DNA of 64,000 nucleotides from Cephalotus follicularis (Eukaryota > Streptophyta > Magnoliopsida > Oxalidales > Cephalotaceae): assembly GCA_001972305.1 (NCBI GenBank), contig BDDD01000078.1, positions 408,489-472,488 of the forward strand, in the 5' to 3' direction. Each line of letters opens with the position of its first letter. The first letter of the stretch is position 1. The translations under genes were made by a program, and so were the position numbers. Of this stretch, positions 1 through 64,000 are shown piece by piece. The notes under the pieces are model-generated. The model saw nothing but the letters and a program-made list of their open reading frames with translations. It did not search any database and was not told the DNA's origin.

Positions 1-72
1 CGTCGAGACTTTAGTGTGAACCGCTGACGCTTTAGACCTTTAACTGTCGATGATTTACCTAACGGTCGGTGG
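1..72. repeat. Phased GTCGAC-type motif array (E1 5' LTR)
   Basis: Core hexamers at 2 (gtcgag), 23 (gctgac), 46 (gtcgat) and 65 (gtcggt) are spaced 21, 23 and 19 bp. This is the visible end of the E-family array, better seen at 13596-13866. Confidence 0.6.
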
Positions 73-670
73 TTTGTTACCTTGTTCGATACAAAATGCA
101 ATGTTTTCAACCTCTTTTCCACCCCAAACACTTTTATTTTGAATTTGGTTCTATAGGAAGCTTCCCCAAGGCTATGTAACCTACATGAACCCTCTTTTAA
201 CACAATTGATTGTCAAATCAATCACCAAAATGAATTTCAATGATGTTTTCAATAAATGGTTAGGTTAGTTCAGTTGGGAAGTTTGGACACGAGCCTCCTA
301 GTTGGACCTTCTCTCCATTGTTTGATTAACGCTGATAGGGACCAAAAAATGGTTATGGAAATGGTATGGGAAGGATGGTTGTGGTATGGTTATTTTATTG
401 TTATGGATGGTTATGGAATGGTTTTGACGGATGGATACCATGTGATCCTCTATGGTTAGGTCCCTATCTTTTAAATGTTCTTATGGTTAGGAAATTATGG
501 TCTGATATTATTTGAGACTTGACGAGATAACCCATTCCTAATATTCATTTCATCATGAAGGTTAGGGATGTTAGACGACATGGTACGAGATTTGTATTGA
601 CCTATAGGAAGCCACTTTATGGGTGAACTTACGGGGGACACCGCATTGTGGATGCACCTATGGGAACACA

Positions 671-675
671 GTAAT
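671..675. repeat. Target-site duplication of element A (GTAAT), left copy
   Basis: GTAAT immediately precedes the TGTCACACC terminus at 676. The same five bases follow the ...TTATTACA terminus at 8183-8187. The perfect 5-bp duplication fixes both element ends. Confidence 0.93.
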
Positions 676-2059
676 TGTCACACCCCGCCACTCCATTCCA
701 TTAAGGACAAGCATATATGGTGATATCAGAAATAAATATAATATTCCAGCATTCCATTCAACAATTCAAATAATATAAGCGAAAGCATTCAAGAAGCCGG
801 AATATAAAATACAAGTCATCCGCACGTAGCCCATACTACGTGCAGGCACAATCCAACAATATCCTTATACATAAGGAAAGTACAACAACATCATGGGGTA
901 TGACCGTTCATTACAATACAGTACATCATAAAATAACAACCTTAAGATAGAAAGGCAACTCTCCAAAGCTCCAACAGCACCTCCCGTACGTCTTCTAATA
1001 CAAAACCAATCAGTGCATGCAATCAAGCAGAAAATAACCATACATGATATGCATACTCATATCTTCCAAAATATGTCATTACCCCTACCTCAAATTCTAT
1101 CCCGAGATCAATTGGGATTGACCTCTCTCTTTGAGTTTGCAAGCCTTTTCACCAACCAATCTTCCAAAATCCAGTAATTATTCATCTTTGCATGTTACAG
1201 AAGATGTATATATGTATAGTTAGTATACTCATACCTAGAGACAACTATAACAATAACTATAATCGAATCAGAGGCTTATCAACAATTCCTTAACTCCACT
1301 TTCACATTTAACCACTTCCATTACCATTTCTATCTCCAATTTTTAGCTTATTACTGGTGGTCATGTCTAATCAGTGGTTATAGGACAAATGTGAGTTTAT
1401 TTAACTATAACCTTAATACTAACAGAGCTTGGAGTTTACCAGGAAATCCAAGCTTCAAGTCCTCCTTGCACTCTAATCCTTCAACATGCATACACTTCCC
1501 AAAAGCTACTGTCCAGAGTTTCCTTCTCTCTCAAGTGTTTTCAACAGTCACACTCTAATCTAACAGCTGATATAAAGGCTTAGGAGCTTTAGAATTTGCC
1601 AGGTTCTCATTAACTCAGCCTTCACTTTTCTCTTTCTCACATGTTCACTCCTCTCTCATTTTTCTATCTTTTTCTCAATACTCTGTTATGATTGCAGGTC
1701 CGCAGAGTACATGCAAGGCACTCCTTTTGCATGTGAGGGCAGCTACTGGCTTCACATAACACCTGTACAAAATGCCTTGCCTCTGCCCTGTCTCATATGC
1801 ATGCGCAGACACCTGTTCTGTACCATTCCAATCGGCTGTCTTTAACAGGCAGTCGACTGTCACACCACGCATCATCCAGTCGACTGCTCGCCCTGTGGCA
1901 GTCGGTTGTCGATGGCTGCTTTTGGTTATTTTAGGTCCATTTGCTCAATTAAATTAACAACCATAATCCGTATAATAATTGGACAATTAATATCAATCAA
2001 AATGTATACTTTATTTAAAATTGGAGCAATATACATTAATTGAAATTGCGGTTATTACA
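676..2059 (-). repeat. Element A 3' LTR
   Basis: In element sense the LTR starts TGTAATAACCGCAA and ends GGGGTGTGACA. It carries the CAGTCGACTG palindrome cluster near its sense 5' end and a possible TATA element (CCTTTATATCAG in sense, near 1568-1580). It shares its termini and layout with the LTRs of B and C. Confidence 0.92.
1829..1908. repeat. CAGTCGACTG palindrome array, element A 3' LTR
   Basis: Four 10-mers start near 1829 (degenerate), 1850, 1877 and 1899. Two are perfect palindromes. Spacing is 21, 27 and 22 bp, the same pattern as in the A 5' LTR and the B 5' LTR. Confidence 0.85.
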
Positions 2060-2072
2060 TTCCCCCCTCCTT
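2060..2072 (-). other. Polypurine tract of element A
   Basis: In sense, AAGGAGGGGGGAA lies directly before the 3' LTR. This is the plus-strand primer site used in reverse transcription. The same tract occurs in B and C. Confidence 0.88.
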
Positions 2073-2100
2073 AAAGAAAATTCGTCCTCGAATTTAGCCC

Positions 2101-3727
2101 TTACATTCTGAACAAGTGGGGAAATGTCTTCCTCATTTCGTCCTAACGCTCCCACGTAGCTTCCTCTGCTCCGTGAAAATGCCATAGTACTTTTACCATA
2201 GGAATGGTCTCGTTCCTTAGTACCTTTTCCATTCGATCAACTATCCTCATCGGTATTTCTTCATAAGTCAATCTAGGGTTAATGAATCCAGGGTCGTAGC
2301 TCAAAATGTGAGATGGGTCGGGTATGTATTTCCGTAACATTGAAACATGAAATACGTTATGCACATCCGACAAACTAGGCAGTAGAGCAATTTGATATGC
2401 TACATCCCCCACTCTTTCAAGTATTTCATACGGCCCAATATACCTTGATGCCAACTTCCCTTTGAGTCCACAATGGTGTATCCCTGTCGAAGGCAAGATC
2501 TTCAAGAAAACATGATCCCCCTTCTCGAATTCTAGCTTCCTTCTCTTGCTATCGGCGTAACTCTTCTACCGACTTTGTGTAGCTAGCAGTCTCTTCTTGA
2601 TTATTTTCACTTTATCAGTGGTCTCTTGTACCAAGTCTGGTCCCAGCACTTTTCTCTCACCTACTTCATCCCAGCAAATAGGTGATCTGCACTATCTCCC
2701 ATATAAGGCTTCATAGGGATCCATTTCAATGCTGGTGTGAAAACTATTGTTGTAGGAGAACTCAATCAGTGCCAGATGATCCTCCCAACTCCCAGCAAAA
2801 TCAATCACGCAAGCCCGTAACATATCCTCCAGAGTCTGAATAGTACGCTTGGACTGCCCATCAGTCTGTGGGTGGAATGCAGTGCTAAAGTTCAAGGTTG
2901 TTCCCATTGCTGATTGGAACTTCTTCCAGAACCTTCAAGTGAATCTAGCATCTCGGTCACAAACAATACTGACCGGCACCCCATGCAATCTCACTATCTC
3001 CCGGATATACAATCGAGCAAGCTTCTCGATAGAATACGTCATATTCATCGGAAGGAAGTGAGTAGACTTAGTAAGTCTGTCCACTACTACCCACACTGCC
3101 TCATTCTGATTCTGTGACCTCGATAATCCTGACACGAAGTCCATGGTCACATGCTCCCATTTCCATTCAACCACTGGTAATGATTGTAGCAGTCCAGCAG
3201 GTTTCTGATGTTCATCTTTCACTCTCTGGTAGGTCAAACATCTTGCTACATATTCAGCAATCTCTCGTTTCATACCACTCCACCAGTAGTTCTCTTTTCA
3301 GGTCGTGCCACATCTTGGAACTTCCAGGGTGAACACTGTATTTTGGCTTGTGAGCTTGTTACAGTAGCTCATTCTTGATGCTCTCATCATCCAGAACACA
3401 TATCCTCCATCGGAACCTCAATTTGCCATCAGTATGAATGGAGAACTCATAATCAGTGTCTAGGTTCTCACGAATACTCCACAATTAAGAATCAATATAC
3501 TGAGCAGTCAGAATACACTCCAGAAGTTTCGATTGTTCTCTCAGACTTGCCACAATAACTCCGCGGGAAACCATGAACGGATTCCATCTCTGAAATTCCT
3601 CCAATAGCTTCCACTGTGAAGCCATTGCTCCAACAATCATTGCCTTGCGAGTAAGCGCATCAGCCACTACATTCGGCTTTCCCGGGTGGTATTGAATGTT
3701 GCAGTTGTAGTCATTAAAGAATTCCAC
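2101..3727 (-). pseudogene. Element A integrase and chromodomain-like tail (broken)
   Basis: This is the integrase part of pol, which would insert the cDNA into chromatin. The frame opens after a stop at the RNase H/integrase join and reads [16 protein letters not shown] at its start. The zinc-finger region has CLTYQ in place of CLTCQ, so one metal-binding Cys is lost. The core keeps VTMDFVSGL (first Asp), VCDRDARF (second Asp) and PQTDGQS, where the third acidic residue has become Lys (QSKRTIQ). In-frame stops follow DRDARFT, follow EALYGR and precede the C-terminus. The tail has VKVLWHFHGAEEATWER, typical of the chromodomain-like end of chromoviruses, and the family's natural end maps to the TAA at 2101-2103. 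Non-functional. Confidence 0.85.
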
Positions 3728-5209
3728 TCATCGCCTCTGTCTCATGTTGAGCTCCTTCTGGGAGAGCAAATACTTCAAACTCTTATGGTTAGTAAAGATC
3801 TCAAACTGAGGACGATAGAGGTAGTGCCTCCATTTCTGCAAAGCAAACACTATGGCTGCCAACTCAAGATCATGTACGGGATAATTTTCCTCGTACGACT
3901 TTAACTTCCTTGATGCATATGCAATCACCCTACGATGTTGCATAAGAATGCATCCCAATCCCTTCCCAGAAGCATCAGTGTAGATAGTGAAACCCTCATT
4001 ACCCTCCGGTAATGCCAATACTGGACCCGAAATCAACTGACTCTTCAACTCTTGGAAACTTGCCTCACAAGAATCATCCCACACAAAACTTGACTTCTTC
4101 TCAGTCAACTGTGTCAATGGTGCAGGATGTTTCAAAAATGCCTTGATGAACCTTCGGTAGTAGCCAGCCAATCCCAAGAAACTACGAACCTCCGTGATGT
4201 TCCTCGATTGGGGCCAATCAATAATACTCTCTATCTTCGAAGGATCCACCGACAATCCTTCACTCGACACAATGTGACCTAGGAAAGTCACATGATCCAG
4301 GCAAAATTCGCACTCGCTGAATTTGGCGTATAGCTGTTCTTTCCGTAGTGTTTGCAGTACAATTCTCAAGTGCTGCATGTGTTCCTCAATGCTCTTCGAA
4401 TAAATCAGGATGTCATCTAGGAATATAATGACAAACTGGTCAAGATAGGGTTGGAACACTTTGTTCATCAGACACATAAAGGCTGCAGGAGCAATTGTCA
4501 AACCAAACAGCAGTATCAGAAATTCGTAATGCCCATATCTGGTTCGAAATGTGGTCTTCTCCACATCACCCTCTCTGATCCTCAACTGATGATAACCTGT
4601 TCTTAGGTCAAGTTTGGAGAATACAGTTGAGCCTTGCAATTGGTCAAACAACTCCTCAATATGTTGTAGAGGATACTTGTTCTTCACCGTTACTTGATTT
4701 AGCAGCCTGTAGTCGATGCATAGCCGCATCGATCCATCCTTCTTTTTCACAAACAGGACCGCTACTCCCCAAGGTGATATACTCGGTCTGATGAAGCCTT
4801 TATCAAGGTAATCCTGTAATTGAACCTTCAACTCCTTCAGTTCGACAGGGGCCATTCGGTACGGTGCTCTGGATATAGGAGCAGTTCCAGGTAACAGCTC
4901 AATACTGAACTCTATATCCCTCTTCGGTGGCAACGAAGTGAGTTCATCTAGAAATACATCAAGAAATTCACATACAACAGGCACTTGTTCAATACTGGGC
5001 GTACCTTTCGTATGATCAATCACATATGCCAAATAGCCTTCGCATCCTTGCTTGAGATACTTCTGTGCTTGAGTATATGAAATGATCGGAGTAGAAACAT
5101 TCTTATCCCCGATAAACTTGCACTCAGTCCCATCATTAAGGTAAAATGTCATCATCTTGTTGTAGCAATCAACACGAGCATGATGAGCATACAGCCAATC
5201 CATCCCCAA
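3728..5209 (-). pseudogene. Element A RT-RNase H region (open but isolated)
   Basis: This reading frame of about 490 codons holds the end of the protease linker ([16 protein letters not shown]), then reverse transcriptase, then RNase H. RT motifs visible are [51 protein letters not shown] and the catalytic [11 protein letters not shown]. RNase H shows [11 protein letters not shown] and [10 protein letters not shown], where the usual TDHKS Asp is Asn. The frame stops after NMRQRR, where relatives read RRW, consistent with TGG to TGA. It is bounded upstream by a stop at 5225-5227, so it cannot be made as a normal gag-pol polyprotein without readthrough. It would copy element RNA to DNA in cytoplasmic particles. 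Confidence 0.9.
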
Positions 5210-5224
5210 GATTACCTCAAAATC

Positions 5225-6691
5225 CTAGATAGGTAACACTATCAAGTCAGTAGATAATTTGATTCCAGCTACCATGATCTCACAATCTTTCATAACAGTA
5301 TCAGATAGATGACGAGTACCCGTAGGAGTACTCACTTCCAATACATAAGGTAGTCTATAAGTAATACCATGCAAATTGTGAGCAAATTCGGATGCAATGA
5401 ATGAATGCGTCACACGAGGGTCAATCAATACATGAGCTAGTATGCCAATTATATAAATAGTACCTCCCACAACAGTAGTAGATTCTGGAACATCATCTTT
5501 AGATAAGGTGTAGACCCTACCTTTCACAATCCCTTTCTCGGTGTCCTTCCGCAGTTGAGCAGCCGCAACACTACCACTAGCACCCGCACTTCCTTGTTGG
5601 CCACGTGCTTGATCCCTCATCATTGGGCAATTATTCAGCATGTGATCTTGTGAACCACACATCAAGCACTTTCCCATCTTCTTCCAGCATTCAGTCTCAT
5701 CATGATTCTGATGACCGCAAAAAGGACATCCACCTGCATTCTGTTGACTATTTCGGCTAGGGGTCCTTGATCGTGAGTTTCTGCATCGAGAATCTCCTTG
5801 ACCTCTGTTGTCAAACTTTGTTGACTTAGCAGGATTATTAATTCCTTGTCCTTGTGACTGTGCGGCCCTTAATTGATTAGTACGAGACCGCTCTGCTCTT
5901 CTTTCATTCGCATCTGCCTCCAGAATCATCGCCCTCTCAGCAACATCTACAAAAGAGGTTAGCTGTAACATCAACAGTTTAGATCTGATGTCAGGTCGAA
6001 TGCCTTTTAGAAACCTTCGGATCATCCGTGATTCACCCTCGAGAAGATAAGGCGTGTGTCTTGCCAGTTCCACAAATCTGGTCTGGTACTGAGCTACCGT
6101 CATGTCTCATTGACGTAACTCCATCAGTTCTGTCTCCCATCGGTCACGATCTATCTGTGGCACATACGCCTCAAGAAACTCAAACTAGAATCTGTCCCAA
6201 GTCCGGTCAAGTCCACGAGATTCCCATTTTGCCTCAGTCCTTTCCCAACAATAAGTAGCCTCGCCCCATAAGCGGTATACAACAAAGTTGAGTTTCTGCT
6301 CATCGGTATATTCCAGGGCAGCAAATATTTTTCCCAAATCCCTAATCCACTACTCGGCCACAGTAGCATTCATCTCACCATTGAATGTCGAAGGATTTTG
6401 TCTCATGAACCACTCCAGGTCTCGGCCAAATCCACCAGTATGGCAAGCTTCAGGAGCCGGATGATAGGCCCGGTTAGCCTCGTACATTTGCCGAATCTGT
6501 TCCATGTTTGTCGTATTAGCTTGCATCTGTTGTTGAAAGAGGTCATCCATGCGGCCAAAGTGACTCCTCTCATCATGCGCTGGAGGTACATTCACTCCTT
6601 CGTTCACTGCCGGGTCATTTCCAGGTACCGGCGGTGCATTGACTCCTTCGTCGGCTCTACGCCTTCCTCTTCTACCTCTTCGTAGGTCCAT
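5225..6691 (-). pseudogene. Element A gag and protease (broken)
   Basis: The capsid gene starts MDLRRGRRGRRRADEG at 6691; an in-frame ATG also exists at 6721. The gag core has RQNPSTFNGE and, after a stop at VAE*WIRD, the usual EYTDEQKL region. Further stops interrupt WDRF*FEF and LRQ*DMTV. Two CCHC zinc knuckles follow, CPFCGHQNHDETEC and CLMCGSQDHMLNNC, for RNA binding. The aspartic protease site is degraded to IDPRVTHSF from the family's IDPGATHSF. The frame ends at TAG 5225-5227, exactly where element C has TGA. At least four lesions make it a pseudogene. Confidence 0.88.
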
Positions 6692-6780
6692 TCGGTTTCC
6701 TATATGGAATGACATATTCATTAGGAAACAATTTCACTTAGTTTCTGAGAAACTTATCCCAGCTAGCATATATGGAATAT

Positions 6781-6792
6781 GCTCTGATACCA
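6781..6792 (-). other. Primer-binding site of element A (tRNA-iMet)
   Basis: In sense, TGGTATCAGAGC starts four bases after the 5' LTR end. It complements the 3' end of plant initiator-Met tRNA, the usual primer for these elements. Confidence 0.93.
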
Positions 6793-6796
6793 TGCT

Positions 6797-8182
6797 TGTC
6801 ACACCCCGCCACTCGATTCCATTAAGGACAAGCATATATGGTGATATCAGAAATAAATATAATATTCCAGCATTCCATTCAACAATTCAAATAATATAAG
6901 CGGAAGCATTCAAGAAGCCGGAATATAAAATACAAGTCATTCGCACGCAGCCCATACTACGTGCAGGCAAAATCCAACAATATCCTTATACATAAGGAAA
7001 GTACAACAACATCACGGGGTATGACCGTTCATTACAATACAGTACATCATAAAATAACAACCTTAAGATAGAAAAGCAACTCTCCAAAGGCAGGTTGTAT
7101 ATTTCAATGCCTAATACAAAACCAATCAGTGCATGCAATCAAGCAGAAAATAACCATACATGATATGCATACTCATATCTTCCAGAATATGTCATTACCC
7201 CTACCTCAAATGCTATCCTGAGATCAATTGGGATTGATCTCTCTCTTTGAGTTTCGAAGCCTTTTCACCAACCAATCATCCAAAATCTAGTAATTATTTA
7301 TCTTTGCATGTCACAGAAGATGTATATATGTATAGTTAGTATACTCATACCTAGAGACAACTATAACAACAACTATAATCGAATCACAGGCTTATCAACA
7401 ATTCCTTAACTCCACTTTCACATTTAACCACTTCCATTACAATTTCTATCTCCAATTTTCAGCTTATTACTGGTGGTCATGTTTAATCAGTTGTTATAGG
7501 ACGAACGTGAGACTATTTAACTATAACCTTAATACTAACAGAGCTTGGAGCTTACCAGAAAATCCAAGCTTCAAGTCCTCCTTGCACTCTAATCCTTCAA
7601 CCTGCATACACTTGCCAACAGCTACTGTCCAGAGTTTCCTTCTCTCTTAAGTGTTTTCAACATTCACACTCTAATGTAACAGCTGATATAAAGGCTTAGG
7701 AGCTTTAGAATTTGCCAGATTCTCATTAACTCAGCCTTCCCTTTTCTCTTTCTCACATGTTCACTCCTCTCTCATTTTTCTATCTTTTTCTCACTACTCT
7801 GTTGTGATTGCAGGTTGCAGGTCTGCAGAGTACATGCAAGGCACTCCTTTTGCATGTGAGGGTAGCTGCTGGCTTCGCATAACACCTGTCCAACATGCCT
7901 TGCCTCTGCGCTATCTCATATGCATGTGCAGACACCTGTTCTGTACCTTTCCAGTCGACTATCTTTAACAGGCAGTCGACTGTCACACCACGCATCATCT
8001 AGTCGACTGCTCCCCCTGTGGCAGTCAGCTGTCGATGGCTGCTTTTGGTTATTTTAGGTCCGTTTGCTCAATTAAATTAACAACCATAATCCGTATAATA
8101 ATTGGACAATTAATATCAATTAAAATGTACACTTTATTTAAAATTGGAGCAATATACATTAATTGAAATTGCGGTTATTACA
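6797..8182 (-). repeat. Element A 5' LTR
   Basis: This is the partner of 676-2059, with the same termini. It differs in a short block near 7089-7110, which replaces the 'ctccaacagcacc' type sequence that the 3' LTR shares with C. It contains the palindrome cluster at 7952-8031. Confidence 0.92.
7952..8031. repeat. CAGTCGACTG palindrome array, element A 5' LTR
   Basis: 10-mers start at 7952 (cagtcgacta), 7973 (perfect), 8000 (tagtcgactg) and 8022 (cagtcagctg). Spacing is 21, 27 and 22 bp. Confidence 0.85.
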
Positions 8183-8921
8183 GTAATAAATAAAGTTGTA
8201 TGGACCTATAGGAACCCACTTTAGGGTTGAACCTACGAGGGACACCGTATTGTGGATGAACCTATGAGAACAGAGTATCAAATGTACTAATGGAAATATG
8301 GTTAAGGGCTAGAACCTATGGGAACTAGCATTATGGAATGGTTGATGTGGTCAGTGTTATATCGGCACTATTGACTACGACACAGAGACTGCATTGACGG
8401 TGGAGGTATTATCTTGGGCTGGAGTAGCAGAGTAGTACTTACACCTTATGGATTGTTTGTGCCCATCGATAGTTATGGATTGACTTATGGAGTGTCTGTA
8501 GACCTAGGGTGTATGGATGGTAATTTCTATTGTTAGGACTCGTTAAATATGCGTCTGATTAGGGATGGTTTATCTTCTAATGTTGTCCATAGTTGGCATT
8601 CATGCATATCACACGCCATGCATATATCTGTATATATCTACTCACTTCATTGTAAATAGTATTGCCTACATAGCCATGTTTGGCTGACCCATTTTCGAAA
8701 TGGGTATAACCTTTTAGGGACGAATGCTGAGGATACCTCGAAGTGAGTAGGATCGGACCTTCAAGGCAGGATTTGTAGTTGCAGTTCAGTTTCACTTTTA
8801 TCTACCCCGTATAAGACTTGTTGTATAAGACTTGTGTATTTTTGTTGTATTGAACTGCCAGCTTGTGGCAGTGCTGCAGACATATGTATTGAATGTTTTG
8901 TATAACTTTTGATTTATCTAT
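8183..8921 (+). repeat. E1 5' LTR, middle segment
   Basis: This resumes the E1 LTR after element A; 8183-8187 is the right TSD of A. It aligns by eye with about 14420-15130 of the second E LTR. Shared words include 'ggcattcatgcatat' and 'agcttgtggcagtgct' type sequence. No gene is seen. It ends at the left TSD (TCTAT, 8917-8921) of solo LTR S1. Confidence 0.78.
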
Positions 8922-9140
8922 TGATGAGCATAAAAATGTGTTGTTTTTAATGATATAATTGTTATATTTTTATGTTTGGAACATATTACTTGGGTTGTGT
9001 TTGATTGACTTTTAGGTAAGAAGCCAAAGAGATCAAAATACAGAAATATTACTTAAATTGGAGCAATTGAAGAAAAAGAGATCAACGATTGAAGAAATAG
9101 CAAAAATTATGCAGAAACAGAGCAGGACATCAACAGCTAA

Positions 9141-9551
9141 CCTTAAGCGTCGACACCTAACTCTTAAGCGCTGACGGGTTCAAGTTAAGCATCGACGCTT
9201 TGAAATCCATGATGAACATATGTGTAGAATTATGATTTTCGTCAACACCAAAGGTTTACACGTCAACATGCTTGGAATTAATTATATACACGTCAACGCC
9301 ATGATCAAGACGTCAATGCCATAATTGCAGAATTCAGACAGTGGCATAAACGTTGATGCTCAAACAGGAAGATGTCAACGCCATCCTGTTTCACAACTTA
9401 AGTGTCGACGCCTTGATTTTAGCGTCGACGCTTAACCCTCAAGTATGCCCCATAAACCTAAAATAACATCGACGCCTAGCGCATAAAGTACATCAAAGCG
9501 TCAACGCAAAACACCTAAATGTCGACGCCCAAGACTTAAGCGTCGACGCTC
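9141..9551. repeat. AGCGTCGACGCT palindrome array in S1, 15 sites
   Basis: Core hexamers (gtcgac and one- or two-base variants) start at 9149, 9170, 9191, 9241, 9262, 9292, 9312, 9352, 9374, 9404, 9424, 9468, 9500, 9521 and 9542. Most gaps are 20-22 or 30-32 bp; 40, 44 and 50 also occur. The array ends about 100 bp upstream of the TATA-like box, so it occupies U3. Confidence 0.88.
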
Positions 9552-9645
9552 ACAACGTATCAGGCGCAAGAATTAGAAAGTTTTTAAAGTTTTAGTATGA
9601 TTGTAATAGGTTAGATTTTATTCTATTTTTCCTAAAGTTTTAGAG

Positions 9646-9654
9646 TATAAAAAG
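9646..9654 (+). promoter_or_regulatory. Candidate TATA box of S1
   Basis: TATAAAAAG lies directly downstream of the palindrome array and would place transcription start near 9680. It is supported by sequence only. Confidence 0.5.
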
Positions 9655-10430
9655 AAAACGATAGGTCAGAAGTAAGGGTCTGATTTTGGAAAAAGAGCGG
9701 CTGCTAGATGAAGAATTCGTTGAAGATTATTGATGCTACCAACGTCATGTCCAGCTAAATATTTTAATCCCTGGATGTATATATATCAATTTCTAGTTTT
9801 CTGGTTTAATAGCATGTTTGTAAGACACTCTTTTCTTGTAGATGTATGTGGAACATTGATGAGAAGGAATTTTAATGATATAAAATATGTTTTGATGTTT
9901 TAGTGCTTGTAGCTCTATTTCATTCATAGCATGCGATGGTTCTTAATTTTCTATGTGAGTGCACCAAAGACATCCTTTAACCAATCAACCTTTTGAGAGT
10001 ATCAAAGTTTGACAGGATAGGCTGTCCCTAGTCTAAATCGTTATTTTCGGTGATATCTGTGATATTACAATTAAACCAGAATTTATGCCATGAATTTGAA
10101 TATATATATATATATATACATGCGGGGATTCAAACATCCATGGGACTGTTTTCTCATATTAATTTCATATTTATTTTGTCATATTGCATTAGATAATTAA
10201 ATCAATTTCTCATTACCATAGTTTAATTCAAATCAATTCTCTTTTCAAATTTCTCCATTTACATTGTTTGCTTAGTTAAATAATTTAGTATTTGTTATTT
10301 TTGTTTAAGTATTCTAAGTTCAATTTTATAGCATATCATCAAAACTCTTCGTGGGAAGGATCCCTACTTTCCATTTGCTAATTGTTAGATTAGGGTAATT
10401 TTGAATTGGTTCAACGACACGAACATCTAT

Positions 10431-10587
10431 GCAAGTATCTGAATGGTTATCTTTCGCTATATGAATGGTTATTAATGTTTTGATTTATTGTGTAATTTTG
10501 TGTATTATGCTATGTATAAGGATGGATCGTATGGATGGTTCGTCAAGCATCGAGCCATGGGGTTCTCCCATTGTTCAGGGCTTGACA
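10431..10587 (+). repeat. E1 5' LTR, right end
   Basis: This is the last part of the E1 LTR after S1. It ends TTCAGGGCTTGACA, matching TTCAGGGCGTGATA at 15293 in the second E LTR. Bases 10426-10430 before it are the right TSD of S1. Confidence 0.82.
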
Positions 10588-10593
10588 GTTGAG

Positions 10594-10605
10594 TTGTATC
10601 AGAGC
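10594..10605 (+). other. Primer-binding site of E1
   Basis: TTGTATCAGAGC differs by one base from the initiator-Met tRNA PBS. It starts seven bases after the LTR end. Confidence 0.75.
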
Positions 10606-10748
10606 CTACTTTAAGTTGGCTATGCCAGGATAGGATAATCGGCTATTGAAATTAAGAGTTATTGAAAAGATTGTTCATTGTTTTCAGTTATTTTGGAATT
10701 GTGGTGAGATATGTAAACATCTCATCTTTTCTCTTATATAAGGTAGAT

Positions 10749-12179
10749 ATGAAAGGTCATCGTGGAGGAACTACTAGAAGAGCGAAAGGTGGGCTGTCAA
10801 CCAGGCGCACCAGAGCTAGTAGGGGTGTTGAGGAACCGGACAGAGGTAATGTGACACCAGATTTGGAGTTTGTTGCACCCTTTCAAGACGGGCCAAGGGA
10901 TTTCCTATGTGATACGTATGCCACTATGGTCCAAATGAATGAGATCTGGCAGCACCAAGTGGCTGCATTAGGTCAAGCCACAGCTGCTAGAACAGTTGGA
11001 CGTGCAAAAGCACCGGGGAGACCAGTTGATCGTTCTGTATCCTGGGAGGATCCTTTAATTAGGTTCTTGAAGCTAAATCCTCTAGATTTTATGGGAGATT
11101 CTGATGTTGTTGTCTCTGGGAGATGGTTGATGCAGATGCACAATATCTTCAGGTTCTTGGAGTGTTTAGACTTACATAAAGTTTTTTTTTCTATTTATAT
11201 GCTATAGGGTGAGGCAGAGCATTGGTGGAGGATGGTTAATTCTTCTTGGGAGGAATCAGGGATAGTGAGGTCTTGGGACTTGTTTGTTACAAAGTTCAAC
11301 GAGAAATATTTTTCAGAGACTGAGGTTGACAAAAAGGAGGCCGAGTTCCCTGTCTAGTGGAAGGCAGCATGACTGTGCTCCAGTATGAAGCCAAGTTCAT
11401 TGAATTGGCAAGGATTGCTCCTCACATAGTTAGCACAGAAGCAAGGAAAGCCAAAAAGTTCCTTGGTGGTCTTAGACTAGATATCATATAGAAGTTAGTG
11501 CCACTACGGTTGAGGTCTTTCTTTTAGTTGGCTAGCAGAGCCAGAGAGCTTGAGTGTGTGGTTGAAGAACTGCGCAACTTGAGGATTCAGGTTGGTAACA
11601 GTAGACTTGCTTCTTTAGATTGGCAGTTAGTGAGGAGTTCTGGGAGTAGTAACAAGTCCCAGAGATTAGGGAACAACAGCCCGAGTTAGAGTGTCTGGCC
11701 TCAAAGTATTAGTAGACCACCCAGTTTTTTCAAGACATAGGGGGCAATGTCGAGGTTCACAACAGAGGTGTAGAGGGCAAAGATCCCAGCCGAGGAACTA
11801 GGGGACACATAAAGGTCGATCTAGACTTTCCAATGGTGGTAGTTAGACTTCTTTTGATCCATGCGTGCGTTGTCAATGCACTAACCATACATCTGCTATT
11901 CGTTGGTGGAAGGTCGGTAAGTGCACGGTTTGTGAAGTTTCAGATCACATGGCTAATGAGTGTCTTTGTGATAGGTTTGGTATGGGGAATTAGCAAGGTC
12001 AGAGTATGAGTTGATTTCAGGGAGGTTGTCAGCTGAACCAAAGTATCAGTTATTAGCAGGGCCGTGGTTTTGGACAACAGTATCAAGGTTGTACTAGTAC
12101 CAGTTCACCTTCAGTCGTAAGAGGAGATCGTGGTAAGCAGCCTATGGTATTGGCACCTATAGTGCAAGGTAGAGTTTAT
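10749..12179 (+). pseudogene. E1 gag (broken)
   Basis: The capsid gene of family E starts MKGHRGGTTRRAKGG at 10749, just after a 'cttatataag' leader end shared with E2. A basic N-terminus leads to the gag core: DPLIRFLKLNPLDFMGD, a stop after FSIYML, then GEAEHWWRMVNSSWEE, which is typical of retrotransposon gag. A frameshift near 11350 moves the frame to SMTVLQYEAKFIELARIAP. Many stops follow. A zinc knuckle is still readable near 11920 (CTVCEVSDHMANEC), preceded by a degraded one (CVRCQCTNH). Non-functional. Confidence 0.82.
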
Positions 12180-12857
12180 TCTATGGACCAGAGAGCTACA
12201 ACGGAATCCGCTTCAGTTATAGGAGGTACTATTTGTATCTCTCGGCATATAGCTTAGACACTTATAGATCCGGGTTCATCGCACTCATACATTGAATTGC
12301 ATTTTCTAAGCTATATTGGTCAGGAACTCGAATCGTTACCTTTTCTTATGGAAGTTAGCACGATAGTAGGAGAGCCTATTTATTTAGAATGGGTGTGTAA
12401 GTTTTGTTCCATAGAAATCACCGACCGTGTCTTTATAACGGATCTAATAATATTGCCAATGGATGAGTTGGATGTGATCCTAGGAATGGATTGGTTAGTG
12501 GCACACTATGCTCAAGTGGATTGTTACGGGAAGGTCGTGACCTGCAGTACGTCGAGGCAGTCTCGGTTTCAGTTTATTGGGACCTTACAGTACAGCCAGT
12601 TTAGATGATCTCAACCATTCATGCTGACATCCTTATGAGATAGTGTTGCAGTGGTTACCTAGCACATGTGACAGACGGTAGGGGATGGGTACAAAGGTTG
12701 GAGGATGTCCCAGTTGCTGGTGAGTATCTGGATGTGTTTCCAGAGGATTTGGCATCCTTACCTCCAGAGAGGGATATAAAGTTCGCTATTGATCTCCTGT
12801 CAGGGACAGCACCGATATCGAGAGCTCCATATCGTATGGCACCCCCAGAGTTGAAAG
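12180..12857 (+). pseudogene. E1 protease and start of RT, truncated
   Basis: The aspartic protease site is LIDPGSSHSYIE near 12270, preceded by a stop. The protease body then reads on in the same frame to [19 protein letters not shown] and VDCYG, ending by 12607. After another break, the RT linker reads YLDVFPEDLASLPPERD and [15 protein letters not shown]. It stops there: the next bases are the E-type LTR (tgtaagccc). RT, RNase H and integrase, roughly 3 kb, are absent. Confidence 0.82.
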
Positions 12858-13051
12858 TGTAAGCCCAGACCTTTTATATGTACGAAATTGTATGTGTTTA
12901 CATATGGTATTCTTCAATATTGTATTGATGGATGGCATGGATTGTATATCATATGTACTATTTTCCACTGCTATGGCTGTTTTTGGGCAGTGGAGGTTCA
13001 GTAGAACCTGATCGTAGCTTGTATGATATTCGCCCAAAGGGAGCCTATTTC

Positions 13052-13059
13052 TATATATA
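13052..13059 (+). promoter_or_regulatory. Candidate TATA box of the E LTR
   Basis: CTATATATAGGCGG, about 195 bp into the LTR, is a good plant TATA context. If it is real, the palindrome array of this family is downstream of it, unlike the other families. Confidence 0.45.
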
Positions 13060-13589
13060 GGCGGTTTAGTTCTTTCTATTGTCATTCTCATTTCTCATTC
13101 CTTTTAGAGAGAGTGTGAGATTGGGAGAGAAAGTGGGCGAAATCAAGCAAATAATGTGTCTCTGGGATCGTGGCAACGTATAGAACCTGAAGGGAGAAAC
13201 AGTTTAGGGATCCAAACAACATATTCTCCATTTGCAGCCCATTTTAGATTGGTTCTACATATTCCCTGATCTCTTATTGTGATGGATTTGAAAGGTTTTT
13301 ATGGCTATGGATTGATGGATATATGGTAGATGGATAGTTTTAGGGCGTTGGGTACGGTTAATAATGGATTGAAATGGAAATTTGAGAGAAATTTGAGAAT
13401 TGGGACTTTTTACCCAAATTCTATTTTCTCTCAATCTATGGGTCATGGGAATGGATTTAAATGGTTTCAAAGCTATTTTTTGAGTTTTAAACAATGTTTT
13501 GAACTTATATCTTCATTTGAATCAAATTTTAAATGGTTTAAATGGGTTTTGATCGGAGTTTTGCAATGTTGATAGTGTTTTCAGCAGCC

Positions 13590-13868
13590 TAGGGCGTTGA
13601 TGTGTTCTTCACGCGCGTCGACGTGTTCTTCATCGCCCAGAGCGTCGATGCCCTATGTATCCTTTGAGTTTGTGTGCCAATCATTGCGACACGTTAACGC
13701 GATAAAGGAAAATGGACATAAGGATTGACACTTTCGGCTTAAGCGTCGACTCCTTATGTATTGTGAGCAGTTGACGCTTAGTTGCACGCGTTGACTCTTA
13801 AGGCACAATGCCTTAACCGTCGACGCCTAGCCCAAAACGTCGAAGGCTAAGTATTAAGGCGTTGACGC
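13590..13868. repeat. AGCGTCGACGCT palindrome array in the E LTR, 11 sites
   Basis: Core hexamers start at 13596, 13617, 13644, 13693, 13724, 13744, 13770, 13790, 13819, 13839 and 13861. Gaps are 21, 27, 49, 31, 20, 26, 20, 29, 20 and 22 bp. Confidence 0.85.
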
Positions 13869-15293
13869 CTAAAACCCCTGTTTTAACCAAACTTAATTGT
13901 TTTAATTCCAAATGGTTTTCTTTTCAAATGGATCCGTAGGGGGCCTCCCTAAGGCTTGGTAACCTATATGAATCTTCTTTAAACACCTTTTGATCTTCAA
14001 ATTAAATTTCGAATAAATTTTTAAAGAAAGTTTTGTCGAAAAGTGGTTTAATACAAATGGTTTTAAAACGTCGTCAGGATATCTCAATTATGATATCTGG
14101 ACGTGAATATCCTAATTAGACTTCCTCTCCATTGTTTTCAAACTCCGTTAGGGACCAATAAATGGAAAATGGTTTTGGAAATGCTTATGGTAATCGAAAT
14201 GGAAATATGGTTATGGAAAATGGTTTTTACGGATGGATCCTATGTGATCCTTCATGGTTAGGTCCCTATGTTTTAAATGAAAATATGGTTATGGGCTATG
14301 GGTATGCACCGCTATAATTGATGGATTGTTATGGATGAGACCTTATGGGATAACCCATTCATAATCTTCATTTTCATCATGAAGAATTATAGATGTAGGC
14401 CACATATTATGGTTATGGAATCCTCCCTTATTGGGTGACTTGAGTAATCACCGCATTATGGATGGATATGGTATGGTATGGTTACACACATGTCTTATCT
14501 CGCAGAGATCTCCATTATGGTATGGGCTAGTATCCTCGGGACTAGCATTATTGTTTGGTATGGATTATGTGGCCGGAGTTATCATATGCTCCACATGGCT
14601 ATGGCACCGAGTGTGTATAGAGAGTGGGGGTACTATCTCAGGCCGGAGTGGCAGAGAATTGCTTGACCCTATGGATTGATTGTCCCCATGGTTGGTTATG
14701 GATTTTTTATGGAGTATATGCAGGCCTGTGGCCTTTGATGTGTGTAGGACTAGCTAAGTATACCACCGCTTAGGGACGGTTGATACACTAAAGCTATCCA
14801 CAATTGGCATTCATGCATATAACATGTCATGCATATATATATGTTATATCTGCTGCATTCATGGCATATAGTATAGCCTACACAACCTTTGGTTGTTGAC
14901 CCATTCTCATAATGGCTCAGGTTTAGGTCCAGGTTCAGGTGGTGCACCGTAGTGAAGCGGCCCGAGGCGGATCGGGCTTGCAGGCAGACCTTGGTCAAAG
15001 GTACCGTTGGATTTCGTTTTCTACCTTGTATATAAGAGTGGATGTATAAGAGATATTTGTATTTCAGCTTTTGACCTGTCGGCTTGTGGCAGTGCTTAAG
15101 ATGTGTATGTATTGATGTGATGGATATGGATAGGCTTGTCTTTTTACAGTGATGTTTATCTTCTGCAAACTTATGGTATTTAAAATTTTAAATTTATAGC
15201 ACCTTTTGGAGTATGATATGTATGGATTTATTGAATGGATGGAATATTATGTGTCGGGTCGTAGGGCTTTCCCCGACGGTTCAGGGCGTGATA

Positions 15294-15729
15294 GTTATGT
15301 ATCAAATCCCCCGCTATGCTGGATACGCCAGGATAGGGTGCTTGGCTAGTGGAATTGAGAATGATTGGTTGGATAAAGTGCTATTTGGGGTTAATTGGAG
15401 TTGCGGGAATGATAAGTGCTATATTCAGTTCTTGGAATTGACTGATGTTGATAGTTTGTTGGCTGCTATATCTGTTTTGGAATTATGGTTATAAATTGGA
15501 TAGTTGACTTTTGTCTCTTATAGAAGGTAGATATGGAAGGAAAAAGGAGGGGAGCTGCCAAGGGTAGGCAATCAACCTATTCTTATGGTTTTATAGTATG
15601 GGTTGTTGGTACGGTGGTTACAGAATGGTATAGCTAAGTGTACGGTCTGTGGTTAACTACTTATATATGCTGGTATGGGACATTGTATATGCTAGTTAAC
15701 CTCGTAAATCGTTATGGAAGGGATCATTA
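15294..15729 (+). pseudogene. E2 leader and collapsed gag
   Basis: A second family-E internal region starts directly after the shared LTR. The PBS is degraded (ATGTATCAAATC). The leader matches E1 in 'ggatacgccaggatagg' and ends '..cttatagaaggtag' before gag, which starts MEGKRRGAAKGRQST at 15533. Most of the gag core is deleted: about 20 codons later comes only a zinc-knuckle trace (aagtgtacggtctgtgg, AKCTVCG-like), then a stop. It is interrupted at 15729 by element B, with TSD CATTA at 15725-15729. Confidence 0.72.
15725..15729. repeat. Target-site duplication of element B (CATTA), left copy
   Basis: CATTA precedes TGTAATAACC at 15730, and CATTA follows GTGTGACA at 22132-22136. The match is perfect. 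Confidence 0.92.
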
Positions 15730-15876
15730 TGTAATAACCGCAAATTCAATTCGTGTACATTGTAATATTGATGAATAAAATGTGCACTTACTTGAATTTA
15801 ATGTCCAATTATTATACGATTGTGGTTGTTAGTTTATTTGAGCATATGGACCTAAAATAACCAAAACAGCCATCGA

Positions 15877-15955
15877 CAGCCGACTGTCACAGGGGAACAG
15901 TCGACTGCCTGATACGTGATGTGATAGTCGACTGCCTGCTGAAGACAGTCGACAG
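15877..15955. repeat. CAGTCGACTG palindrome array, element B 5' LTR
   Basis: 10-mers start at 15877 (cagccgactg), 15898 (perfect), 15925 (tagtcgactg) and 15946 (cagtcgacag). Gaps are 21, 27 and 21 bp. It lies upstream of the TATA-like element at 16209. Confidence 0.87.
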
Positions 15956-16208
15956 GAACGGTACAGAACAGGTGTCTGTGCATGCCTGTGAGACTGAATC
16001 AAAAGGCATTGCATGGGGACAGGTGTTAGGCAAAGTCACTAGCTGCCAGAGCATGCAAAAAGGAATGCTTGCATGTTCTCTGCAGACCTGCGACCTGCAA
16101 ACTGAAATGGAAAGAGAGAAAGGTGAGAAAGAGGAGTGCATGTGAGAAAGAGAAGGAATGAGAGAAAACTGAGTAATGGAGCCTGGCGAATTCTAAAGCT
16201 CCCAGACC

Positions 16209-16216
16209 TTTATATC
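16209..16216 (+). promoter_or_regulatory. Candidate TATA box of the B 5' LTR
   Basis: CCTTTATATCAGCTG recurs at the same place in A and C (CTTATATCAG in C). The conservation across copies suggests the core promoter; transcription start is not determined. Confidence 0.45.
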
Positions 16217-16988
16217 AGCTGTCCATGAGCTGACTGTGTGTTAGAAAAACACTGAGAGAAGAGTTGGATTGCTGCAGAATTGTTGGCAAGTGCATGCATG
16301 TTGAAGGCTTAGAGTGAAAAGGCGGACTTGGAAGCTTTGTATTTCACCTTGAAAGTTTCCAAATTCGAGCTTCCTGTTGATGTAGTAACTGTTAATGATG
16401 TAACTAGGAGGGTTAGATGTATATACTGACTAAACATGTATACACCTTCTGTAACATGCAAACATGGTAATTACTAGAAGTATAAGTGGATAATGGAGAA
16501 AAGTTATTGATAGCTTATATATTGGCATACTTAAATGATATTTTAAATATAAACTGTCATACATGTTGCATCCATATATTCCTTAGCATGCATTATCTTC
16601 CTACTTAACCAAGTGAGGACAACGGCTAACCCCTACAATTTCAGATTAAGCAAGGACGATCAGAGATTGTTGCTGAAGCTTTTGTAGAGAGCTTCTTTCT
16701 ATCTTAAGGTTGTTATTTTGTTGATGATGTACTGTATTGTAATGAACGGTTCATACCCCGTTACTGCTCTACTTCCTTATGTAAGGATAATTATTTTGGC
16801 TTGCACCTGCACGTAGTATGGGCTACGTGCTGATGACTTATGTTCTATATTCCGGCTTACTGAATGCTTCCGCATATTATTTTTTATGAGTTGTTGAATG
16901 GAATGCTGGAATATTATGTTTTATTTTCTGATATCACCATATATGCTTGTGCTTAATTGGACATGGTAAGGCGGGGTGTGACAAAGCA

Positions 16989-17000
16989 TGGTATTAGAGC
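16989..17000 (+). other. Primer-binding site of element B
   Basis: TGGTATTAGAGC is the initiator-Met PBS with one C-to-T change, five bases after the LTR. Confidence 0.85.
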
Positions 17001-17088
17001 ATATTCCATATATGCTAGCTGGGATAAGTTTCTCGGAAATTAAGTGAGTTGTTTCCTAATGATTATGTCATTCCATATAGGAAACCGA

Positions 17089-17700
17089 ATGGACCTACGG
17101 AGAGGAAGAAGGGGAAGGCGTAGAGCCGACGAAGGTGTCAATGCACCGCCAGTACCTGGAAATGATCCAGCAGTGAATGAAGGAGTGAATGTTCCCCCAG
17201 CGCATGACGAGAGGAGTAACTTTGACCGCATGGCTGACCTCCTTCAACAGCAGATTCAAACCAATGCGGCGAATATGGAACGGATAACCGATTTTATTCG
17301 ACAACAGATGATTGCTAGCGCAGCTCACATGGAGGAAATGCAGTGATTGTATGTTCTAGCGCAACAGGTTAGACAACCTTCTGGACGGTCTAGGCGATCT
17401 TCTAGACAGCCTCGACAGACTGCTACTCAAGATACATCTCGTTCAAGGACTCCTATCCGAAGTGGTCGCCCGAATTCTGGAGGATGTAATTTTTGTGGTC
17501 TTCCAAATCATAAGGAAACTAAGTGCTAGAAGAAGACAGGAAAGTGCCTGAGATGTGGTTCATCTGATCATTGCGTGAATGAGTGTCCCATTGTGAAAGC
17601 TCAACCGAGTAATGATGGAGCTGATGGAAGTGGCGCGGCTGCTCAACTGCGAGGAGATGCCGGCAAAAGAATCATGCAAGGTAAAGTTATACTCATCTAA
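17089..17700 (+). pseudogene. Element B gag, internally deleted
   Basis: It starts MDLRRGRRGRRRADEG at 17089; an in-frame ATG at 17044 lies upstream. It is close to the A and C starts and has the coiled region FDRMADLLQQQIQTNAANME. After a stop at EEMQ the capsid core (the RQNP..GE and WW region) is missing, and sequence resumes in the basic linker. Zinc knuckles follow: CNFCGLPNHKETKC, a stop, then CLRCGSSDHCVNEC. The frame then decays towards the protease. Without capsid it could not form particles. Confidence 0.83.
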
Positions 17701-17957
17701 AGAAGATATAACTAATATGAAGTTACAGTTGCTCGTGTATCGATTGACCCTATAGCCACATACTCATTCATTGCATTATGTTCTGTACGACTTGCATTAC
17801 ATTACGGTTTGTGTACATATGTATTTGGAGGCGAATGCTCCAACTAGTGATTGCTTGCTGACCGATGCGATAATAGATAATAGTGCGATCCCGATAGTGG
17901 GAGTTCAGCATGGAACGATGATCTGGGACTGCTCCTATATCCAGAGCACCGTATCGA
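17701..17957 (+). pseudogene. Element B protease/linker remnant
   Basis: A weak trace of the protease active-site region (IDPIATYSFIA near 17740) is followed by sequence that does not match the family. RT then begins at 'ccagagcaccgtatcgaatg'. The stretch between active site and RT found in A and C is lost, so no working protease could be made. Confidence 0.6.
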
Positions 17958-20711
17958 ATGGCTCCTGTCAAACTGAAGGAGTTGAAAGTTCAATTGCAGG
18001 ATTATTTTGACAAGGGCTTTATCAGACCGAGTGTATCACCGTGGGGAGCACCGGTTCTGTTTGTGAAGAAGAAGGATGGATCGATGCGGCTATGCATCGA
18101 CTACAGGCTGCTAAATCAGGTGACTGTGAAGAACAAGTATCCCCTGCCACATATTGAGGAGTTGTTGAACCAATTTCAAGGATCATTTGTATTCTCCAAA
18201 CTTGACCTAGGAACAGGCTATCATCAGTTGAGGATCCGACAAGGTGATGTGGAGAAGACCGCATTTCGAACCAGATATGGGCACTACGAATTTCTGATAC
18301 TACCGTTTGGTTTGACAAATGCTCATGCAGCCTTCATGTGTCTGATGAACAAAGTGTTCCAACCTTACCTGGACCAGTTTGTCGTTATATTCTTAGATGA
18401 CATCCTGATCTACTCAAAGAGCATTGAGGAACACATGCAGCACTTGAGGATTGTATCGCAGACACTACGGAAGGAACAGCTATACGCCAAATTCAGCAAG
18501 TGTGAATTTTGGCTAGATCATGTGACTTTCCTAGGTCATATAGTGTCTAGTGAAGGATTGTCAGTGGATCATTCAAAGGTAGAGAGTATTGTTGAATGGC
18601 CCCAACTAAGGAACGTTACAGAGGTTCGTAGTTTTTTGGGATTGGCTGGCTATTATTGGAGATTCATCAAGGGGTTTTCGAAGCTTGCTACACCTTTGAC
18701 ACAGTTGACTCAAAAGAAGTCCAGCTTTGTGTGGGATGATTCTTGTGAGGAAAGTTTCCAAGAGTTGAAGAGTCAGTTGGTTTCGGCTCCAGTGCTGGCA
18801 TTACCGGAGGGTAATGAGGGTTCCACTGTTTATACTGATCCTTCTCGGAAAGGATTGGGATGCGTTCTTATGCAACATGGTAGGGTGATTGCATCCGCAT
18901 CAAGGAAGTTAAAGCCGTACGAGGAAAATTATCCCGTACACGATCTTAAGTTGGCAGCCATTGTGTTTGCTTTGCAGAAATGGAGGCACTACCTCTATGG
19001 TGCTCAGTTTGAGATCTTTACTGACCATAAGAGTTTAAAATATTTGTTTTCCCAGAAGGAGCTCAACATGAGACAGAGACGATGGGTGGAATTCTTTAAT
19101 GACTACAATTGCAATATTCAATACCACCCAGGAAAGGCGAATGTAGTGGCTGATGCGCTGAGTCGCAAGGCAATGATTGCTGGAGCAATGGTTTCACAGT
19201 GGAAGCTATTGGATGAATTCAAGAGATGGAATCCGTTCATGGTTTCCCAAGGAGTTATCGTGGCAAGTCTGAGAGCACAACCGGAACTTCTGGAGCGTAT
19301 TCTGACTGCTCAATATAGTGATTCGGAATTATGGAGTATTCGTGAGAACCTAGACACCGACTCTGAGTTCTCCATTCATACTGATGGCATATTGAGGTTC
19401 CGAGGGAGGATATGTGTTCCGAATGACGAGGGCATCAAGAATGAGCTACTGCAACAAGCTCACAAGTCAAGATACATTGTTCACCCTAGAAGTTCCAAGA
19501 TGTGGCACGACCTGAAAAAGAACTACTGGTGGAGTGGTATGAAAAGAGAGATTGTTGAATATGTAGCAAGATGTTTGACCTGTCAGAGAGTGAAGGCTGA
19601 ACATCAGAAACCTACGGTACTGCTATAATCGTTACCAGTGGTTGAATGGAAATGGGAACACGTGACCATGGACGTCGTATCAGGATTGCCAAGGTCACGA
19701 AATCAGCATGAAGCAGTGTGGGTAGTAGTGGACAGACTCACTAAGTCTACTCACTTTCTTCCGATGAACATGACATATTATATCGAGAAGCTTGATCGAT
19801 TGTATATCCGGGAGATAGTGAGATTACATGGGGTGCCGGTCAGTATTGTCTGCGACCGAGATGCTACATTTACTTCGAGGTTCTGGAAGAAGTTCCAAAC
19901 AGCTATGGGAACAACCTTGAACTTTAGCACTGCATTCCACCCACAGACTGACGGACTGTCCGAGCATACTATTCAGACTCTGGAGCATATGCTACGGGCT
20001 TGCATGATTGATTTTGCTGGGAGTTGCGAGGATCATCTGGCACTGATTGAGTTCTCCTACAACAACAGTTTCCACACCAGCATTGGAATGGCTCCCTATG
20101 AAGCCTTGTATGGGAGAAAATGCAGATCACCTATTTGCTGGGACGAGGTACGTGAGAGACAAGTGCTTGGCCCTGACTTGGTACAAGAAACCACCGATAA
20201 AGTGGTGATGATCAAGAAGAGATTGCTAGCTGCACAAAGTCGGCAGAAGAGTTACGTCGATAACAAGATGAGGAAGCTAGAATTCGAGAAGGGGGATCAT
20301 GTTTTCTTGAAGATCTCACCTTCGAAAGGGATACACCGTTTTGGCCTGAAGGGGAAGTTGGCTCCAAGATATATTGGACCTTACGAGATACTGGAGAGAG
20401 TGGGGGAGGTAGCATATCAGATTGCTCCACCGCCTAGTTTATCGGATGTGCATAACGTATTTCATGTCTCCATGCTACGAAAATATGTTCCTGACCCATC
20501 TCACATTTTAAGCTACGACCCTGGATTCCTCAGTCCTAGAATGACATATGAGGAAAGGCCGACAAGGATAGCGGATCGAATGGAAAAGGTTCTAAGGAAC
20601 AAGACCATCCCTTTGGTAAAAGTGCTATGGCGTTTTCCCGGAGCAGAGGAAGCTACGTGGGAGCGCGAGCACGAAATGAGAGAGACATTTCCCCACTTGT
20701 TCGGAATGTAA
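17958..20711 (+). pseudogene. Element B RT-RNase H-integrase-chromodomain, one internal stop
   Basis: This long pol reading frame is open from [14 protein letters not shown] to a single TAA at 19626-19628, then open again to TAA 20709-20711. RT motifs are [27 protein letters not shown] and [11 protein letters not shown]. RNase H has [13 protein letters not shown], with P for the usual A beside the Asp, and [10 protein letters not shown]. The integrase zinc region ends CLTCQ. The core has VTMDVVSGLP, VCDRDATF and, 36 residues later, the Glu of GLSEHTIQTL. The tail reads VKVLWRFPGAEEATWERE and ends FPHLFGM. The stop fits CAA to TAA (relatives read [14 protein letters not shown]). It lacks its own gag-protease start. 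Confidence 0.9.
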
Positions 20712-20739
20712 TGGCTAAATTCGAGGACGAATTTTCTTT

Positions 20740-20752
20740 AAGGAGGGGGGAA
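20740..20752 (+). other. Polypurine tract of element B
   Basis: AAGGAGGGGGGAA lies immediately before the 3' LTR. It is identical to the tract in A and C. Confidence 0.9.
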
Positions 20753-22131
20753 TGTAATAACCGCAAATTCAATTCGTGTACATTGTAATATTGATGAATA
20801 AAATGTGCACTTACTTGAATGTAATGTGCAATTATTATACGGTTGTGGTTGTTAGTTTATTTGAGCATATGGACCTAAAATAACAAAAACAGCCATTGAC
20901 AGCCGACTGTCACAGGGGAACAGTCGACTGCCTGCTAAAGACAATCGACTGGAACGGTACAGAATAGGTGTCTGTGCATGCCTGTGAGACTGAATCAAAA
21001 GGCTTTGCATGAGGGACAGGTGTTAGGCGAAGTCACCAGCTGCTAGATCATGCAAAAAGGAATGCTTGCATGTTCTCTGCAGACCTGCAACCTGCAAACT
21101 GAAATGGAAAGAGAGAAAGCTGAGAAAGAGGAGTGCATGTGAGTGAGAGAAGGAATGAGAGAAAACTGAGTAATGGAGCCTGGCAAATTCTAAAGCTCCT
21201 AGACCTTTATATCAGCTGTCCATGAGTTGACTGTGTGTTAGATAAACACTGAGAGAAGAGGAGGATTGCTGCAGAATTGTTGGCAAGTGGATTCATGTTG
21301 AAGGCTTAGAGTGCAAAGGGGGACTTGGAAGCTTTGGATTTCTCCTGGTAAGTTTCCAAATTCGAGCTTCCTGTTGATGTAGTAACAATTAATGATGCAA
21401 CTAGGAGGGTTAGATGTCTTCTGTTAACATGGTTTAAGGTTAACAAATTCTAGAATTGAATTGGAATGGTAATGTAAGGGAGTAAGAACTTGGACATGAA
21501 GCATAAAGAATTGTTGATAAGCCTATGATTCGTTTAGGGTTGTTGTTATAGTTGTCTCTAAGTATGTATATACTGACTAAACATGTATACACCTTCTGTA
21601 ACATGCAAACATGGTAATTACTAGAAGTATAAGTGGATAATGGAGAAAAGTTATTGATAAGCTTATATATTGGCATACTTAAATGATATTTTAAATATAA
21701 ACTGTCATACATGTTGCATCCATATATTCCTTAGCATGCATTATCTTCCTACTTAGCCAAGTGAGGACAACGGATAACCCCTATAATTTCAGATTAAGCA
21801 AGGACGATCAGAGATTGCTGCTGAAGCTTTTGGAGAGAGCTTCTTTCTATCTTAAGGTTGTTATTTTGTTGATGATGTACTGTATTGTAATGAATGGTTC
21901 ATACCCCGTTACTGTTGTACTTCCTTATGTAAGGATAATTATTTTGGCTTGTACCTGCACGTAGTATGGGCTGCGTGCGGATGACTCATGTTCTATATTC
22001 TGGCTTACTGAATGCTTCCGCATATTACTTTTTATGAGTTGTTGAATGGAATGCTGGAATATTATGTTTTATTTTCTGATATCACCATATATGCTTGTGC
22101 TTAATTGGACATGGTAAGGCGAGGTGTGACA
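20753..22131 (+). repeat. Element B 3' LTR
   Basis: A 1379-bp LTR, TGTAATAACC...GGTGTGACA. It has only three palindromes, at 20900, 20921 and 20942 (21-bp spacing), and keeps the 150-bp block (21418-21567) missing from the 5' copy. Confidence 0.92.
20900..20951. repeat. CAGTCGACTG palindrome array, element B 3' LTR
   Basis: 10-mers start at 20900 (cagccgactg), 20921 (perfect) and 20942 (caatcgactg), exactly 21 bp apart. Relative to the 5' LTR, one 27-bp unit is missing. Confidence 0.87.
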
Positions 22132-22844
22132 CATTATAGAATGGATTGCTATGGTTATGGATTGTACGGTTAGAGGTCAAATGGTTACGGATCCTATGGT
22201 TATGGAATGGATCGTTATTGAATGGATCATTATGGAATAGACTGTTATGGGATGGATATGGAATGGTGTGTTTACGGACATGTCATGGCTAGCAGAGCCA
22301 GAGATATTGAGGGTGTAGCAGAGTTCAGGCAGATCTCGGGGAGGTTCTCAGCAGAACCAGAGTTTTGATTATCAGCAGGGTAGTGGTTCTAGATAGCAAT
22401 ATCAGAGCCGTCCTAGTGCCAGTTCGCCTTCAGTGGTAGGGAGAGATCGTGGCAAGCAGCCTATAGGACTGATACTTGCCATTCAGGGTAGGGTATATAG
22501 TATTGATCAGACTATTACAGAGGGATCTACATCAGTGTTTAGAGGTACTATTTGAATCTATCAGCATATGGCGCGAACTCTTATGGAGTTGGGTTTAACC
22601 CATTCATACATTGCATCACATTTTATATGCCATGTTAATGTAGAGTCTGAACTTTTGCCTTTTATGATGGAGGTTACTACTCCAGCGGAGGAGTCTGTTG
22701 TTTCAGAATGGATATGCAAGTCTTATGTTTTAGAAATCGTTGACTGTGTTTTGCTAACAGAACTTATAGTGTTATCGATGGGTGAATTCGATGTGATCCT
22801 TGGGATTTATTGGTTATCGACACATTATGCTCATGTGGATTGTA
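22132..22844 (+). pseudogene. E2 gag end and protease remnant
   Basis: E2 resumes after element B. The first ~150 bases are ATGG-rich and resemble E LTR text. A gag C-terminal region then aligns with E1 12010-12180 ('gtgccagttcgccttcagtggtagg'). A protease follows in which the active site is replaced (ELGLTHSYIASHF versus IDPGSSHSY in E1), so it is dead. It continues EWICKSYVLEIVDC and EFDVILGIYWLSTHYAHVDC, and is cut at 22844 by the CACTA terminus. Confidence 0.8.
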
Positions 22845-23040
22845 CACTACTAAAAAACAGGGCAACAACGAGGGCAAATTGCAAGGGCGTGACAAGGGCA
22901 CAGTGATCCCCTCGCCGTTTAGTTGTTTTTTTATTTTTTTTGAAATAAGGCATGGCGAGGGCACTCTTACCCTCGCAATTCCCTCGCCATTTTCAAATGA
23001 ATTGACAGTGAGGGCACATACCCTTGCCATTCCCTAAACC
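22845..23040 (+). repeat. CACTA 5' terminus and subterminal repeats
   Basis: The terminus is CACTACTAAAAAAC. Repeated 8-10 bp words such as gcaagggc, gcgagggca and its complement ccctcgcca occur in both orientations within 200 bp. In CACTA elements such words are transposase-accessory binding sites; that role is inferred here. Confidence 0.75.
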
Positions 23041-23174
23041 TACATCTACCCGACACTTCCTTTTTTTTTTCTTTCTCACGCGTTTTTTCTTCCTCTCTTC
23101 TTCCTCAGCACCGCTCTCTCTCTCTCTCTCCTTGCACTCTCTCCTTGCTCTCTCTCGCCTCCGGTCAGAGTCAC
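23041..23174 (+). other. CACTA 5' untranslated region, pyrimidine-rich
   Basis: A T-run, then CT-rich sequence including a (CT)n stretch near 23112-23130. No gene. It ends with the left TSD (GTCAC, 23170-23174) of solo LTR S2. Confidence 0.5.
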
Positions 23175-24430
23175 TATAACACCCCCGACCCGAGTCCCCT
23201 TTATGCTCAAAGTGAGCCTCAGAGATCGGTTACATTCGTGGGGTGAACCATTAACCATCAAATCGTTTAATCAATTAACGATCCATTAATCATTTAATCT
23301 AACATTATTACTCAATAACTTCACAAGATCACATATGCTTACATCTTTGAAACACCAATTTCAAAATATCATATTCTCATTATCATGATCGTTTCTAATA
23401 CCTTTGCATTTGTACATCACTTAACATGTAACCTTACACAGCAGAAAAACATAAACTTATTACATCATAAAACAATCATATACTCACCTTTACCAATAAC
23501 TTCTCATACTCTCAAGTATGTTCAATAACTTTAGATATCATCATCTTACATAAAAACATCATAACCTATAGCATTCATTTCTTTACTTTAACATCTACAC
23601 ATCATTTATCATAAAACGTTACATGGCAGAAAACATTAACACATGACATTAAAACATAACTTCATAGCATATCATACTTCCTTTCCTTACACTTATTTTG
23701 CGAATTCCCTCTAAAGCTCGCAACTTCACGTTCAACGTTTCCTGGAAGATTTGTTTGAAAACAAGTCATTGAAAGGAGTGAGCTTTAAAGATCCCAGTAA
23801 GAAACATAGTCATAAAACGTTATCGAAATCCATTGTTTTTTATAATCTTTATCAAAACGTTTGCAATCATACATTTTCAAATATCACTGAAAATCATTTT
23901 CTAGTTTTATAAGACTAGAACATTTCACTTTCGAAATCCATTTTTAGGATAACTTTCATAAAATCTAAACACTTCATAAAATCATACTTTTGTTTAGTGT
24001 ATAACACCGCATACTTGACTTGAAAACAATCAAGAACATTTTCCAATCATACCTTCTTTTGGCTTGTATCACAGCCATACTTGAAAACATCAGTAAAATC
24101 GTTTTCTTCACATTCATAAACAAAACATCTTTCAAACTCTTTTTTTCTGTTCATATCTCATGAAACAGAACATTTCATAAAACTTAGTGGTCGTGAACCT
24201 TTAATGAACCCTTTCACACCGCTTCACCGGGGCATTGTGCACTCCCCGATTACTATCCTTACATAACATGCATGTCCGTGAGCATGCTCGGCTCCATTAA
24301 CATTGAGCATCTCGCTCCATTCCCCTTGGATCGCAATCCAAGGGTGGTTCATTCATTAATATTTACTAGATTAATCCTCACTGGATCGCAATCCAGTAGT
24401 TGTTCATGTCATAAATTCATTTCATAAAAC

Positions 24431-24694
24431 ATTTCTTAATACTTTGAGTGACTAGCTCAAAGCATTCATGACACATTTCTCTTCATTCCAGTAATTAACT
24501 CAAATGCATTCATAAAACATTTCTCTTCATTTCAGTACTTAACTCAAATACATTCATAAAACATTTATCTTCATTTGAGTACTTAACTCAAATGCATTCA
24601 TAAAAAATTTCTCTTCATTTGAGTATTTAACTCAAATGCATTCATAAAACATTTCTCTTCATTTGAGTAGTTAGCTCAAATGCATTCATAAAAC
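24431..24694. repeat. 44-bp tandem repeat, six copies
   Basis: Exactly 264 bp = 6 x 44. Each unit runs 'atttctcttc', then 'atttgagtac', 'ttaactcaaa', 'tgcattcata', 'aaac', with few changes; the first unit is the most divergent. Each unit holds an inverted repeat, TTTGAGT and ACTCAAA around ACTTA. The related J LTR shows only one diverged unit near 59273-59310, so the array grew in this copy or lineage. Confidence 0.9.
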
Positions 24695-25195
24695 AGTTTT
24701 TGCATAACATTTCTAAATCATGAATTTCATATAGAAATAAACACTTTCATAGAAAACTTAAAACATAAACATTAAAGTAGACATCTTTACGAATTCAGAA
24801 AGCTAAAGATCGTAAAAATTGGTTGAGAATCGAATCCTCTATGAATTTTTGAAGTCAAAGCTTCTATATGAAAACAGAACATGATCAGTAGAATGAAACA
24901 TGGATTCTCATCAAGAATTCGATAGAATTTTGAGAAGCATAAAACATAACATTTGGAGTAGACATCTAGAAGTTTCTAAAACATTAAACCATTCAAAATT
25001 TCATCGAGAAATGAGAAATATATGAATAAAACTATCTGCTGCATAATTTGGAAGTAAAACAGAGGAATAACTTTGATAAAAATGGGTATTGGATTTCCTT
25101 ACCTCAATTTGATCTCCTTCTCTCTTGCTCTCCCACAAATTCTCCTCTCCAAACTCAGCAGAAAACTAACCATTGCTCAACAGAAGTGATACATA

Positions 25196-25203
25196 CATAT
25201 ATA
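25196..25203 (-). promoter_or_regulatory. Candidate TATA box of S2
   Basis: In sense it is CTATATATG, about 240 bp downstream of the palindrome array. Confidence 0.4.
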
Positions 25204-25435
25204 GGAGAGACAAACTTGGAGGCCAAACTTGCATGGTGTCATCCATGACCCCACCCATGTGAGTTTGCCTCCTAGTTGCCCGTGTGTTTATTTCAATCCA
25301 ATCCAATGATGCCACCTGCCTCTTTCCATCAGAAAAACATAAGTCTTCATTCCCTTGCATGACACGTGTCCCACAATAATTTTAAATCCTCCAAAACGGG
25401 ACAAAAAGCTAGAATTCTGCACCTAATACAGAGCA

Positions 25436-25655
25436 AAGCGTCGACTCTTTATCCCTAAGCGTCGTCGGTCACGGGCTTATCCTGAGTTCTCCAACTTCTA
25501 TCCAGACTAAAGCGCTGACGCTTTCCTACAAAGCGTCACCGCTTTAAGTCTTGTCCAGGTCAACCTCAATACTAGATTTCGAAGCGTCGAAGCTTACATT
25601 TGGAGCATCATCAGTTTACCACCAAAGCGTCGACTCTTTACTTGGAACCGTCGGC
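25436..25655. repeat. AGCGTCGACGCT palindrome array in S2, 8 sites
   Basis: Core hexamers start at 25440, 25461, 25514, 25535, 25586, 25607, 25629 and 25650. Gaps within the groups are 21, 21, 21, 22 and 21 bp; the groups are 51-53 bp apart. It lies near the sense start of the LTR. Confidence 0.88.
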
Positions 25656-25706
25656 GCTTAAGCCAGAATTTCCAGTCCAAAGCAATAACTAATTTCAGTT
25701 TTCTTT

Positions 25707-25800
25707 CGGGGGCGCTGCCCCCGAGCCCCTGCCCGCTGTCGGGGCAGTGGGACCCTCAGTCCGCTCACCGGGGAGCGGAACCCCTGAACCCCTAGAGCGT
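25707..25800. repeat. GC-rich block with hairpin potential in S2
   Basis: A sharply GC-rich island in AT-rich LTR. GGGGGC, GCT, GCCCCC can form a six-pair stem with a three-base loop at 25708-25722. Further G/C runs follow (ggggcagtggg, gctcaccggggagcgg). Confidence 0.7.
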
Positions 25801-25903
25801 ATGGTCATATTACGGGTCCCTTGAAATATTTTCCAATTTACACAATAGCAATCATCTTTCCATAGTTAATATATTTAATGGAAATTCGGGTCATTACAGT
25901 CAC

Positions 25904-26134
25904 CGTCGCTGATATCTTCTCCTCTGGCCAATCTCCAAGCTTGGATTGCAGGTATTAGAATTAATTTGTATTTATAACACACACATATATNGTAAATATG
26001 TATATGAAATATGTGTAGGTATATATATATATGTGTGTGTGTGTGTATGTATGTATGTATCTATATATATATATATATAATTTACATATATAAAATTATT
26101 ACTAATGTATTGTATATATATAATATTACTAATG

Positions 26135-26175
<41 letters not shown>

Positions 26176-26713
26176 GATATTGTTGTTTTATAAATACATA
26201 TAATTTGTAAATAAGTAAAGTAATAAAATATGTGTATATTATGTATGTATTATTGCATACATAAATATATTATATATTATATGTATTGTATATAGAATTC
26301 AATTGCCTATTATGATTAAAGACGAGAGAAACCTTAGATTTCCGTTCATGATTCATTCAATAGGAGTGAATCATGAATTGTCCAGTTCGTCCACTGTAGC
26401 ATATATCGTTATTTTGCGTACATAGTTTTTTCCAAGGAAGTTTCGGCGACACTCCATAAACATGTTCGTCGGATGCATAATTAAACCGATTAATTCAGTT
26501 TAATTCATGTATTTCAGGAACTGTGGGGAGATGCTGCCAAAATTTTCTCTGAGTGAACTATGCACGTCGGATAACGATATCAGTGGAGGTACGTAGTCGG
26601 GAATGGGATAGGGCCATACATTTTAGAGTTAGGTGGTGATATACACTTCAGTCAATGCATTTTGAAAAAAGAATACTTGAATCTAACAATCTTCTACCCT
26701 ACTTGTAGAAAAA
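25904..26713 (+). other. CACTA 5' gene region with possible introns and microsatellites
   Basis: Following S2, a short possible exon ends at ...ttgcag|gtatt (donor near 25952). The acceptor ...tttcag|gaactg near 26517 would make 25952-26517 an intron. A second donor (gag|gtacgt, 26589) and acceptor (cttgtag|aaaa, 26708) would precede the transposase ATG at 26714. One undetermined base (N) is at 25991. These splice sites are guesses from consensus only. Confidence 0.4.
26011..26175. repeat. Compound (GT)n / (TA)n / (GTAT)n microsatellite
   Basis: Runs of (TA)n, (GT)n and gtat at 26021-26086, then a long (GT)n tract at about 26138-26172. The short ORF across it is repeat translation and not a gene. 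Confidence 0.93.
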
Positions 26714-27829
26714 ATGTGTGTGGACAAGAGTTTGATGAATAGGCTGGCTGTCCGGGGGTTACTAAGGGAGGAATTTAACAGGGGTGTGCTCGCTCTCTTA
26801 GATTTTGCATTCTCAAACGAACAGTTTGTCTGGAATAGTATGATAAAATATCCTTGTAGCCATTGCAAGTTAAGGGCGTTTGGAACTCGATATGAGATGC
26901 GGTTACATTTGTTGAAGAATGGTTTCACCCCCCCATTACATGTTGTGGGATCACATGTGGAAAGGAGGGAATGTTGTCGACCTGCAATGGAGCAGCCAAA
27001 CCCCTCAGGTTCGAGCAATCCTTTTGTTGATCTCGTAGTGGATGCTGGGGGGTTCGAGTTTGATACTCGTGAACATGACGAAACGGCCGATGAACTTCCG
27101 AATCCCAATGCCAAGAAGTTCTATGACCTACTTAAGGATGAGGTTGAACCGTTGTGGAATGGCTGTAAAAAACACACCAAGCTATCTATGATGACGCGAC
27201 TCATGAATGTCAAGTCCAACTATGGGATTTCTAATGAAGGGGCCAAGGAAATTCTTCAGATCGTTAAGAGCGGAATACATGAGGATGAGAAGTTACAGGA
27301 GTCTTATTACAACCTGAAACAAATTATGAAGACATTGGGATTAGGCTACAACAAGATAGACGCATGTGTCAATGATTGTATGTTGTATTACGAGGATCAG
27401 CACAAGTGTGCTGCAGAGTGTCCAATATGTAATCATCCTAGATTCAAACCTAGTGGTGGCGGAAAGAGAAAGAAACAGATACCTTACAAGGTTTTGCGAC
27501 ACTTTCCAGTGACACCAAGACTTCAGAGGTTGTTTCAATCAGACAAACTATCTACTGATATGAGGTGTCATAGTAACAAGATGAAGGATAATGATGGTGA
27601 CGAAGTGGGAATGATACACCCGGTTGATGGTGAACCTTGGAAACACTTTGATATTACTTTTCCATCTTTTGCTGCAGAGGTTGGCAATGTTAGAATAGGA
27701 ATAGCAACGGATGGGTTTTGTCCTTTTGGGGTTAGTAGTGGTGTTTACTCTTGCTGGCCTTTGGGAGAGTACATAATTGGACTAAGCGAAGTATCTTTTT
27801 CGAGCTTCCATATTGGAGTAAAGTACTAG
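26714..27829 (+). pseudogene. CACTA transposase, N-terminal part (Transpos_assoc + start of tnp2)
   Basis: TNPD-type transposase, which cuts and joins CACTA ends in the nucleus. The open frame has 371 codons where family members usually have about a thousand. Residues 1-65 fit the transposase-associated domain (MCVDKSLMNR start, YPCSHCKLRAFG metal-like Cys pair, MRLHLLKNGF). From about residue 155 the tnp2 domain starts: LMNVKSNYGISNEG, CMLYYEDQHKCAAECPICNH with its CxxC, QIPYKVLRHFPVTPRLQRLF and IATDGFCPFG. After CPFGVSS the frame drifts and ends. About 250 residues of the tnp2 core are missing before the next recognisable piece, so the catalytic domain is incomplete. Confidence 0.85.
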
Positions 27830-28640
27830 TCAGACACAAGTTGGACGTCATGCACATCGAGAAGAATGTGTTTGAAAATATATTCAACACGGTCATGAAT
27901 GTGAAGGGACAATCCAAGGACCACGTACAAGCTCGACTTGATCTGAAAGAGTTGAGAATAAGACCTAAACTGCATGAAGAACAGGTCAATGGGCGGTTGA
28001 TATTGCCACAAGCAAAATATTCACTTAACAGTGAATAGGTCAAACAAGTTTATGAATGGATGACAAAGATCAGGTTTCCGGATGGATACACCTCAAAGAT
28101 ATGTCGGTGTATGAATGTTTCAGAGTGTAAGGTTTCGGGATTAAAGAGCCATGATTTCCATGTCTTCATGCAGTGGCTTTTTCCGATTGCATTTTTTGAG
28201 TTCCTGCCGAGAAATATCTTGGTGGTGTTGGTCGAGGTCAGTGATTTTTCTGGAATAAATACTCAACATCCGACAGTGCTGTGAAGATGGACTTGCTCTA
28301 GAGTAACATTGTGCAAACAATTTGCAAAATGGAGAATATATTTCCTCCATCTTTTTTTGATTCGATGGAACATCTTCTCGTCTACCTAGTTTAAGAAGCG
28401 AAAGTATGTGGGCCGGTTCATAATATATGAATGTATCCCATTGAGAGGTACAAATACTCATTGTTTCTCTTTCTGAAAATGTTCATCTTTTTGTCATGCA
28501 TTATAATTACATATTTTATTACAGAGAGCTATTAGATCTAAAGAAGATGGTCAAGAACAAAGCTCGTGTGGAAGGGTCGATCGCCGAGGCATACATCATT
28601 CCCGAGTTGACAACGTTTTGTTCGTATTATTTCAAACCTG
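27751..28640 (+). pseudogene. CACTA transposase, end of tnp2 and DUF4218-like part (broken)
   Basis: The transposase continues in a different frame. KRSIFFELPYWSKVLVRHKLD and VMHIEKNVFENIFNTVMNVKG are the conserved tnp2 C-terminal block. A stop follows YSLNSE; then FPDGYTSKICRCMNVSECKV and GLKSHDFHVFMQWLFPIAF match the start of the DUF4218 type. Frameshifts follow, and the conserved MVKNKARVEGSIAEAYI and TTFCSYYF near 28540-28640 close that domain. The order matches intact plant CACTA proteins. There are at least two frameshifts and several stops. Confidence 0.8.
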
Positions 28641-29283
28641 ATGTCCCGAAGAGGCTAAATAGAACTAAGAGAAACTGGGATGGGGGCGTCGTTGCTAGTA
28701 ATGGATTGCTATCCATATTTACTCATCCCAGTAAAGCAACGGGCAAGACAGAGAACAGACATATGACAAACCAAGAATACGAGGCTGCATATTTGTACAT
28801 CCTTCTGAACTGGGATGAAGTCAACCCTCTGGTTGAGTAAGTACAAATATATATTCTACTAAGTTTATACTCTATTTATACAAATTGTGCAATTTGAACA
28901 TATCTCACTTATATTCTTTGCTGTAGCGAGTACGACCAACTTGTTATGGAAGTAAACCCTAAAATCACCCCCAAACAAATTGAAGAATAACATGATGCAC
29001 ACTTTGTGAAATGGTTTCCAAAGCCGTGTAAGTAATGCCAGAATATGTCTACAAAGAGTTTATAAGTTTCATGAATTTTAATTGTTCATGTTGATTTCTA
29101 TGTTACGTGTGTACAATCCACACTTAATAGGTTAAGAACGACAACGAAGTTGACGCCCGTCTATGACATTTAGCAAGTGCACCTGCAACAAAAGTGAGGT
29201 CGAGGAAGGGTTATGTCGTCAACCGGTACAAGTTTCACACTAAAGATGCATCGAGGACCTGAACAACTCAAAATTGGGGTACA
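28641..29283 (+). pseudogene. CACTA transposase linker, decayed
   Basis: Readable transposase text continues: RNWDGGVVASNG and MTNQEYEAAYLYILLNWDEV to a stop at 28840. A low-complexity AT-rich gap follows, which might have been an intron, then EYDQLVMEVNPKITPKQIEE and a stop. From 29120 there are short pieces of the region before DUF4216 (VNRYKFHTKDASRT). Nothing functional remains. Confidence 0.6.
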
Positions 29284-29880
29284 ATGATAAGGGGAAGCAC
29301 TTGGAATGATAGTTTTAGTGGCTTCTACGGAGCCTTGGTCAACGTTGTGGAGCTCGATTTCTACGGAAAAGATAGCAAAGTTGCTTTATTCAAGTGTGAT
29401 TGGGTTGACACTTTGGATAGAGGTACCAGAGTGGATGAGTTTGGGATTGTTCGTCTGAACCCAGAAAAGGAACTCCCTACATACGAGCCGTTCATGCTAG
29501 CTAGTAAAGTTGTGCAAGTGTTCTATGCACCCAGCGTCTCCAACGATCATAGGTACAAAGGGTGGGTGACTGTGATAAAAATTAAACCCAAAAATGCCTT
29601 CAGCCTTCCTGATTATGACGAAGAAGATGGCAACGATTTGGGTATGGATATGACATTGCAAGAAGATGTCGTCAGTGGTATGTCGACACATGTATCCATT
29701 GTTTCGGATAGGGATCCCCGTTTCACATCGCGGTTTTTGAAGGGCTTTCAAAAGGTGTGGGGTACGAGGCTCAGTTATAGTATAGATTTAAACCCACAGA
29801 CAGATGGGCAAACTGAGAGGACCATCCAGACCTTGGAGGATATGTTGAGGTCTTGTGCTTTGGAGTGGACTGGGAGCTGA
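29284..29880 (+). pseudogene. Chimeric ORF: CACTA DUF4216-like domain fused in frame to gypsy integrase
   Basis: This open frame has 198 codons. Residues 1 to about 120 are a CACTA transposase C-terminal domain of the DUF4216 type ([53 protein letters not shown]). From about residue 137 it is gypsy integrase core ([38 protein letters not shown]), ending at a stop after EWTGS. The join, near 29680-29692, contains GTCGACAC. The integrase part has the second Asp and the Glu of the DD35E triad but not the first Asp. Expression is unknown; this is most simply a deletion or recombination junction between two dead elements. Confidence 0.75.
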
Positions 29881-30642
29881 GATGAATATTTGAGCTTAGT
29901 GGAGTTTGCCTACAATAATAGTAGGCGCGCTAGTATCCGTATGGCTCCGTTTGGGGGTGTTACAGAATGTGGTATCAGAGACAGGTTTCGATCCTGTGAC
30001 CTGTGGGTTATAGGCCTACCATAGGTTTCGTTTGAAGCATTATATGGGAGGAAGTGTCAAACTCCGACATGTTGGGATGAGGTCGGAGAACTAGTTATTG
30101 AGGGACCCAAGCTAGTGCAGATCACTACTGAAAAAGTGGCTATAGAAAGGGAAAGATTGAAGGCAGCTCAATCTCGACAGAAAAGTTATGCAGACAGACA
30201 TCGAAGGGACTTGGAGTTCAAAGTAGGTGAACATGTGTTCTTAAAGGTTTCACCTTGGAAAGGAGTCCGACGGTTTGGGTTAAAAGGAAAGTTGAGTCCA
30301 CGGTTTATAGGACCCTTTGAAATTCAGGAAAAGGTGGGCACTATTGTACATCGGTTAGCTTTGCCTCCGCAGTTGGCACATGTCCATAGTGTGTTCCACG
30401 TGTCTCTGTTGAGGGGTTATCAGTATCATGCCCTGCATGTGGTTCACTATCCTCTGGATAGTATTCGGGAGGATCTATCTCGTGATGTGGAGGCTGAGGC
30501 TATTCTGGATAGACAGGAGCGGGTGACACTTAGTAAAATCGTTCCTTTTGTGAAAGTTTTGTGGACGAACCATCCCGAACGTGAAGCTACTTGGGATTTG
30601 GAGGAGCACATTTGGGAGCAATACCCTCACTTTTTTGCTTAA
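29687..30642 (+). pseudogene. Element F integrase and chromodomain-like tail
   Basis: This is the 3' end of a gypsy pol gene of a different family from A-E. It starts within the catalytic core ([11 protein letters not shown]), stops after EWTGS, then reads EYLSLVEFAYNN to MAPF. There an insertion of about 80 bp (29953-30028) breaks the gene before EALYGRKCQTPTCWDEVGE. After it, from 30034, the frame is open: KSYADRHRRDLEFKVGEHVF, WKGVRRFGLKGKLSPRFIG and HSVFHVSLLRGYQ. It ends in a chromodomain-like tail, VPFVKVLWTNHPEREATWDLE, with stop TAA at 30640-30642. The upstream gag to integrase N-terminus is absent. Confidence 0.85.
29953..30028 (+). repeat. Inserted LTR-end/PBS/leader fragment inside the F integrase gene
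   Basis: A 76-bp insert splits the codons for MAPF|EALYG. It reads GGGGGTGTTACA (LTR end of this family), then GAATG, then TGGTATCAGAGA (PBS), then leader sequence. It is flanked by CGTTT at 29948-29952 and 30029-30033. CCGTTTGGGGGTGTTA also occurs naturally at the F LTR end (33435-33450), so the left edge is a microhomology. Confidence 0.85.
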
Positions 30643-30683
30643 GGTATAAGTATGTCTATGATTTCGGGACGAAATCTCTTTTT

Positions 30684-30696
30684 AAGCGGGGGTGGA
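30684..30696 (+). other. Polypurine tract of element F
   Basis: AAGCGGGGGTGGA lies just before TGTAACC at 30697. Confidence 0.8.
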
Positions 30697-33450
30697 TGTA
30701 ACCTGTTTATTCGTATGCATGTTTTTTTGGCGGGGCTTTTAATCTGTTTTGTTATGAAGTCCATCTATTTTTTATTTTTTGGGCCTGTGTGTTTTGGGCT
30801 GACTGATACCAACCTTGACTTTGTGTATGATAGTATGTGTATGTGTTGGAAATGTTATGTTTATTTAGTATATGTTTATGTCTTTTTTAAATAAAACAAC
30901 TTTCATAATTTCTAATTATTATTTTTGAAACTTATTAATTCAAATTATTTATTTAAACAAAATTTCCTTTTTCTCTCTCCCTCATATGTTCCTCTCTCGT
31001 ACGTCTCTCCCTCTCTTAACTCCCTCACACAGTTGCTTCCTCTTTTTCCATTCTTTTCTCCTAAAAATCCTCTACTTCCTTATCGTGTTAGATTTTTGTC
31101 TCCATATTCATTATCCTAGCCGAAATCCTCTCCCTTTTTTCTGTTTAAGAATGTGGTTATCCATTGTTTTATGCCACTAGTTTCTATCTTGCCTGGTTGT
31201 TGCCGTGTCTTGACAATTGGGAATCCTCTGTGTTCTTGTGCAAGTGTGTTCATCAAAATCAGGTTTATGCTTTGTAATTTCAGTCCTTGATTGTTCCGTC
31301 CTTGTTATACTTTCCTTTGACAGGCTTTGAATTTGTATGTTCGTTTTCCTTCTCTTTTGTTCATGTTCAGCAGTCGTGTGATGTTTGGGGAAATCGTAGT
31401 TCTTCTCATACAGTTTCTATATCTGTAACACCATTACAGGTTAGCTATTCATTGTGCCGTGATGGTTGGTTCTACTTTGTTATGAATCCGTTTCTTATAG
31501 GCTGTTAGAAGTTCGATTTTGTTTCTTGCCAGTTTATACTATGTTATTGCTTCTGAGTCAGTTGATCAGCCTTTAGGTGTTTGGCATAAGTTTGAATATG
31601 ATTTTCGTAACTGAAGGTGGCATTGACAGAAAAATTAGACTATGGATATGTATGCATGTGTTTAGAAGTCACAGTTTTTCTTTGAGTTTAGCCACTGGTT
31701 ACATATTCATTCAAATTCTGTGTTCTTCTACTGTTTAAGTGGCATGCGATGTCTTATGTAAATGTTTATAGGCCTCTGGTTTTACATTATCCAGGTTTTG
31801 ACAGATTTCAGCATAGGATTGTTAGAGTTCTTCTGTTCTGTCACCCAGAACAGTCGGCTATCTTACGTTGAGTAGTCGACTGTCTGTATGATCAGTCGAC
31901 TTCTATACCTTGCACAGTCGACTGGGCCCCTATCACAGTTGGCTGGCTGCAGTCCAGTTTGTGTAGTCGGCTGCCTATGTTGTGAAGTCGACTACCAAGC
32001 TGTCAACCATCGATTGGAGTCCTGTACAGTCGGCTGGTGAGTCCTGTAACTTTCTGTTTTCAAGTTTCTTTGTCCGTTTGCCCTTCTGTTGAATCGGGGC
32101 CTGTTTTAAACACAGTCATAATTCTGAATTATGCCCCCAATGATTTTTAGATTCTTATATGAATGATTTTATGCCTTTTAGATTTTTGTGCTATGAAGGG
32201 CAATCAGAATTTATCAGTCAAATTCTTAAGTCAAATTCTGTAATCGCATAAGGTACGGATATTCTGCTCTTTAACACTCTCTTCGATTTTATCGAGATAA
32301 TTTAGTTTTTTTTTTTATGAATGGAGGTTTATTCCTTGATATGTTCCTTCGATTTTATAAACTTAGTTATGCTTTGGGTTATGATATGTTTATGAAATGA
32401 GATATAATCATCTCTTTATGGTAAAAATAAATTAGTTGATTTTCGATTATGAAAATATGTGCAATGTGCAAATGATATCGTTTGATAATGATTTTTGAAT
32501 ATGTTTCGAAAAAGCTTTCCTATATGTGTTATGAATTGATTTTGATTAAATCAATGATTTTGAAATGGTAAACTACTGAGTTTATACCCACCTATGGGGC
32601 ATACCGTAGGCATGTCGTAGGCCTGACACGGTGACATGACATTTTCGTAGCGATGTGATTAGTCTACGACGTCTCTCTATGTTTTGATAATCCCACGAGG
32701 TGGATTATGGATCCGTTATGTATGATAGAGGCGTATGGATCGATTCTAGTATATGACATATGTGATAAATATATAATATATGATATGTTATGATGTGAGA
32801 ATTGACTTCTGTAGTGTCGTATACTCCAATTCTACTTGGCATGTGGAATTAGCTCCTCCCTTGCCATATGTGTTCTAATAAGTGATATGTTATGTGGCTC
32901 AGTATAGAATATATGTTTTGAAAGGTATGCTTATGTTTTAAAAGCTATGGATTTGGCTTATACGTTTTGCCGAGGGCAATTACAAACAATGTCTAAACTG
33001 CTTAAGATTTTTGTTTTGAATTGACTTTTGAAATCTTACTGCTTTTAAATTACCGTTTACTGTTTACAATCTTTATTCGCACTGAGGTTTGCTCAGCCGT
33101 GATTTGTTTTCCATGCGGCAGGTTATCAGGAGCAGTGGGGCAGTGTGTGATGAGAGATGTCCATCTTGTGTCAGAGGATAATTTAAGAGTGTGATCCTAC
33201 TATGTTTCTGTTAGGACAAGTCTGTGGACAATAAGTTACTCTTTGGTTTATGATTTCAATATTTTGACTTATGGTTTATGTTAAGTTTTCAGACTATGTT
33301 TAGTTTAGTTATGTCATCAGTATATGTTATGACCACCACGTATTTTGGAAATAAATTTATTCATATGTTTAGTTAAGTTATGTTTTGTTATATTATGTTA
33401 AGTTTCTATTTTATGACCTGTAAGGACTCTCACCGTTTGGGGGTGTTATA
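30697..33450 (+). repeat. Element F 3' LTR
   Basis: This 2754-bp LTR starts TGTAACCTGTTTATTCG and ends CCGTTTGGGGGTGTTATA (CA mutated to TA). Its 3' half matches the G LTR ('tctacgacgtctctctat', 'ggcaggttatcaggagca'). Several short ORFs occur, including a T-rich one at 30652-30894; none looks like a protein. It abuts the copia LTR fragment at 33451 without a TSD. Confidence 0.88.
31851..32036. repeat. CAGTCGACTG palindrome array in the F LTR, 9 sites
   Basis: 10-mers start at 31851, 31873, 31893, 31915, 31936, 31964, 31985, 32007 and 32027. Gaps are 22, 20, 22, 21, 28, 21, 22 and 20 bp. Variants include cagtcggctg, tagtcgactg and ccatcgattg. Confidence 0.88.
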
Positions 33451-35363
33451 GGATTCCTATGGTCTCGGTAATGTATAGTCTATGGTGACTAGTAGGCCTA
33501 TAGCCTCTATTGTCTCCTTTGACTTGAGCGGTTGGCATGCATTGTGTGGTGACTGCTTGACTTTGATTTCCGCCATCCCCAGCACTAGCCAGGTGCCAAC
33601 AAAAGGGTTGTCTTTGGGTCTTGTGGGAGCTATATTGAGATGTATGGGCGAGTGCGCAATAGGGGATTGTTACACCCGGGCTGAGGGTGACCGGCTCTAT
33701 TTATCTATGTACGTTGCAGACTTAAAAGTCCTGATTAGGCATTGGTGGACTGGGAACGAGAGGTTCCCGTGGGAGGTATACCGATAGTCTCGGTGTGATC
33801 ATAGATTCATAGCTATCGCAGCATTACTAGGGGTGAAATTCAACCAAACCCTAGGTTGTGATCGGAACCAAGTATGATGAGGGAAACATGACACATATGC
33901 CCATGACTGGATAGAGGGACTGGCTATTCGGACCATGATTGATAGATGTGGTAATACACGGATCGGGGGGGTGACTGGCACTCACACAGAGGCTTCTTTG
34001 ATTGTCGGTGTACTATTAGAGTGGTCGTACCAAAAATCGAGATGTTTTGGGAATTTATCATCATACCAGAGATCGACAGGCTTTCGGGTCCTGCCTGACT
34101 TTGAACAGGTTGATATGTGGTGGGACACATATCATTTAGTGAAAGGACAACATCAGGAAAGATGTTGCTTTGCTCGTGAGTATTTCATTTGATTGATTTA
34201 TGTCCATGCAATGCGACAATGAAATATTCCATGCAAAAGCTTTTGAAATGAGAAGAGGATGCCCATTCTTGTTTTGGGCGTCGACGCCATGTCCCATTGA
34301 GTTGCTAGGCGTTAACGTGAATGACTTGTATTGACGCTGGAAAAACCAGTAGCTTTACACGTGGATGCCAAGAGGGGTACACGTCGACGCCATAACTGAC
34401 TTTCTCTCTACTTTACACATTGACGTGAAGACAAATGAGACTAGGCGCCTCCTTCATCCTTTCCTTGGCGTTGACGCCTAGATAAGATGAGACGTATGGC
34501 GTTGACGCCTTGACAGGCTAATGCTCAGTGTAAAGGAGAGAGAACGTCAACACTATGAAAGTCTTGAGAGAAGCTTATTGAACACACTTGAGACTTCCTC
34601 TTTCTCTCTCTTCTCTGGCTTGCTTTCTCTTCTTCCTGATTGCGTACGCGTCGATGCCTATTGCCTACACGTTGACGCCTACGTCACCTGGTGAAAATTG
34701 CATCCATTTTTAAGCCTCCTTTCACCACTCAAAGTTCATAATAGGTGGAGATAACTTGCACACTGCTCTTTATCTTTACCTATAGTGATTTAGACTAGGT
34801 TAAACACTTGGCCTTCATCTTCCTCATTCATGGTTTGAGTATTTGCTTAGAGGAGCTTGGAGTTATTGGATTGAAGTGGAGAGGGAGCTTATCTTGAAGG
34901 AAGGAGTCTTCACCGTTGGTAAGAGTCTCTTTTTCTTCTCCCCTTGTGTCGCCATGGCAGTGGGTGCTGGTAAGGGTTTGGGAAAACCCTAGCTGAACCT
35001 CCATGGGTGTTTGTTGGTGCTCCCCTCTCATCCCCTAGGGTTAAGGATGTGTGGAATTGGGTTTCTTGGGCATTAGGCTAGGGTATTGTGTGTTTGCCTT
35101 GTGAGTCTATGTGTGTACCCATTTGTTAGGGTTTACGGCAGGCCTATTTGAATCCCGAATTCCTTGTGCTTGGTTTTCGATATTGGATTGTTTGAATGTT
35201 GATTAGAGTTCCTTGTCATTTATTGGGACAATTCGAACATAGATTGGGGCATCTCATTGCTTAGGGATTAATCTATTTGTGGAAAATTAAAGTTAATCGG
35301 CCCTAACCCCTACTGTCCGCATTGATTAGTCTTCTGCTGTGCTTGGGTCATGCATTCTCGACA
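33451..35363 (+). repeat. Element H 5' LTR, 5'-truncated
   Basis: It corresponds to 41251-43206 of the 3' LTR and ends ATTCTCGACA before the PBS. Its start is fused to the end of the F LTR. The palindrome motifs at 34280-34506 are less regular here than in the 3' copy. Confidence 0.87.
34278..34506. repeat. GCGTTGACGC-type array, H 5' LTR
   Basis: Core hexamers start at 34280, 34311, 34330, 34361, 34383, 34419, 34470 and 34501. Gaps are 31, 19, 31, 22, 36, 51 and 31 bp. Further sites lie near 34649 and 34671. Confidence 0.8.
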
Positions 35364-35365
35364 AG

Positions 35366-35377
35366 TGGTATCAGAGC
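35366..35377 (+). other. Primer-binding site of element H
   Basis: TGGTATCAGAGC, two bases after the LTR end, is a perfect initiator-Met tRNA match. Confidence 0.93.
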
Positions 35378-36727
35378 GTGCTAATCAACTACAATCAGAC
35401 CTCAATTTGATGTTTTGTGAATTGTTGATTGCATATGTGTCTTGGCCGATTTTATGTAGCCCTACGTTTAGTGTGAGTTTCTTATTGGTCACACTAATGA
35501 AATAGATGAACCATTAAATGTCAGATTGTTACGTGTTTATTCAATTATATATCAGTTATATTTTTTAATTTCTTATGCATGTTGTTAGTCCTTGGGCTGC
35601 ACCTAGCTTTGTGTTATCTTATGTGGTCAATTTAATTTCTTTCTTACAATAATGGAATCCAATCGGTCTGTAATAAGGCTGCCTGCGAGCGCCGTATTTA
35701 TTTTCTTGTTCTTTTTCTTAGAGTAGAATTCTCTTCTCCCTCAATTGTGTGTCTTTTCATTTAATTGTACATATGGTTGTATATTGAAGAAAGGAGATCA
35801 ATGAAGTTTGAAGAGAATATCAAGAAAATTGCAAGACCAGCTGAAGGCCATGTATGCATGGTAGCAATTGTAATAGAGTTTATTAAATTAGTACACCTAG
35901 GAAGACCTAGTGGTCACTTTTCCTCGCGTGATCACTTATAGCTTATGTCCCAAGTCAGGCCACTTTTAGGGTGCATGAGATGAATGTTTTTCTTTTAACA
36001 ATCCAAACACGTCCAAGCATGTTAAGCCGTCCAAATGGATTGGAAGATTAAAATTAATCTAAAACAGCTATGGTAATTTGTAAAATTTGATGAGACCAAA
36101 TCCCTCCAACTTGCAAATAATAAGTCCATGAGCTGTGGGGTTGTTGCCATGTCGTTGGCCTTCCACAATCATCGTTGATTGGGGTGGATATACTTGGGAT
36201 GGCACCAGCCAAAGCTGAGGTCCCCCGTATAAGCATTTCTATTCAGTTTCAGTGTGAGGTACACAGGAAGGAAATGATCATGTTTTGATACTCTTACAGG
36301 CCAAAGCGTGTGGGTGTCAAAACGAGTCTATTTCTTTGTGGATTGCGGGTTTGACTTATACCGGGATCATACGGTTTGCACAACCAGAGTTGGGACCATA
36401 TAAGCCGGCAGGTCGAATCTTGTATCGGATCTTACATAATGGCGATAGGTCCTAATGTAAATTGGTATTCATACCAACCTATTCAGATATTATGGTTTGC
36501 ACGATCAAAGTCGGGACTATAGTATTTTGGTTAGATTCGGATCCCCACTAAGAAATGAGAGGCTTCCCGAATTCCACATGGGGTGTGGGATAATATTAGA
36601 ATAGTGGGAGGAACCATAATTACAAAAGACCAAGTATTATAGTAAAAATATAAATTGAATGATTTTCAAATTTATCTCTCTTGTTTCCTCTTTTATAGGT
36701 TGCTATTTCTCACCATATTCTGCAACC
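35378..36727 (+). other. Element H leader, non-coding
   Basis: About 1.35 kb lies between PBS and gag. It is AT-rich and no ORF of interest is seen on either strand. Long leaders with this position are common in plant copia elements. Confidence 0.6.
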
Positions 36728-37600
36728 ATGTCAGTTGGCACAACACTATCGAGGGTTCTTGAAACTAACAAGCTCACGGGCCGAAATTTCTTGGATTGGC
36801 AGTGCAACCTGCACTTGGCACTAACGAGCATGAACTTTGCTCATGTCATGACTGAGAGCCCCCCGAAACTGGGAGCCAACTCGACGGAAGAGAAAAAGGC
36901 CAAGAGGGCCAAGTGGTTAGACGAGGACGAGCAAGCTCGTTGCCAAGCGATTTTGGGTATGGTCGCAGAATTGTAAAGGCAGCATGAGAAGCTTGATTCC
37001 CTAGGAGCTATACTTCTCCATCTTCAGGAGTTGTATGGATCCCGATCGAGGACCGAGAGGTTTAACTTGTCCCGTCAGCTCTTCTGCACGAAGATGGCCA
37101 AGGGATCTTCAGTCCATGCACATGTTTGAAGCTGATTGATCTTGTTGAGCAGCTGGCTCAGTTGGATATTACCATGGACAATGATTTCTACATTTGACCT
37201 GGTTCTTTCATCCCCCCCTAGGTCATACTCTCAGTTCATCACAAATTTCCACATGAACAAGGTGGATACTAATCTGCCTGAACTTGTTGAAATGCTTTGT
37301 ACGGCCGAAGCCGACATGGGCCACAGGAGGTCCAAATCTTATGTGATGTATCCTCCATCTACTTCTTCCCGAACAGCTCCAAGAGGGAGCGGATCAAAAG
37401 GATCCACGTCTAAGGGCAAGGCACCCATGAAACCTAAAGGGAAGAGACCAACTGCGCTTGCGGGGCCAGTGGTTGGGGGATCAGTCCTTGATACGATCCG
37501 GTACCTACAAGATGATGACTGTTCCTTCTATTGTGGGAAGCACGAACATTAGAGATCACAATGTAGTGAGTTCCAAAACTCCAAGTTAGGAGGTACCTCA
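36728..37600 (+). pseudogene. Element H gag (broken)
   Basis: The copia capsid gene starts MSVGTTLSRVLETNKLTG at 36728, followed by NFLDWQCNLHLALTS and KRAKWLDEDEQARCQAIL, the usual plant copia gag start. A stop follows MVAEL at 36976, after which LQELYGSRSRTERFNLSRQL reads on. Another stop and a frameshift shift reading to VDTNLPELVEMLCTAEADMG and a basic linker (KGKAPMKPKGKR). The zinc knuckle is damaged: CSFYCGKHEH, a stop in place of the expected Trp, then RSQC. Confidence 0.83.
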
Positions 37601-38100
37601 AGGTCAGGTACTTTCATGATTGAGCTTTTTCTAGCTACTAATGTTAGCTAAACTTGGATTTTGGATTCAAGTTATGGAACAAATATTTCTTACTCTTTGC
37701 AGGGGCTAAGAGGCACTAGACAGTTGAGAGAGGCTGAAGCTTTGGACTTGCGTCAGGTGATGGATCGAGGATTCACACCACGACAATAGGCGTTTTTGAA
37801 TTGTCTTTATGTAATGGCCATGTAATTAAATTTGATCCTTGTTACTTTGTTAAGATCCTTGTCAGAAACGTTGTATCTATTTCTTATTTGTATAAGAAGG
37901 GCATGGAGCTCACTTTTTCTACATATGGCTGTAGACTTATGCAAAACAATGTTCTTTTATGTGATGGACACATTGACAATGGGATCTATGTTTTAAATAC
38001 AAATGCACAAATGGCTTTAACAATTCAAACTGGAACAAGCACTAAAAGACAACAAGGGATAGGCGATGTAAACCCTTCATACATATGGCATTGACGATTA
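37601..38100 (+). pseudogene. Element H protease and pre-integrase region (broken)
   Basis: The protease site is reduced to WILDSSYGTNI near 37655, where copia elements usually have DSG plus a Thr/Cys. Frame breaks follow. A reading frame at 37801-38094 (VRNVVSISYLYKKGMEL, NVLLCDGHIDNGIYVLN) runs towards the conserved WHxxLGH region, split by a stop (IWH*). This is the segment between protease and integrase, and it is not functional. Confidence 0.72.
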
Positions 38101-38720
38101 GGTCATCCTAGTCTGGGTAGACTAACACGCTTGGTTAAGGATGGTCTTTTAAACATCTAGGACGTGGAGTCCTTTCCTACGTGTGAGCCATGTCTTATTG
38201 GCAAGATGACCAAATCTTCCTTCTCCAGAGTAGGAGAAAGGGCTGTGGACATACTGGCTCTTGTTCATACCAACGTCTGCGGACCTTTGTCGGTCAATGC
38301 TAGTGGAGGTTTTCCCTACTTCGTCACCTTCACCGATGACTTGTCACGGTATGGTTATGTGTTTCTAATGAAACACAAGTCTGAGGCCTTGGAGAGGTTC
38401 AAGGAATTCAGAGTAGAAGTAGAAAAGCAAATGGGTAAACCCATTTAGATCCTCCGATTGGATCGAGGTGGAGAATACCTATCTGCTAAATTCCTGGGTT
38501 ATCTGAGGGATAACGGAATTCTCTCTCAATGGACACCTCCAGGAACCCCACATCATAATGGTGTGTCTGAGTGAAGGAATCGAACTTTGATGAACATGGT
38601 TCGATCCATGATGTCTATCGCGGATCATCCTATATCATTCTGGGGTTATGCACTGCACGCGGTGGTGTACATCCTAAACTGGATTCCATCAAAATCCGTC
38701 CCCTCCCCTCCTACGAGGTA
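38101..38720 (+). pseudogene. Element H integrase (broken)
   Basis: LGHPSLGRLTRLV and CEPCLIGKMTKSSF represent the HHCC zinc region. The core reads ILALVHTNVCGPLSVN, with Asn where the first catalytic Asp is expected (HTDVCGPL in relatives). A stop follows MGKPI; then RLDRGGEYLSAKF keeps the second Asp, and HHNGVSE keeps the Glu, followed by another stop before RNRTLM. A reading frame from 38571 starts in a different frame, so a frameshift is also present. Confidence 0.82.
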
Positions 38721-40756
38721 TACATCAGGACGAAACCCTACCTAAACCATTTGAGGGTTTGGGGTTGTCCAAATTATGTTACAAGGGAGGATCCTTCTAA
38801 GCTGGAGGCACGAGCGGATCGTTGCCGGTTTGTAGGGTATCGTAAGGAGAGCAAAGGATACTTCTTTTACCATCCCAGCGATCAAAAGGTTTTTGTATCG
38901 CTTACTGCCAAATTCCTAGAGAAAGAATACTTACTTTCAGGGAGCAGTGGGAGCAAGGTGGAACTGAGAGAGTTATCACCTGGTGAAAGCCCACAGGATG
39001 AGGAGGAATTAGAGGTTCATCCTTCTACAGACTCTGTTGGGGAAGGTTCCCAACCTGAGAGTGGATCTCAGATAGGCGCTCCTCTCGTGAGGAAATCAGA
39101 CAGAGTTCCAATACTTTCTGAGAGATATGGCGTTCTCATTGAGGACACTGAGGAACTCAAAGACATCGATGATGATGAGCCTGTCAGCTACGAGGAGGCA
39201 GTGAAGAGCACTGAATCTGGGGCATGGCTAGAGGCCATGAAATCCGAGATGGACTCCATGGATGCCAACCATGTATGGAACTTGGTCAATGCTCCTGAGG
39301 GTATTAACCCCATTGGTTTCAAATGGATCTTTAAGAGGAAGATTGGCGTTGATGGTAAGATAGAGAATTATAAAGAGCGATTGGTCGTGAAAGGGTATAG
39401 ACAAAGAAACGGTGTCGACTATAGCAAAACTTTCTCACCAAGCGCTATGCTTAAATCCATTCGGATATTGCTTGCTATTGCCGCTCATCACGATTATGAG
39501 ATATAGAAATTGGATGTCAAGACTTCCTTCCTGAATGGCTTTCTTGAAGAGGGTATTTACATGTCCCAACCTGAGGGGTTTACATCGATGGAGCATCCAC
39601 AGAGAGTGTGTAAGCTCCAAAGGTCGATCTCCAACCTTAAGCAAGCGTCCCATAACTGGAACATCCGTTTTGACGAGACTGTTAAGACTTTTGGTTTCAT
39701 CAAAAACAAGGATGAGCCTTGTCTCTACCAGAAACAGGATGATCAGAACATCACTTTCTTGGTACTATACGTGGATGACATACTAATCATAGGGAATGAT
39801 GTGGGTATGTTCAGTTCGTTAAAGTATGGTTATCCAAGAACTTCTCCATGAAGGATTTGGGAGAGGCATCCTATATATTGGGTATAAAGATCTATAGAGA
39901 TAGATCTAATAGGTTGCTGGGACTCTCCCAAAGCCAGTACATCAACAAGGTGGTAAAATGGTATGTCTTTGAGAATTCAAAACAGGGCCTTCTTCCGATT
40001 GGCCAGGGAATTCACCTCTCCAATAGGATGTCTCCACAGAAAAATGAGGAGAGGAGTCGCATGAGTAGGCAGCCATATGCTTTGGTTGTTGGCTCCATCA
40101 TGTATGCCATGCTGTGTACTAGACCTGATGTTGCCTATGTCTTGGGTATGGCCAGTCGATTTAAGTCTGATCCCGGTAAGAAACATTGGGAGGCCGTCAA
40201 GGGGGTACTCAAATACCTAAGGAGGACTCAGGAAACCTTCTTGGTCTATGAAGGAGATAGTGAATTGAAATTAGAGTGCTTCACTAACTCTAGTTTCAAT
40301 AGTGATACGGATGATCACAAATCCCTTTCAGGATATGTTTTTGTCCTGAATGGAGGTGATGTGTGCTGGAGGAGTTCCAAGACGGAGACAACTGCTGACT
40401 CCACCACAGAAGCAGAATATGTTGCAGCCTCAGATGCCACCGAGGAAGCTATTTGGATGCGAAAGTTCATTGCTGAACTTGATGTGGCTCCAACAATTGC
40501 ACGTCCAATTGTGGTATACTGTGACAACAATGGGGCTGCTGCACAAGCTAAACAACCCCGGTCTCATCATCGCTCCAAGCACATACAGTGATGGTATCAT
40601 CTGATTAGAGAGATCATCGGCAGAGGATACATTACCCTTGAGAGAGTTGCCACGGAGGCAAATTTAGCAGACCCACTGACCAATTCCTTGAGCAGCACTG
40701 TTCTAGAGAGACATCTGAGTGCTATGGGCTTACGCTATAAGTCGTCGTGGCTATAG
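38721..40756 (+). pseudogene. Element H RT and RNase H (broken)
   Basis: The integrase C-terminus (LNHLRVWGCPNYV, FVGYRKESKGYFFY) leads into copia RT: AWLEAMKSEMDSMD, NPIGFKWIFKRK and FSPSAMLKSIRILL, with a stop after HHDYEI. It continues KLDVKTSFLNGFLEEGIYM and the catalytic LYVDDILIIGND. A frameshift near 39830 precedes KDLGEASYILGIKIYRDR. RNase H follows: LSGYVFVLNGGDVCWRS, TTEAEYVAASDATEEAIWM, VYCDNNGAAAQAKQ, a stop after SKHIQ, then the last residues ending YKSSWL at TAG 40754-40756. The order, with RT after integrase, is diagnostic of copia. Confidence 0.88.
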
Positions 40757-40760
40757 GGCC

Positions 40761-40771
40761 AAGTGGGAGAT
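40761..40771 (+). other. Polypurine tract of element H
   Basis: AAGTGGGAGAT lies immediately before TGTTAGG, a typical copia PPT/LTR junction. Confidence 0.88.
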
Positions 40772-42080
40772 TGTTAGGTTAGGGGTTTCCTTGTATGCCA
40801 CGATATGGCTTGTTTGTATATAAACACTCTTGATTAATACAATTCTGAATTCCTTTTATATTCTATGTGCATATTTATATATTGGCAAGGCTACCTGGCT
40901 CATCCCAACCAACCAAAAGGAACAGAATAAATATACGCAATTAACTGTATGTCATATAGTGCACTGTCACACCAAAGGGTTGGATCTTGTGCCGAGAGGG
41001 CTATGAGAATGAGATCCCTATCCCCTGTGAGAAATGTTCCAAGTGATAGGTTCACTTTCTTTGGGCCATTGATGAATCGTGAAGACTTGTCACGTTAAGC
41101 TTGCTCCTGGGTTAGCAGTGGAGGTTAGTTATCTCGTAGCCAATTGGGTTTATCCCTGAAGCTAAATGTGAGGTGTATGCTAGAGTGCGTGGCACTGAAC
41201 AGACCCACCAATACGAAACCTATTCTGACAGTCAGTACCCAATGTCAATAGGATTCCTATGGTTTCGGTAGTGTATAGTCTATGGTGACAAGTAGGTCTA
41301 TAGCCTGCGTTGTCTCCTTTGACCTGAGCGGCTGGCATGCATTGTCTGGTGACTGCTTGACTTTGATTTCTGCCTACCCAGCACTAGCCAGGTGTTGGCA
41401 AAAGGGTTGTCTTTGGGTCTTGTGGGAGCTACATTAAAATGTGTAGGCGAGTGCGCAATAGGAGATCATCACACTTGTGCTGAGGGTGACCAGCTCTATT
41501 TATATTTGTACGTTGCAGACTTAAAATTCCTGATAAGGCATAGGTGGACTGGTAATGAGAGCTTCCCGTGGAAGGTGTACCGATAGTCTCAGTGCTATCA
41601 TAGATTCATAGCTGTCACAGCATTACTAGGGGTGACATTCATCCAAACCCTAGGCTATGATCGGAGCCAAGTATGACGAGGGAAACATGACAATATGCCG
41701 ATGACTGGATAGAGCGACTGGCTATTCGGACCATGATTGATAGACGTAGTAATACACGGATCCCGAGTGTGACTGGCACTCACATTGGGGCTGCTCTGAT
41801 TGTCGGTGTATTGTTAGAGTGGTCCTAGCAGAAATCAAGATGTTTTGGGAATTTATCATCATACCGGAGATCGACAGGCTTTCGGCTCCTGCCTGACTTT
41901 GAATAGGTTGATATGTGGTGGGACACATATCATTTAGTGAAAGGACAACATTAGGCAAGACGAAGCTTTTCTTGTGAGAATTTCATTTGATCGATTTAGG
42001 TTGATGCAATGCCACGATGAAATATTCCATGCGAAGGCTTTTGAAATAAGAAGAGGATGTCCATTCTTGTTGTGTTGCTG

Positions 42081-42350
42081 GGCGTTAATGCCAATGGCTT
42101 GCGTTGACGCTAGAAAAACTAGTAGCTTTACACATCGACACCACGAGGGGTACACGTTGACGCCATAACTGGCTTGATCCATAGGCGTTAACGCTACGCA
42201 GAGCATGGTGTTGAAGATTTAAAAACCCGTAGGTTTACGCGTTGACACTATGGGTTTTACACATCGATGTGAAGACAAATGAGACTAGGCACTTGTTTTA
42301 TCCTATCCTTGGTGTTGACACCTAGATAAGATGAGACGCATGGCGTTGAC
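42081..42350. repeat. GCGTTGACGC-type array, H 3' LTR, 10 sites with alternating gaps
   Basis: Core hexamers start at 42084, 42103, 42134, 42156, 42187, 42210, 42241, 42263, 42314 and 42345. Gaps are 19, 31, 22, 31, 23, 31, 22, 51 and 31 bp, a strict short/long alternation with one site missing. Confidence 0.88.
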
Positions 42351-42397
42351 GCCCTGACAGGCTAATGCGCGGTGTAAAGGAGAGAGAAAGTCAACAC

Positions 42398-42404
42398 TAT
42401 AAAA
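42398..42404 (+). promoter_or_regulatory. Candidate TATA box of the H LTR
   Basis: CTATAAAATTC lies about 50 bp after the last array site. The 5' LTR has a mutated form (ctatgaaag). Confidence 0.45.
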
Positions 42405-43307
42405 TTCTTGAGAGAAGCTTGTAGAAAACACTTGAGACTTCCTCTTTCTCTCTCTTCCCTGGCATGCTTTCTTTTCTTCCTGCTTGCTTACGCGTCGATG
42501 TCTATCACCTACACGTTGACGCCTACGTCGCCTGGTGCGAATTGCATCCATTTTCAAGCCTTCTTTCACCACTCAATGTTCATGATAGGTGGAGATAACT
42601 TGCACACCGCTCTTTATCTTTACCTAGAGTTATTTAGACTAGTTTAAACATTTGGCCTTCATCTTCCTCATTTGTGGTTTGAGGATTTGCTTGGAGGAGC
42701 TTGGAGTTCTTGGATTCAAGTGGAGAGGGAGCTTATCTTGAAGGAAGGAGTCTTCACCATTGGTAAGAGTCTCTTTTTCTTCTCCCCTTGTGTTGCTATG
42801 ACAGTGGGTGTTGGTAATGGTTTTGGAAAACCTTAGCCGAACCTCCATGGGTGTTTGTTGGTGCTCCCTTTTCATCCTTTAGGGTTAGGGATGTAAAGAA
42901 TTGGGTTTCTTGGGCATTAAGCTAGGGTATTGTGTGTTTTCCTTGTGAGTCTATGTGTGTGCCCATTTTATAGGGTTTACGGCAACCCTATTCGATTCCT
43001 GAATTCCTTGTGCTTTGTCTTTGTTTTGGTTGGTTTGAATGTTGATTAGAGTTCATTGGCATTTATTGGGACAATTTGAACATAGATTAGGGCATCCCCT
43101 TGCTTGTAGATTGATTTATTTGTGGAAAATTAAAGTTAATCGGCCTTAACCCCCAATGTCGGCATTGATTAGTCTTTCGATGAGTGTGGGCAACAAGTTC
43201 CCGATAGTACGCTGGGCAGATCGAACATAGAGGGAAGAGACACAACCAGGGAAGAGAGAGAGAGAGAAAGAGTGAAGTCTCTTATGTGTATTTGTAAGAC
43301 CTATTGT

Positions 43308-43318
43308 CTTATATACTT
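43308..43318 (-). promoter_or_regulatory. Candidate TATA box of H2
   Basis: In sense, GTATATAAGAC lies about 110 bp downstream of the array and is followed by a CT-rich stretch, as in many plant LTR leaders. Confidence 0.45.
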
Positions 43319-43421
43319 TCTCATTAAATATTCAAGTCAACTCTCTAGCTTCTTCAATACTCTTCCCTCTTTGTCTCACTAACTCCTTTTGAGTCAGCAA
43401 GTGCCGTGTGACAGTCCTCTT

Positions 43422-43710
43422 GGCGTCAACGCCATGCATCTCATATTATCAAGGAGTCAACACCAATGATAAGATGAAACAAGCATGTTGTTTCTTCCGG
43501 TCTTGGCGTCGATGCATGCTCTTCATGGCGTCAACGCGTAAGCCCCTGGATTCCATAGCGTCAACGTATTCTCTCCATGTCGTCGATGCAATGTGTCCTC
43601 CTATCATGGCGTCAACACAATGCTCTTCATGGCATTGACGCGTAAGGACGGATGAGACTCACTATCTCTTCCTATCTAGGCGTCAATGCATGCTCTTCAT
43701 GGTGTTGACG
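43422..43710. repeat. GCGTCAACGC-type array in H2, 10 sites
   Basis: Core hexamers start at 43425, 43456, 43508, 43530, 43560, 43582, 43611, 43634, 43682 and 43704. Gaps are 31, 52, 22, 30, 22, 29, 23, 48 and 22 bp. This is the same alternation as in H, and 48-52 fits one skipped site. Confidence 0.87.
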
Positions 43711-45081
43711 CGTACGATAAGATGAGACACTCTCTTTCATACATTTCAACCCTTTGCATGGAATATTTCATCGTGCCAATGCATAGACCTATATCCAGCA
43801 TATGAAATACTCACTAGCAAAGTAACATCTCCCTGATGTTATCCTTTTACTAAATGACATGTGTCCCTCACATATCAACCTGTTCAAAGTCAGGCAGGAC
43901 CCGGAAATCCTAGTCAATATCTTGTAGCTGATAAATTTCTCAGAACATCCCGTGTTCTGGTATGACCATCATAATGACCTCTCGACTATTCACAAGATGG
44001 CCCCGGTGTGAGTTTCCATCACCCCCGGATCCATGTATTACCATGTCTATCAGTCGTTAACCAGATAGCCAGCGCTTTAAGCCCATCTTCGGCATATGTG
44101 TCATGTGTCCCTCATCACTATTGCCTCCGACCACGGACTAGGGTGTGCATTAAATGTCCACCCTAGAAACACCGCGACCATATAAATCTGTGAACACATT
44201 GTGACTTCGGTGGACCTCCTCGGAATCACCCGATATCCAATATGCCTAAGCCTGGCCAGGTCTTTTAGTCAACAATGGTCAAGATCATATAGAGCTATTC
44301 ATTCAGTATTACGGGTGTGATGATTCCATATTGCAAACTTCGCTCATACATCTCAATGCAGCTTCCACATGACCCAAAGACAACCATTTTTCTAGCATGT
44401 GACTAGTGCTGGGGAAGGTGGAAATCAAAGCCAGGCAGTCACTACACAACCCATGTCAGTCGCCCAGGTCTCAGGATACAACATAGGCTAAGACCTACTA
44501 GTCACCGTAGACTATACACTACCGAAAACAATAGGGATCCTATCAACAAGGGTAAAGTCCATCCAGATAGGTCACCTATGGTGGGTCGGTTAAGTATCAT
44601 GCTCCTTGCACCCACCTCACATCAGCTTTAGGGATAAACCCAAATGGTAACGAGATAACCATCCTCCACTGCTAACCCGGGAGCAAGCTTAAAGTGACAA
44701 GTCTTTGGGGTTCATCAATTGCACAAAAAGTGAACCTATGACTTGGAACTTTTGTCTGAAGGGACTAAGGATCTCATTCTCATTACCTCTCTAGGCACGA
44801 GATCCAACCCCTCGGTGATAGGGCGCTATATGTGTACTCAGTTGACATGGTGATCAACTGATCTGCTTTTGAAGGTTTGAGATATAACATATAGCCGGTT
44901 TGCCACTGTGAATATATATGCACAACTGAACATAACTTGAACTTAGAATGTAGGATTAGGGTGTAAAGTACATAAATGCAACCAACCATAGGCTTGCATG
45001 GATTATTCCAATTAAGGAATATATCAAATATGTACACCCATTTAACCCCTTCATGGCTTGTAGGGACACCCAACTCCAACA

Positions 45082-46340
45082 CATAGTCCTTAAGTATTTC
45101 CAACCATCTCCTTTGCCTCATATTTAACTCCTTCTGAGTAAAAATATATTTGAGACTTTTATGATCTGTGAAAATTTCTCACTTTTCTCCATATAGATAA
45201 TGCCGCGAAATCTTTAGTGCAAAAATGACTGCAGCCAATTCAAGGTCATGAGTAGGATAATACTATTCGTGCACTTTAAGCTGCCTGGAAGCATAAATGA
45301 TCATTTTCCTTTGTTGCATCAACACGCAACCAAGTCCTTTGTTAGAAGCATCACTATATACAACAAAACCTTCTAATGCAGATAGTAAAGCTAATATTGG
45401 TACGTTCATCAGTCTCTCTTTCAATTCCAAGAAACTATTTTCGCATTGATCAGACCATTCGAATTTAACATTCTTCTGCGTCAATGCGGGAGAAATTTTT
45501 AACGAACCTTCGCTAGTAGCCTGCCAATCTCAGGAAAATTCGTATTTCTGCTACCGATGTTGGTCTTTGCCATTCTCTTATTCCCTTTGTCTTAGCTTGC
45601 TGAACCTGGCATAAATTTCTTCTTTCATTAGTGTTTGTAGTACACTGGTTAAATGCTCTTCATGCTCTTCCTGATTTTTCGAATATACTAGTATGTCATC
45701 AATAAAGACTATCACAAACTAATCCAAAGATTTTCTGAATATTCTATTAATTAAATCCACAAACGAGGCTGGAGCGTTTGTCAGTCCGAATGACATTACC
45801 AAAAACTCGTAACGACCATATCTTGGTCGAAAAGTAGTCTTCGGTATATCCTCCTTCTTATCCTTTACCTTGTGGTAACCCGATCGAAGGTCAATCTTCG
45901 AGAAATATCGAGCGTTCTTGAGTTGATCAAACAAGTCGTCGATCCTTGGTAGTGGTACTTAGTTTTTACGGTAAGTCGATTTAATTCTCGATAATCAATG
46001 CAGAGTATCATTGTGCCATCTTTCTTCCTTACAAACAACATCGCTGCACCCCATGGTGATAAAGTCGGCCGAATAATACCTTTATCAAAAAGTTCTTGTA
46101 ATTGATTCTTCAATTTCGTTAACTCGGTTGACACCATTCGATAAGGACATTTTGAAATAGGAGTCCTTTGGGTACCAAGTCAATTGCAAACTCTACTTCT
46201 TGATCATGTGGCATACCAGGTAGATCTTCTGGAAATACATCAACAAATTTATTAATGACATGCACATCTTCTATATTAATCTTTTCCTTAACGGTATCCT
46301 CCACATAAGCAAGATAACCTTCACAACCACTTCTTAACAA
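45082..46340 (-). pseudogene. Element D RT and RNase H (broken, truncated)
   Basis: The linker has FVDVFPEDLPGMPHDQE. RT shows [32 protein letters not shown], a frameshift after VKTKYH, then [30 protein letters not shown] and the catalytic [11 protein letters not shown] after a stop. A deletion or frameshift removes the thumb region. RNase H follows: [35 protein letters not shown], a stop, [11 protein letters not shown] and [14 protein letters not shown]. Beyond that the frame runs into LTR H2 and is not protein. Several frame breaks; non-functional. Confidence 0.83.
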
Positions 46341-46499
46341 TCGTTCAGCTTGATTTGTTGATATGAAGCATAGAGTTTTACTAACTTTCGTGCTCCGGAA
46401 AACAAACTATGTTTTATCGGGGATGGGAAACCTAACCTCCTTCTTAAAACAATCAACACTAGCATGATTCGCATAAAGCCAATCCATGCCTAGTATTAC

Positions 46500-47763
46500 A
46501 TAAAAATTTAGAATTGCTAGAGGTACTAGGTTCGCTAGCATTTTCCTATCACAAAGCTTTAATGCACATGACTCATCTCCAAATTTTTTGACGGGGTACT
46601 TGAATATCGTATAAAAGATAAGAACACAAATGAATGCATCGCTCCCGTATCAAACAATATATGAGCAATTTTGGAGCATATAGGTAAAATACCTGTCACT
46701 ACATTAGTAGGATTATCCACACTTTCAACTATCATGTCATAGGTCCTTGCCAGTGCTCTAGGTTGTTGAGCTCCAACTACTCTTTGTCCTACCATCATTG
46801 GTTGAGTGCATTGATTGGACATATGTCCTTCATACCGTAATTATAGCATTTGATTGGTCGTTGATTCCAGGTTTGATCTTGTCGCTGTCAACAATATCTC
46901 CCTTGATGCCCCGGCTTCCCACACTTAAAACAGATTCCCGATCCTTGCAGAAACATCCCGTGATGAGTCTTTTCGCACTGTTGGCAGGGTTTAGGGTCTC
47001 TTCTCCCATAAGACCTTCCTTTCTTGTTTTTATTGCTAGAGGGTTCACCTACCTTCCTCCTTCCTTGTCCTTGATCTGCCCGCTTTTGTTGATATCTCTT
47101 GTTGTCAATTTCACTGCTCAGCGCACCCTTTAGTACAACTTTGTAGGTCTGCAAATCTTGCTCTATCAATAATCTTTGAATATTGGGTTTTAAACCCTGG
47201 AAAAACCTATTTGCCCTTCTTTCCTCTGTTGCCACCATATGAGTAGCGTATCATAACAGCCTTGCAAAATTTGCCTCGTATTGTGATATTGATTCGGACT
47301 CACCCTGCTCTAATCTGAGTTAATCTTCCTCCATTTTATCTTTTGTTGTTTGAGGAAAATATTTATCCATAAATATTTCCTTAAGCATCTCCCACATCAT
47401 CGCTTCCAATTCCCAATGTGTCTTCGTTCTTTCTACCATATTCCACCATTGATCCGTTTCTCCCTCCAGTTTGAAAATCAAGAACACAACCCTCTGGTGA
47501 TCTATACAATTTAAGGCTCTAAAGATCTTTTCGATTCCTTGAATCCATTCTTCCAAGGGATCTACTGCTCCCAAAAAGGTTGTCGGGTTTTGTCTCGCAA
47601 ATTTTTCTAGAGTTGGCCCCACTGATGATGGCGCTTGATGGTTATTACCGTTCTTTTTTTAGATAATTTGAGCTAACTGATTTAATACTACAGTTACAGA
47701 GTTATTTCTTTCGTTGACTTATACATTCCTTCATTGTCCATGACCTCTTCTTAAATCAGTCAT
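46500..47763 (-). pseudogene. Element D gag and protease (broken)
   Basis: The possible gag start is MTDLRRGHGQ at 47763, followed at once by stops. The capsid core is readable from GPTLEKFARQNPTTFLGAVD through EEWIQGIEKIFRALNC to GETDQWWNMVERTK. A frameshift leads to ERRANRFFQGLKPNIQRLL. One zinc knuckle is intact (CFKCGKPGHQGRYC), preceded by a partial CQQCEKTHHG. Protease has AHILFDTGAMHSFVF, which keeps the DTG-type active site. The frame then breaks near 46600. Confidence 0.8.
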
Positions 47764-49174
47764 CTATTTAATATTCACAAATTAGTTCACTGCCTTAGAC
47801 AATTCTATTCCTTTGTTAAGCATAATAGAATAAAATGCTTGTCACACCTCGTTATTTCAGTTCACGTATAATGGACAAGCATATGTGGTGATATCCGAAA
47901 TAAGCATAAAATAATATTTCAGCACAATTCATAAATAAAAATTTGCGGAAGCAGTTATTAAGCCGAAATATAACATAAGCCGTCCGCACGCATCCCATAC
48001 TACGTGCGGATAAAACCAACAATTATCCTTACATAAGGAAATACAACATAACGAGGTATGAACCATTCAATTTCAATAACAATACGACATCATAATCACG
48101 ACCTTAAATTAACCAAAAGAAGCTCTCCAAGCTTCAACAGCAGCCCCCAAATGTCCTTGCTTAATCTGAAAGTGTAGGGGTTAGCCGTTGTCCTCACTTG
48201 GCTAAGTAGAATGATAATGTATGATAAGGAATATATGAATGCAACATGTGTGACAGTTTATATCAAAATAACATTTAAATGAGCCAATATATGAGCAATC
48301 TTGCCGAATGGCCATAAACAGTACATATGCAATAATACCGCACAAGGGTACAATCAATTCATCCATCAATTGGGTGTCACATGTCGCTAACTCCTAGCAC
48401 CAACTGTGCACACCTATCTGTCACCCTATGCTCCGAGGATGAAAGATCAGGTAACAATTACTACCGGCGTTGGCGGGTAGTTTAACAATAAAATCTGTAA
48501 TGCAGACACAATTAGGTGATGCTCTGGCCAACTCCTGGCATCCAGGATCACATCCATAGTCAGTGACATCCTCCATCACTCAGCTACGGCAAGCATAGAC
48601 AATCAATTGAATCAATTCCGTTCAATAATATTACATATATCAGCAATATGCAATATAAAAGTTGTTTTCTGTAAAAACATATAACAATCATTTATCGTAC
48701 ATCTCTTCGGAGGAAAACGATCTCAATTCAATAGTGGTTTCCAGTTTGGGAAACAAAACAGTAGGTACCTCTCATGTAGGAGAAAAATCAGTAGTTCATT
48801 TGGCAATAATCATTTATTTGAAAACGATAGTTAATATCATAAATTGGGTATATAGCCCATAGTTGGTTTCAATCATTGAAATACAAGTGGTTGAGGTGTT
48901 ATATGACCCCAAAACAGTTTATAATAATATGACAGTAGCATATTCAGTAACAATATCACAATCAATAGCTCTTGCAATAATAGTTTTCATTTGAAAATGG
49001 TGTTTAAACCATGAATTGTGCATATAGCACATAGTTTGTTCGATCGTTGCAGTATGAGTAGTAACGATGTTAAATAACATCAAACAGTATATAATATATG
49101 GTAGTAGCATATACAATTCAATAACAGTACCAACAGTAACAATTCAATCAATATTATACAATTTCTGCCCATAA

Positions 49175-49286
49175 CAGTCGGCTGCCTTCAAGATTAGCCG
49201 ACTGTTGGGTTGGGTAGTCGACTGCTTGGGCTTGGCAGTCGACTGAAAGGGTTGAGTAGTCGACTGTAATTCTTGACAGTCGACTG
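49175..49286. repeat. CAGTCGACTG array, C 3' LTR distal, 6 sites
   Basis: 10-mers start at 49175, 49195, 49215, 49236, 49257 and 49277. Gaps are 20, 20, 21, 21 and 20 bp. Most are perfect or one base off (t/cagtcgactg). Confidence 0.92.
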
Positions 49287-50311
49287 CCTCTGCCCAGAAA
49301 ATGCGGGCAGTGGCATGTCATGCAATGCAATTTCGATTTTCAATCAATTTCAATACATGTAACATGTAGAAAATAGGCATACACAATATGCATGCTATAT
49401 CTTCCATAACATATCATTACCCCTACCTCAAATCGCTATCCCAAGATCAATTGAGTTTGATCTTTCTCTTTGAATTCCAAGTCACTTTCACCAACAATTC
49501 TTTAAATTCAGCAATATCAATCTATGTAAGCATGTTTATAGACTCATGCATTAGTATCAGTAGGTTTCAGTAGTTACTTGTAACAATTACAATTCCAATA
49601 GTAGCTTAATCATCAAGTGTTCTAAGTCTTAACTCCCATTTCCAATTTCCTTTTGAATTTCATGTCAAGGATCATTAAATCTCGGATTCATGGACTTTTA
49701 ACTTGTTTGACAGTAGGTATATACATACTTAGGAATCATAAAGCATATATCCTATCACTAACAACAATTAAAATCCATTCTAGAGGTTATAATCACTAAT
49801 TCCACTTGCTCCAATTCACTACTTTCCATTTCAATTCTAAGAATTGTTGATTCTAATCCATTAACCGAAGATATTCTATATTCTCCTAGCCATTTATCAT
49901 CATAATTACAGAGAATTTCGGATTGAGAACTTACCAAGTGACCAAAGCTTCAAAGGTTCCTTCTTTGAGTTCTCCAAATCTTACCAATGCAAGCTTCAAT
50001 AATCCCTCTCTTCACTTAGTGTTTTTCTAACACTCATAGACCATTCAACATCTGATATAAGTCTCAAAGAGTTATGAATTCGTCAGATTCCTACCCTACT
50101 CACATGCACTCACACTTCACTCTTTCTTTTCCATCACATGCATCCCTCCCTTCACTTTCTCTCATTAAATATCAATTTGCAGGTTGTTGGTCTGCAGAGA
50201 ACATGCAAACATTCCCCTTTTTGCATTTTCTGGCAGGTGGTGGACGCATGTGCCCATACCTACCTGTCATTCTTGTCTCTGCACATGCCAGGAGTCTGTC
50301 CTGGGCAATTC

Positions 50312-50391
50312 CAGTCGACTGGCTATAGTGGGCAGTCGACTGCCTTCATCACGTGGCAAACAGTCGACTGTTGCCCTGTGACAGTCGGCTG
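50312..50391. repeat. CAGTCGACTG array, C 3' LTR proximal, 4 sites
   Basis: 10-mers start at 50312, 50333, 50361 (all perfect) and 50382 (cagtcggctg). Gaps are 21, 28 and 21 bp, as in A and B. Confidence 0.9.
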
Positions 50392-50564
50392 TTTGGGCTG
50401 GTTTACGGTTTCCAAATCTTTGATACTTCTCCAATTGCACATCCATTAAACCCAAGCAATTACCAATCATAGAAATTAGTATAATTGGACAAATAACTCA
50501 ATTAAAATGTATATTTTATTTCAAAATTGGATCAATATACATTAATTGAATTGCGGTTATTACA

Positions 50565-50577
50565 TTCCCCCCTCCTT
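50565..50577 (-). other. Polypurine tract of element C
   Basis: In sense, AAGGAGGGGGGAA abuts the 3' LTR. Confidence 0.9.
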
Positions 50578-50609
50578 AAAGAAAATTCGTCCTCGAATTT
50601 TGTCCTTCA

Positions 50610-51374
50610 TTACATTCTGAATAGGTGGGGAAATGTCTCCTTCATTTCGTCCTCACGCTCCCACGTAGCTTCCTCAGCTCCGTGAAAACGCCACAACACT
50701 TTGACCATAGGAATGGTCTTGTTCCTTAGAACCTTTTCCATTCGATCAACAATCCTCGTTGGCCTTTCTTCATAAGTTAACCTCGGGCTAATGAATCCAG
50801 GGTCGTAGCTCAAAATGTGAGATGGGTCGGGTACGTATTTCCGTAACATGGAAACATGAAATACGTTATGCACATCCGACAAGCTAGGCGGTAGTGCAAT
50901 CTGATATGCTACCTCCCCCACTCTCTCCAGTATCTCGTAAGGTCCAATATACCTTGGAGCCAGCTTTCCTTTGAGGCCAAAACGGTATTTCCCTTTCGAA
51001 GGCGAGATTTTCAAGAAAACATGATCTCCCTTCTCGAATTGCAGTTTCCTTCTCTTGCTATCGGCGTAACTCTTCTGCCGACTCTGTGCAGCTAGCAGTC
51101 TCTTCTTGATCATCTCTACTTTATCAGTGGTCTCTTGTACCAAGTCTGGTCCCAATACTTGTCTCTCACCTACCTCGTCCCAGCAAATCGGTGATCTGCA
51201 TTTTCTTCCATACAAAGCTTCATATGGAGCCATTCCAATGCTGGTGTGAAAACTGTTGTTGTAAGAGAATTCAATCAATGCTAGATGATCCTCCCAACTC
51301 CCAGCAAAATCAATCATACAAGCCCGTAACATATCCCCCAGAGTCTGGATAGTACGCTCGGACTGTCCGTCAGT
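50610..51374 (-). pseudogene. Element C integrase C-terminal half and chromodomain-like tail
   Basis: This continues pol after the stop that ends the previous frame. TDGQSERTIQTL carries the catalytic Glu, 36 residues after the second Asp. [25 protein letters not shown] and KGDHVFLKISPSKG follow, with GPYEILERVGEVAYQ and HNVFHVSMLRKYVPD in the C-terminal DNA-binding region. The tail is VKVLWRFHGAEEATWERE, ending ETFPHLFRM at TAA 50610-50612. This half is open to the family's natural end; the break upstream fits CAG to TAG. Confidence 0.88.
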
Positions 51375-53237
51375 CTATGGATGAAATGCAGTGCTGAAAT
51401 TCAAGGTTGTTCCCATAGCTGTTTGGAACTTTTTCCAGAACCTTGAAGTAAATCTAGCATCTCGGTCACAAACAATACTGACTGGCACCCCATGCAATCT
51501 CACTATCTCCCGAATATACAATTGAGCAAGCTTCTCGATAGAATATGTCATGTTCATCGGAAGAAAGTGTGCAGACTTAGTAAGCCTATCCACAACAACC
51601 CACACTGCCTCATGCTGATTCCGTGACCGCGGTAATCCCGACACAAAGTCCATGGTCACATGCTCCCATTTCCATTCAACCACTGGTAGCGATTGTAGCA
51701 GTCCCGTAGGTTTCTGATGTTCAGCCTTCACTCTCTGACAGGTCAAACATCTTGCTACATATTCGGCAATTTCCCGTTTCATACCACTCCACCAGTAATT
51801 CTTTTTCAGGTCGTTCCACATCTTGGAACTTCCTGGGTGAACACTATATCTCGATTTATGAGCTTGTTGCAATGGCTCATTCTTGATACTCTCGTCATCC
51901 GGAATACATATCCTCCCTCGGAACCTCAAAATGCCATCAGTATGTATGGAGAACTCAGAATCAGTGTCTAGGTTCTCACGAACACTCCACAATTCAGCAT
52001 CACTATACTGAGCAGTTAGAATACGTTCGAGAAGTTCCGGTTGTGCTCTCATACTTGCCACAATCACTCCTCGGGAAACCATGAATGGATTCCATCTCTG
52101 AAGTTCTTCCAATAGATTCCACTGTGACACCATAGCTCCAGCAATCGTTGCCTTGCGACTCAGCGCATCAGCCAGTACATTTGCCTTTCCCGGGTGGTAA
52201 TGAATACTGCAGTTGTAGTCATTGAAAAATTCCACCCATCGCCTTTGTCTCATGTTGAGCTCCGTCTGGGAAAACAAATATTTTAAACTCTTATGATCAG
52301 TGAAGATTTCAAACTGCGCACCATAGAGATAGTGCCTCCATTTCTGCAAGGCAAACACTATGGCTGCCAACTCAAGATCGTGTACAGGATAATTTTCCAC
52401 GTACGGTTTTAACTTCCTCGATGCGTATGCAATCAACCTACCATGTTGCATCAGAACGCATCCCAATCCTTTCCTAGAAGCATCTGTGTAAATAGTAAAA
52501 CCCTCATTACCTTCCGGTAATGCCAACACTGGAGCCGAAATCAACCGACTCTTTAACTCTTGGAAACTCTCTTTATAGGAATCATCCCACACAAAGTTGG
52601 ACTTCTTCTGAGTCAACTGTGTCAATGGTGTAGCAAGTTTCGAAAATCCTTCGATGAACCTTCGGTAGTAGCCAGCCAATCCCAAGAAACTACGGACCTC
52701 CGTCACGTTCTTCGGTTGGGGCCAATCAACAATGCTTTCAATCTTTGACGGATCCACCGACAATCCTTCACTCGATACTATGTGACCTAAGAAAGTCACA
52801 TGATCCAACCAAAATTCACACTTTCTGAATTTGGCGTACAGCTGTTCCTTCCGTAGTGTCTGTAGTACAATTCTCAAGTGCTGTATGTGTTCCTCTATGC
52901 TCTTTGAGTAGATCAAGATGTCATCTACGAATATGACGACAAACTGGTCCAGGTAAGGTTGGAACACTTTGTTCATTAAGCACATGAAAGCTGCAGGAGC
53001 ATTAGTCAAACCAAATGGCAATATTAGAAATTCGTATTGCCCATATCTGGTCCAAAATGCAGTTTTCTCCACATCGCCTTCTCTGATCCTCAACTGATGG
53101 TAACCTATTCTCAGGTCAAGTTTGGAGTATACAGTTGAGCCTTTCAATTGATCGAACAACTCCTCAATATGTGGTAGAGGATACTTGTTCTTTACCGTCA
53201 CTTGATTAAGCAGCCTGTAGTCAATGCATAGTCGCAT
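51375..53237 (-). pseudogene. Element C RT, RNase H and integrase N-terminal half
   Basis: 620 open codons. Residues 1-110 hold RT fingers and palm ([16 protein letters not shown], catalytic FVDD at 103-106). RNase H starts near 245, with its Asp at 252 ([11 protein letters not shown]) and FTDHKS near 312. The integrase zinc region has His 460, His 467, Cys 497 and Cys 500. The core has Asp 530 ([10 protein letters not shown]) and Asp 591 (VCDRDARF), leaving the Glu just past the stop. The upstream neighbour frame ends four bases away, at KKD*SMRL (TGA where relatives have a Gly codon). With these stops reversed the pol would be continuous, so this copy is only lightly damaged. Confidence 0.93.
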
Positions 53238-53240
53238 TGA

Positions 53241-53717
53241 TCAGTCTTTCTTCTTTACAAACAGAACCGGTACGCGCCACGGTGATACACTCGGTCTGAT
53301 GAAACCTTTGTCAAGGTAATCTTGTAGTTGAACTTTTAACTCCTTCAGCTCAGCAGGAGTCATTCGGTACGGTGCACTAGATATAGGAGCAGTTCTAGGC
53401 AATAACTCAATGCTGAACTCGACATCTCTCTCCAGGGGTAACGAAGTGAGTTCATCTGGAAACACATCAGGAAATTCACATACAACAGGCACTTGTTCAA
53501 TATTAGGCGTACCTTTTGTATGATCAATCACGTACGCCAAGTAACCTTCGCATCCTTGCTTGAGATATTTTTGTGCTCGTGTATATGAAATAATCAGAGC
53601 AGTAACATTTTTCTCCCCGATAAACTTGTACTCCGTCCCATCTTGTAAATAGAAGGTCATCATCTTGTTGTAGCAATCAACAGAAGCATGATGAGAATAC
53701 AACCAATCCATCCCCAA
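53241..53717 (-). pseudogene. Element C protease-RT linker and RT start
   Basis: 158 codons from MGMDWLYSHHASVDCY through [32 protein letters not shown] and [20 protein letters not shown] to VLFVKKKD, where a TGA stops it. It joins protease to the RT fingers. RVP replaces the usual GAP in SPWRVPVLF. Bounded upstream by TGA at 53733-53735. Confidence 0.85.
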
Positions 53718-53732
53718 GATTACATCAAAATC

Positions 53733-55184
53733 TCAGATAGGTAACACAATTAGATCGGCCCATAACTGAACCCCAGCTATCGTGATCTCACAATTATCCA
53801 TTACAGAGTCAGATCGAAGATAAGTACCAGCTAGAGTACTCACTTCCAAAACATAAGGCAAATTAGAAGTAATGCCATGCAATTTGTGAGCAAATTCAGA
53901 TGCGATGAATGAATGTGTAGCACCAGGATCAATTAGTACATGAGCTAATATGTCAGATATCAAAATGGTACCTCCCACAACAGTAGTAGATTCTGGCACA
54001 TCATCTCTAGATAAGGTATAGACCCTACCTTTCATAATCCCCTTTCCGGTGTCTCTCCGCGGTTGAGTTGCCGCAACACTACCACTCGCGCCAGTACCAC
54101 CCTGTTGGCCACGTGCATGATCCCTCATCATCGGGCAACCACTCATCAAATGGTCATGTGAACCACACCTCAGGCATTTCCCCATCTTCTTCCAACACTT
54201 GGTCTCGTCATGGTTCTGGCGACCGCAAAAAGTACATCCTTCAGAGTTCTGTTGGCCACTTCGGTTAGGAGTTCTTGATCGGAATTTATTTCATTGAAAA
54301 CCTCCTTGATTCTTATTCCCAGACTTTGTAGAACCAGCAGGCTTGTTGCTACCTTGCCCTTGTGACTGTGCTGGTCTCGATTGAGTACGAGACCGTTCTA
54401 TCCTTCGGTCATTTGCATCAGACTCCAGAATCCTAGCTCTCTCAGAAATATCTACAAAAGATGTTAGCTGTAACAGTAACTACTTAGATCGGATATCTGG
54501 ACGAAGGCCTTTCAAGAACCTTCGGATCTTTCAGGATTCACCCTCTACGAGATAGGGCGTGTGCCGAGCTAACTCCACAAAACGGGTCTGGTACTAAGCT
54601 ACCGTCATATCACCTTGACGTAGCTCCATCAATTCGGTCTCTCTCCTATCTCGCTCCATCTGTGGAACATAAGCTGCAGAGAACTCTGATTCAAATCGGT
54701 CCCAAGTTCTATCCAGATTTCGAGATTCCCACTTTGCTTCAACCATTTCCCACCAATGAGTAGCTTCACCCCATAGGTGGTACACAGGAAAGGTAATCTT
54801 TTGTTCATCGGTACATCTCAAGGCTTCAAATATCCTCTCCATATCTCTCATCCATCGCTCAGCTACATTGGCATCCAATTCTCCTAGGAATGTAGGAGGA
54901 TTCTACCTCATGAACCGCTCCAGGTCTCTGCCAAAATTGCCAACATGATTGACTTCTGGAACACACTGTCGGGCTTGAGTAGCCTCATACATCTGTCTCA
55001 TCTGTTCCATGTGTGCAGCATTGGCTTGGATCTGCTGTTGGAAAAGATCAGCCATGCGCTCAAAATTACTGCTCTCATCGTGTACTGGAGGGACATTTAC
55101 TACCGGGGCATTTTCGTGAATAGGCGGGGCATTGATCTCCTCGTCAGCTCTACGCCTTCCACGTCTACCTCTCCTTCGATCCAT
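53733..55184 (-). pseudogene. Element C gag and protease, several stops
   Basis: It starts MDRRRGRRGRRRADEE at 55184; in-frame upstream ATGs exist. A coiled region, FERMADLFQQQIQANAAHME, is followed by the capsid core. That core includes LERFMR, a stop, NPPTFLGE, then RCTDEQKITFPVYHLWGEAT and HWWEMVEAKWES. Stops follow at MTVA*YQTRF, EGES*KIRRF, RSK*LLLQL and GGFQ*NKF. Zinc knuckles are CTFCGRQNHDETKC and CLRCGSHDHLMSGC. The protease is intact at its site, LIDPGATHSFIASEF. The frame ends at TGA 53733-53735, in the same codon as the stop in element A. Confidence 0.87.
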
Positions 55185-55272
55185 TTTGTTTCCTATATGG
55201 AATGACAAAATCATTAGGAAACAACTCAACAACTTCCGAGAAACTTATCCCAGCTTAGCATATATGGAATAT

Positions 55273-55284
55273 GCTCTGATACCA
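55273..55284 (-). other. Primer-binding site of element C
   Basis: In sense, TGGTATCAGAGC is a perfect initiator-Met match four bases after the 5' LTR. Confidence 0.93.
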
Positions 55285-56612
55285 TGCTTGTCACACCCCG
55301 TTATTTCAGTTCACGTATAATGGACAAGCATATGTGGTGATATCCGAAATAAGCATAAAATAATATTTCAGCACAATTCATAAATAAAAATTTGCGGAAG
55401 CAGTTATTAAGCCGAAATATAACATAAGCCGTCCGCACGCATCCCATACTACGTGCGGATAAAACCAACAATTATCCTTACATAAGGAAATACAACATAA
55501 CGAGGTATGAACCGTTCAATTTCAATAACAATACGACATCATAATCACAACCTTAAATTAACCAAAAGAAGCTCTCCAAGCTTCAACAGCAGCCCCCAAA
55601 TGTCCTTGCTTAATCTGAAAGTGTAGGGGTTAGCCGTTGTCCTCACTTGGCTAAGTAGAATGATAATGTATGATAAGGAATATATGAATGCAACATGTGT
55701 GACAGTTTATATCAAAATAACATTTAAATGAGCCAATATATGAGCAATCTTGCCGAATGGCCATAAACAGTACATATGCAATAATACCGCACAAGGGTAC
55801 AATCAATTCATCCATCAATTGGGTGTCACATGTCGCTAACTCCTAGCACCAATTGTGCACACCTATCTATCACCCTATGCTTCGAGAATGAAAGATCAGG
55901 TAACAATTACTACCGGCGTTGGCGGGTAGTTTAACAATAAAATCTGCAATGCAGACACAGTCTAGCCAACCCCTGGCACCCAGGATCACATCCATAGTCA
56001 GTGACATCCTCCATCACTCGGCTACGGAAAGCGTAGACAATAAATTGAATCAATTCAGTTCAATAATATTACATATATCAGCAATATGCAATATAAAAGT
56101 TGTTTTCTGTAAAAACATATAACAATCATTTATCGTACATCTCTTCGGAGGAAAACGATCTCCATTCAATAGTGGTTTCCAGTTTGGGAAACAAAACAGT
56201 AGGTACCTCTCATGTAGGAGGAAAATCAGTAGTTCATTTGGCAATAATCATTTATTTGAAAACGATAGTTAATATCATAAATTGGGTACATAGCCCATAG
56301 TTGGTTTCAATCATTGAAATACAAGTGGTAGAGGTGTTATATGACCCCAAAACAGTTTATAATAATATGACAGTAGCATATTCAGTAACAATATCACAAT
56401 CAATAGCTCTTGCAATAATAGTTTTCAATTGAAAATGATGTTTAAACCATGAATTGTGCATATAGCACATAGTTCGTTCGATCGTTGCAGTATGAGTAGT
56501 AACGATGTTAAATAACATCAAACAGTATATACTATATGGTTGTAGCATATACAATTCAATAACAGTACCAACAGTAACAATTCAATCAATATTATACAAT
56601 TTCTGCCCAAAA

Positions 56613-56724
56613 CAGTCGGATGCCAACAAAATTAGCCGACTGTTGGGTTGGGTAGTCGACTGCTTGGGCTTGGCAGTCGACTGAAAGGGTTGAGTAGTAG
56701 ACTGTAATTATTGACAGTCGACTA
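56613..56724. repeat. CAGTCGACTG array, C 5' LTR distal, 6 sites
   Basis: 10-mers start at 56613, 56633, 56653, 56674, 56695 and 56715. Gaps are 20, 20, 21, 21 and 20 bp, the same as in the 3' LTR, with a few point changes (tagtagactg, cagtcggatg). Confidence 0.92.
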
Positions 56725-57489
56725 CCTCTGCCCAGAAAATGCGGGCAGTGGCATGTCATGCAATGCAATTTCGATTTTCAATCAATTTCAATACATGTAA
56801 CATGTAGAAAATAGACATACACAATATGCATACTATATCTTCCATAACATATCATTACCCCTACCTCAAATCGCTATCCCAAGATCAATTGAGTTTGATC
56901 TTTCTCTTTGAATTCCAAGTCACTTTCACCAACAATTCTTTAAATTCAGCAATATCAATCTATGTAAGCATGTTTATAGACTCATGCATTAGTAACAGTA
57001 GGTTTCAGTAGTTACTTGTAAAAATTACAATTCCAATAGTAGCTTAATCATCAAGTGTTCTAAGTCTTAACTCCCATTTCCAATTTCCTTTTGAATTTCA
57101 TGTCAAGGATCATTAAATCTCGGATTCATGAACTTTTAACTTGTTTGACAGTAGGTATATACATAATTAGGAATCATAAAGCATATATCCTATCACTAAC
57201 AAAAATTAAAATCCATTCAAGAGGTTATAATCACTAATTCCACTTGCTCCAATTCACTACTTTCCATTTCAATTCTAAGAATTGATGATTCTAATCCATT
57301 AACAAAAGATATTCTATATTCTCCTAGTCATTTATCATCATAATTACAGAGAATTTAGGATTGAGAACTTACCAAGTGACCAAAGCTTCAAAGGTTCCTT
57401 CTTTGAGTTCTCCAAATCATACCAATGCAAGCTTCAATAATCCCTCTCTTCACTTAGTGTTTTTCTAACACTCATAAACCATTCAACAT

Positions 57490-57499
57490 CTGATATAAG
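57490..57499 (-). promoter_or_regulatory. Candidate TATA box of the C 5' LTR
   Basis: CTTATATCAG in sense sits at the position of CTTTATATCAG in A and B, about 250 bp downstream of the proximal array. Confidence 0.42.
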
Positions 57500-57748
57500 T
57501 CTCAAAGAGTTATGAATTCGTCAGATTCCTACCCTACTCACATGCACTCACACTTCACTCTTTCTTTTCCATCACATGCATCCCTCCCTTCACTTTCTCT
57601 CATTAAATATCAATTTACAGGTTGTTAGTCTACAGAGAACATGCAAACATTCCCCTTTTGCATGTTCTGGCAGGTGGTGGACGCATGTGACCATACCTAC
57701 CTGTCATTCTTGTCTCTGCACATGCCAGGAGTTTGTCCTGGGCAATTC

Positions 57749-57828
57749 CAGTTGACTGGCTATAGTGGGCAGTCGACTGCCTTCATCACGTGGCAAACAA
57801 TCGACTGTTGCCCTGTGACAGTCGGCTG
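57749..57828. repeat. CAGTCGACTG array, C 5' LTR proximal, 4 sites
   Basis: 10-mers start at 57749 (cagttgactg), 57770 (perfect), 57798 (caatcgactg) and 57819 (cagtcggctg). Gaps are 21, 28 and 21 bp. Confidence 0.9.
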
Positions 57829-58122
57829 TTTGGGCTGGTTTAGGGTTTTCAAATCTTTGATACTTCTCCAATTGCACATCCATTCAACCCAAGAAATTAC
57901 CAATCATAGAAATTAGTATAATTGGACAAATAACTCAATTAAAATGTATATTTTATTTCAAAATTGGATCAATATACATTAATTGAATTGCGGTTATTAC
58001 ATTCTAATACTCAATGCCTTAGAAGAAAACTCAAAGTTTTATTTACTATACAATATTTACACTTCTATGTACATCTCGTACATTCACTATACATTTCTAC
58101 ATAAGATTTCTTCATTGCTATT

Positions 58123-58491
58123 CTAATATTCGTCACTGGATGCAGTGTTATCTGGTATTTCTTCTCGAATATACCTTATCAGAATCCTCAACCATTCATC
58201 AAGTCCCCAAATATACCTCAAAATAACCTTCAAACCCGCCTTAGCTTATCTAAGATGTTCATACTTTATTGATAAATGGTGCCTATACGTTTCTCCCATT
58301 TCATATATGTGAGCATAATATTCTTCTCAGTTCGTCACTATGAATTCTCTTAAATTTTCTTTCTCCCAGTGAAGTTCTTGATTCCTAGCTATAAGGTCCT
58401 GAATCTGCCATCCTGATGGTTCCACGGATGCTCCGCGGCAAGAAAAACTAGTACTATTCTCCGAAGGATCCGACTCATTCCTTGACGACAT
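58123..58491 (-). pseudogene. Small leader ORF between PBS and gag of element J
   Basis: This frame of 122 codons, with two internal stops, starts MSSRNESDPSENSTSFSC at 58491 and ends DNTASSDEY at TAG 58123-58125. The Ser-rich start is followed by a charged, probably helical stretch (WQIQDLIARNQELHWEKENL, then after a stop EEYYAHIYEMGETYRHH), which may be a coiled coil. No zinc knuckle or gag core is present, so it does not look like ordinary gag. It is not recognised. The frame continues through both stops with protein-like composition to a clear end, which suggests a former gene. Alternatively it is a diverged gag N-terminus. Confidence 0.5.
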
Positions 58492-58562
58492 CCTTAACAA
58501 AAACCATGAGATAAGTAAATATTTCTATAAAGTGTATTTCCTCAACATACACTAATATTCAA

Positions 58563-58576
58563 CCTCTCTGATACCA
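58563..58576 (-). other. Primer-binding site of element J
   Basis: In sense, TGGTATCAGAGAGG starts three bases after the LTR end. Confidence 0.88.
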
Positions 58577-59800
58577 AACTGGTAACGCCCCCGATCCGAG
58601 ATCACTAAATACTCATAGCGAGCTATGAGGATTCGGTGCGTTATGGGATGGTAAACCTAAATCATTTAACAATCTCACTTGTTATTCACACCTTTCATTG
58701 AATTCTTATAATCTAAAAATAAACTCACTTTTCTAAACACCAAGTTTACTAACTGTCATACACTTATCGTTACAACCAACCATCTTGGTGGTTAGATTCT
58801 ATATGCTTATACATAACATGTCATAGAAATATTTACACAGTGGAAAATATTGTCTCGTTACATCATAAAAACAGTTTATGCATAGCAAAATTTATTCTAA
58901 AAATCGTCTTACAACTTCCTTCTAAAGCTTGGCATTCCATGTTCAACTATTTCCTGGAAAATTATTAAATCATAACACAACAATGAAAGGAATGAGCTCA
59001 AATAGCCCAGTAAGAATTTTTACAGTGAATACTTCATCAAAATCCTTTTTCTGATAAATTTTCATAAAACTAGAACATTTCAAATCACTGAGGGGCCTTA
59101 AGAAGCCCAACTAAATCATTGCTTCACCGGGGATATGTGCACTCTCCGATTATTATCCTTACATCACATGTATGTCCTAGAGCACTCTATGATCTTAAAA
59201 TTAACCTCTTTGGATCTCACTATCCAATAGTTGTTCATCTTAGTTCAACAACTTTTCGTAACTTATTAAAAAATTTCTCAATACTTTGAGTAAACAGCAT
59301 AAAAGCAATATTCTCGACAGGATCGCACAGTAACTTCAAAACTGATATTTCATATGAAAATAATCATTTCAAGAGAAAACATAAAACAGTAAAGTTATAG
59401 CATACATCTCAAAGATTTAAAAAATGATACAGTTCATAATTCTTGGATGAGAAACGAAGCTGAAGTAAATTTTCAAAGTTGCAGGTACGGCATAAAAGAA
59501 TAAAAAGAGCAGTAATTTCGAACAGAGTTTTACGTCTAGAAATCAACTGAATTTTGAAATACATAAAACATCAAAGCTATAGAGGACATCTTCAGGTTTC
59601 TATAATAGTCAACGAATTTAAATTTAATCAAGAAATACGAGAGATGTCATTAAAACAATTTGCTGCATAATAGCAAAAATAAACAGAGGAATATATTTAA
59701 TACTTTATAATGTAAGAGTGGGATTCCTTACTTTGAATTATGTTCCTTTTCTCTTCCTGTGTCAATCTCAGCAAAACTAACTATTCTAGATTTCTTTTCT

Positions 59801-59810
59801 GGATATATAG
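59801..59810 (-). promoter_or_regulatory. Candidate TATA box of the J LTR
   Basis: In sense, CTATATATCC lies about 265 bp downstream of the array. The S2 LTR has a similar box. Confidence 0.42.
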
Positions 59811-60073
59811 CAACTGGTGTATGCCTTCACTGGATGTGTCATCAAGAGCCATACCTATAGCATGACACTTAGCATTCCCTCCTTTTAATTTTGTGGCACC
59901 TAACATTCCACACTTCTAATTGGCGACATTTGGATTTAATCTCCTTAACTAGCTAACACCTTATAGTATTTCACGGTTATTAACTCGTCTAGCTAGACAC
60001 ATGCCCTCCAAGTTTATCCTAACTTACAGACAAAGAGACAAAATTGAATTTTGGACTGTTCTTGCACGACAAA

Positions 60074-60230
60074 GCGCTGACGCTTTTGCGTAAAGCATCG
60101 TCGGTTGTCCACAAAGCGCTGCCACTTTACTTTGAGCTGTCGATGCTTTAAGAGTGCTTTGCGTTGGCGCTTTACGAACTCAGTCAATGCCTAAGCTAAA
60201 CTATCGATGCTTTAAGCTAGACAGTCACCG
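60074..60230. repeat. AGCGTCGACGCT-type array in the J LTR, 8 sites
   Basis: Core hexamers start at 60076, 60097, 60118, 60139, 60163, 60183, 60203 and 60224. Gaps are 21, 21, 21, 24, 20, 20 and 21 bp. The hexamers are degenerate (gctgac, atcgtc, gctgcc, gtcgat, gttggc, gtcaat, atcgat, gtcacc), yet the spacing holds. Confidence 0.85.
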
Positions 60231-60331
60231 CTTTACAAAACAAAACACCAAAATAACATGCCAAACAAGATATACAACAAGTAATATTCGATAACTATAA
60301 CCCAACAATACAACGAAAATTCCGGTCATCA

Positions 60332-61310
60332 CCCCAAAAAACTGGAGTTGAGACTGGGCTGGCATATTGAAGGTTGCAACCTTCCTATAACAATCCACAT
60401 GGGCATAGTGTGCCGCTAACCAATCCATTCCTATGATTACATCCAGTTTACCCATCAGTAACACTATCAAATCAAACAACAAAACACGGTCAGTGATCTC
60501 TAGAGCATAAGACCTACACACCCATTCATAGTAAACAGGGTCTCCTACTAGGTGCTAACCTCCATTATAAAAGATAAGGGCTCAGTTCCACCTTAATATG
60601 GCATAGAAAATGCGTAGCAATGTATATGTAAGATGAACCTGGATCTATAAGGGTATGTGCCATAGGTTGAGATATAGAAATGGTACCTCCAATAACTGAG
60701 GTTGATCCCACTGTGGCTCGTTCATCCATGGGATAGGCTTTACCCTGTACGGTAGGTGCCGATCCCATAAGCTGTTTACCACGTTCTCCCCACAGTGTAG
60801 AAGGCAAACTGGGGCTAGTATAACCCTGGTATAGCGATGCAAAACCATGACTCTGCTATGAACCTCCCTAAGATTGAGCTAAATTCTGTCTCGGCTGATT
60901 CCCTTAACCATACCTGCAACGAGGGCACTCTGCTGCTATATGATCCATAGCTCCACAAACTAGGCATTTAATGTCCTTCCACTAGCAATAATATGAAGCA
61001 TGATTAGTGCATTGAAAAAACATGCACGGATCAAAAGGGACCTGACTACTATCACCGAGAAGCCTAGAGTGACGTCCCCATGATGAAAATCTCCCTCGGT
61101 TTCTTCACCGAGAGCTACATCCACGTCTCCTCTGCTGAGAACCTCGAAACTGCCCTCCTAGTCTTGAAAGACCATATGGACTACCAATGGTCTGAGGAGA
61201 TCCACCCTGACCAGGGCTGCTGGTACTTCTAGTCTTCAGGGATTTATTACTACTCCCAAAACTCCTCCCCGATTGCCAATCTAATGAAGCATGCCTACTA
61301 CCACCAGTCT
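60332..61310 (-). pseudogene. E3: family-E gag C-terminus and protease remnant
   Basis: A minus-strand fragment of family E. A zinc knuckle lies near 60915-60960 (CLVCGAMDHIAAEC). The protease region reads MDERATVGSTSVIGGTISIS, AHTLIDPGSSYIYIATHF (active site kept), then after a break CRSYALEITDRVLLFDLIVL and KLDVIIGMDWLAAHYAHVDC. It matches E1 12180-12600. Both ends are cut by other elements: the J LTR at 60331 and the G LTR at 61311. Confidence 0.82.
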
Positions 61311-61453
61311 TGTAATATCACGTTTTGTTGCCTATATGTTTGACGTCTCATATGTTATGTTCAGTTTATGTTACGTGTTATCGGAATGTTTGAAAGTGTT
61401 TTTGAAAACTCTTTTTGTTCTTTTATTTCGTTTTGCATTTCTTGGGCGTCAAA

Positions 61454-61579
61454 GCGTTGACGCCATTGTTTTAGCATCAACGCTTTGACACATATGTAAA
61501 GCGCTTAAGCCTATGCCATTAGCGTCGATGCTTTAGTCAGAAAAGCATAAGTGCTGACGCCTTTGAACTATCGTTGACG
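61454..61579. repeat. AGCGTTGACGC-type array, G LTR first cluster
   Basis: Core hexamers start at 61456, 61476, 61524, 61553 and 61573. Gaps are 20, 48, 29 and 20 bp. Confidence 0.78.
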
Positions 61580-62174
61580 CTTATGTCATCTTCCTTATTT
61601 GTTTTGGACGATGGCTTAGTTTTGGTAATGGGATTCTTTGCCGTATTCGTTTATCTGATTTTCCTTTTGTGTGGTTGAATTTTTCTGCATGAAAGGTAAG
61701 TTTTTACTCTACACGTTTTACCATCAATCACACACGTTTTCTCTCTTTTAAACGATATCACCTACACATTTTAATAAAACCGAATCAACCATTCTCCTAC
61801 ACCGTTTTCATCGTTTCCTCATACTGTTTTGCACATCAGTTTGAAGGTATGCTCCGAAATGATTTTGTTATCACCCTATTTTACCGTTTTGTTGTTTATA
61901 AATCACTAGCTTAAACAAAACATCAAGATAATCGATGTAACATGTTTAAAAGCATGTAGTTTAAGAAACCATGTTTTCAAAGTTGTCACTGATATATATG
62001 TAACCTGTAAATAATTTAATATGCATTCAATTCGTTATAGTAGTGTTTTTAAACCATAAATGACACTACTGTTTTACTGCTTCATGTTGAGAAACTGGTT
62101 TTGTACATGTTTTACAATCCAAAACGATACCCCAGTGCATAAAGAAAACTATTTTTGGTCTTGCATGTGTTTAA

Positions 62175-62423
62175 ACGTCAACAGTTTTTTTGTTTTGTTG
62201 ACGATTAGGGCTTAATCGTCAACGCTTGGGTTATGTGTTATAATGTAAGCTTCAACGCTTTCTTCCTATATTGTCAAGCATACCGTCGACGCTTAGCTAT
62301 GTGTTATGATGTTACCATCGATGGTTTGGTTGTGTTTTTCAATGCTTTGGTTCGACTCTTTGACCAGCGTTTGGAAATAATATTTTCTTTAAGGCGTCGA
62401 CGCTTTTGCCCAGTACGTCGACA
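62175..62423. repeat. AGCGTCGACGC-type array, G LTR second cluster
   Basis: Core hexamers lie near 62177, 62197, 62218, 62251, 62273, 62285, 62317, 62351, 62396 and 62417. Spacing is less regular, with 20-22 bp pairs and 32-34 bp gaps. Confidence 0.72.
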
Positions 62424-63813
62424 TTTTCCTCTGTTGTTTGTGTTTGTACGTCCATTATGTATCTGTTTGTGATATTTTTGGATTTGGGTTGTATAATTAG
62501 GACTTCCAAGGTGTCTGTTGTGATTCTATAGGTGCCTTTTGTTCCATTCTAGTATTTGTTTGGATTCCAATAGCTAAGGTACGAATATTTGTCATTTTTG
62601 GCTATTCTTGAATTTTTTTCAAATGGATTCCATATTGCTTTTGTTACGGACCTTTTGTATTTGATACTGCTTTTTGGTTTATGAAAATGTACGGATTTTT
62701 TTATCAGATGTTTGTTTTTGTTTTTATAAAATCTGTTATATTACTGAAGTTTAATATTACCGATTTTGTAAATTGAGCATGAATTTCACCATCGAAAGTA
62801 TGTTAACTTTCAGATACATATATGATTATGATTTCAGATATGCTCAGAAATTGTTTTGAAAATATGTTTATGTTTTAAATTGTTTTTATAATAAAACAAT
62901 GTTTTGGCATAATAGCATATAGAGAAAAACTTACCTATGAGGTCTTATAGGCTTGTTCTTTGGCACGGAGGACATGACACCTACCGTGGTGGTGTGATCA
63001 GTCTACGGCGTCTCTCTATATATATATCATGGGGGTAGGGTATGGATCCATCTGAGGCGTTTGAGTCAACTCTAGTTATTATCAGATTCATATTCTGGGA
63101 ATTGATTGCATAGTGTCGTACACGTCTTTCCGTCAAAGCATGTGGGCCTCGCCAACCCCATGCACATATATATATGTACATCAGATCTCTGTATGGAATT
63201 ATGAAATCGGATACAGTTATGAATTATGAATTTATGTTATTTGAAAAATTATGATACTTTGCTTTTCAAAAAGTTATGAAGATTTTATAACTATTTTATT
63301 TAAATATTCTGCTTTAAGTTATAAAGAATATTTAATTGTACTATTTTCTGATTTTAAAGTTTGTATATTTGTTTATCTTTTAAATGTCTCTTTACTGTTT
63401 TATATTTCCTTATCCATATTGAGGTGTGCTCAGCCACGTTTTTGTTTCCATGAGGCAGGTTATCAGGAGCATGGGGGAAATGTCTGATGACACATAACCA
63501 CGTATATCTGAGGATCATCTAGGAGATTGGTCCATCTGTGTTTTCATTAGTGTTGTGGTCGTGTTTAGGCCAGTCCTTTGAACAATATTAGGTTTTCGGA
63601 TTATGATTTCAGATTATGGTTTTGATTTTTGATTTTTGGTTTAAGTTAAAGCTTGCAGACTATGATTTTCATATTCAGATTTTGAGATTAGATTATGTTT
63701 TGACCATCACATTTATGAATAAAAAAATGTGTTTTATGTAATGTTTTATTTGTGTTTAGTTCTATATTATGACTTGTAAGTGCTCCCAATCCGTCCGGGG
63801 GTGTTACAGATTA

Positions 63814-63825
63814 TGGTACCAGAGA
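63814..63825 (+). other. Primer-binding site of element G
   Basis: TGGTACCAGAGA is the initiator-Met type with one change, five bases after the LTR. Confidence 0.85.
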
Positions 63826-63981
63826 ATAGGTTTTGTTCCGTAGAAGACCTAACTATGTTTGACCTGTGAGATTGGGTAGACTTTGGGTTAGGGCTTTTCC
63901 ATTATGGTCATTTTGATATGTCTTTTGTTTTGGTTTTCTGATTCTTTTTGTCTTTATCTTGTCCTTGTTTCTGTTGCGTAG

Positions 63982-64000
63982 ATGGTACGAACAAGGAACA
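63982..64000 (+). CDS. Start of element G gag, partial
   Basis: An ATG at 63982, about 155 bp after the PBS, starts a frame reading MVRTRN before the window ends. A basic N-terminus is usual for gag of this group. The call rests on position after LTR and PBS. Confidence 0.5.

Follow-up and report, generated by a model that had tools for sequence, protein, structure and literature searches.

Arrays of TCGA-centred palindromes with two-turn spacing in the LTRs of Ty3/gypsy and copia retrotransposons, a predicted cooperative binding array

The LTRs of Sireviruses are already known to carry palindromic repeated motifs (RM; Bousios et al., 2010, PMC2829016), which are the closest known counterpart of the arrays described here. 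It was reported that the RM varies by element around a common core, that a CGG-CCG signature is present in 12 of 13 Sirevirus elements, and that the RM is Sirevirus-specific and absent from classic copia elements; the excerpt of that paper used here gives no spacing rule (PMC2829016). In maize, the Sirevirus palindromes cluster in the cis-regulatory part of the LTR and are small-RNA hotspots (Bousios et al., 2016, via PMC10760457 and PMC5311732), and their consensus, CACCGGACNNNGTCCGGTG, was read via secondary structure and siRNAs, whereas the arrays treated here are known from DNA sequence alone. A plant factor for a GTCGAC, and so TCGA-containing, motif has also been reported: the bZIP protein FD binds it in the Arabidopsis FT promoter (PMC13360168), but as a single site in a gene promoter, and there is no link from FD to these LTRs.

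Resemblances are also found further afield. The Su(Hw) array of the Drosophila gypsy insulator consists of many degenerate copies of one site with unconserved spacers, again in a retrotransposon, but its sites are non-palindromic, lie outside the LTR and have a known factor, whereas those described here are palindromic and in the LTR. VANC anti-silencing motif clusters, with family-specific dialects, are likewise clusters of short motifs in non-coding DNA, but of the Arabidopsis VANDAL elements, DNA transposons that encode their own factor, and not of LTR retrotransposons.

The window, that is, the whole stretch of 64,000 nucleotides analysed here, resembles the Sirevirus case in its clusters of dyad-symmetric motifs in LTRs. 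An earlier note on this DNA had described clusters of GTCGAC palindromes of two classes; the clusters were confirmed and found genome-wide, and both classes stood, with a third to be added. GTCGAC occurs 42 times in the window (mean 5.4, maximum 12 in 100 dinucleotide shuffles), and with at most one mismatch class 1, CAGTCGACTG, occurs 33 times (mean 1.1, maximum 5) and class 2, GCGTCGACGC, 28 times (mean 0.2, maximum 2). In the 1.58-Gb assembly containing the window, class 1 has 197,377 occurrences and class 2 73,186, against 939 and 121 for the reversed-pattern controls. The third class, AAAGACATCGATGTCTTT, emerged in a sample of 25 10-kb stretches of chosen contigs (20 at base 100001 and 5 at base 50001; 223,494 of 250,000 bases readable, one stretch, L113, with a GC of 0.02 being seemingly mostly N). 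Among palindrome centres in this sample, ATAT/TATA aside, only TCGA has symmetric arms in excess, and these arms are CAG, GCG and ACA. The shuffle counts and this excess speak against chance or base composition as the source of the sites. A matrix scan of the window, trained on the same window sites, gave 140 site calls (118 in arrays, 20 isolated and 2 in one loose pair); the class-1 and class-2 matrices, being trained on the window, are independent in the sample only, and training of the class-3 matrix used the sample itself.

As far as the excerpted account goes, the GTCGAC core is shared by the Vitis Sirevirus RM, CGGTCGACCG, and the TCGA centre by that of Tnd-1, ACAATCGATTGT (PMC2829016). 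The arms found here lack the CGG-CCG signature, however, and the motif occurs in Ty3/gypsy elements as well as in a copia element that does not have the Sirevirus polypurine tract. The octamer of that tract, AGGGGGAG, is absent from the plus strand of the window; before its 3' LTR, copia element H has one AGTGGGAG instead of several copies of AGGGGGAG, and the third-position change from G to T is among the commonest changes of the tract in classic copia, according to the same excerpt (PMC2829016). Element H was therefore rejected as a Sirevirus, yet it alone of the elements compared has a Ty1/copia reverse transcriptase (RVT_2 pieces).

Fifteen LTRs or LTR fragments were placed in the window, and each has an array, with unequal certainty. 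For A, B, C and H, which contribute eight LTRs, the array sits within an LTR pair. For H2 and F it is contained in, or placed between, blocks that share homology with another LTR. The remaining five (S1, J, G, E and E-prime) have their array beside LTR-homologous DNA, the LTR extent being known on one side. The features are as follows (gaps core to core, in bp):

675..2065, minus strand: left LTR of element A, Ty3/gypsy (LTR pair 94% identical); class-1 array 1829-1908, gaps 21, 27, 22
6796..8188, minus strand: right LTR of A; class-1 array 7952-8031, gaps 21, 27, 22; primer-binding site 6781-6792
8189..10593, continuing at 1-674 (element A splits it), plus strand: LTR F; class-2 array 9146-9550, with a TATAAAA word about 98 bp downstream
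13300..15728, plus strand: G, LTR and 5' internal part, F-homologous from 13908 onward; class-2 array 13593-13869, directly upstream of the F-homologous part, LTR membership inferred
15729..16983, plus strand: left LTR of element B; class-1 array 15877-15955, gaps 21, 27, 21
20752..22131, plus strand: right LTR of B; class-1 array 20900-20951
23360..25700, minus strand: LTR E, ends approximate; class-2 array 25437-25658, gaps 21, 53, 21, 51, 43, 21
29644-30639: gypsy integrase match upstream of S1, 47% identical to the integrase of B
30702..33447, plus strand: LTR S1, start approximate, 3' of the integrase match; class-1 array 31851-32036, gaps 22, 20, 22, 21, 28, 21, 42
33448..35363, plus strand: left LTR of copia H, 5'-truncated; class-2 array 34277-34679; primer-binding site 35366
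40762: polypurine tract of copia H, AGTGGGAG
40772..43190, plus strand: right LTR of copia H; class-2 array 42081-42523
43332..44999, minus strand: LTR H2, 70-75% to the H LTR; class-2 array 43422-43712, gaps 31, 52, 22, 30, 22, 29, 23, 48, 22; TATATAA word 115 bp downstream of the array
47835..50567, minus strand: left LTR of element C (LTR pair 97.4% identical); class-1 arrays 49175-49286 (gaps 20, 20, 21, 21, 20) and 50312-50391 (gaps 21, 28, 21)
55284..58004, minus strand: right LTR of C; class-1 arrays 56613-56724 and 57749-57828
58577..60300, minus strand: LTR E-prime, whose 58810-59758 is homologous to 23596-25129 of E; class-2 array 60073-60171, weak
61400..63813, plus strand: LTR J, start approximate, 62% homology to S1 over 62569-63851; class-2 sites 62174-62419, and also 61445-61581, whose membership in the J LTR is less sure; primer-binding site 63814

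Element B has RVT_1, RNase H and integrase zinc-binding domains; A and C match its pol, and S1 matches its integrase only. A, B and C may be Tekay-like (Ty3/gypsy chromovirus clade), the chromodomain match in C being under the cut-off (20.3 vs 25.1 bits). A protein search gave relatives of up to 70% identity, with 67% in Dionaea, among the best 120 of 7984 candidates. The LTR location of the arrays is observed in the window; in the sample it is deduced from the absence of gag-pol overlap, as none of the 36 sampled arrays overlaps gag-pol, whose matches make up 18% of the sample. Five of these 36 lie in a direct repeat within their own 10 kb, against a coverage of 7.9%. Arrays are not universal, since none was found in the sample at the gypsy-pol loci L109, L114, L116, L118 and L120 or at the copia locus L115.

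The spacing of the sites follows a rule. Core-to-core distances of 19-23 bp, as claimed earlier, are in large excess in both window and sample: of 87 pairwise distances not above 75 bp in the window, 24 fall in this class (8.2 on average and at most 18 in 5000 null draws), and in the sample 120 of 220 neighbour gaps against 28.1 at random placement. The sample statistics refer to 34 arrays after like gap lists were collapsed, with null positions uniform and at least 10 bp apart; no independence can be assumed among sites of the same array, between the paired LTRs of the sample (L102, L123) or among members of one family. Further sample excesses were found at 41-44 bp (18 vs 9.6) and 48-54 bp (21 vs 11.9), and gaps of 10-18 bp (4 vs 63.2), 24-27 bp (3 vs 18.7), 35-40 bp (2 vs 17.6) and likewise 45-47 bp are avoided. 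The 10.5-bp Rayleigh R is 0.67 in the sample (null maximum 0.25) and 0.54 in the non-redundant window arrays (null maximum 0.35). Genome-wide, exact class-1 pairs 10-40 bp apart number 48,687 against 166 for the control, and 69 listed pairs (plus strand, all from contig C1, some being copies of one family) have gaps of 19 (3), 20 (12), 21 (40), 22 (2), 27 (4) and 28 bp (8) and no others. Two scans of viral contigs for site pairs yielded 5 and 88 stretches. As far as the comparisons were run, none of the outcomes named as refuting in the earlier note appeared: the motif exceeds shuffled sequence and the spacing exceeds random placement.

A separate spacing class of 27-32 bp, which the earlier note had listed, did not hold up: the non-redundant window arrays have 9 such distances vs 9.8 expected, and sample gaps of 28-34 bp show no excess (20 vs 26.7). 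Because 27-29 bp corresponds to about 2.7 turns, the proposal that the sites lie on one face of the helix is valid only for the steps of 21, 42 and about 52 bp, and a strict one-face model for every step was rejected. The claim that spacing is conserved and spacers are not was borne out, the spacers of consecutive units being unrelated (identity 0.31, n = 9, vs 0.29 between loci, n = 1524) with their lengths kept; this absence of spacer homology also speaks against a plain satellite or minisatellite, period-21 stretches excepted.

Many sites are conserved in one half only, and the polarity is constant within an array, to a degree that none of 5000 sign flips reached in any of the three classes. 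This shared polarity is new. Equal conservation of both half-sites, expected of a symmetric homodimer, was not seen, so the sites depart from the prediction of a simple symmetric homodimer. Arrays are also nearly pure in class (96 of 102 neighbour pairs by strict calls, 171 of 201 by matrix calls), and class-1 and class-2 calls are never mixed within a window array. At both orthologous array positions of one LTR, related elements have different classes, which is likewise new. The two-turn spacing law, the polarity and the class exchange distinguish these arrays from the Sirevirus RM as presented in the excerpt used (PMC2829016).

The arrays had been described as common to unrelated elements. 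This applies to class 2, found in both gypsy and copia LTRs of the window, but not to class 1, which is confined there to related gypsy elements. Nor are all host families independent, since A, B and C have inherited one and the same first array by descent; identity in site vs other columns is 0.93 vs 0.69 for A-C, 0.95 vs 0.68 for B-C and 0.88 vs 0.79 for A-B, site conservation being inflated because site columns were picked by consensus match. One ancestral array for all families was rejected, as it holds only for these first arrays, and the other window families gave no array-to-array alignment at the settings used. In the sample, the arrays of L108 have short or weak matches to those of L103, L106, L112, L117, L121, L125 and window E, and exchange of array modules between loci is therefore possible. 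In the long matches (L103, L117), site identity is 0.77 and 0.83 and that of spacer columns 0.57 and 0.57, no higher than in random-DNA alignments (0.72, sd 0.14); the short matches have only 10 and 17 spacer columns, too few to judge.

Judged on these sequence features, the best reading, with a probability of roughly 0.57, is that the arrays belong to the control region of the LTR and would be bound cooperatively by a dimeric host protein. The suggestion of a dimer-binding-site array made earlier is consistent with the dyad symmetry, the kept spacing, the drifting spacers and the occurrence in gypsy and copia LTRs; it is not supported in its strict one-face register, in its 27-32 bp spacing or, for class 1, in the sharing by unrelated elements. 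Each TCGA-centred pseudo-palindrome of 12 to 18 bp in the U3 of the LTR would be the site for one protein dimer, and neighbouring dimers would be packed at steps of about two helix turns (19-22 bp), a step of 27-34 bp being allowed as well; such packing might let them bind cooperatively as a strip. The likely effect would be to raise LTR transcription, as an enhancer, or to protect it, because arrays and spacing persist in element lineages whose spacers drift. The protein is probably host-encoded and would be one of a family with the TCGA centre in common but with different arms, which would let a lineage switch to another member, after which its arrays would change class together, in whatever direction the switch went. 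Against the binding array stand the arrays that score as period-21 tandem repeats, the step of 27-34 bp, which is neither a whole number of turns nor in excess in the sample, the one-sided conservation with constant polarity, the loci with pol matches but no array, the slight complementarity of neighbouring sites, which hairpins would predict too, and the core-promoter context. The Sirevirus RM is placed upstream of the TATA box; here a TATA-like word, counted without a control, follows the arrays of F, J, S1, E and H2 and the second one of C at 98 to 323 bp, but none occurs within 500 bp of the arrays of A, B and the two H LTRs or of the first one of C. BED zinc-finger proteins, known for TCGA sites of the DREF/BEAF type, were kept only as a lead to the binder, no paper being found for the combination in the literature searched.

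A broader and rather doubtful proposal is that many LTR retrotransposon families share a regulatory code, in which two-turn TCGA strips dock a diversified family of trans-acting proteins and the dialects (CAG, GCG, ACA) change in concert. If so, this concerted change would make visible the cis-trans co-evolution of retrotransposons with activating, protecting or restraining proteins, and a large fraction of this genome's LTR retrotransposons would run via one kind of protein strip. The Sirevirus motifs would be one dialect of a wider plant system, and their palindromes, so far tied to one copia genus, would fall under a rule that also covers Ty3/gypsy. With hundreds of thousands of copies, the sites would offer a simple protein assay that could name a general retrotransposon regulator, and orthologous positions with different classes would be natural experiments on the change of regulators by elements.

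An unlikely alternative to the binding array for a transcriptional host dimer is an anti-silencing, insulator or boundary platform, at which a factor, possibly encoded in trans by another element family, would guard the LTR from methylation or partition chromatin. The sequence evidence fits it as it fits the binding array, and the likeness to the Su(Hw) array and the VANC clusters may point the same way. Class-2 sites show decay of the central CpG (C to T in 10 and G to A in 12 of 62 mismatches at 46 window sites), the pattern expected of methylated CpG, but such decay after insertion is expected for any CpG of a silenced element. Moreover, A, B and C have no open reading frame of at least 250 aa besides gag-pol, which leaves a trans factor hypothetical.

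It is also improbable that the arrays work through hairpins of RNA or single-stranded DNA, in which each palindrome would pair with its neighbour across a short loop at the 21-bp spacing and the structure would be functional or a target of small-RNA silencing. Such silencing was proposed for maize Sireviruses, where a small-RNA excess at palindrome clusters is cited (in the excerpts used of PMC10760457 and PMC5311732). Five of six window stretches are stabler as sense RNA than dinucleotide shuffles (z -8.4, -3.6, -3.3, -4.8 and -2.3), but the sixth is not (z -0.2). In classes 1 and 2, the complementarity of neighbouring sites is slightly higher than in shuffled order (P 0.019 and 0.004; class 3, 0.116), and in all three classes neighbours pair better with each other than with themselves (9.91/9.54, 10.63/9.55 and 11.62/10.67 of 16). 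Hairpins have no need, however, for a 10.5-bp rhythm out to 52 bp or for the gap at 24-27 bp. Given the constant polarity of weak and strong halves, Watson-Crick pairing would improve with alternating partners, and it is indeed better with a flipped partner (45 vs 19, 28 vs 18 and 12 vs 3 pairs), a gain that is gone or slightly reversed once G-U is allowed (34/31, 23/26, 8/11). On the sense strand, G-U mismatches (69) are about as frequent as A-C mismatches (73), giving no sign of RNA-strand selection, and neither strand-specific wobble nor alternating neighbour polarity was seen in the three classes. The rhythm, the constant polarity and the G-U/A-C balance thus weaken RNA hairpins as the main function.

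Neutral dynamics, with palindromes spread by slippage or gene conversion in a fast-evolving U3 and the 21-bp step as a relic of old duplication, are very improbable: period-21 tandem-repeat scores at 49195-49266, 9496-9549 and 34639-34681, the strongest being the second array of C with 76% matches, and the right array of B, which has one unit fewer than its left copy through a deletion spanning site to site, would suit them, but the spacers are unrelated though lengths and sites persist, the same spacing law holds in three classes, in the 25-contig sample and in gypsy and copia elements of the window, and different classes occupy the same places in related LTRs.

The plant DNA of the window is made up of nested LTR retrotransposons, listed here with the LTRs that could be assigned.

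Elements and LTRs of the window
675-8188, minus strand: element A, gypsy, paired LTRs
15729-22131, plus strand: element B, gypsy, paired LTRs, related to A and C
47835-58004, minus strand: element C, gypsy, paired LTRs, related to A and B
33448-43190, plus strand: element H, copia, LTR pair
S1, J, F, G, E, E-prime and H2: further LTRs, recognized by homology, primer-binding sites or adjoining pol remnants

Elements A, B and C are presumably Tekay-like chromoviruses; the sole chromodomain match among them in a domain search scores under its cut-off, and plant gypsy integrases are the named close proteins among the matches listed in a protein search. Element A is flanked by an 82-bp near-repeat (592-673 and 8196-8277, 88%), well beyond the usual length of a target-site duplication. 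At 11366-12856, 22319-22843 and 60333-61306 lie related gypsy gag-protease remnants whose pol is absent or shortened; they may represent a non-autonomous group or nested truncations. The region 26687-29877 holds remnants of a CACTA-type transposase (Transposase_21, Transpos_assoc, DUF4218, DUF4216), which continue into the gypsy integrase match at 29644.

The earlier note had described helically phased GTCGAC palindrome arrays shared by unrelated LTR retrotransposons. The arrays are confirmed, and more strongly than had been stated: the window holds 42 GTCGAC against 5.4 expected (maximum 12 in 100 shuffles), both longer site forms, with one mismatch allowed, are ~30-fold and ~140-fold above shuffles, and genome counts are far above controls. 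In the whole assembly holding the window (1,577,397,061 bases, 9746 contigs), CAGTCGACTG occurs 197,377 times and GCGTCGACGC 73,186 times, compared with 939 and 121 for the respective words read backwards. The window arrays comprise 3 to 14 sites, and 118 of the 140 matrix calls fall within them, the matrix having been trained on the window itself. Based on their arms around TCGA, the sites can be categorized into classes: A, B, C and S1 carry arrays of class 1 (CAGTCGACTG), whereas those of F, G, E, E-prime, J, H and H2 belong to class 2 (GCGTCGACGC). The array lies within the paired LTRs in A, B, C and H; in S1, J, G, E and E-prime it adjoins LTR-homologous DNA and is probably part of the LTR. 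By this assignment, sharing between unrelated elements holds for class 2, common to gypsy and copia, but class 1 in the window is confined to related gypsy elements.

Symmetry was analyzed in a sample of 25 stretches of 10 kb, picked regardless of content (223,494 readable bases), in which complementary 3-bp arms around 16 palindromic tetramers were compared with permuted right arms. TCGA carried such arms 55 times versus 15.0 (maximum 26 in 200 permutations), and besides TCGA only ATAT and TATA passed their permutation maxima. The arms were CAG (15), GCG (14), ACA (7), TCA (4), ACG (3) and then rarer ones. Sites with ACA arms form class 3, whose 18-bp form is AAAGACATCGATGTCTTT; class-3 arrays are present in the sampled stretches L102 (3293-3684 and 6625-7016), L111, L112 and L117, with spacing as in the other classes. 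In the window, exact ACATCGATGT occurs once, at 42261 within an H LTR, and its two one-mismatch occurrences are both in copia coding DNA.

Judged from sequence, the best fit is that these are putative dimer-binding arrays, with a probability somewhat below 0.6. In the window, 24 of 87 pair distances are 19-23 bp (null 8.2, maximum 18), as had been proposed, but the 27-32 bp distances proposed alongside are not in excess over the null. In the sample, 220 adjacent gaps were obtained from 34 arrays after near-identical gap lists were collapsed.

Adjacent gaps in the sample (220 gaps), observed and null
10-18 bp: 4, null 63.2
19-23 bp: 120, null 28.1
24-27 bp: 3, null 18.7
28-34 bp: 20, null 26.7
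35-40 bp: 2, null 17.6
41-44 bp: 18, null 9.6
45-47 bp: 1, null 6.3
48-54 bp: 21, null 11.9

The best-fitting of six periods tried on these gaps were 10.25 and 10.5 bp, and the latter persists with gaps of 25-60 bp alone (mean cosine 0.37 vs -0.10; 0/5000). Genome-wide, exact class-1 pairs 10-40 bp apart number 48,687 versus 166 for the control. Among the matches listed (100, all on contig C1), several of which are copies of a single family, 57 of the 69 plus-strand class-1 pairs are at 19-22 bp and the other 12 at 27-28 bp, with none at any other distance. The proposed placement on one helix face is therefore only partly borne out: the 10.5 bp period fits it, but a 27-28 bp step corresponds to 2.6-2.7 turns, so that the rule goes beyond a strict one-face array. 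Gap runs of 21-29-21-29-21 in the sampled stretch L123 and 21-28-21 in C suggest a repeating unit of ~50 bp.

Of 102 pairs of neighbours no more than 60 bp apart, taken from exact and one-mismatch sites of window and sample together, 96 share their class. Matrix calls on the sample alone give 171 of 201, and many of the mixed pairs there join class 2 with class 3. The dyad arms in excess around TCGA agree with dimer sites, as had been suggested, but one half of a site is often better than the other, on a consistent side per array. For 76 class-2 sites read in LTR sense in the window LTRs and sampled stretch L108, the 3' half is better in 38 and the 5' half in 17 (P 0.006), a bias seen in 8 of 10 arrays, with G opposite and E-prime tied; for class 1 the counts are 8 and 6. 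Since this polarity was first spotted there, it was retested on the sample minus L108. Within arrays the better half kept to one side far more than under sign flips. The statistic for this, which may be raised by shared descent of units and double-counted LTR pairs, was 40 vs 16.9 under sign flips for class 1 (9 arrays), 52 vs 29.7 for class 2 (18 arrays) and 47 vs 16.3 for class 3 (7 arrays), each 0/5000.

Different classes occupy matching LTR positions. L108, on contig C7, is a member of the A/B/C group (pol end 84% identical to C, LTR start 86% to B, LTR end 75% to C), and its two arrays sit between the same homologous blocks as those of C; both are class 2, whereas both C arrays are class 1. 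Of the five sites in the first L108 array, 588 has a weak class-1 score and 654 combines one half of class 1 with one of class 2. For the second array, a MAFFT alignment, possibly steered by the shared core, puts the first two sites in the same register to within one base, with differing arms. Another sampled stretch, L119, whose arrays are class 2 at both positions, matches both L108 arrays, spacers included (spacer columns 0.78 and 0.69). L108 retains homology to A and C between its arrays (63-71%), and a swap of the entire U3 is for that reason no simple explanation. The arrays alone may conceivably have been exchanged between elements, but where L108's second array gives longer matches to other loci, these lie in sites, not spacers. 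In a second case, with weaker alignment, S1 and J have LTRs 62% identical downstream and carry class 1 and class 2, respectively, upstream of the homologous part.

That the arrays act as hairpins is unlikely. RNA folds were more stable than shuffles for five of six array stretches, but two nearby palindromes would give such stability anyway. Neighbouring sites are slightly more complementary than order-shuffled sites and pair a little better with each other than a site does with itself; however, wobble pairs favour neither strand (69 vs 73), polarity within arrays is constant and hairpins leave the helical spacing unexplained, which together make duplex DNA the preferred recognized form. An origin as a by-product of duplication was rejected for most arrays, since consecutive 9-base spacers at the 21-bp step are no more similar (0.31, n=9) than spacers between loci (0.29, n=1524); any two inside one array are 0.35 alike (n=69). 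The exceptions are the second array of C, which scores as a tandem repeat (period 21, 76% matches), and shorter stretches at 9496-9549 and 34639-34681. The right LTR of B is short of one unit kept in the left, the deletion spanning site to site. A 44-bp tandem repeat of 6.4 copies, without the palindromes, is present in the E LTR region (24413-24695).

The putative dimer-binding arrays are a variant of already known palindromic LTR motifs. Sireviruses were described as having palindromic repeated motifs, up to 14 per 3' LTR, clustered mostly in the upper LTR half upstream of the TATA box; these were termed Sirevirus-specific, with a CGG-CCG core in 12 of 13 elements, the motif being CGGTCGACCG in a Vitis Sirevirus and ACAATCGATTGT in Tnd-1 (PMC2829016). 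The present arrays look alike but differ in occurring in gypsy elements and in having arms other than CGG-CCG. Unlike Sireviruses, the array-bearing copia element H fails the Sirevirus PPT test. A literature search, with most subscription journals outside its reach, found neither arrays of this kind described for gypsy elements nor the spacing rule. In the FT promoter, the bZIP factor FD reportedly recognizes a GTCGAC motif (PMC13360168); a plant factor can thus use this core, which does not by itself name the binder of the LTR arrays.

The 36 sampled arrays all lie clear of gag-pol matches, although these make up 18% of the sample and 29 of the arrays are in loci that have them. No array was found in five gypsy-matching sampled loci (L109, L114, L116, L118 and L120; gypsy gag-pol coverage 12-57%) or in one copia-matching locus, and some gypsy families seem to be without the sites. 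In a count without a control, six window arrays (F, J, S1, E, H2 and the second of C) have their nearest downstream TATA-like word at 98-323 bp, and L108 has it at 26 bp; no such word was matched within 500 bp for A, B, both H LTRs and the first array of C. In L117 (1794-2113), a 12-site array, mainly class 3, begins ~90 bp downstream of where a J-like LTR match stops; some arrays may therefore belong to an internal region or another element rather than to an LTR. At the central CpG, C>T or G>A accounts for 22 of 62 mismatches in 46 class-2 window sites, the most of any position, as expected of methylated old copies.
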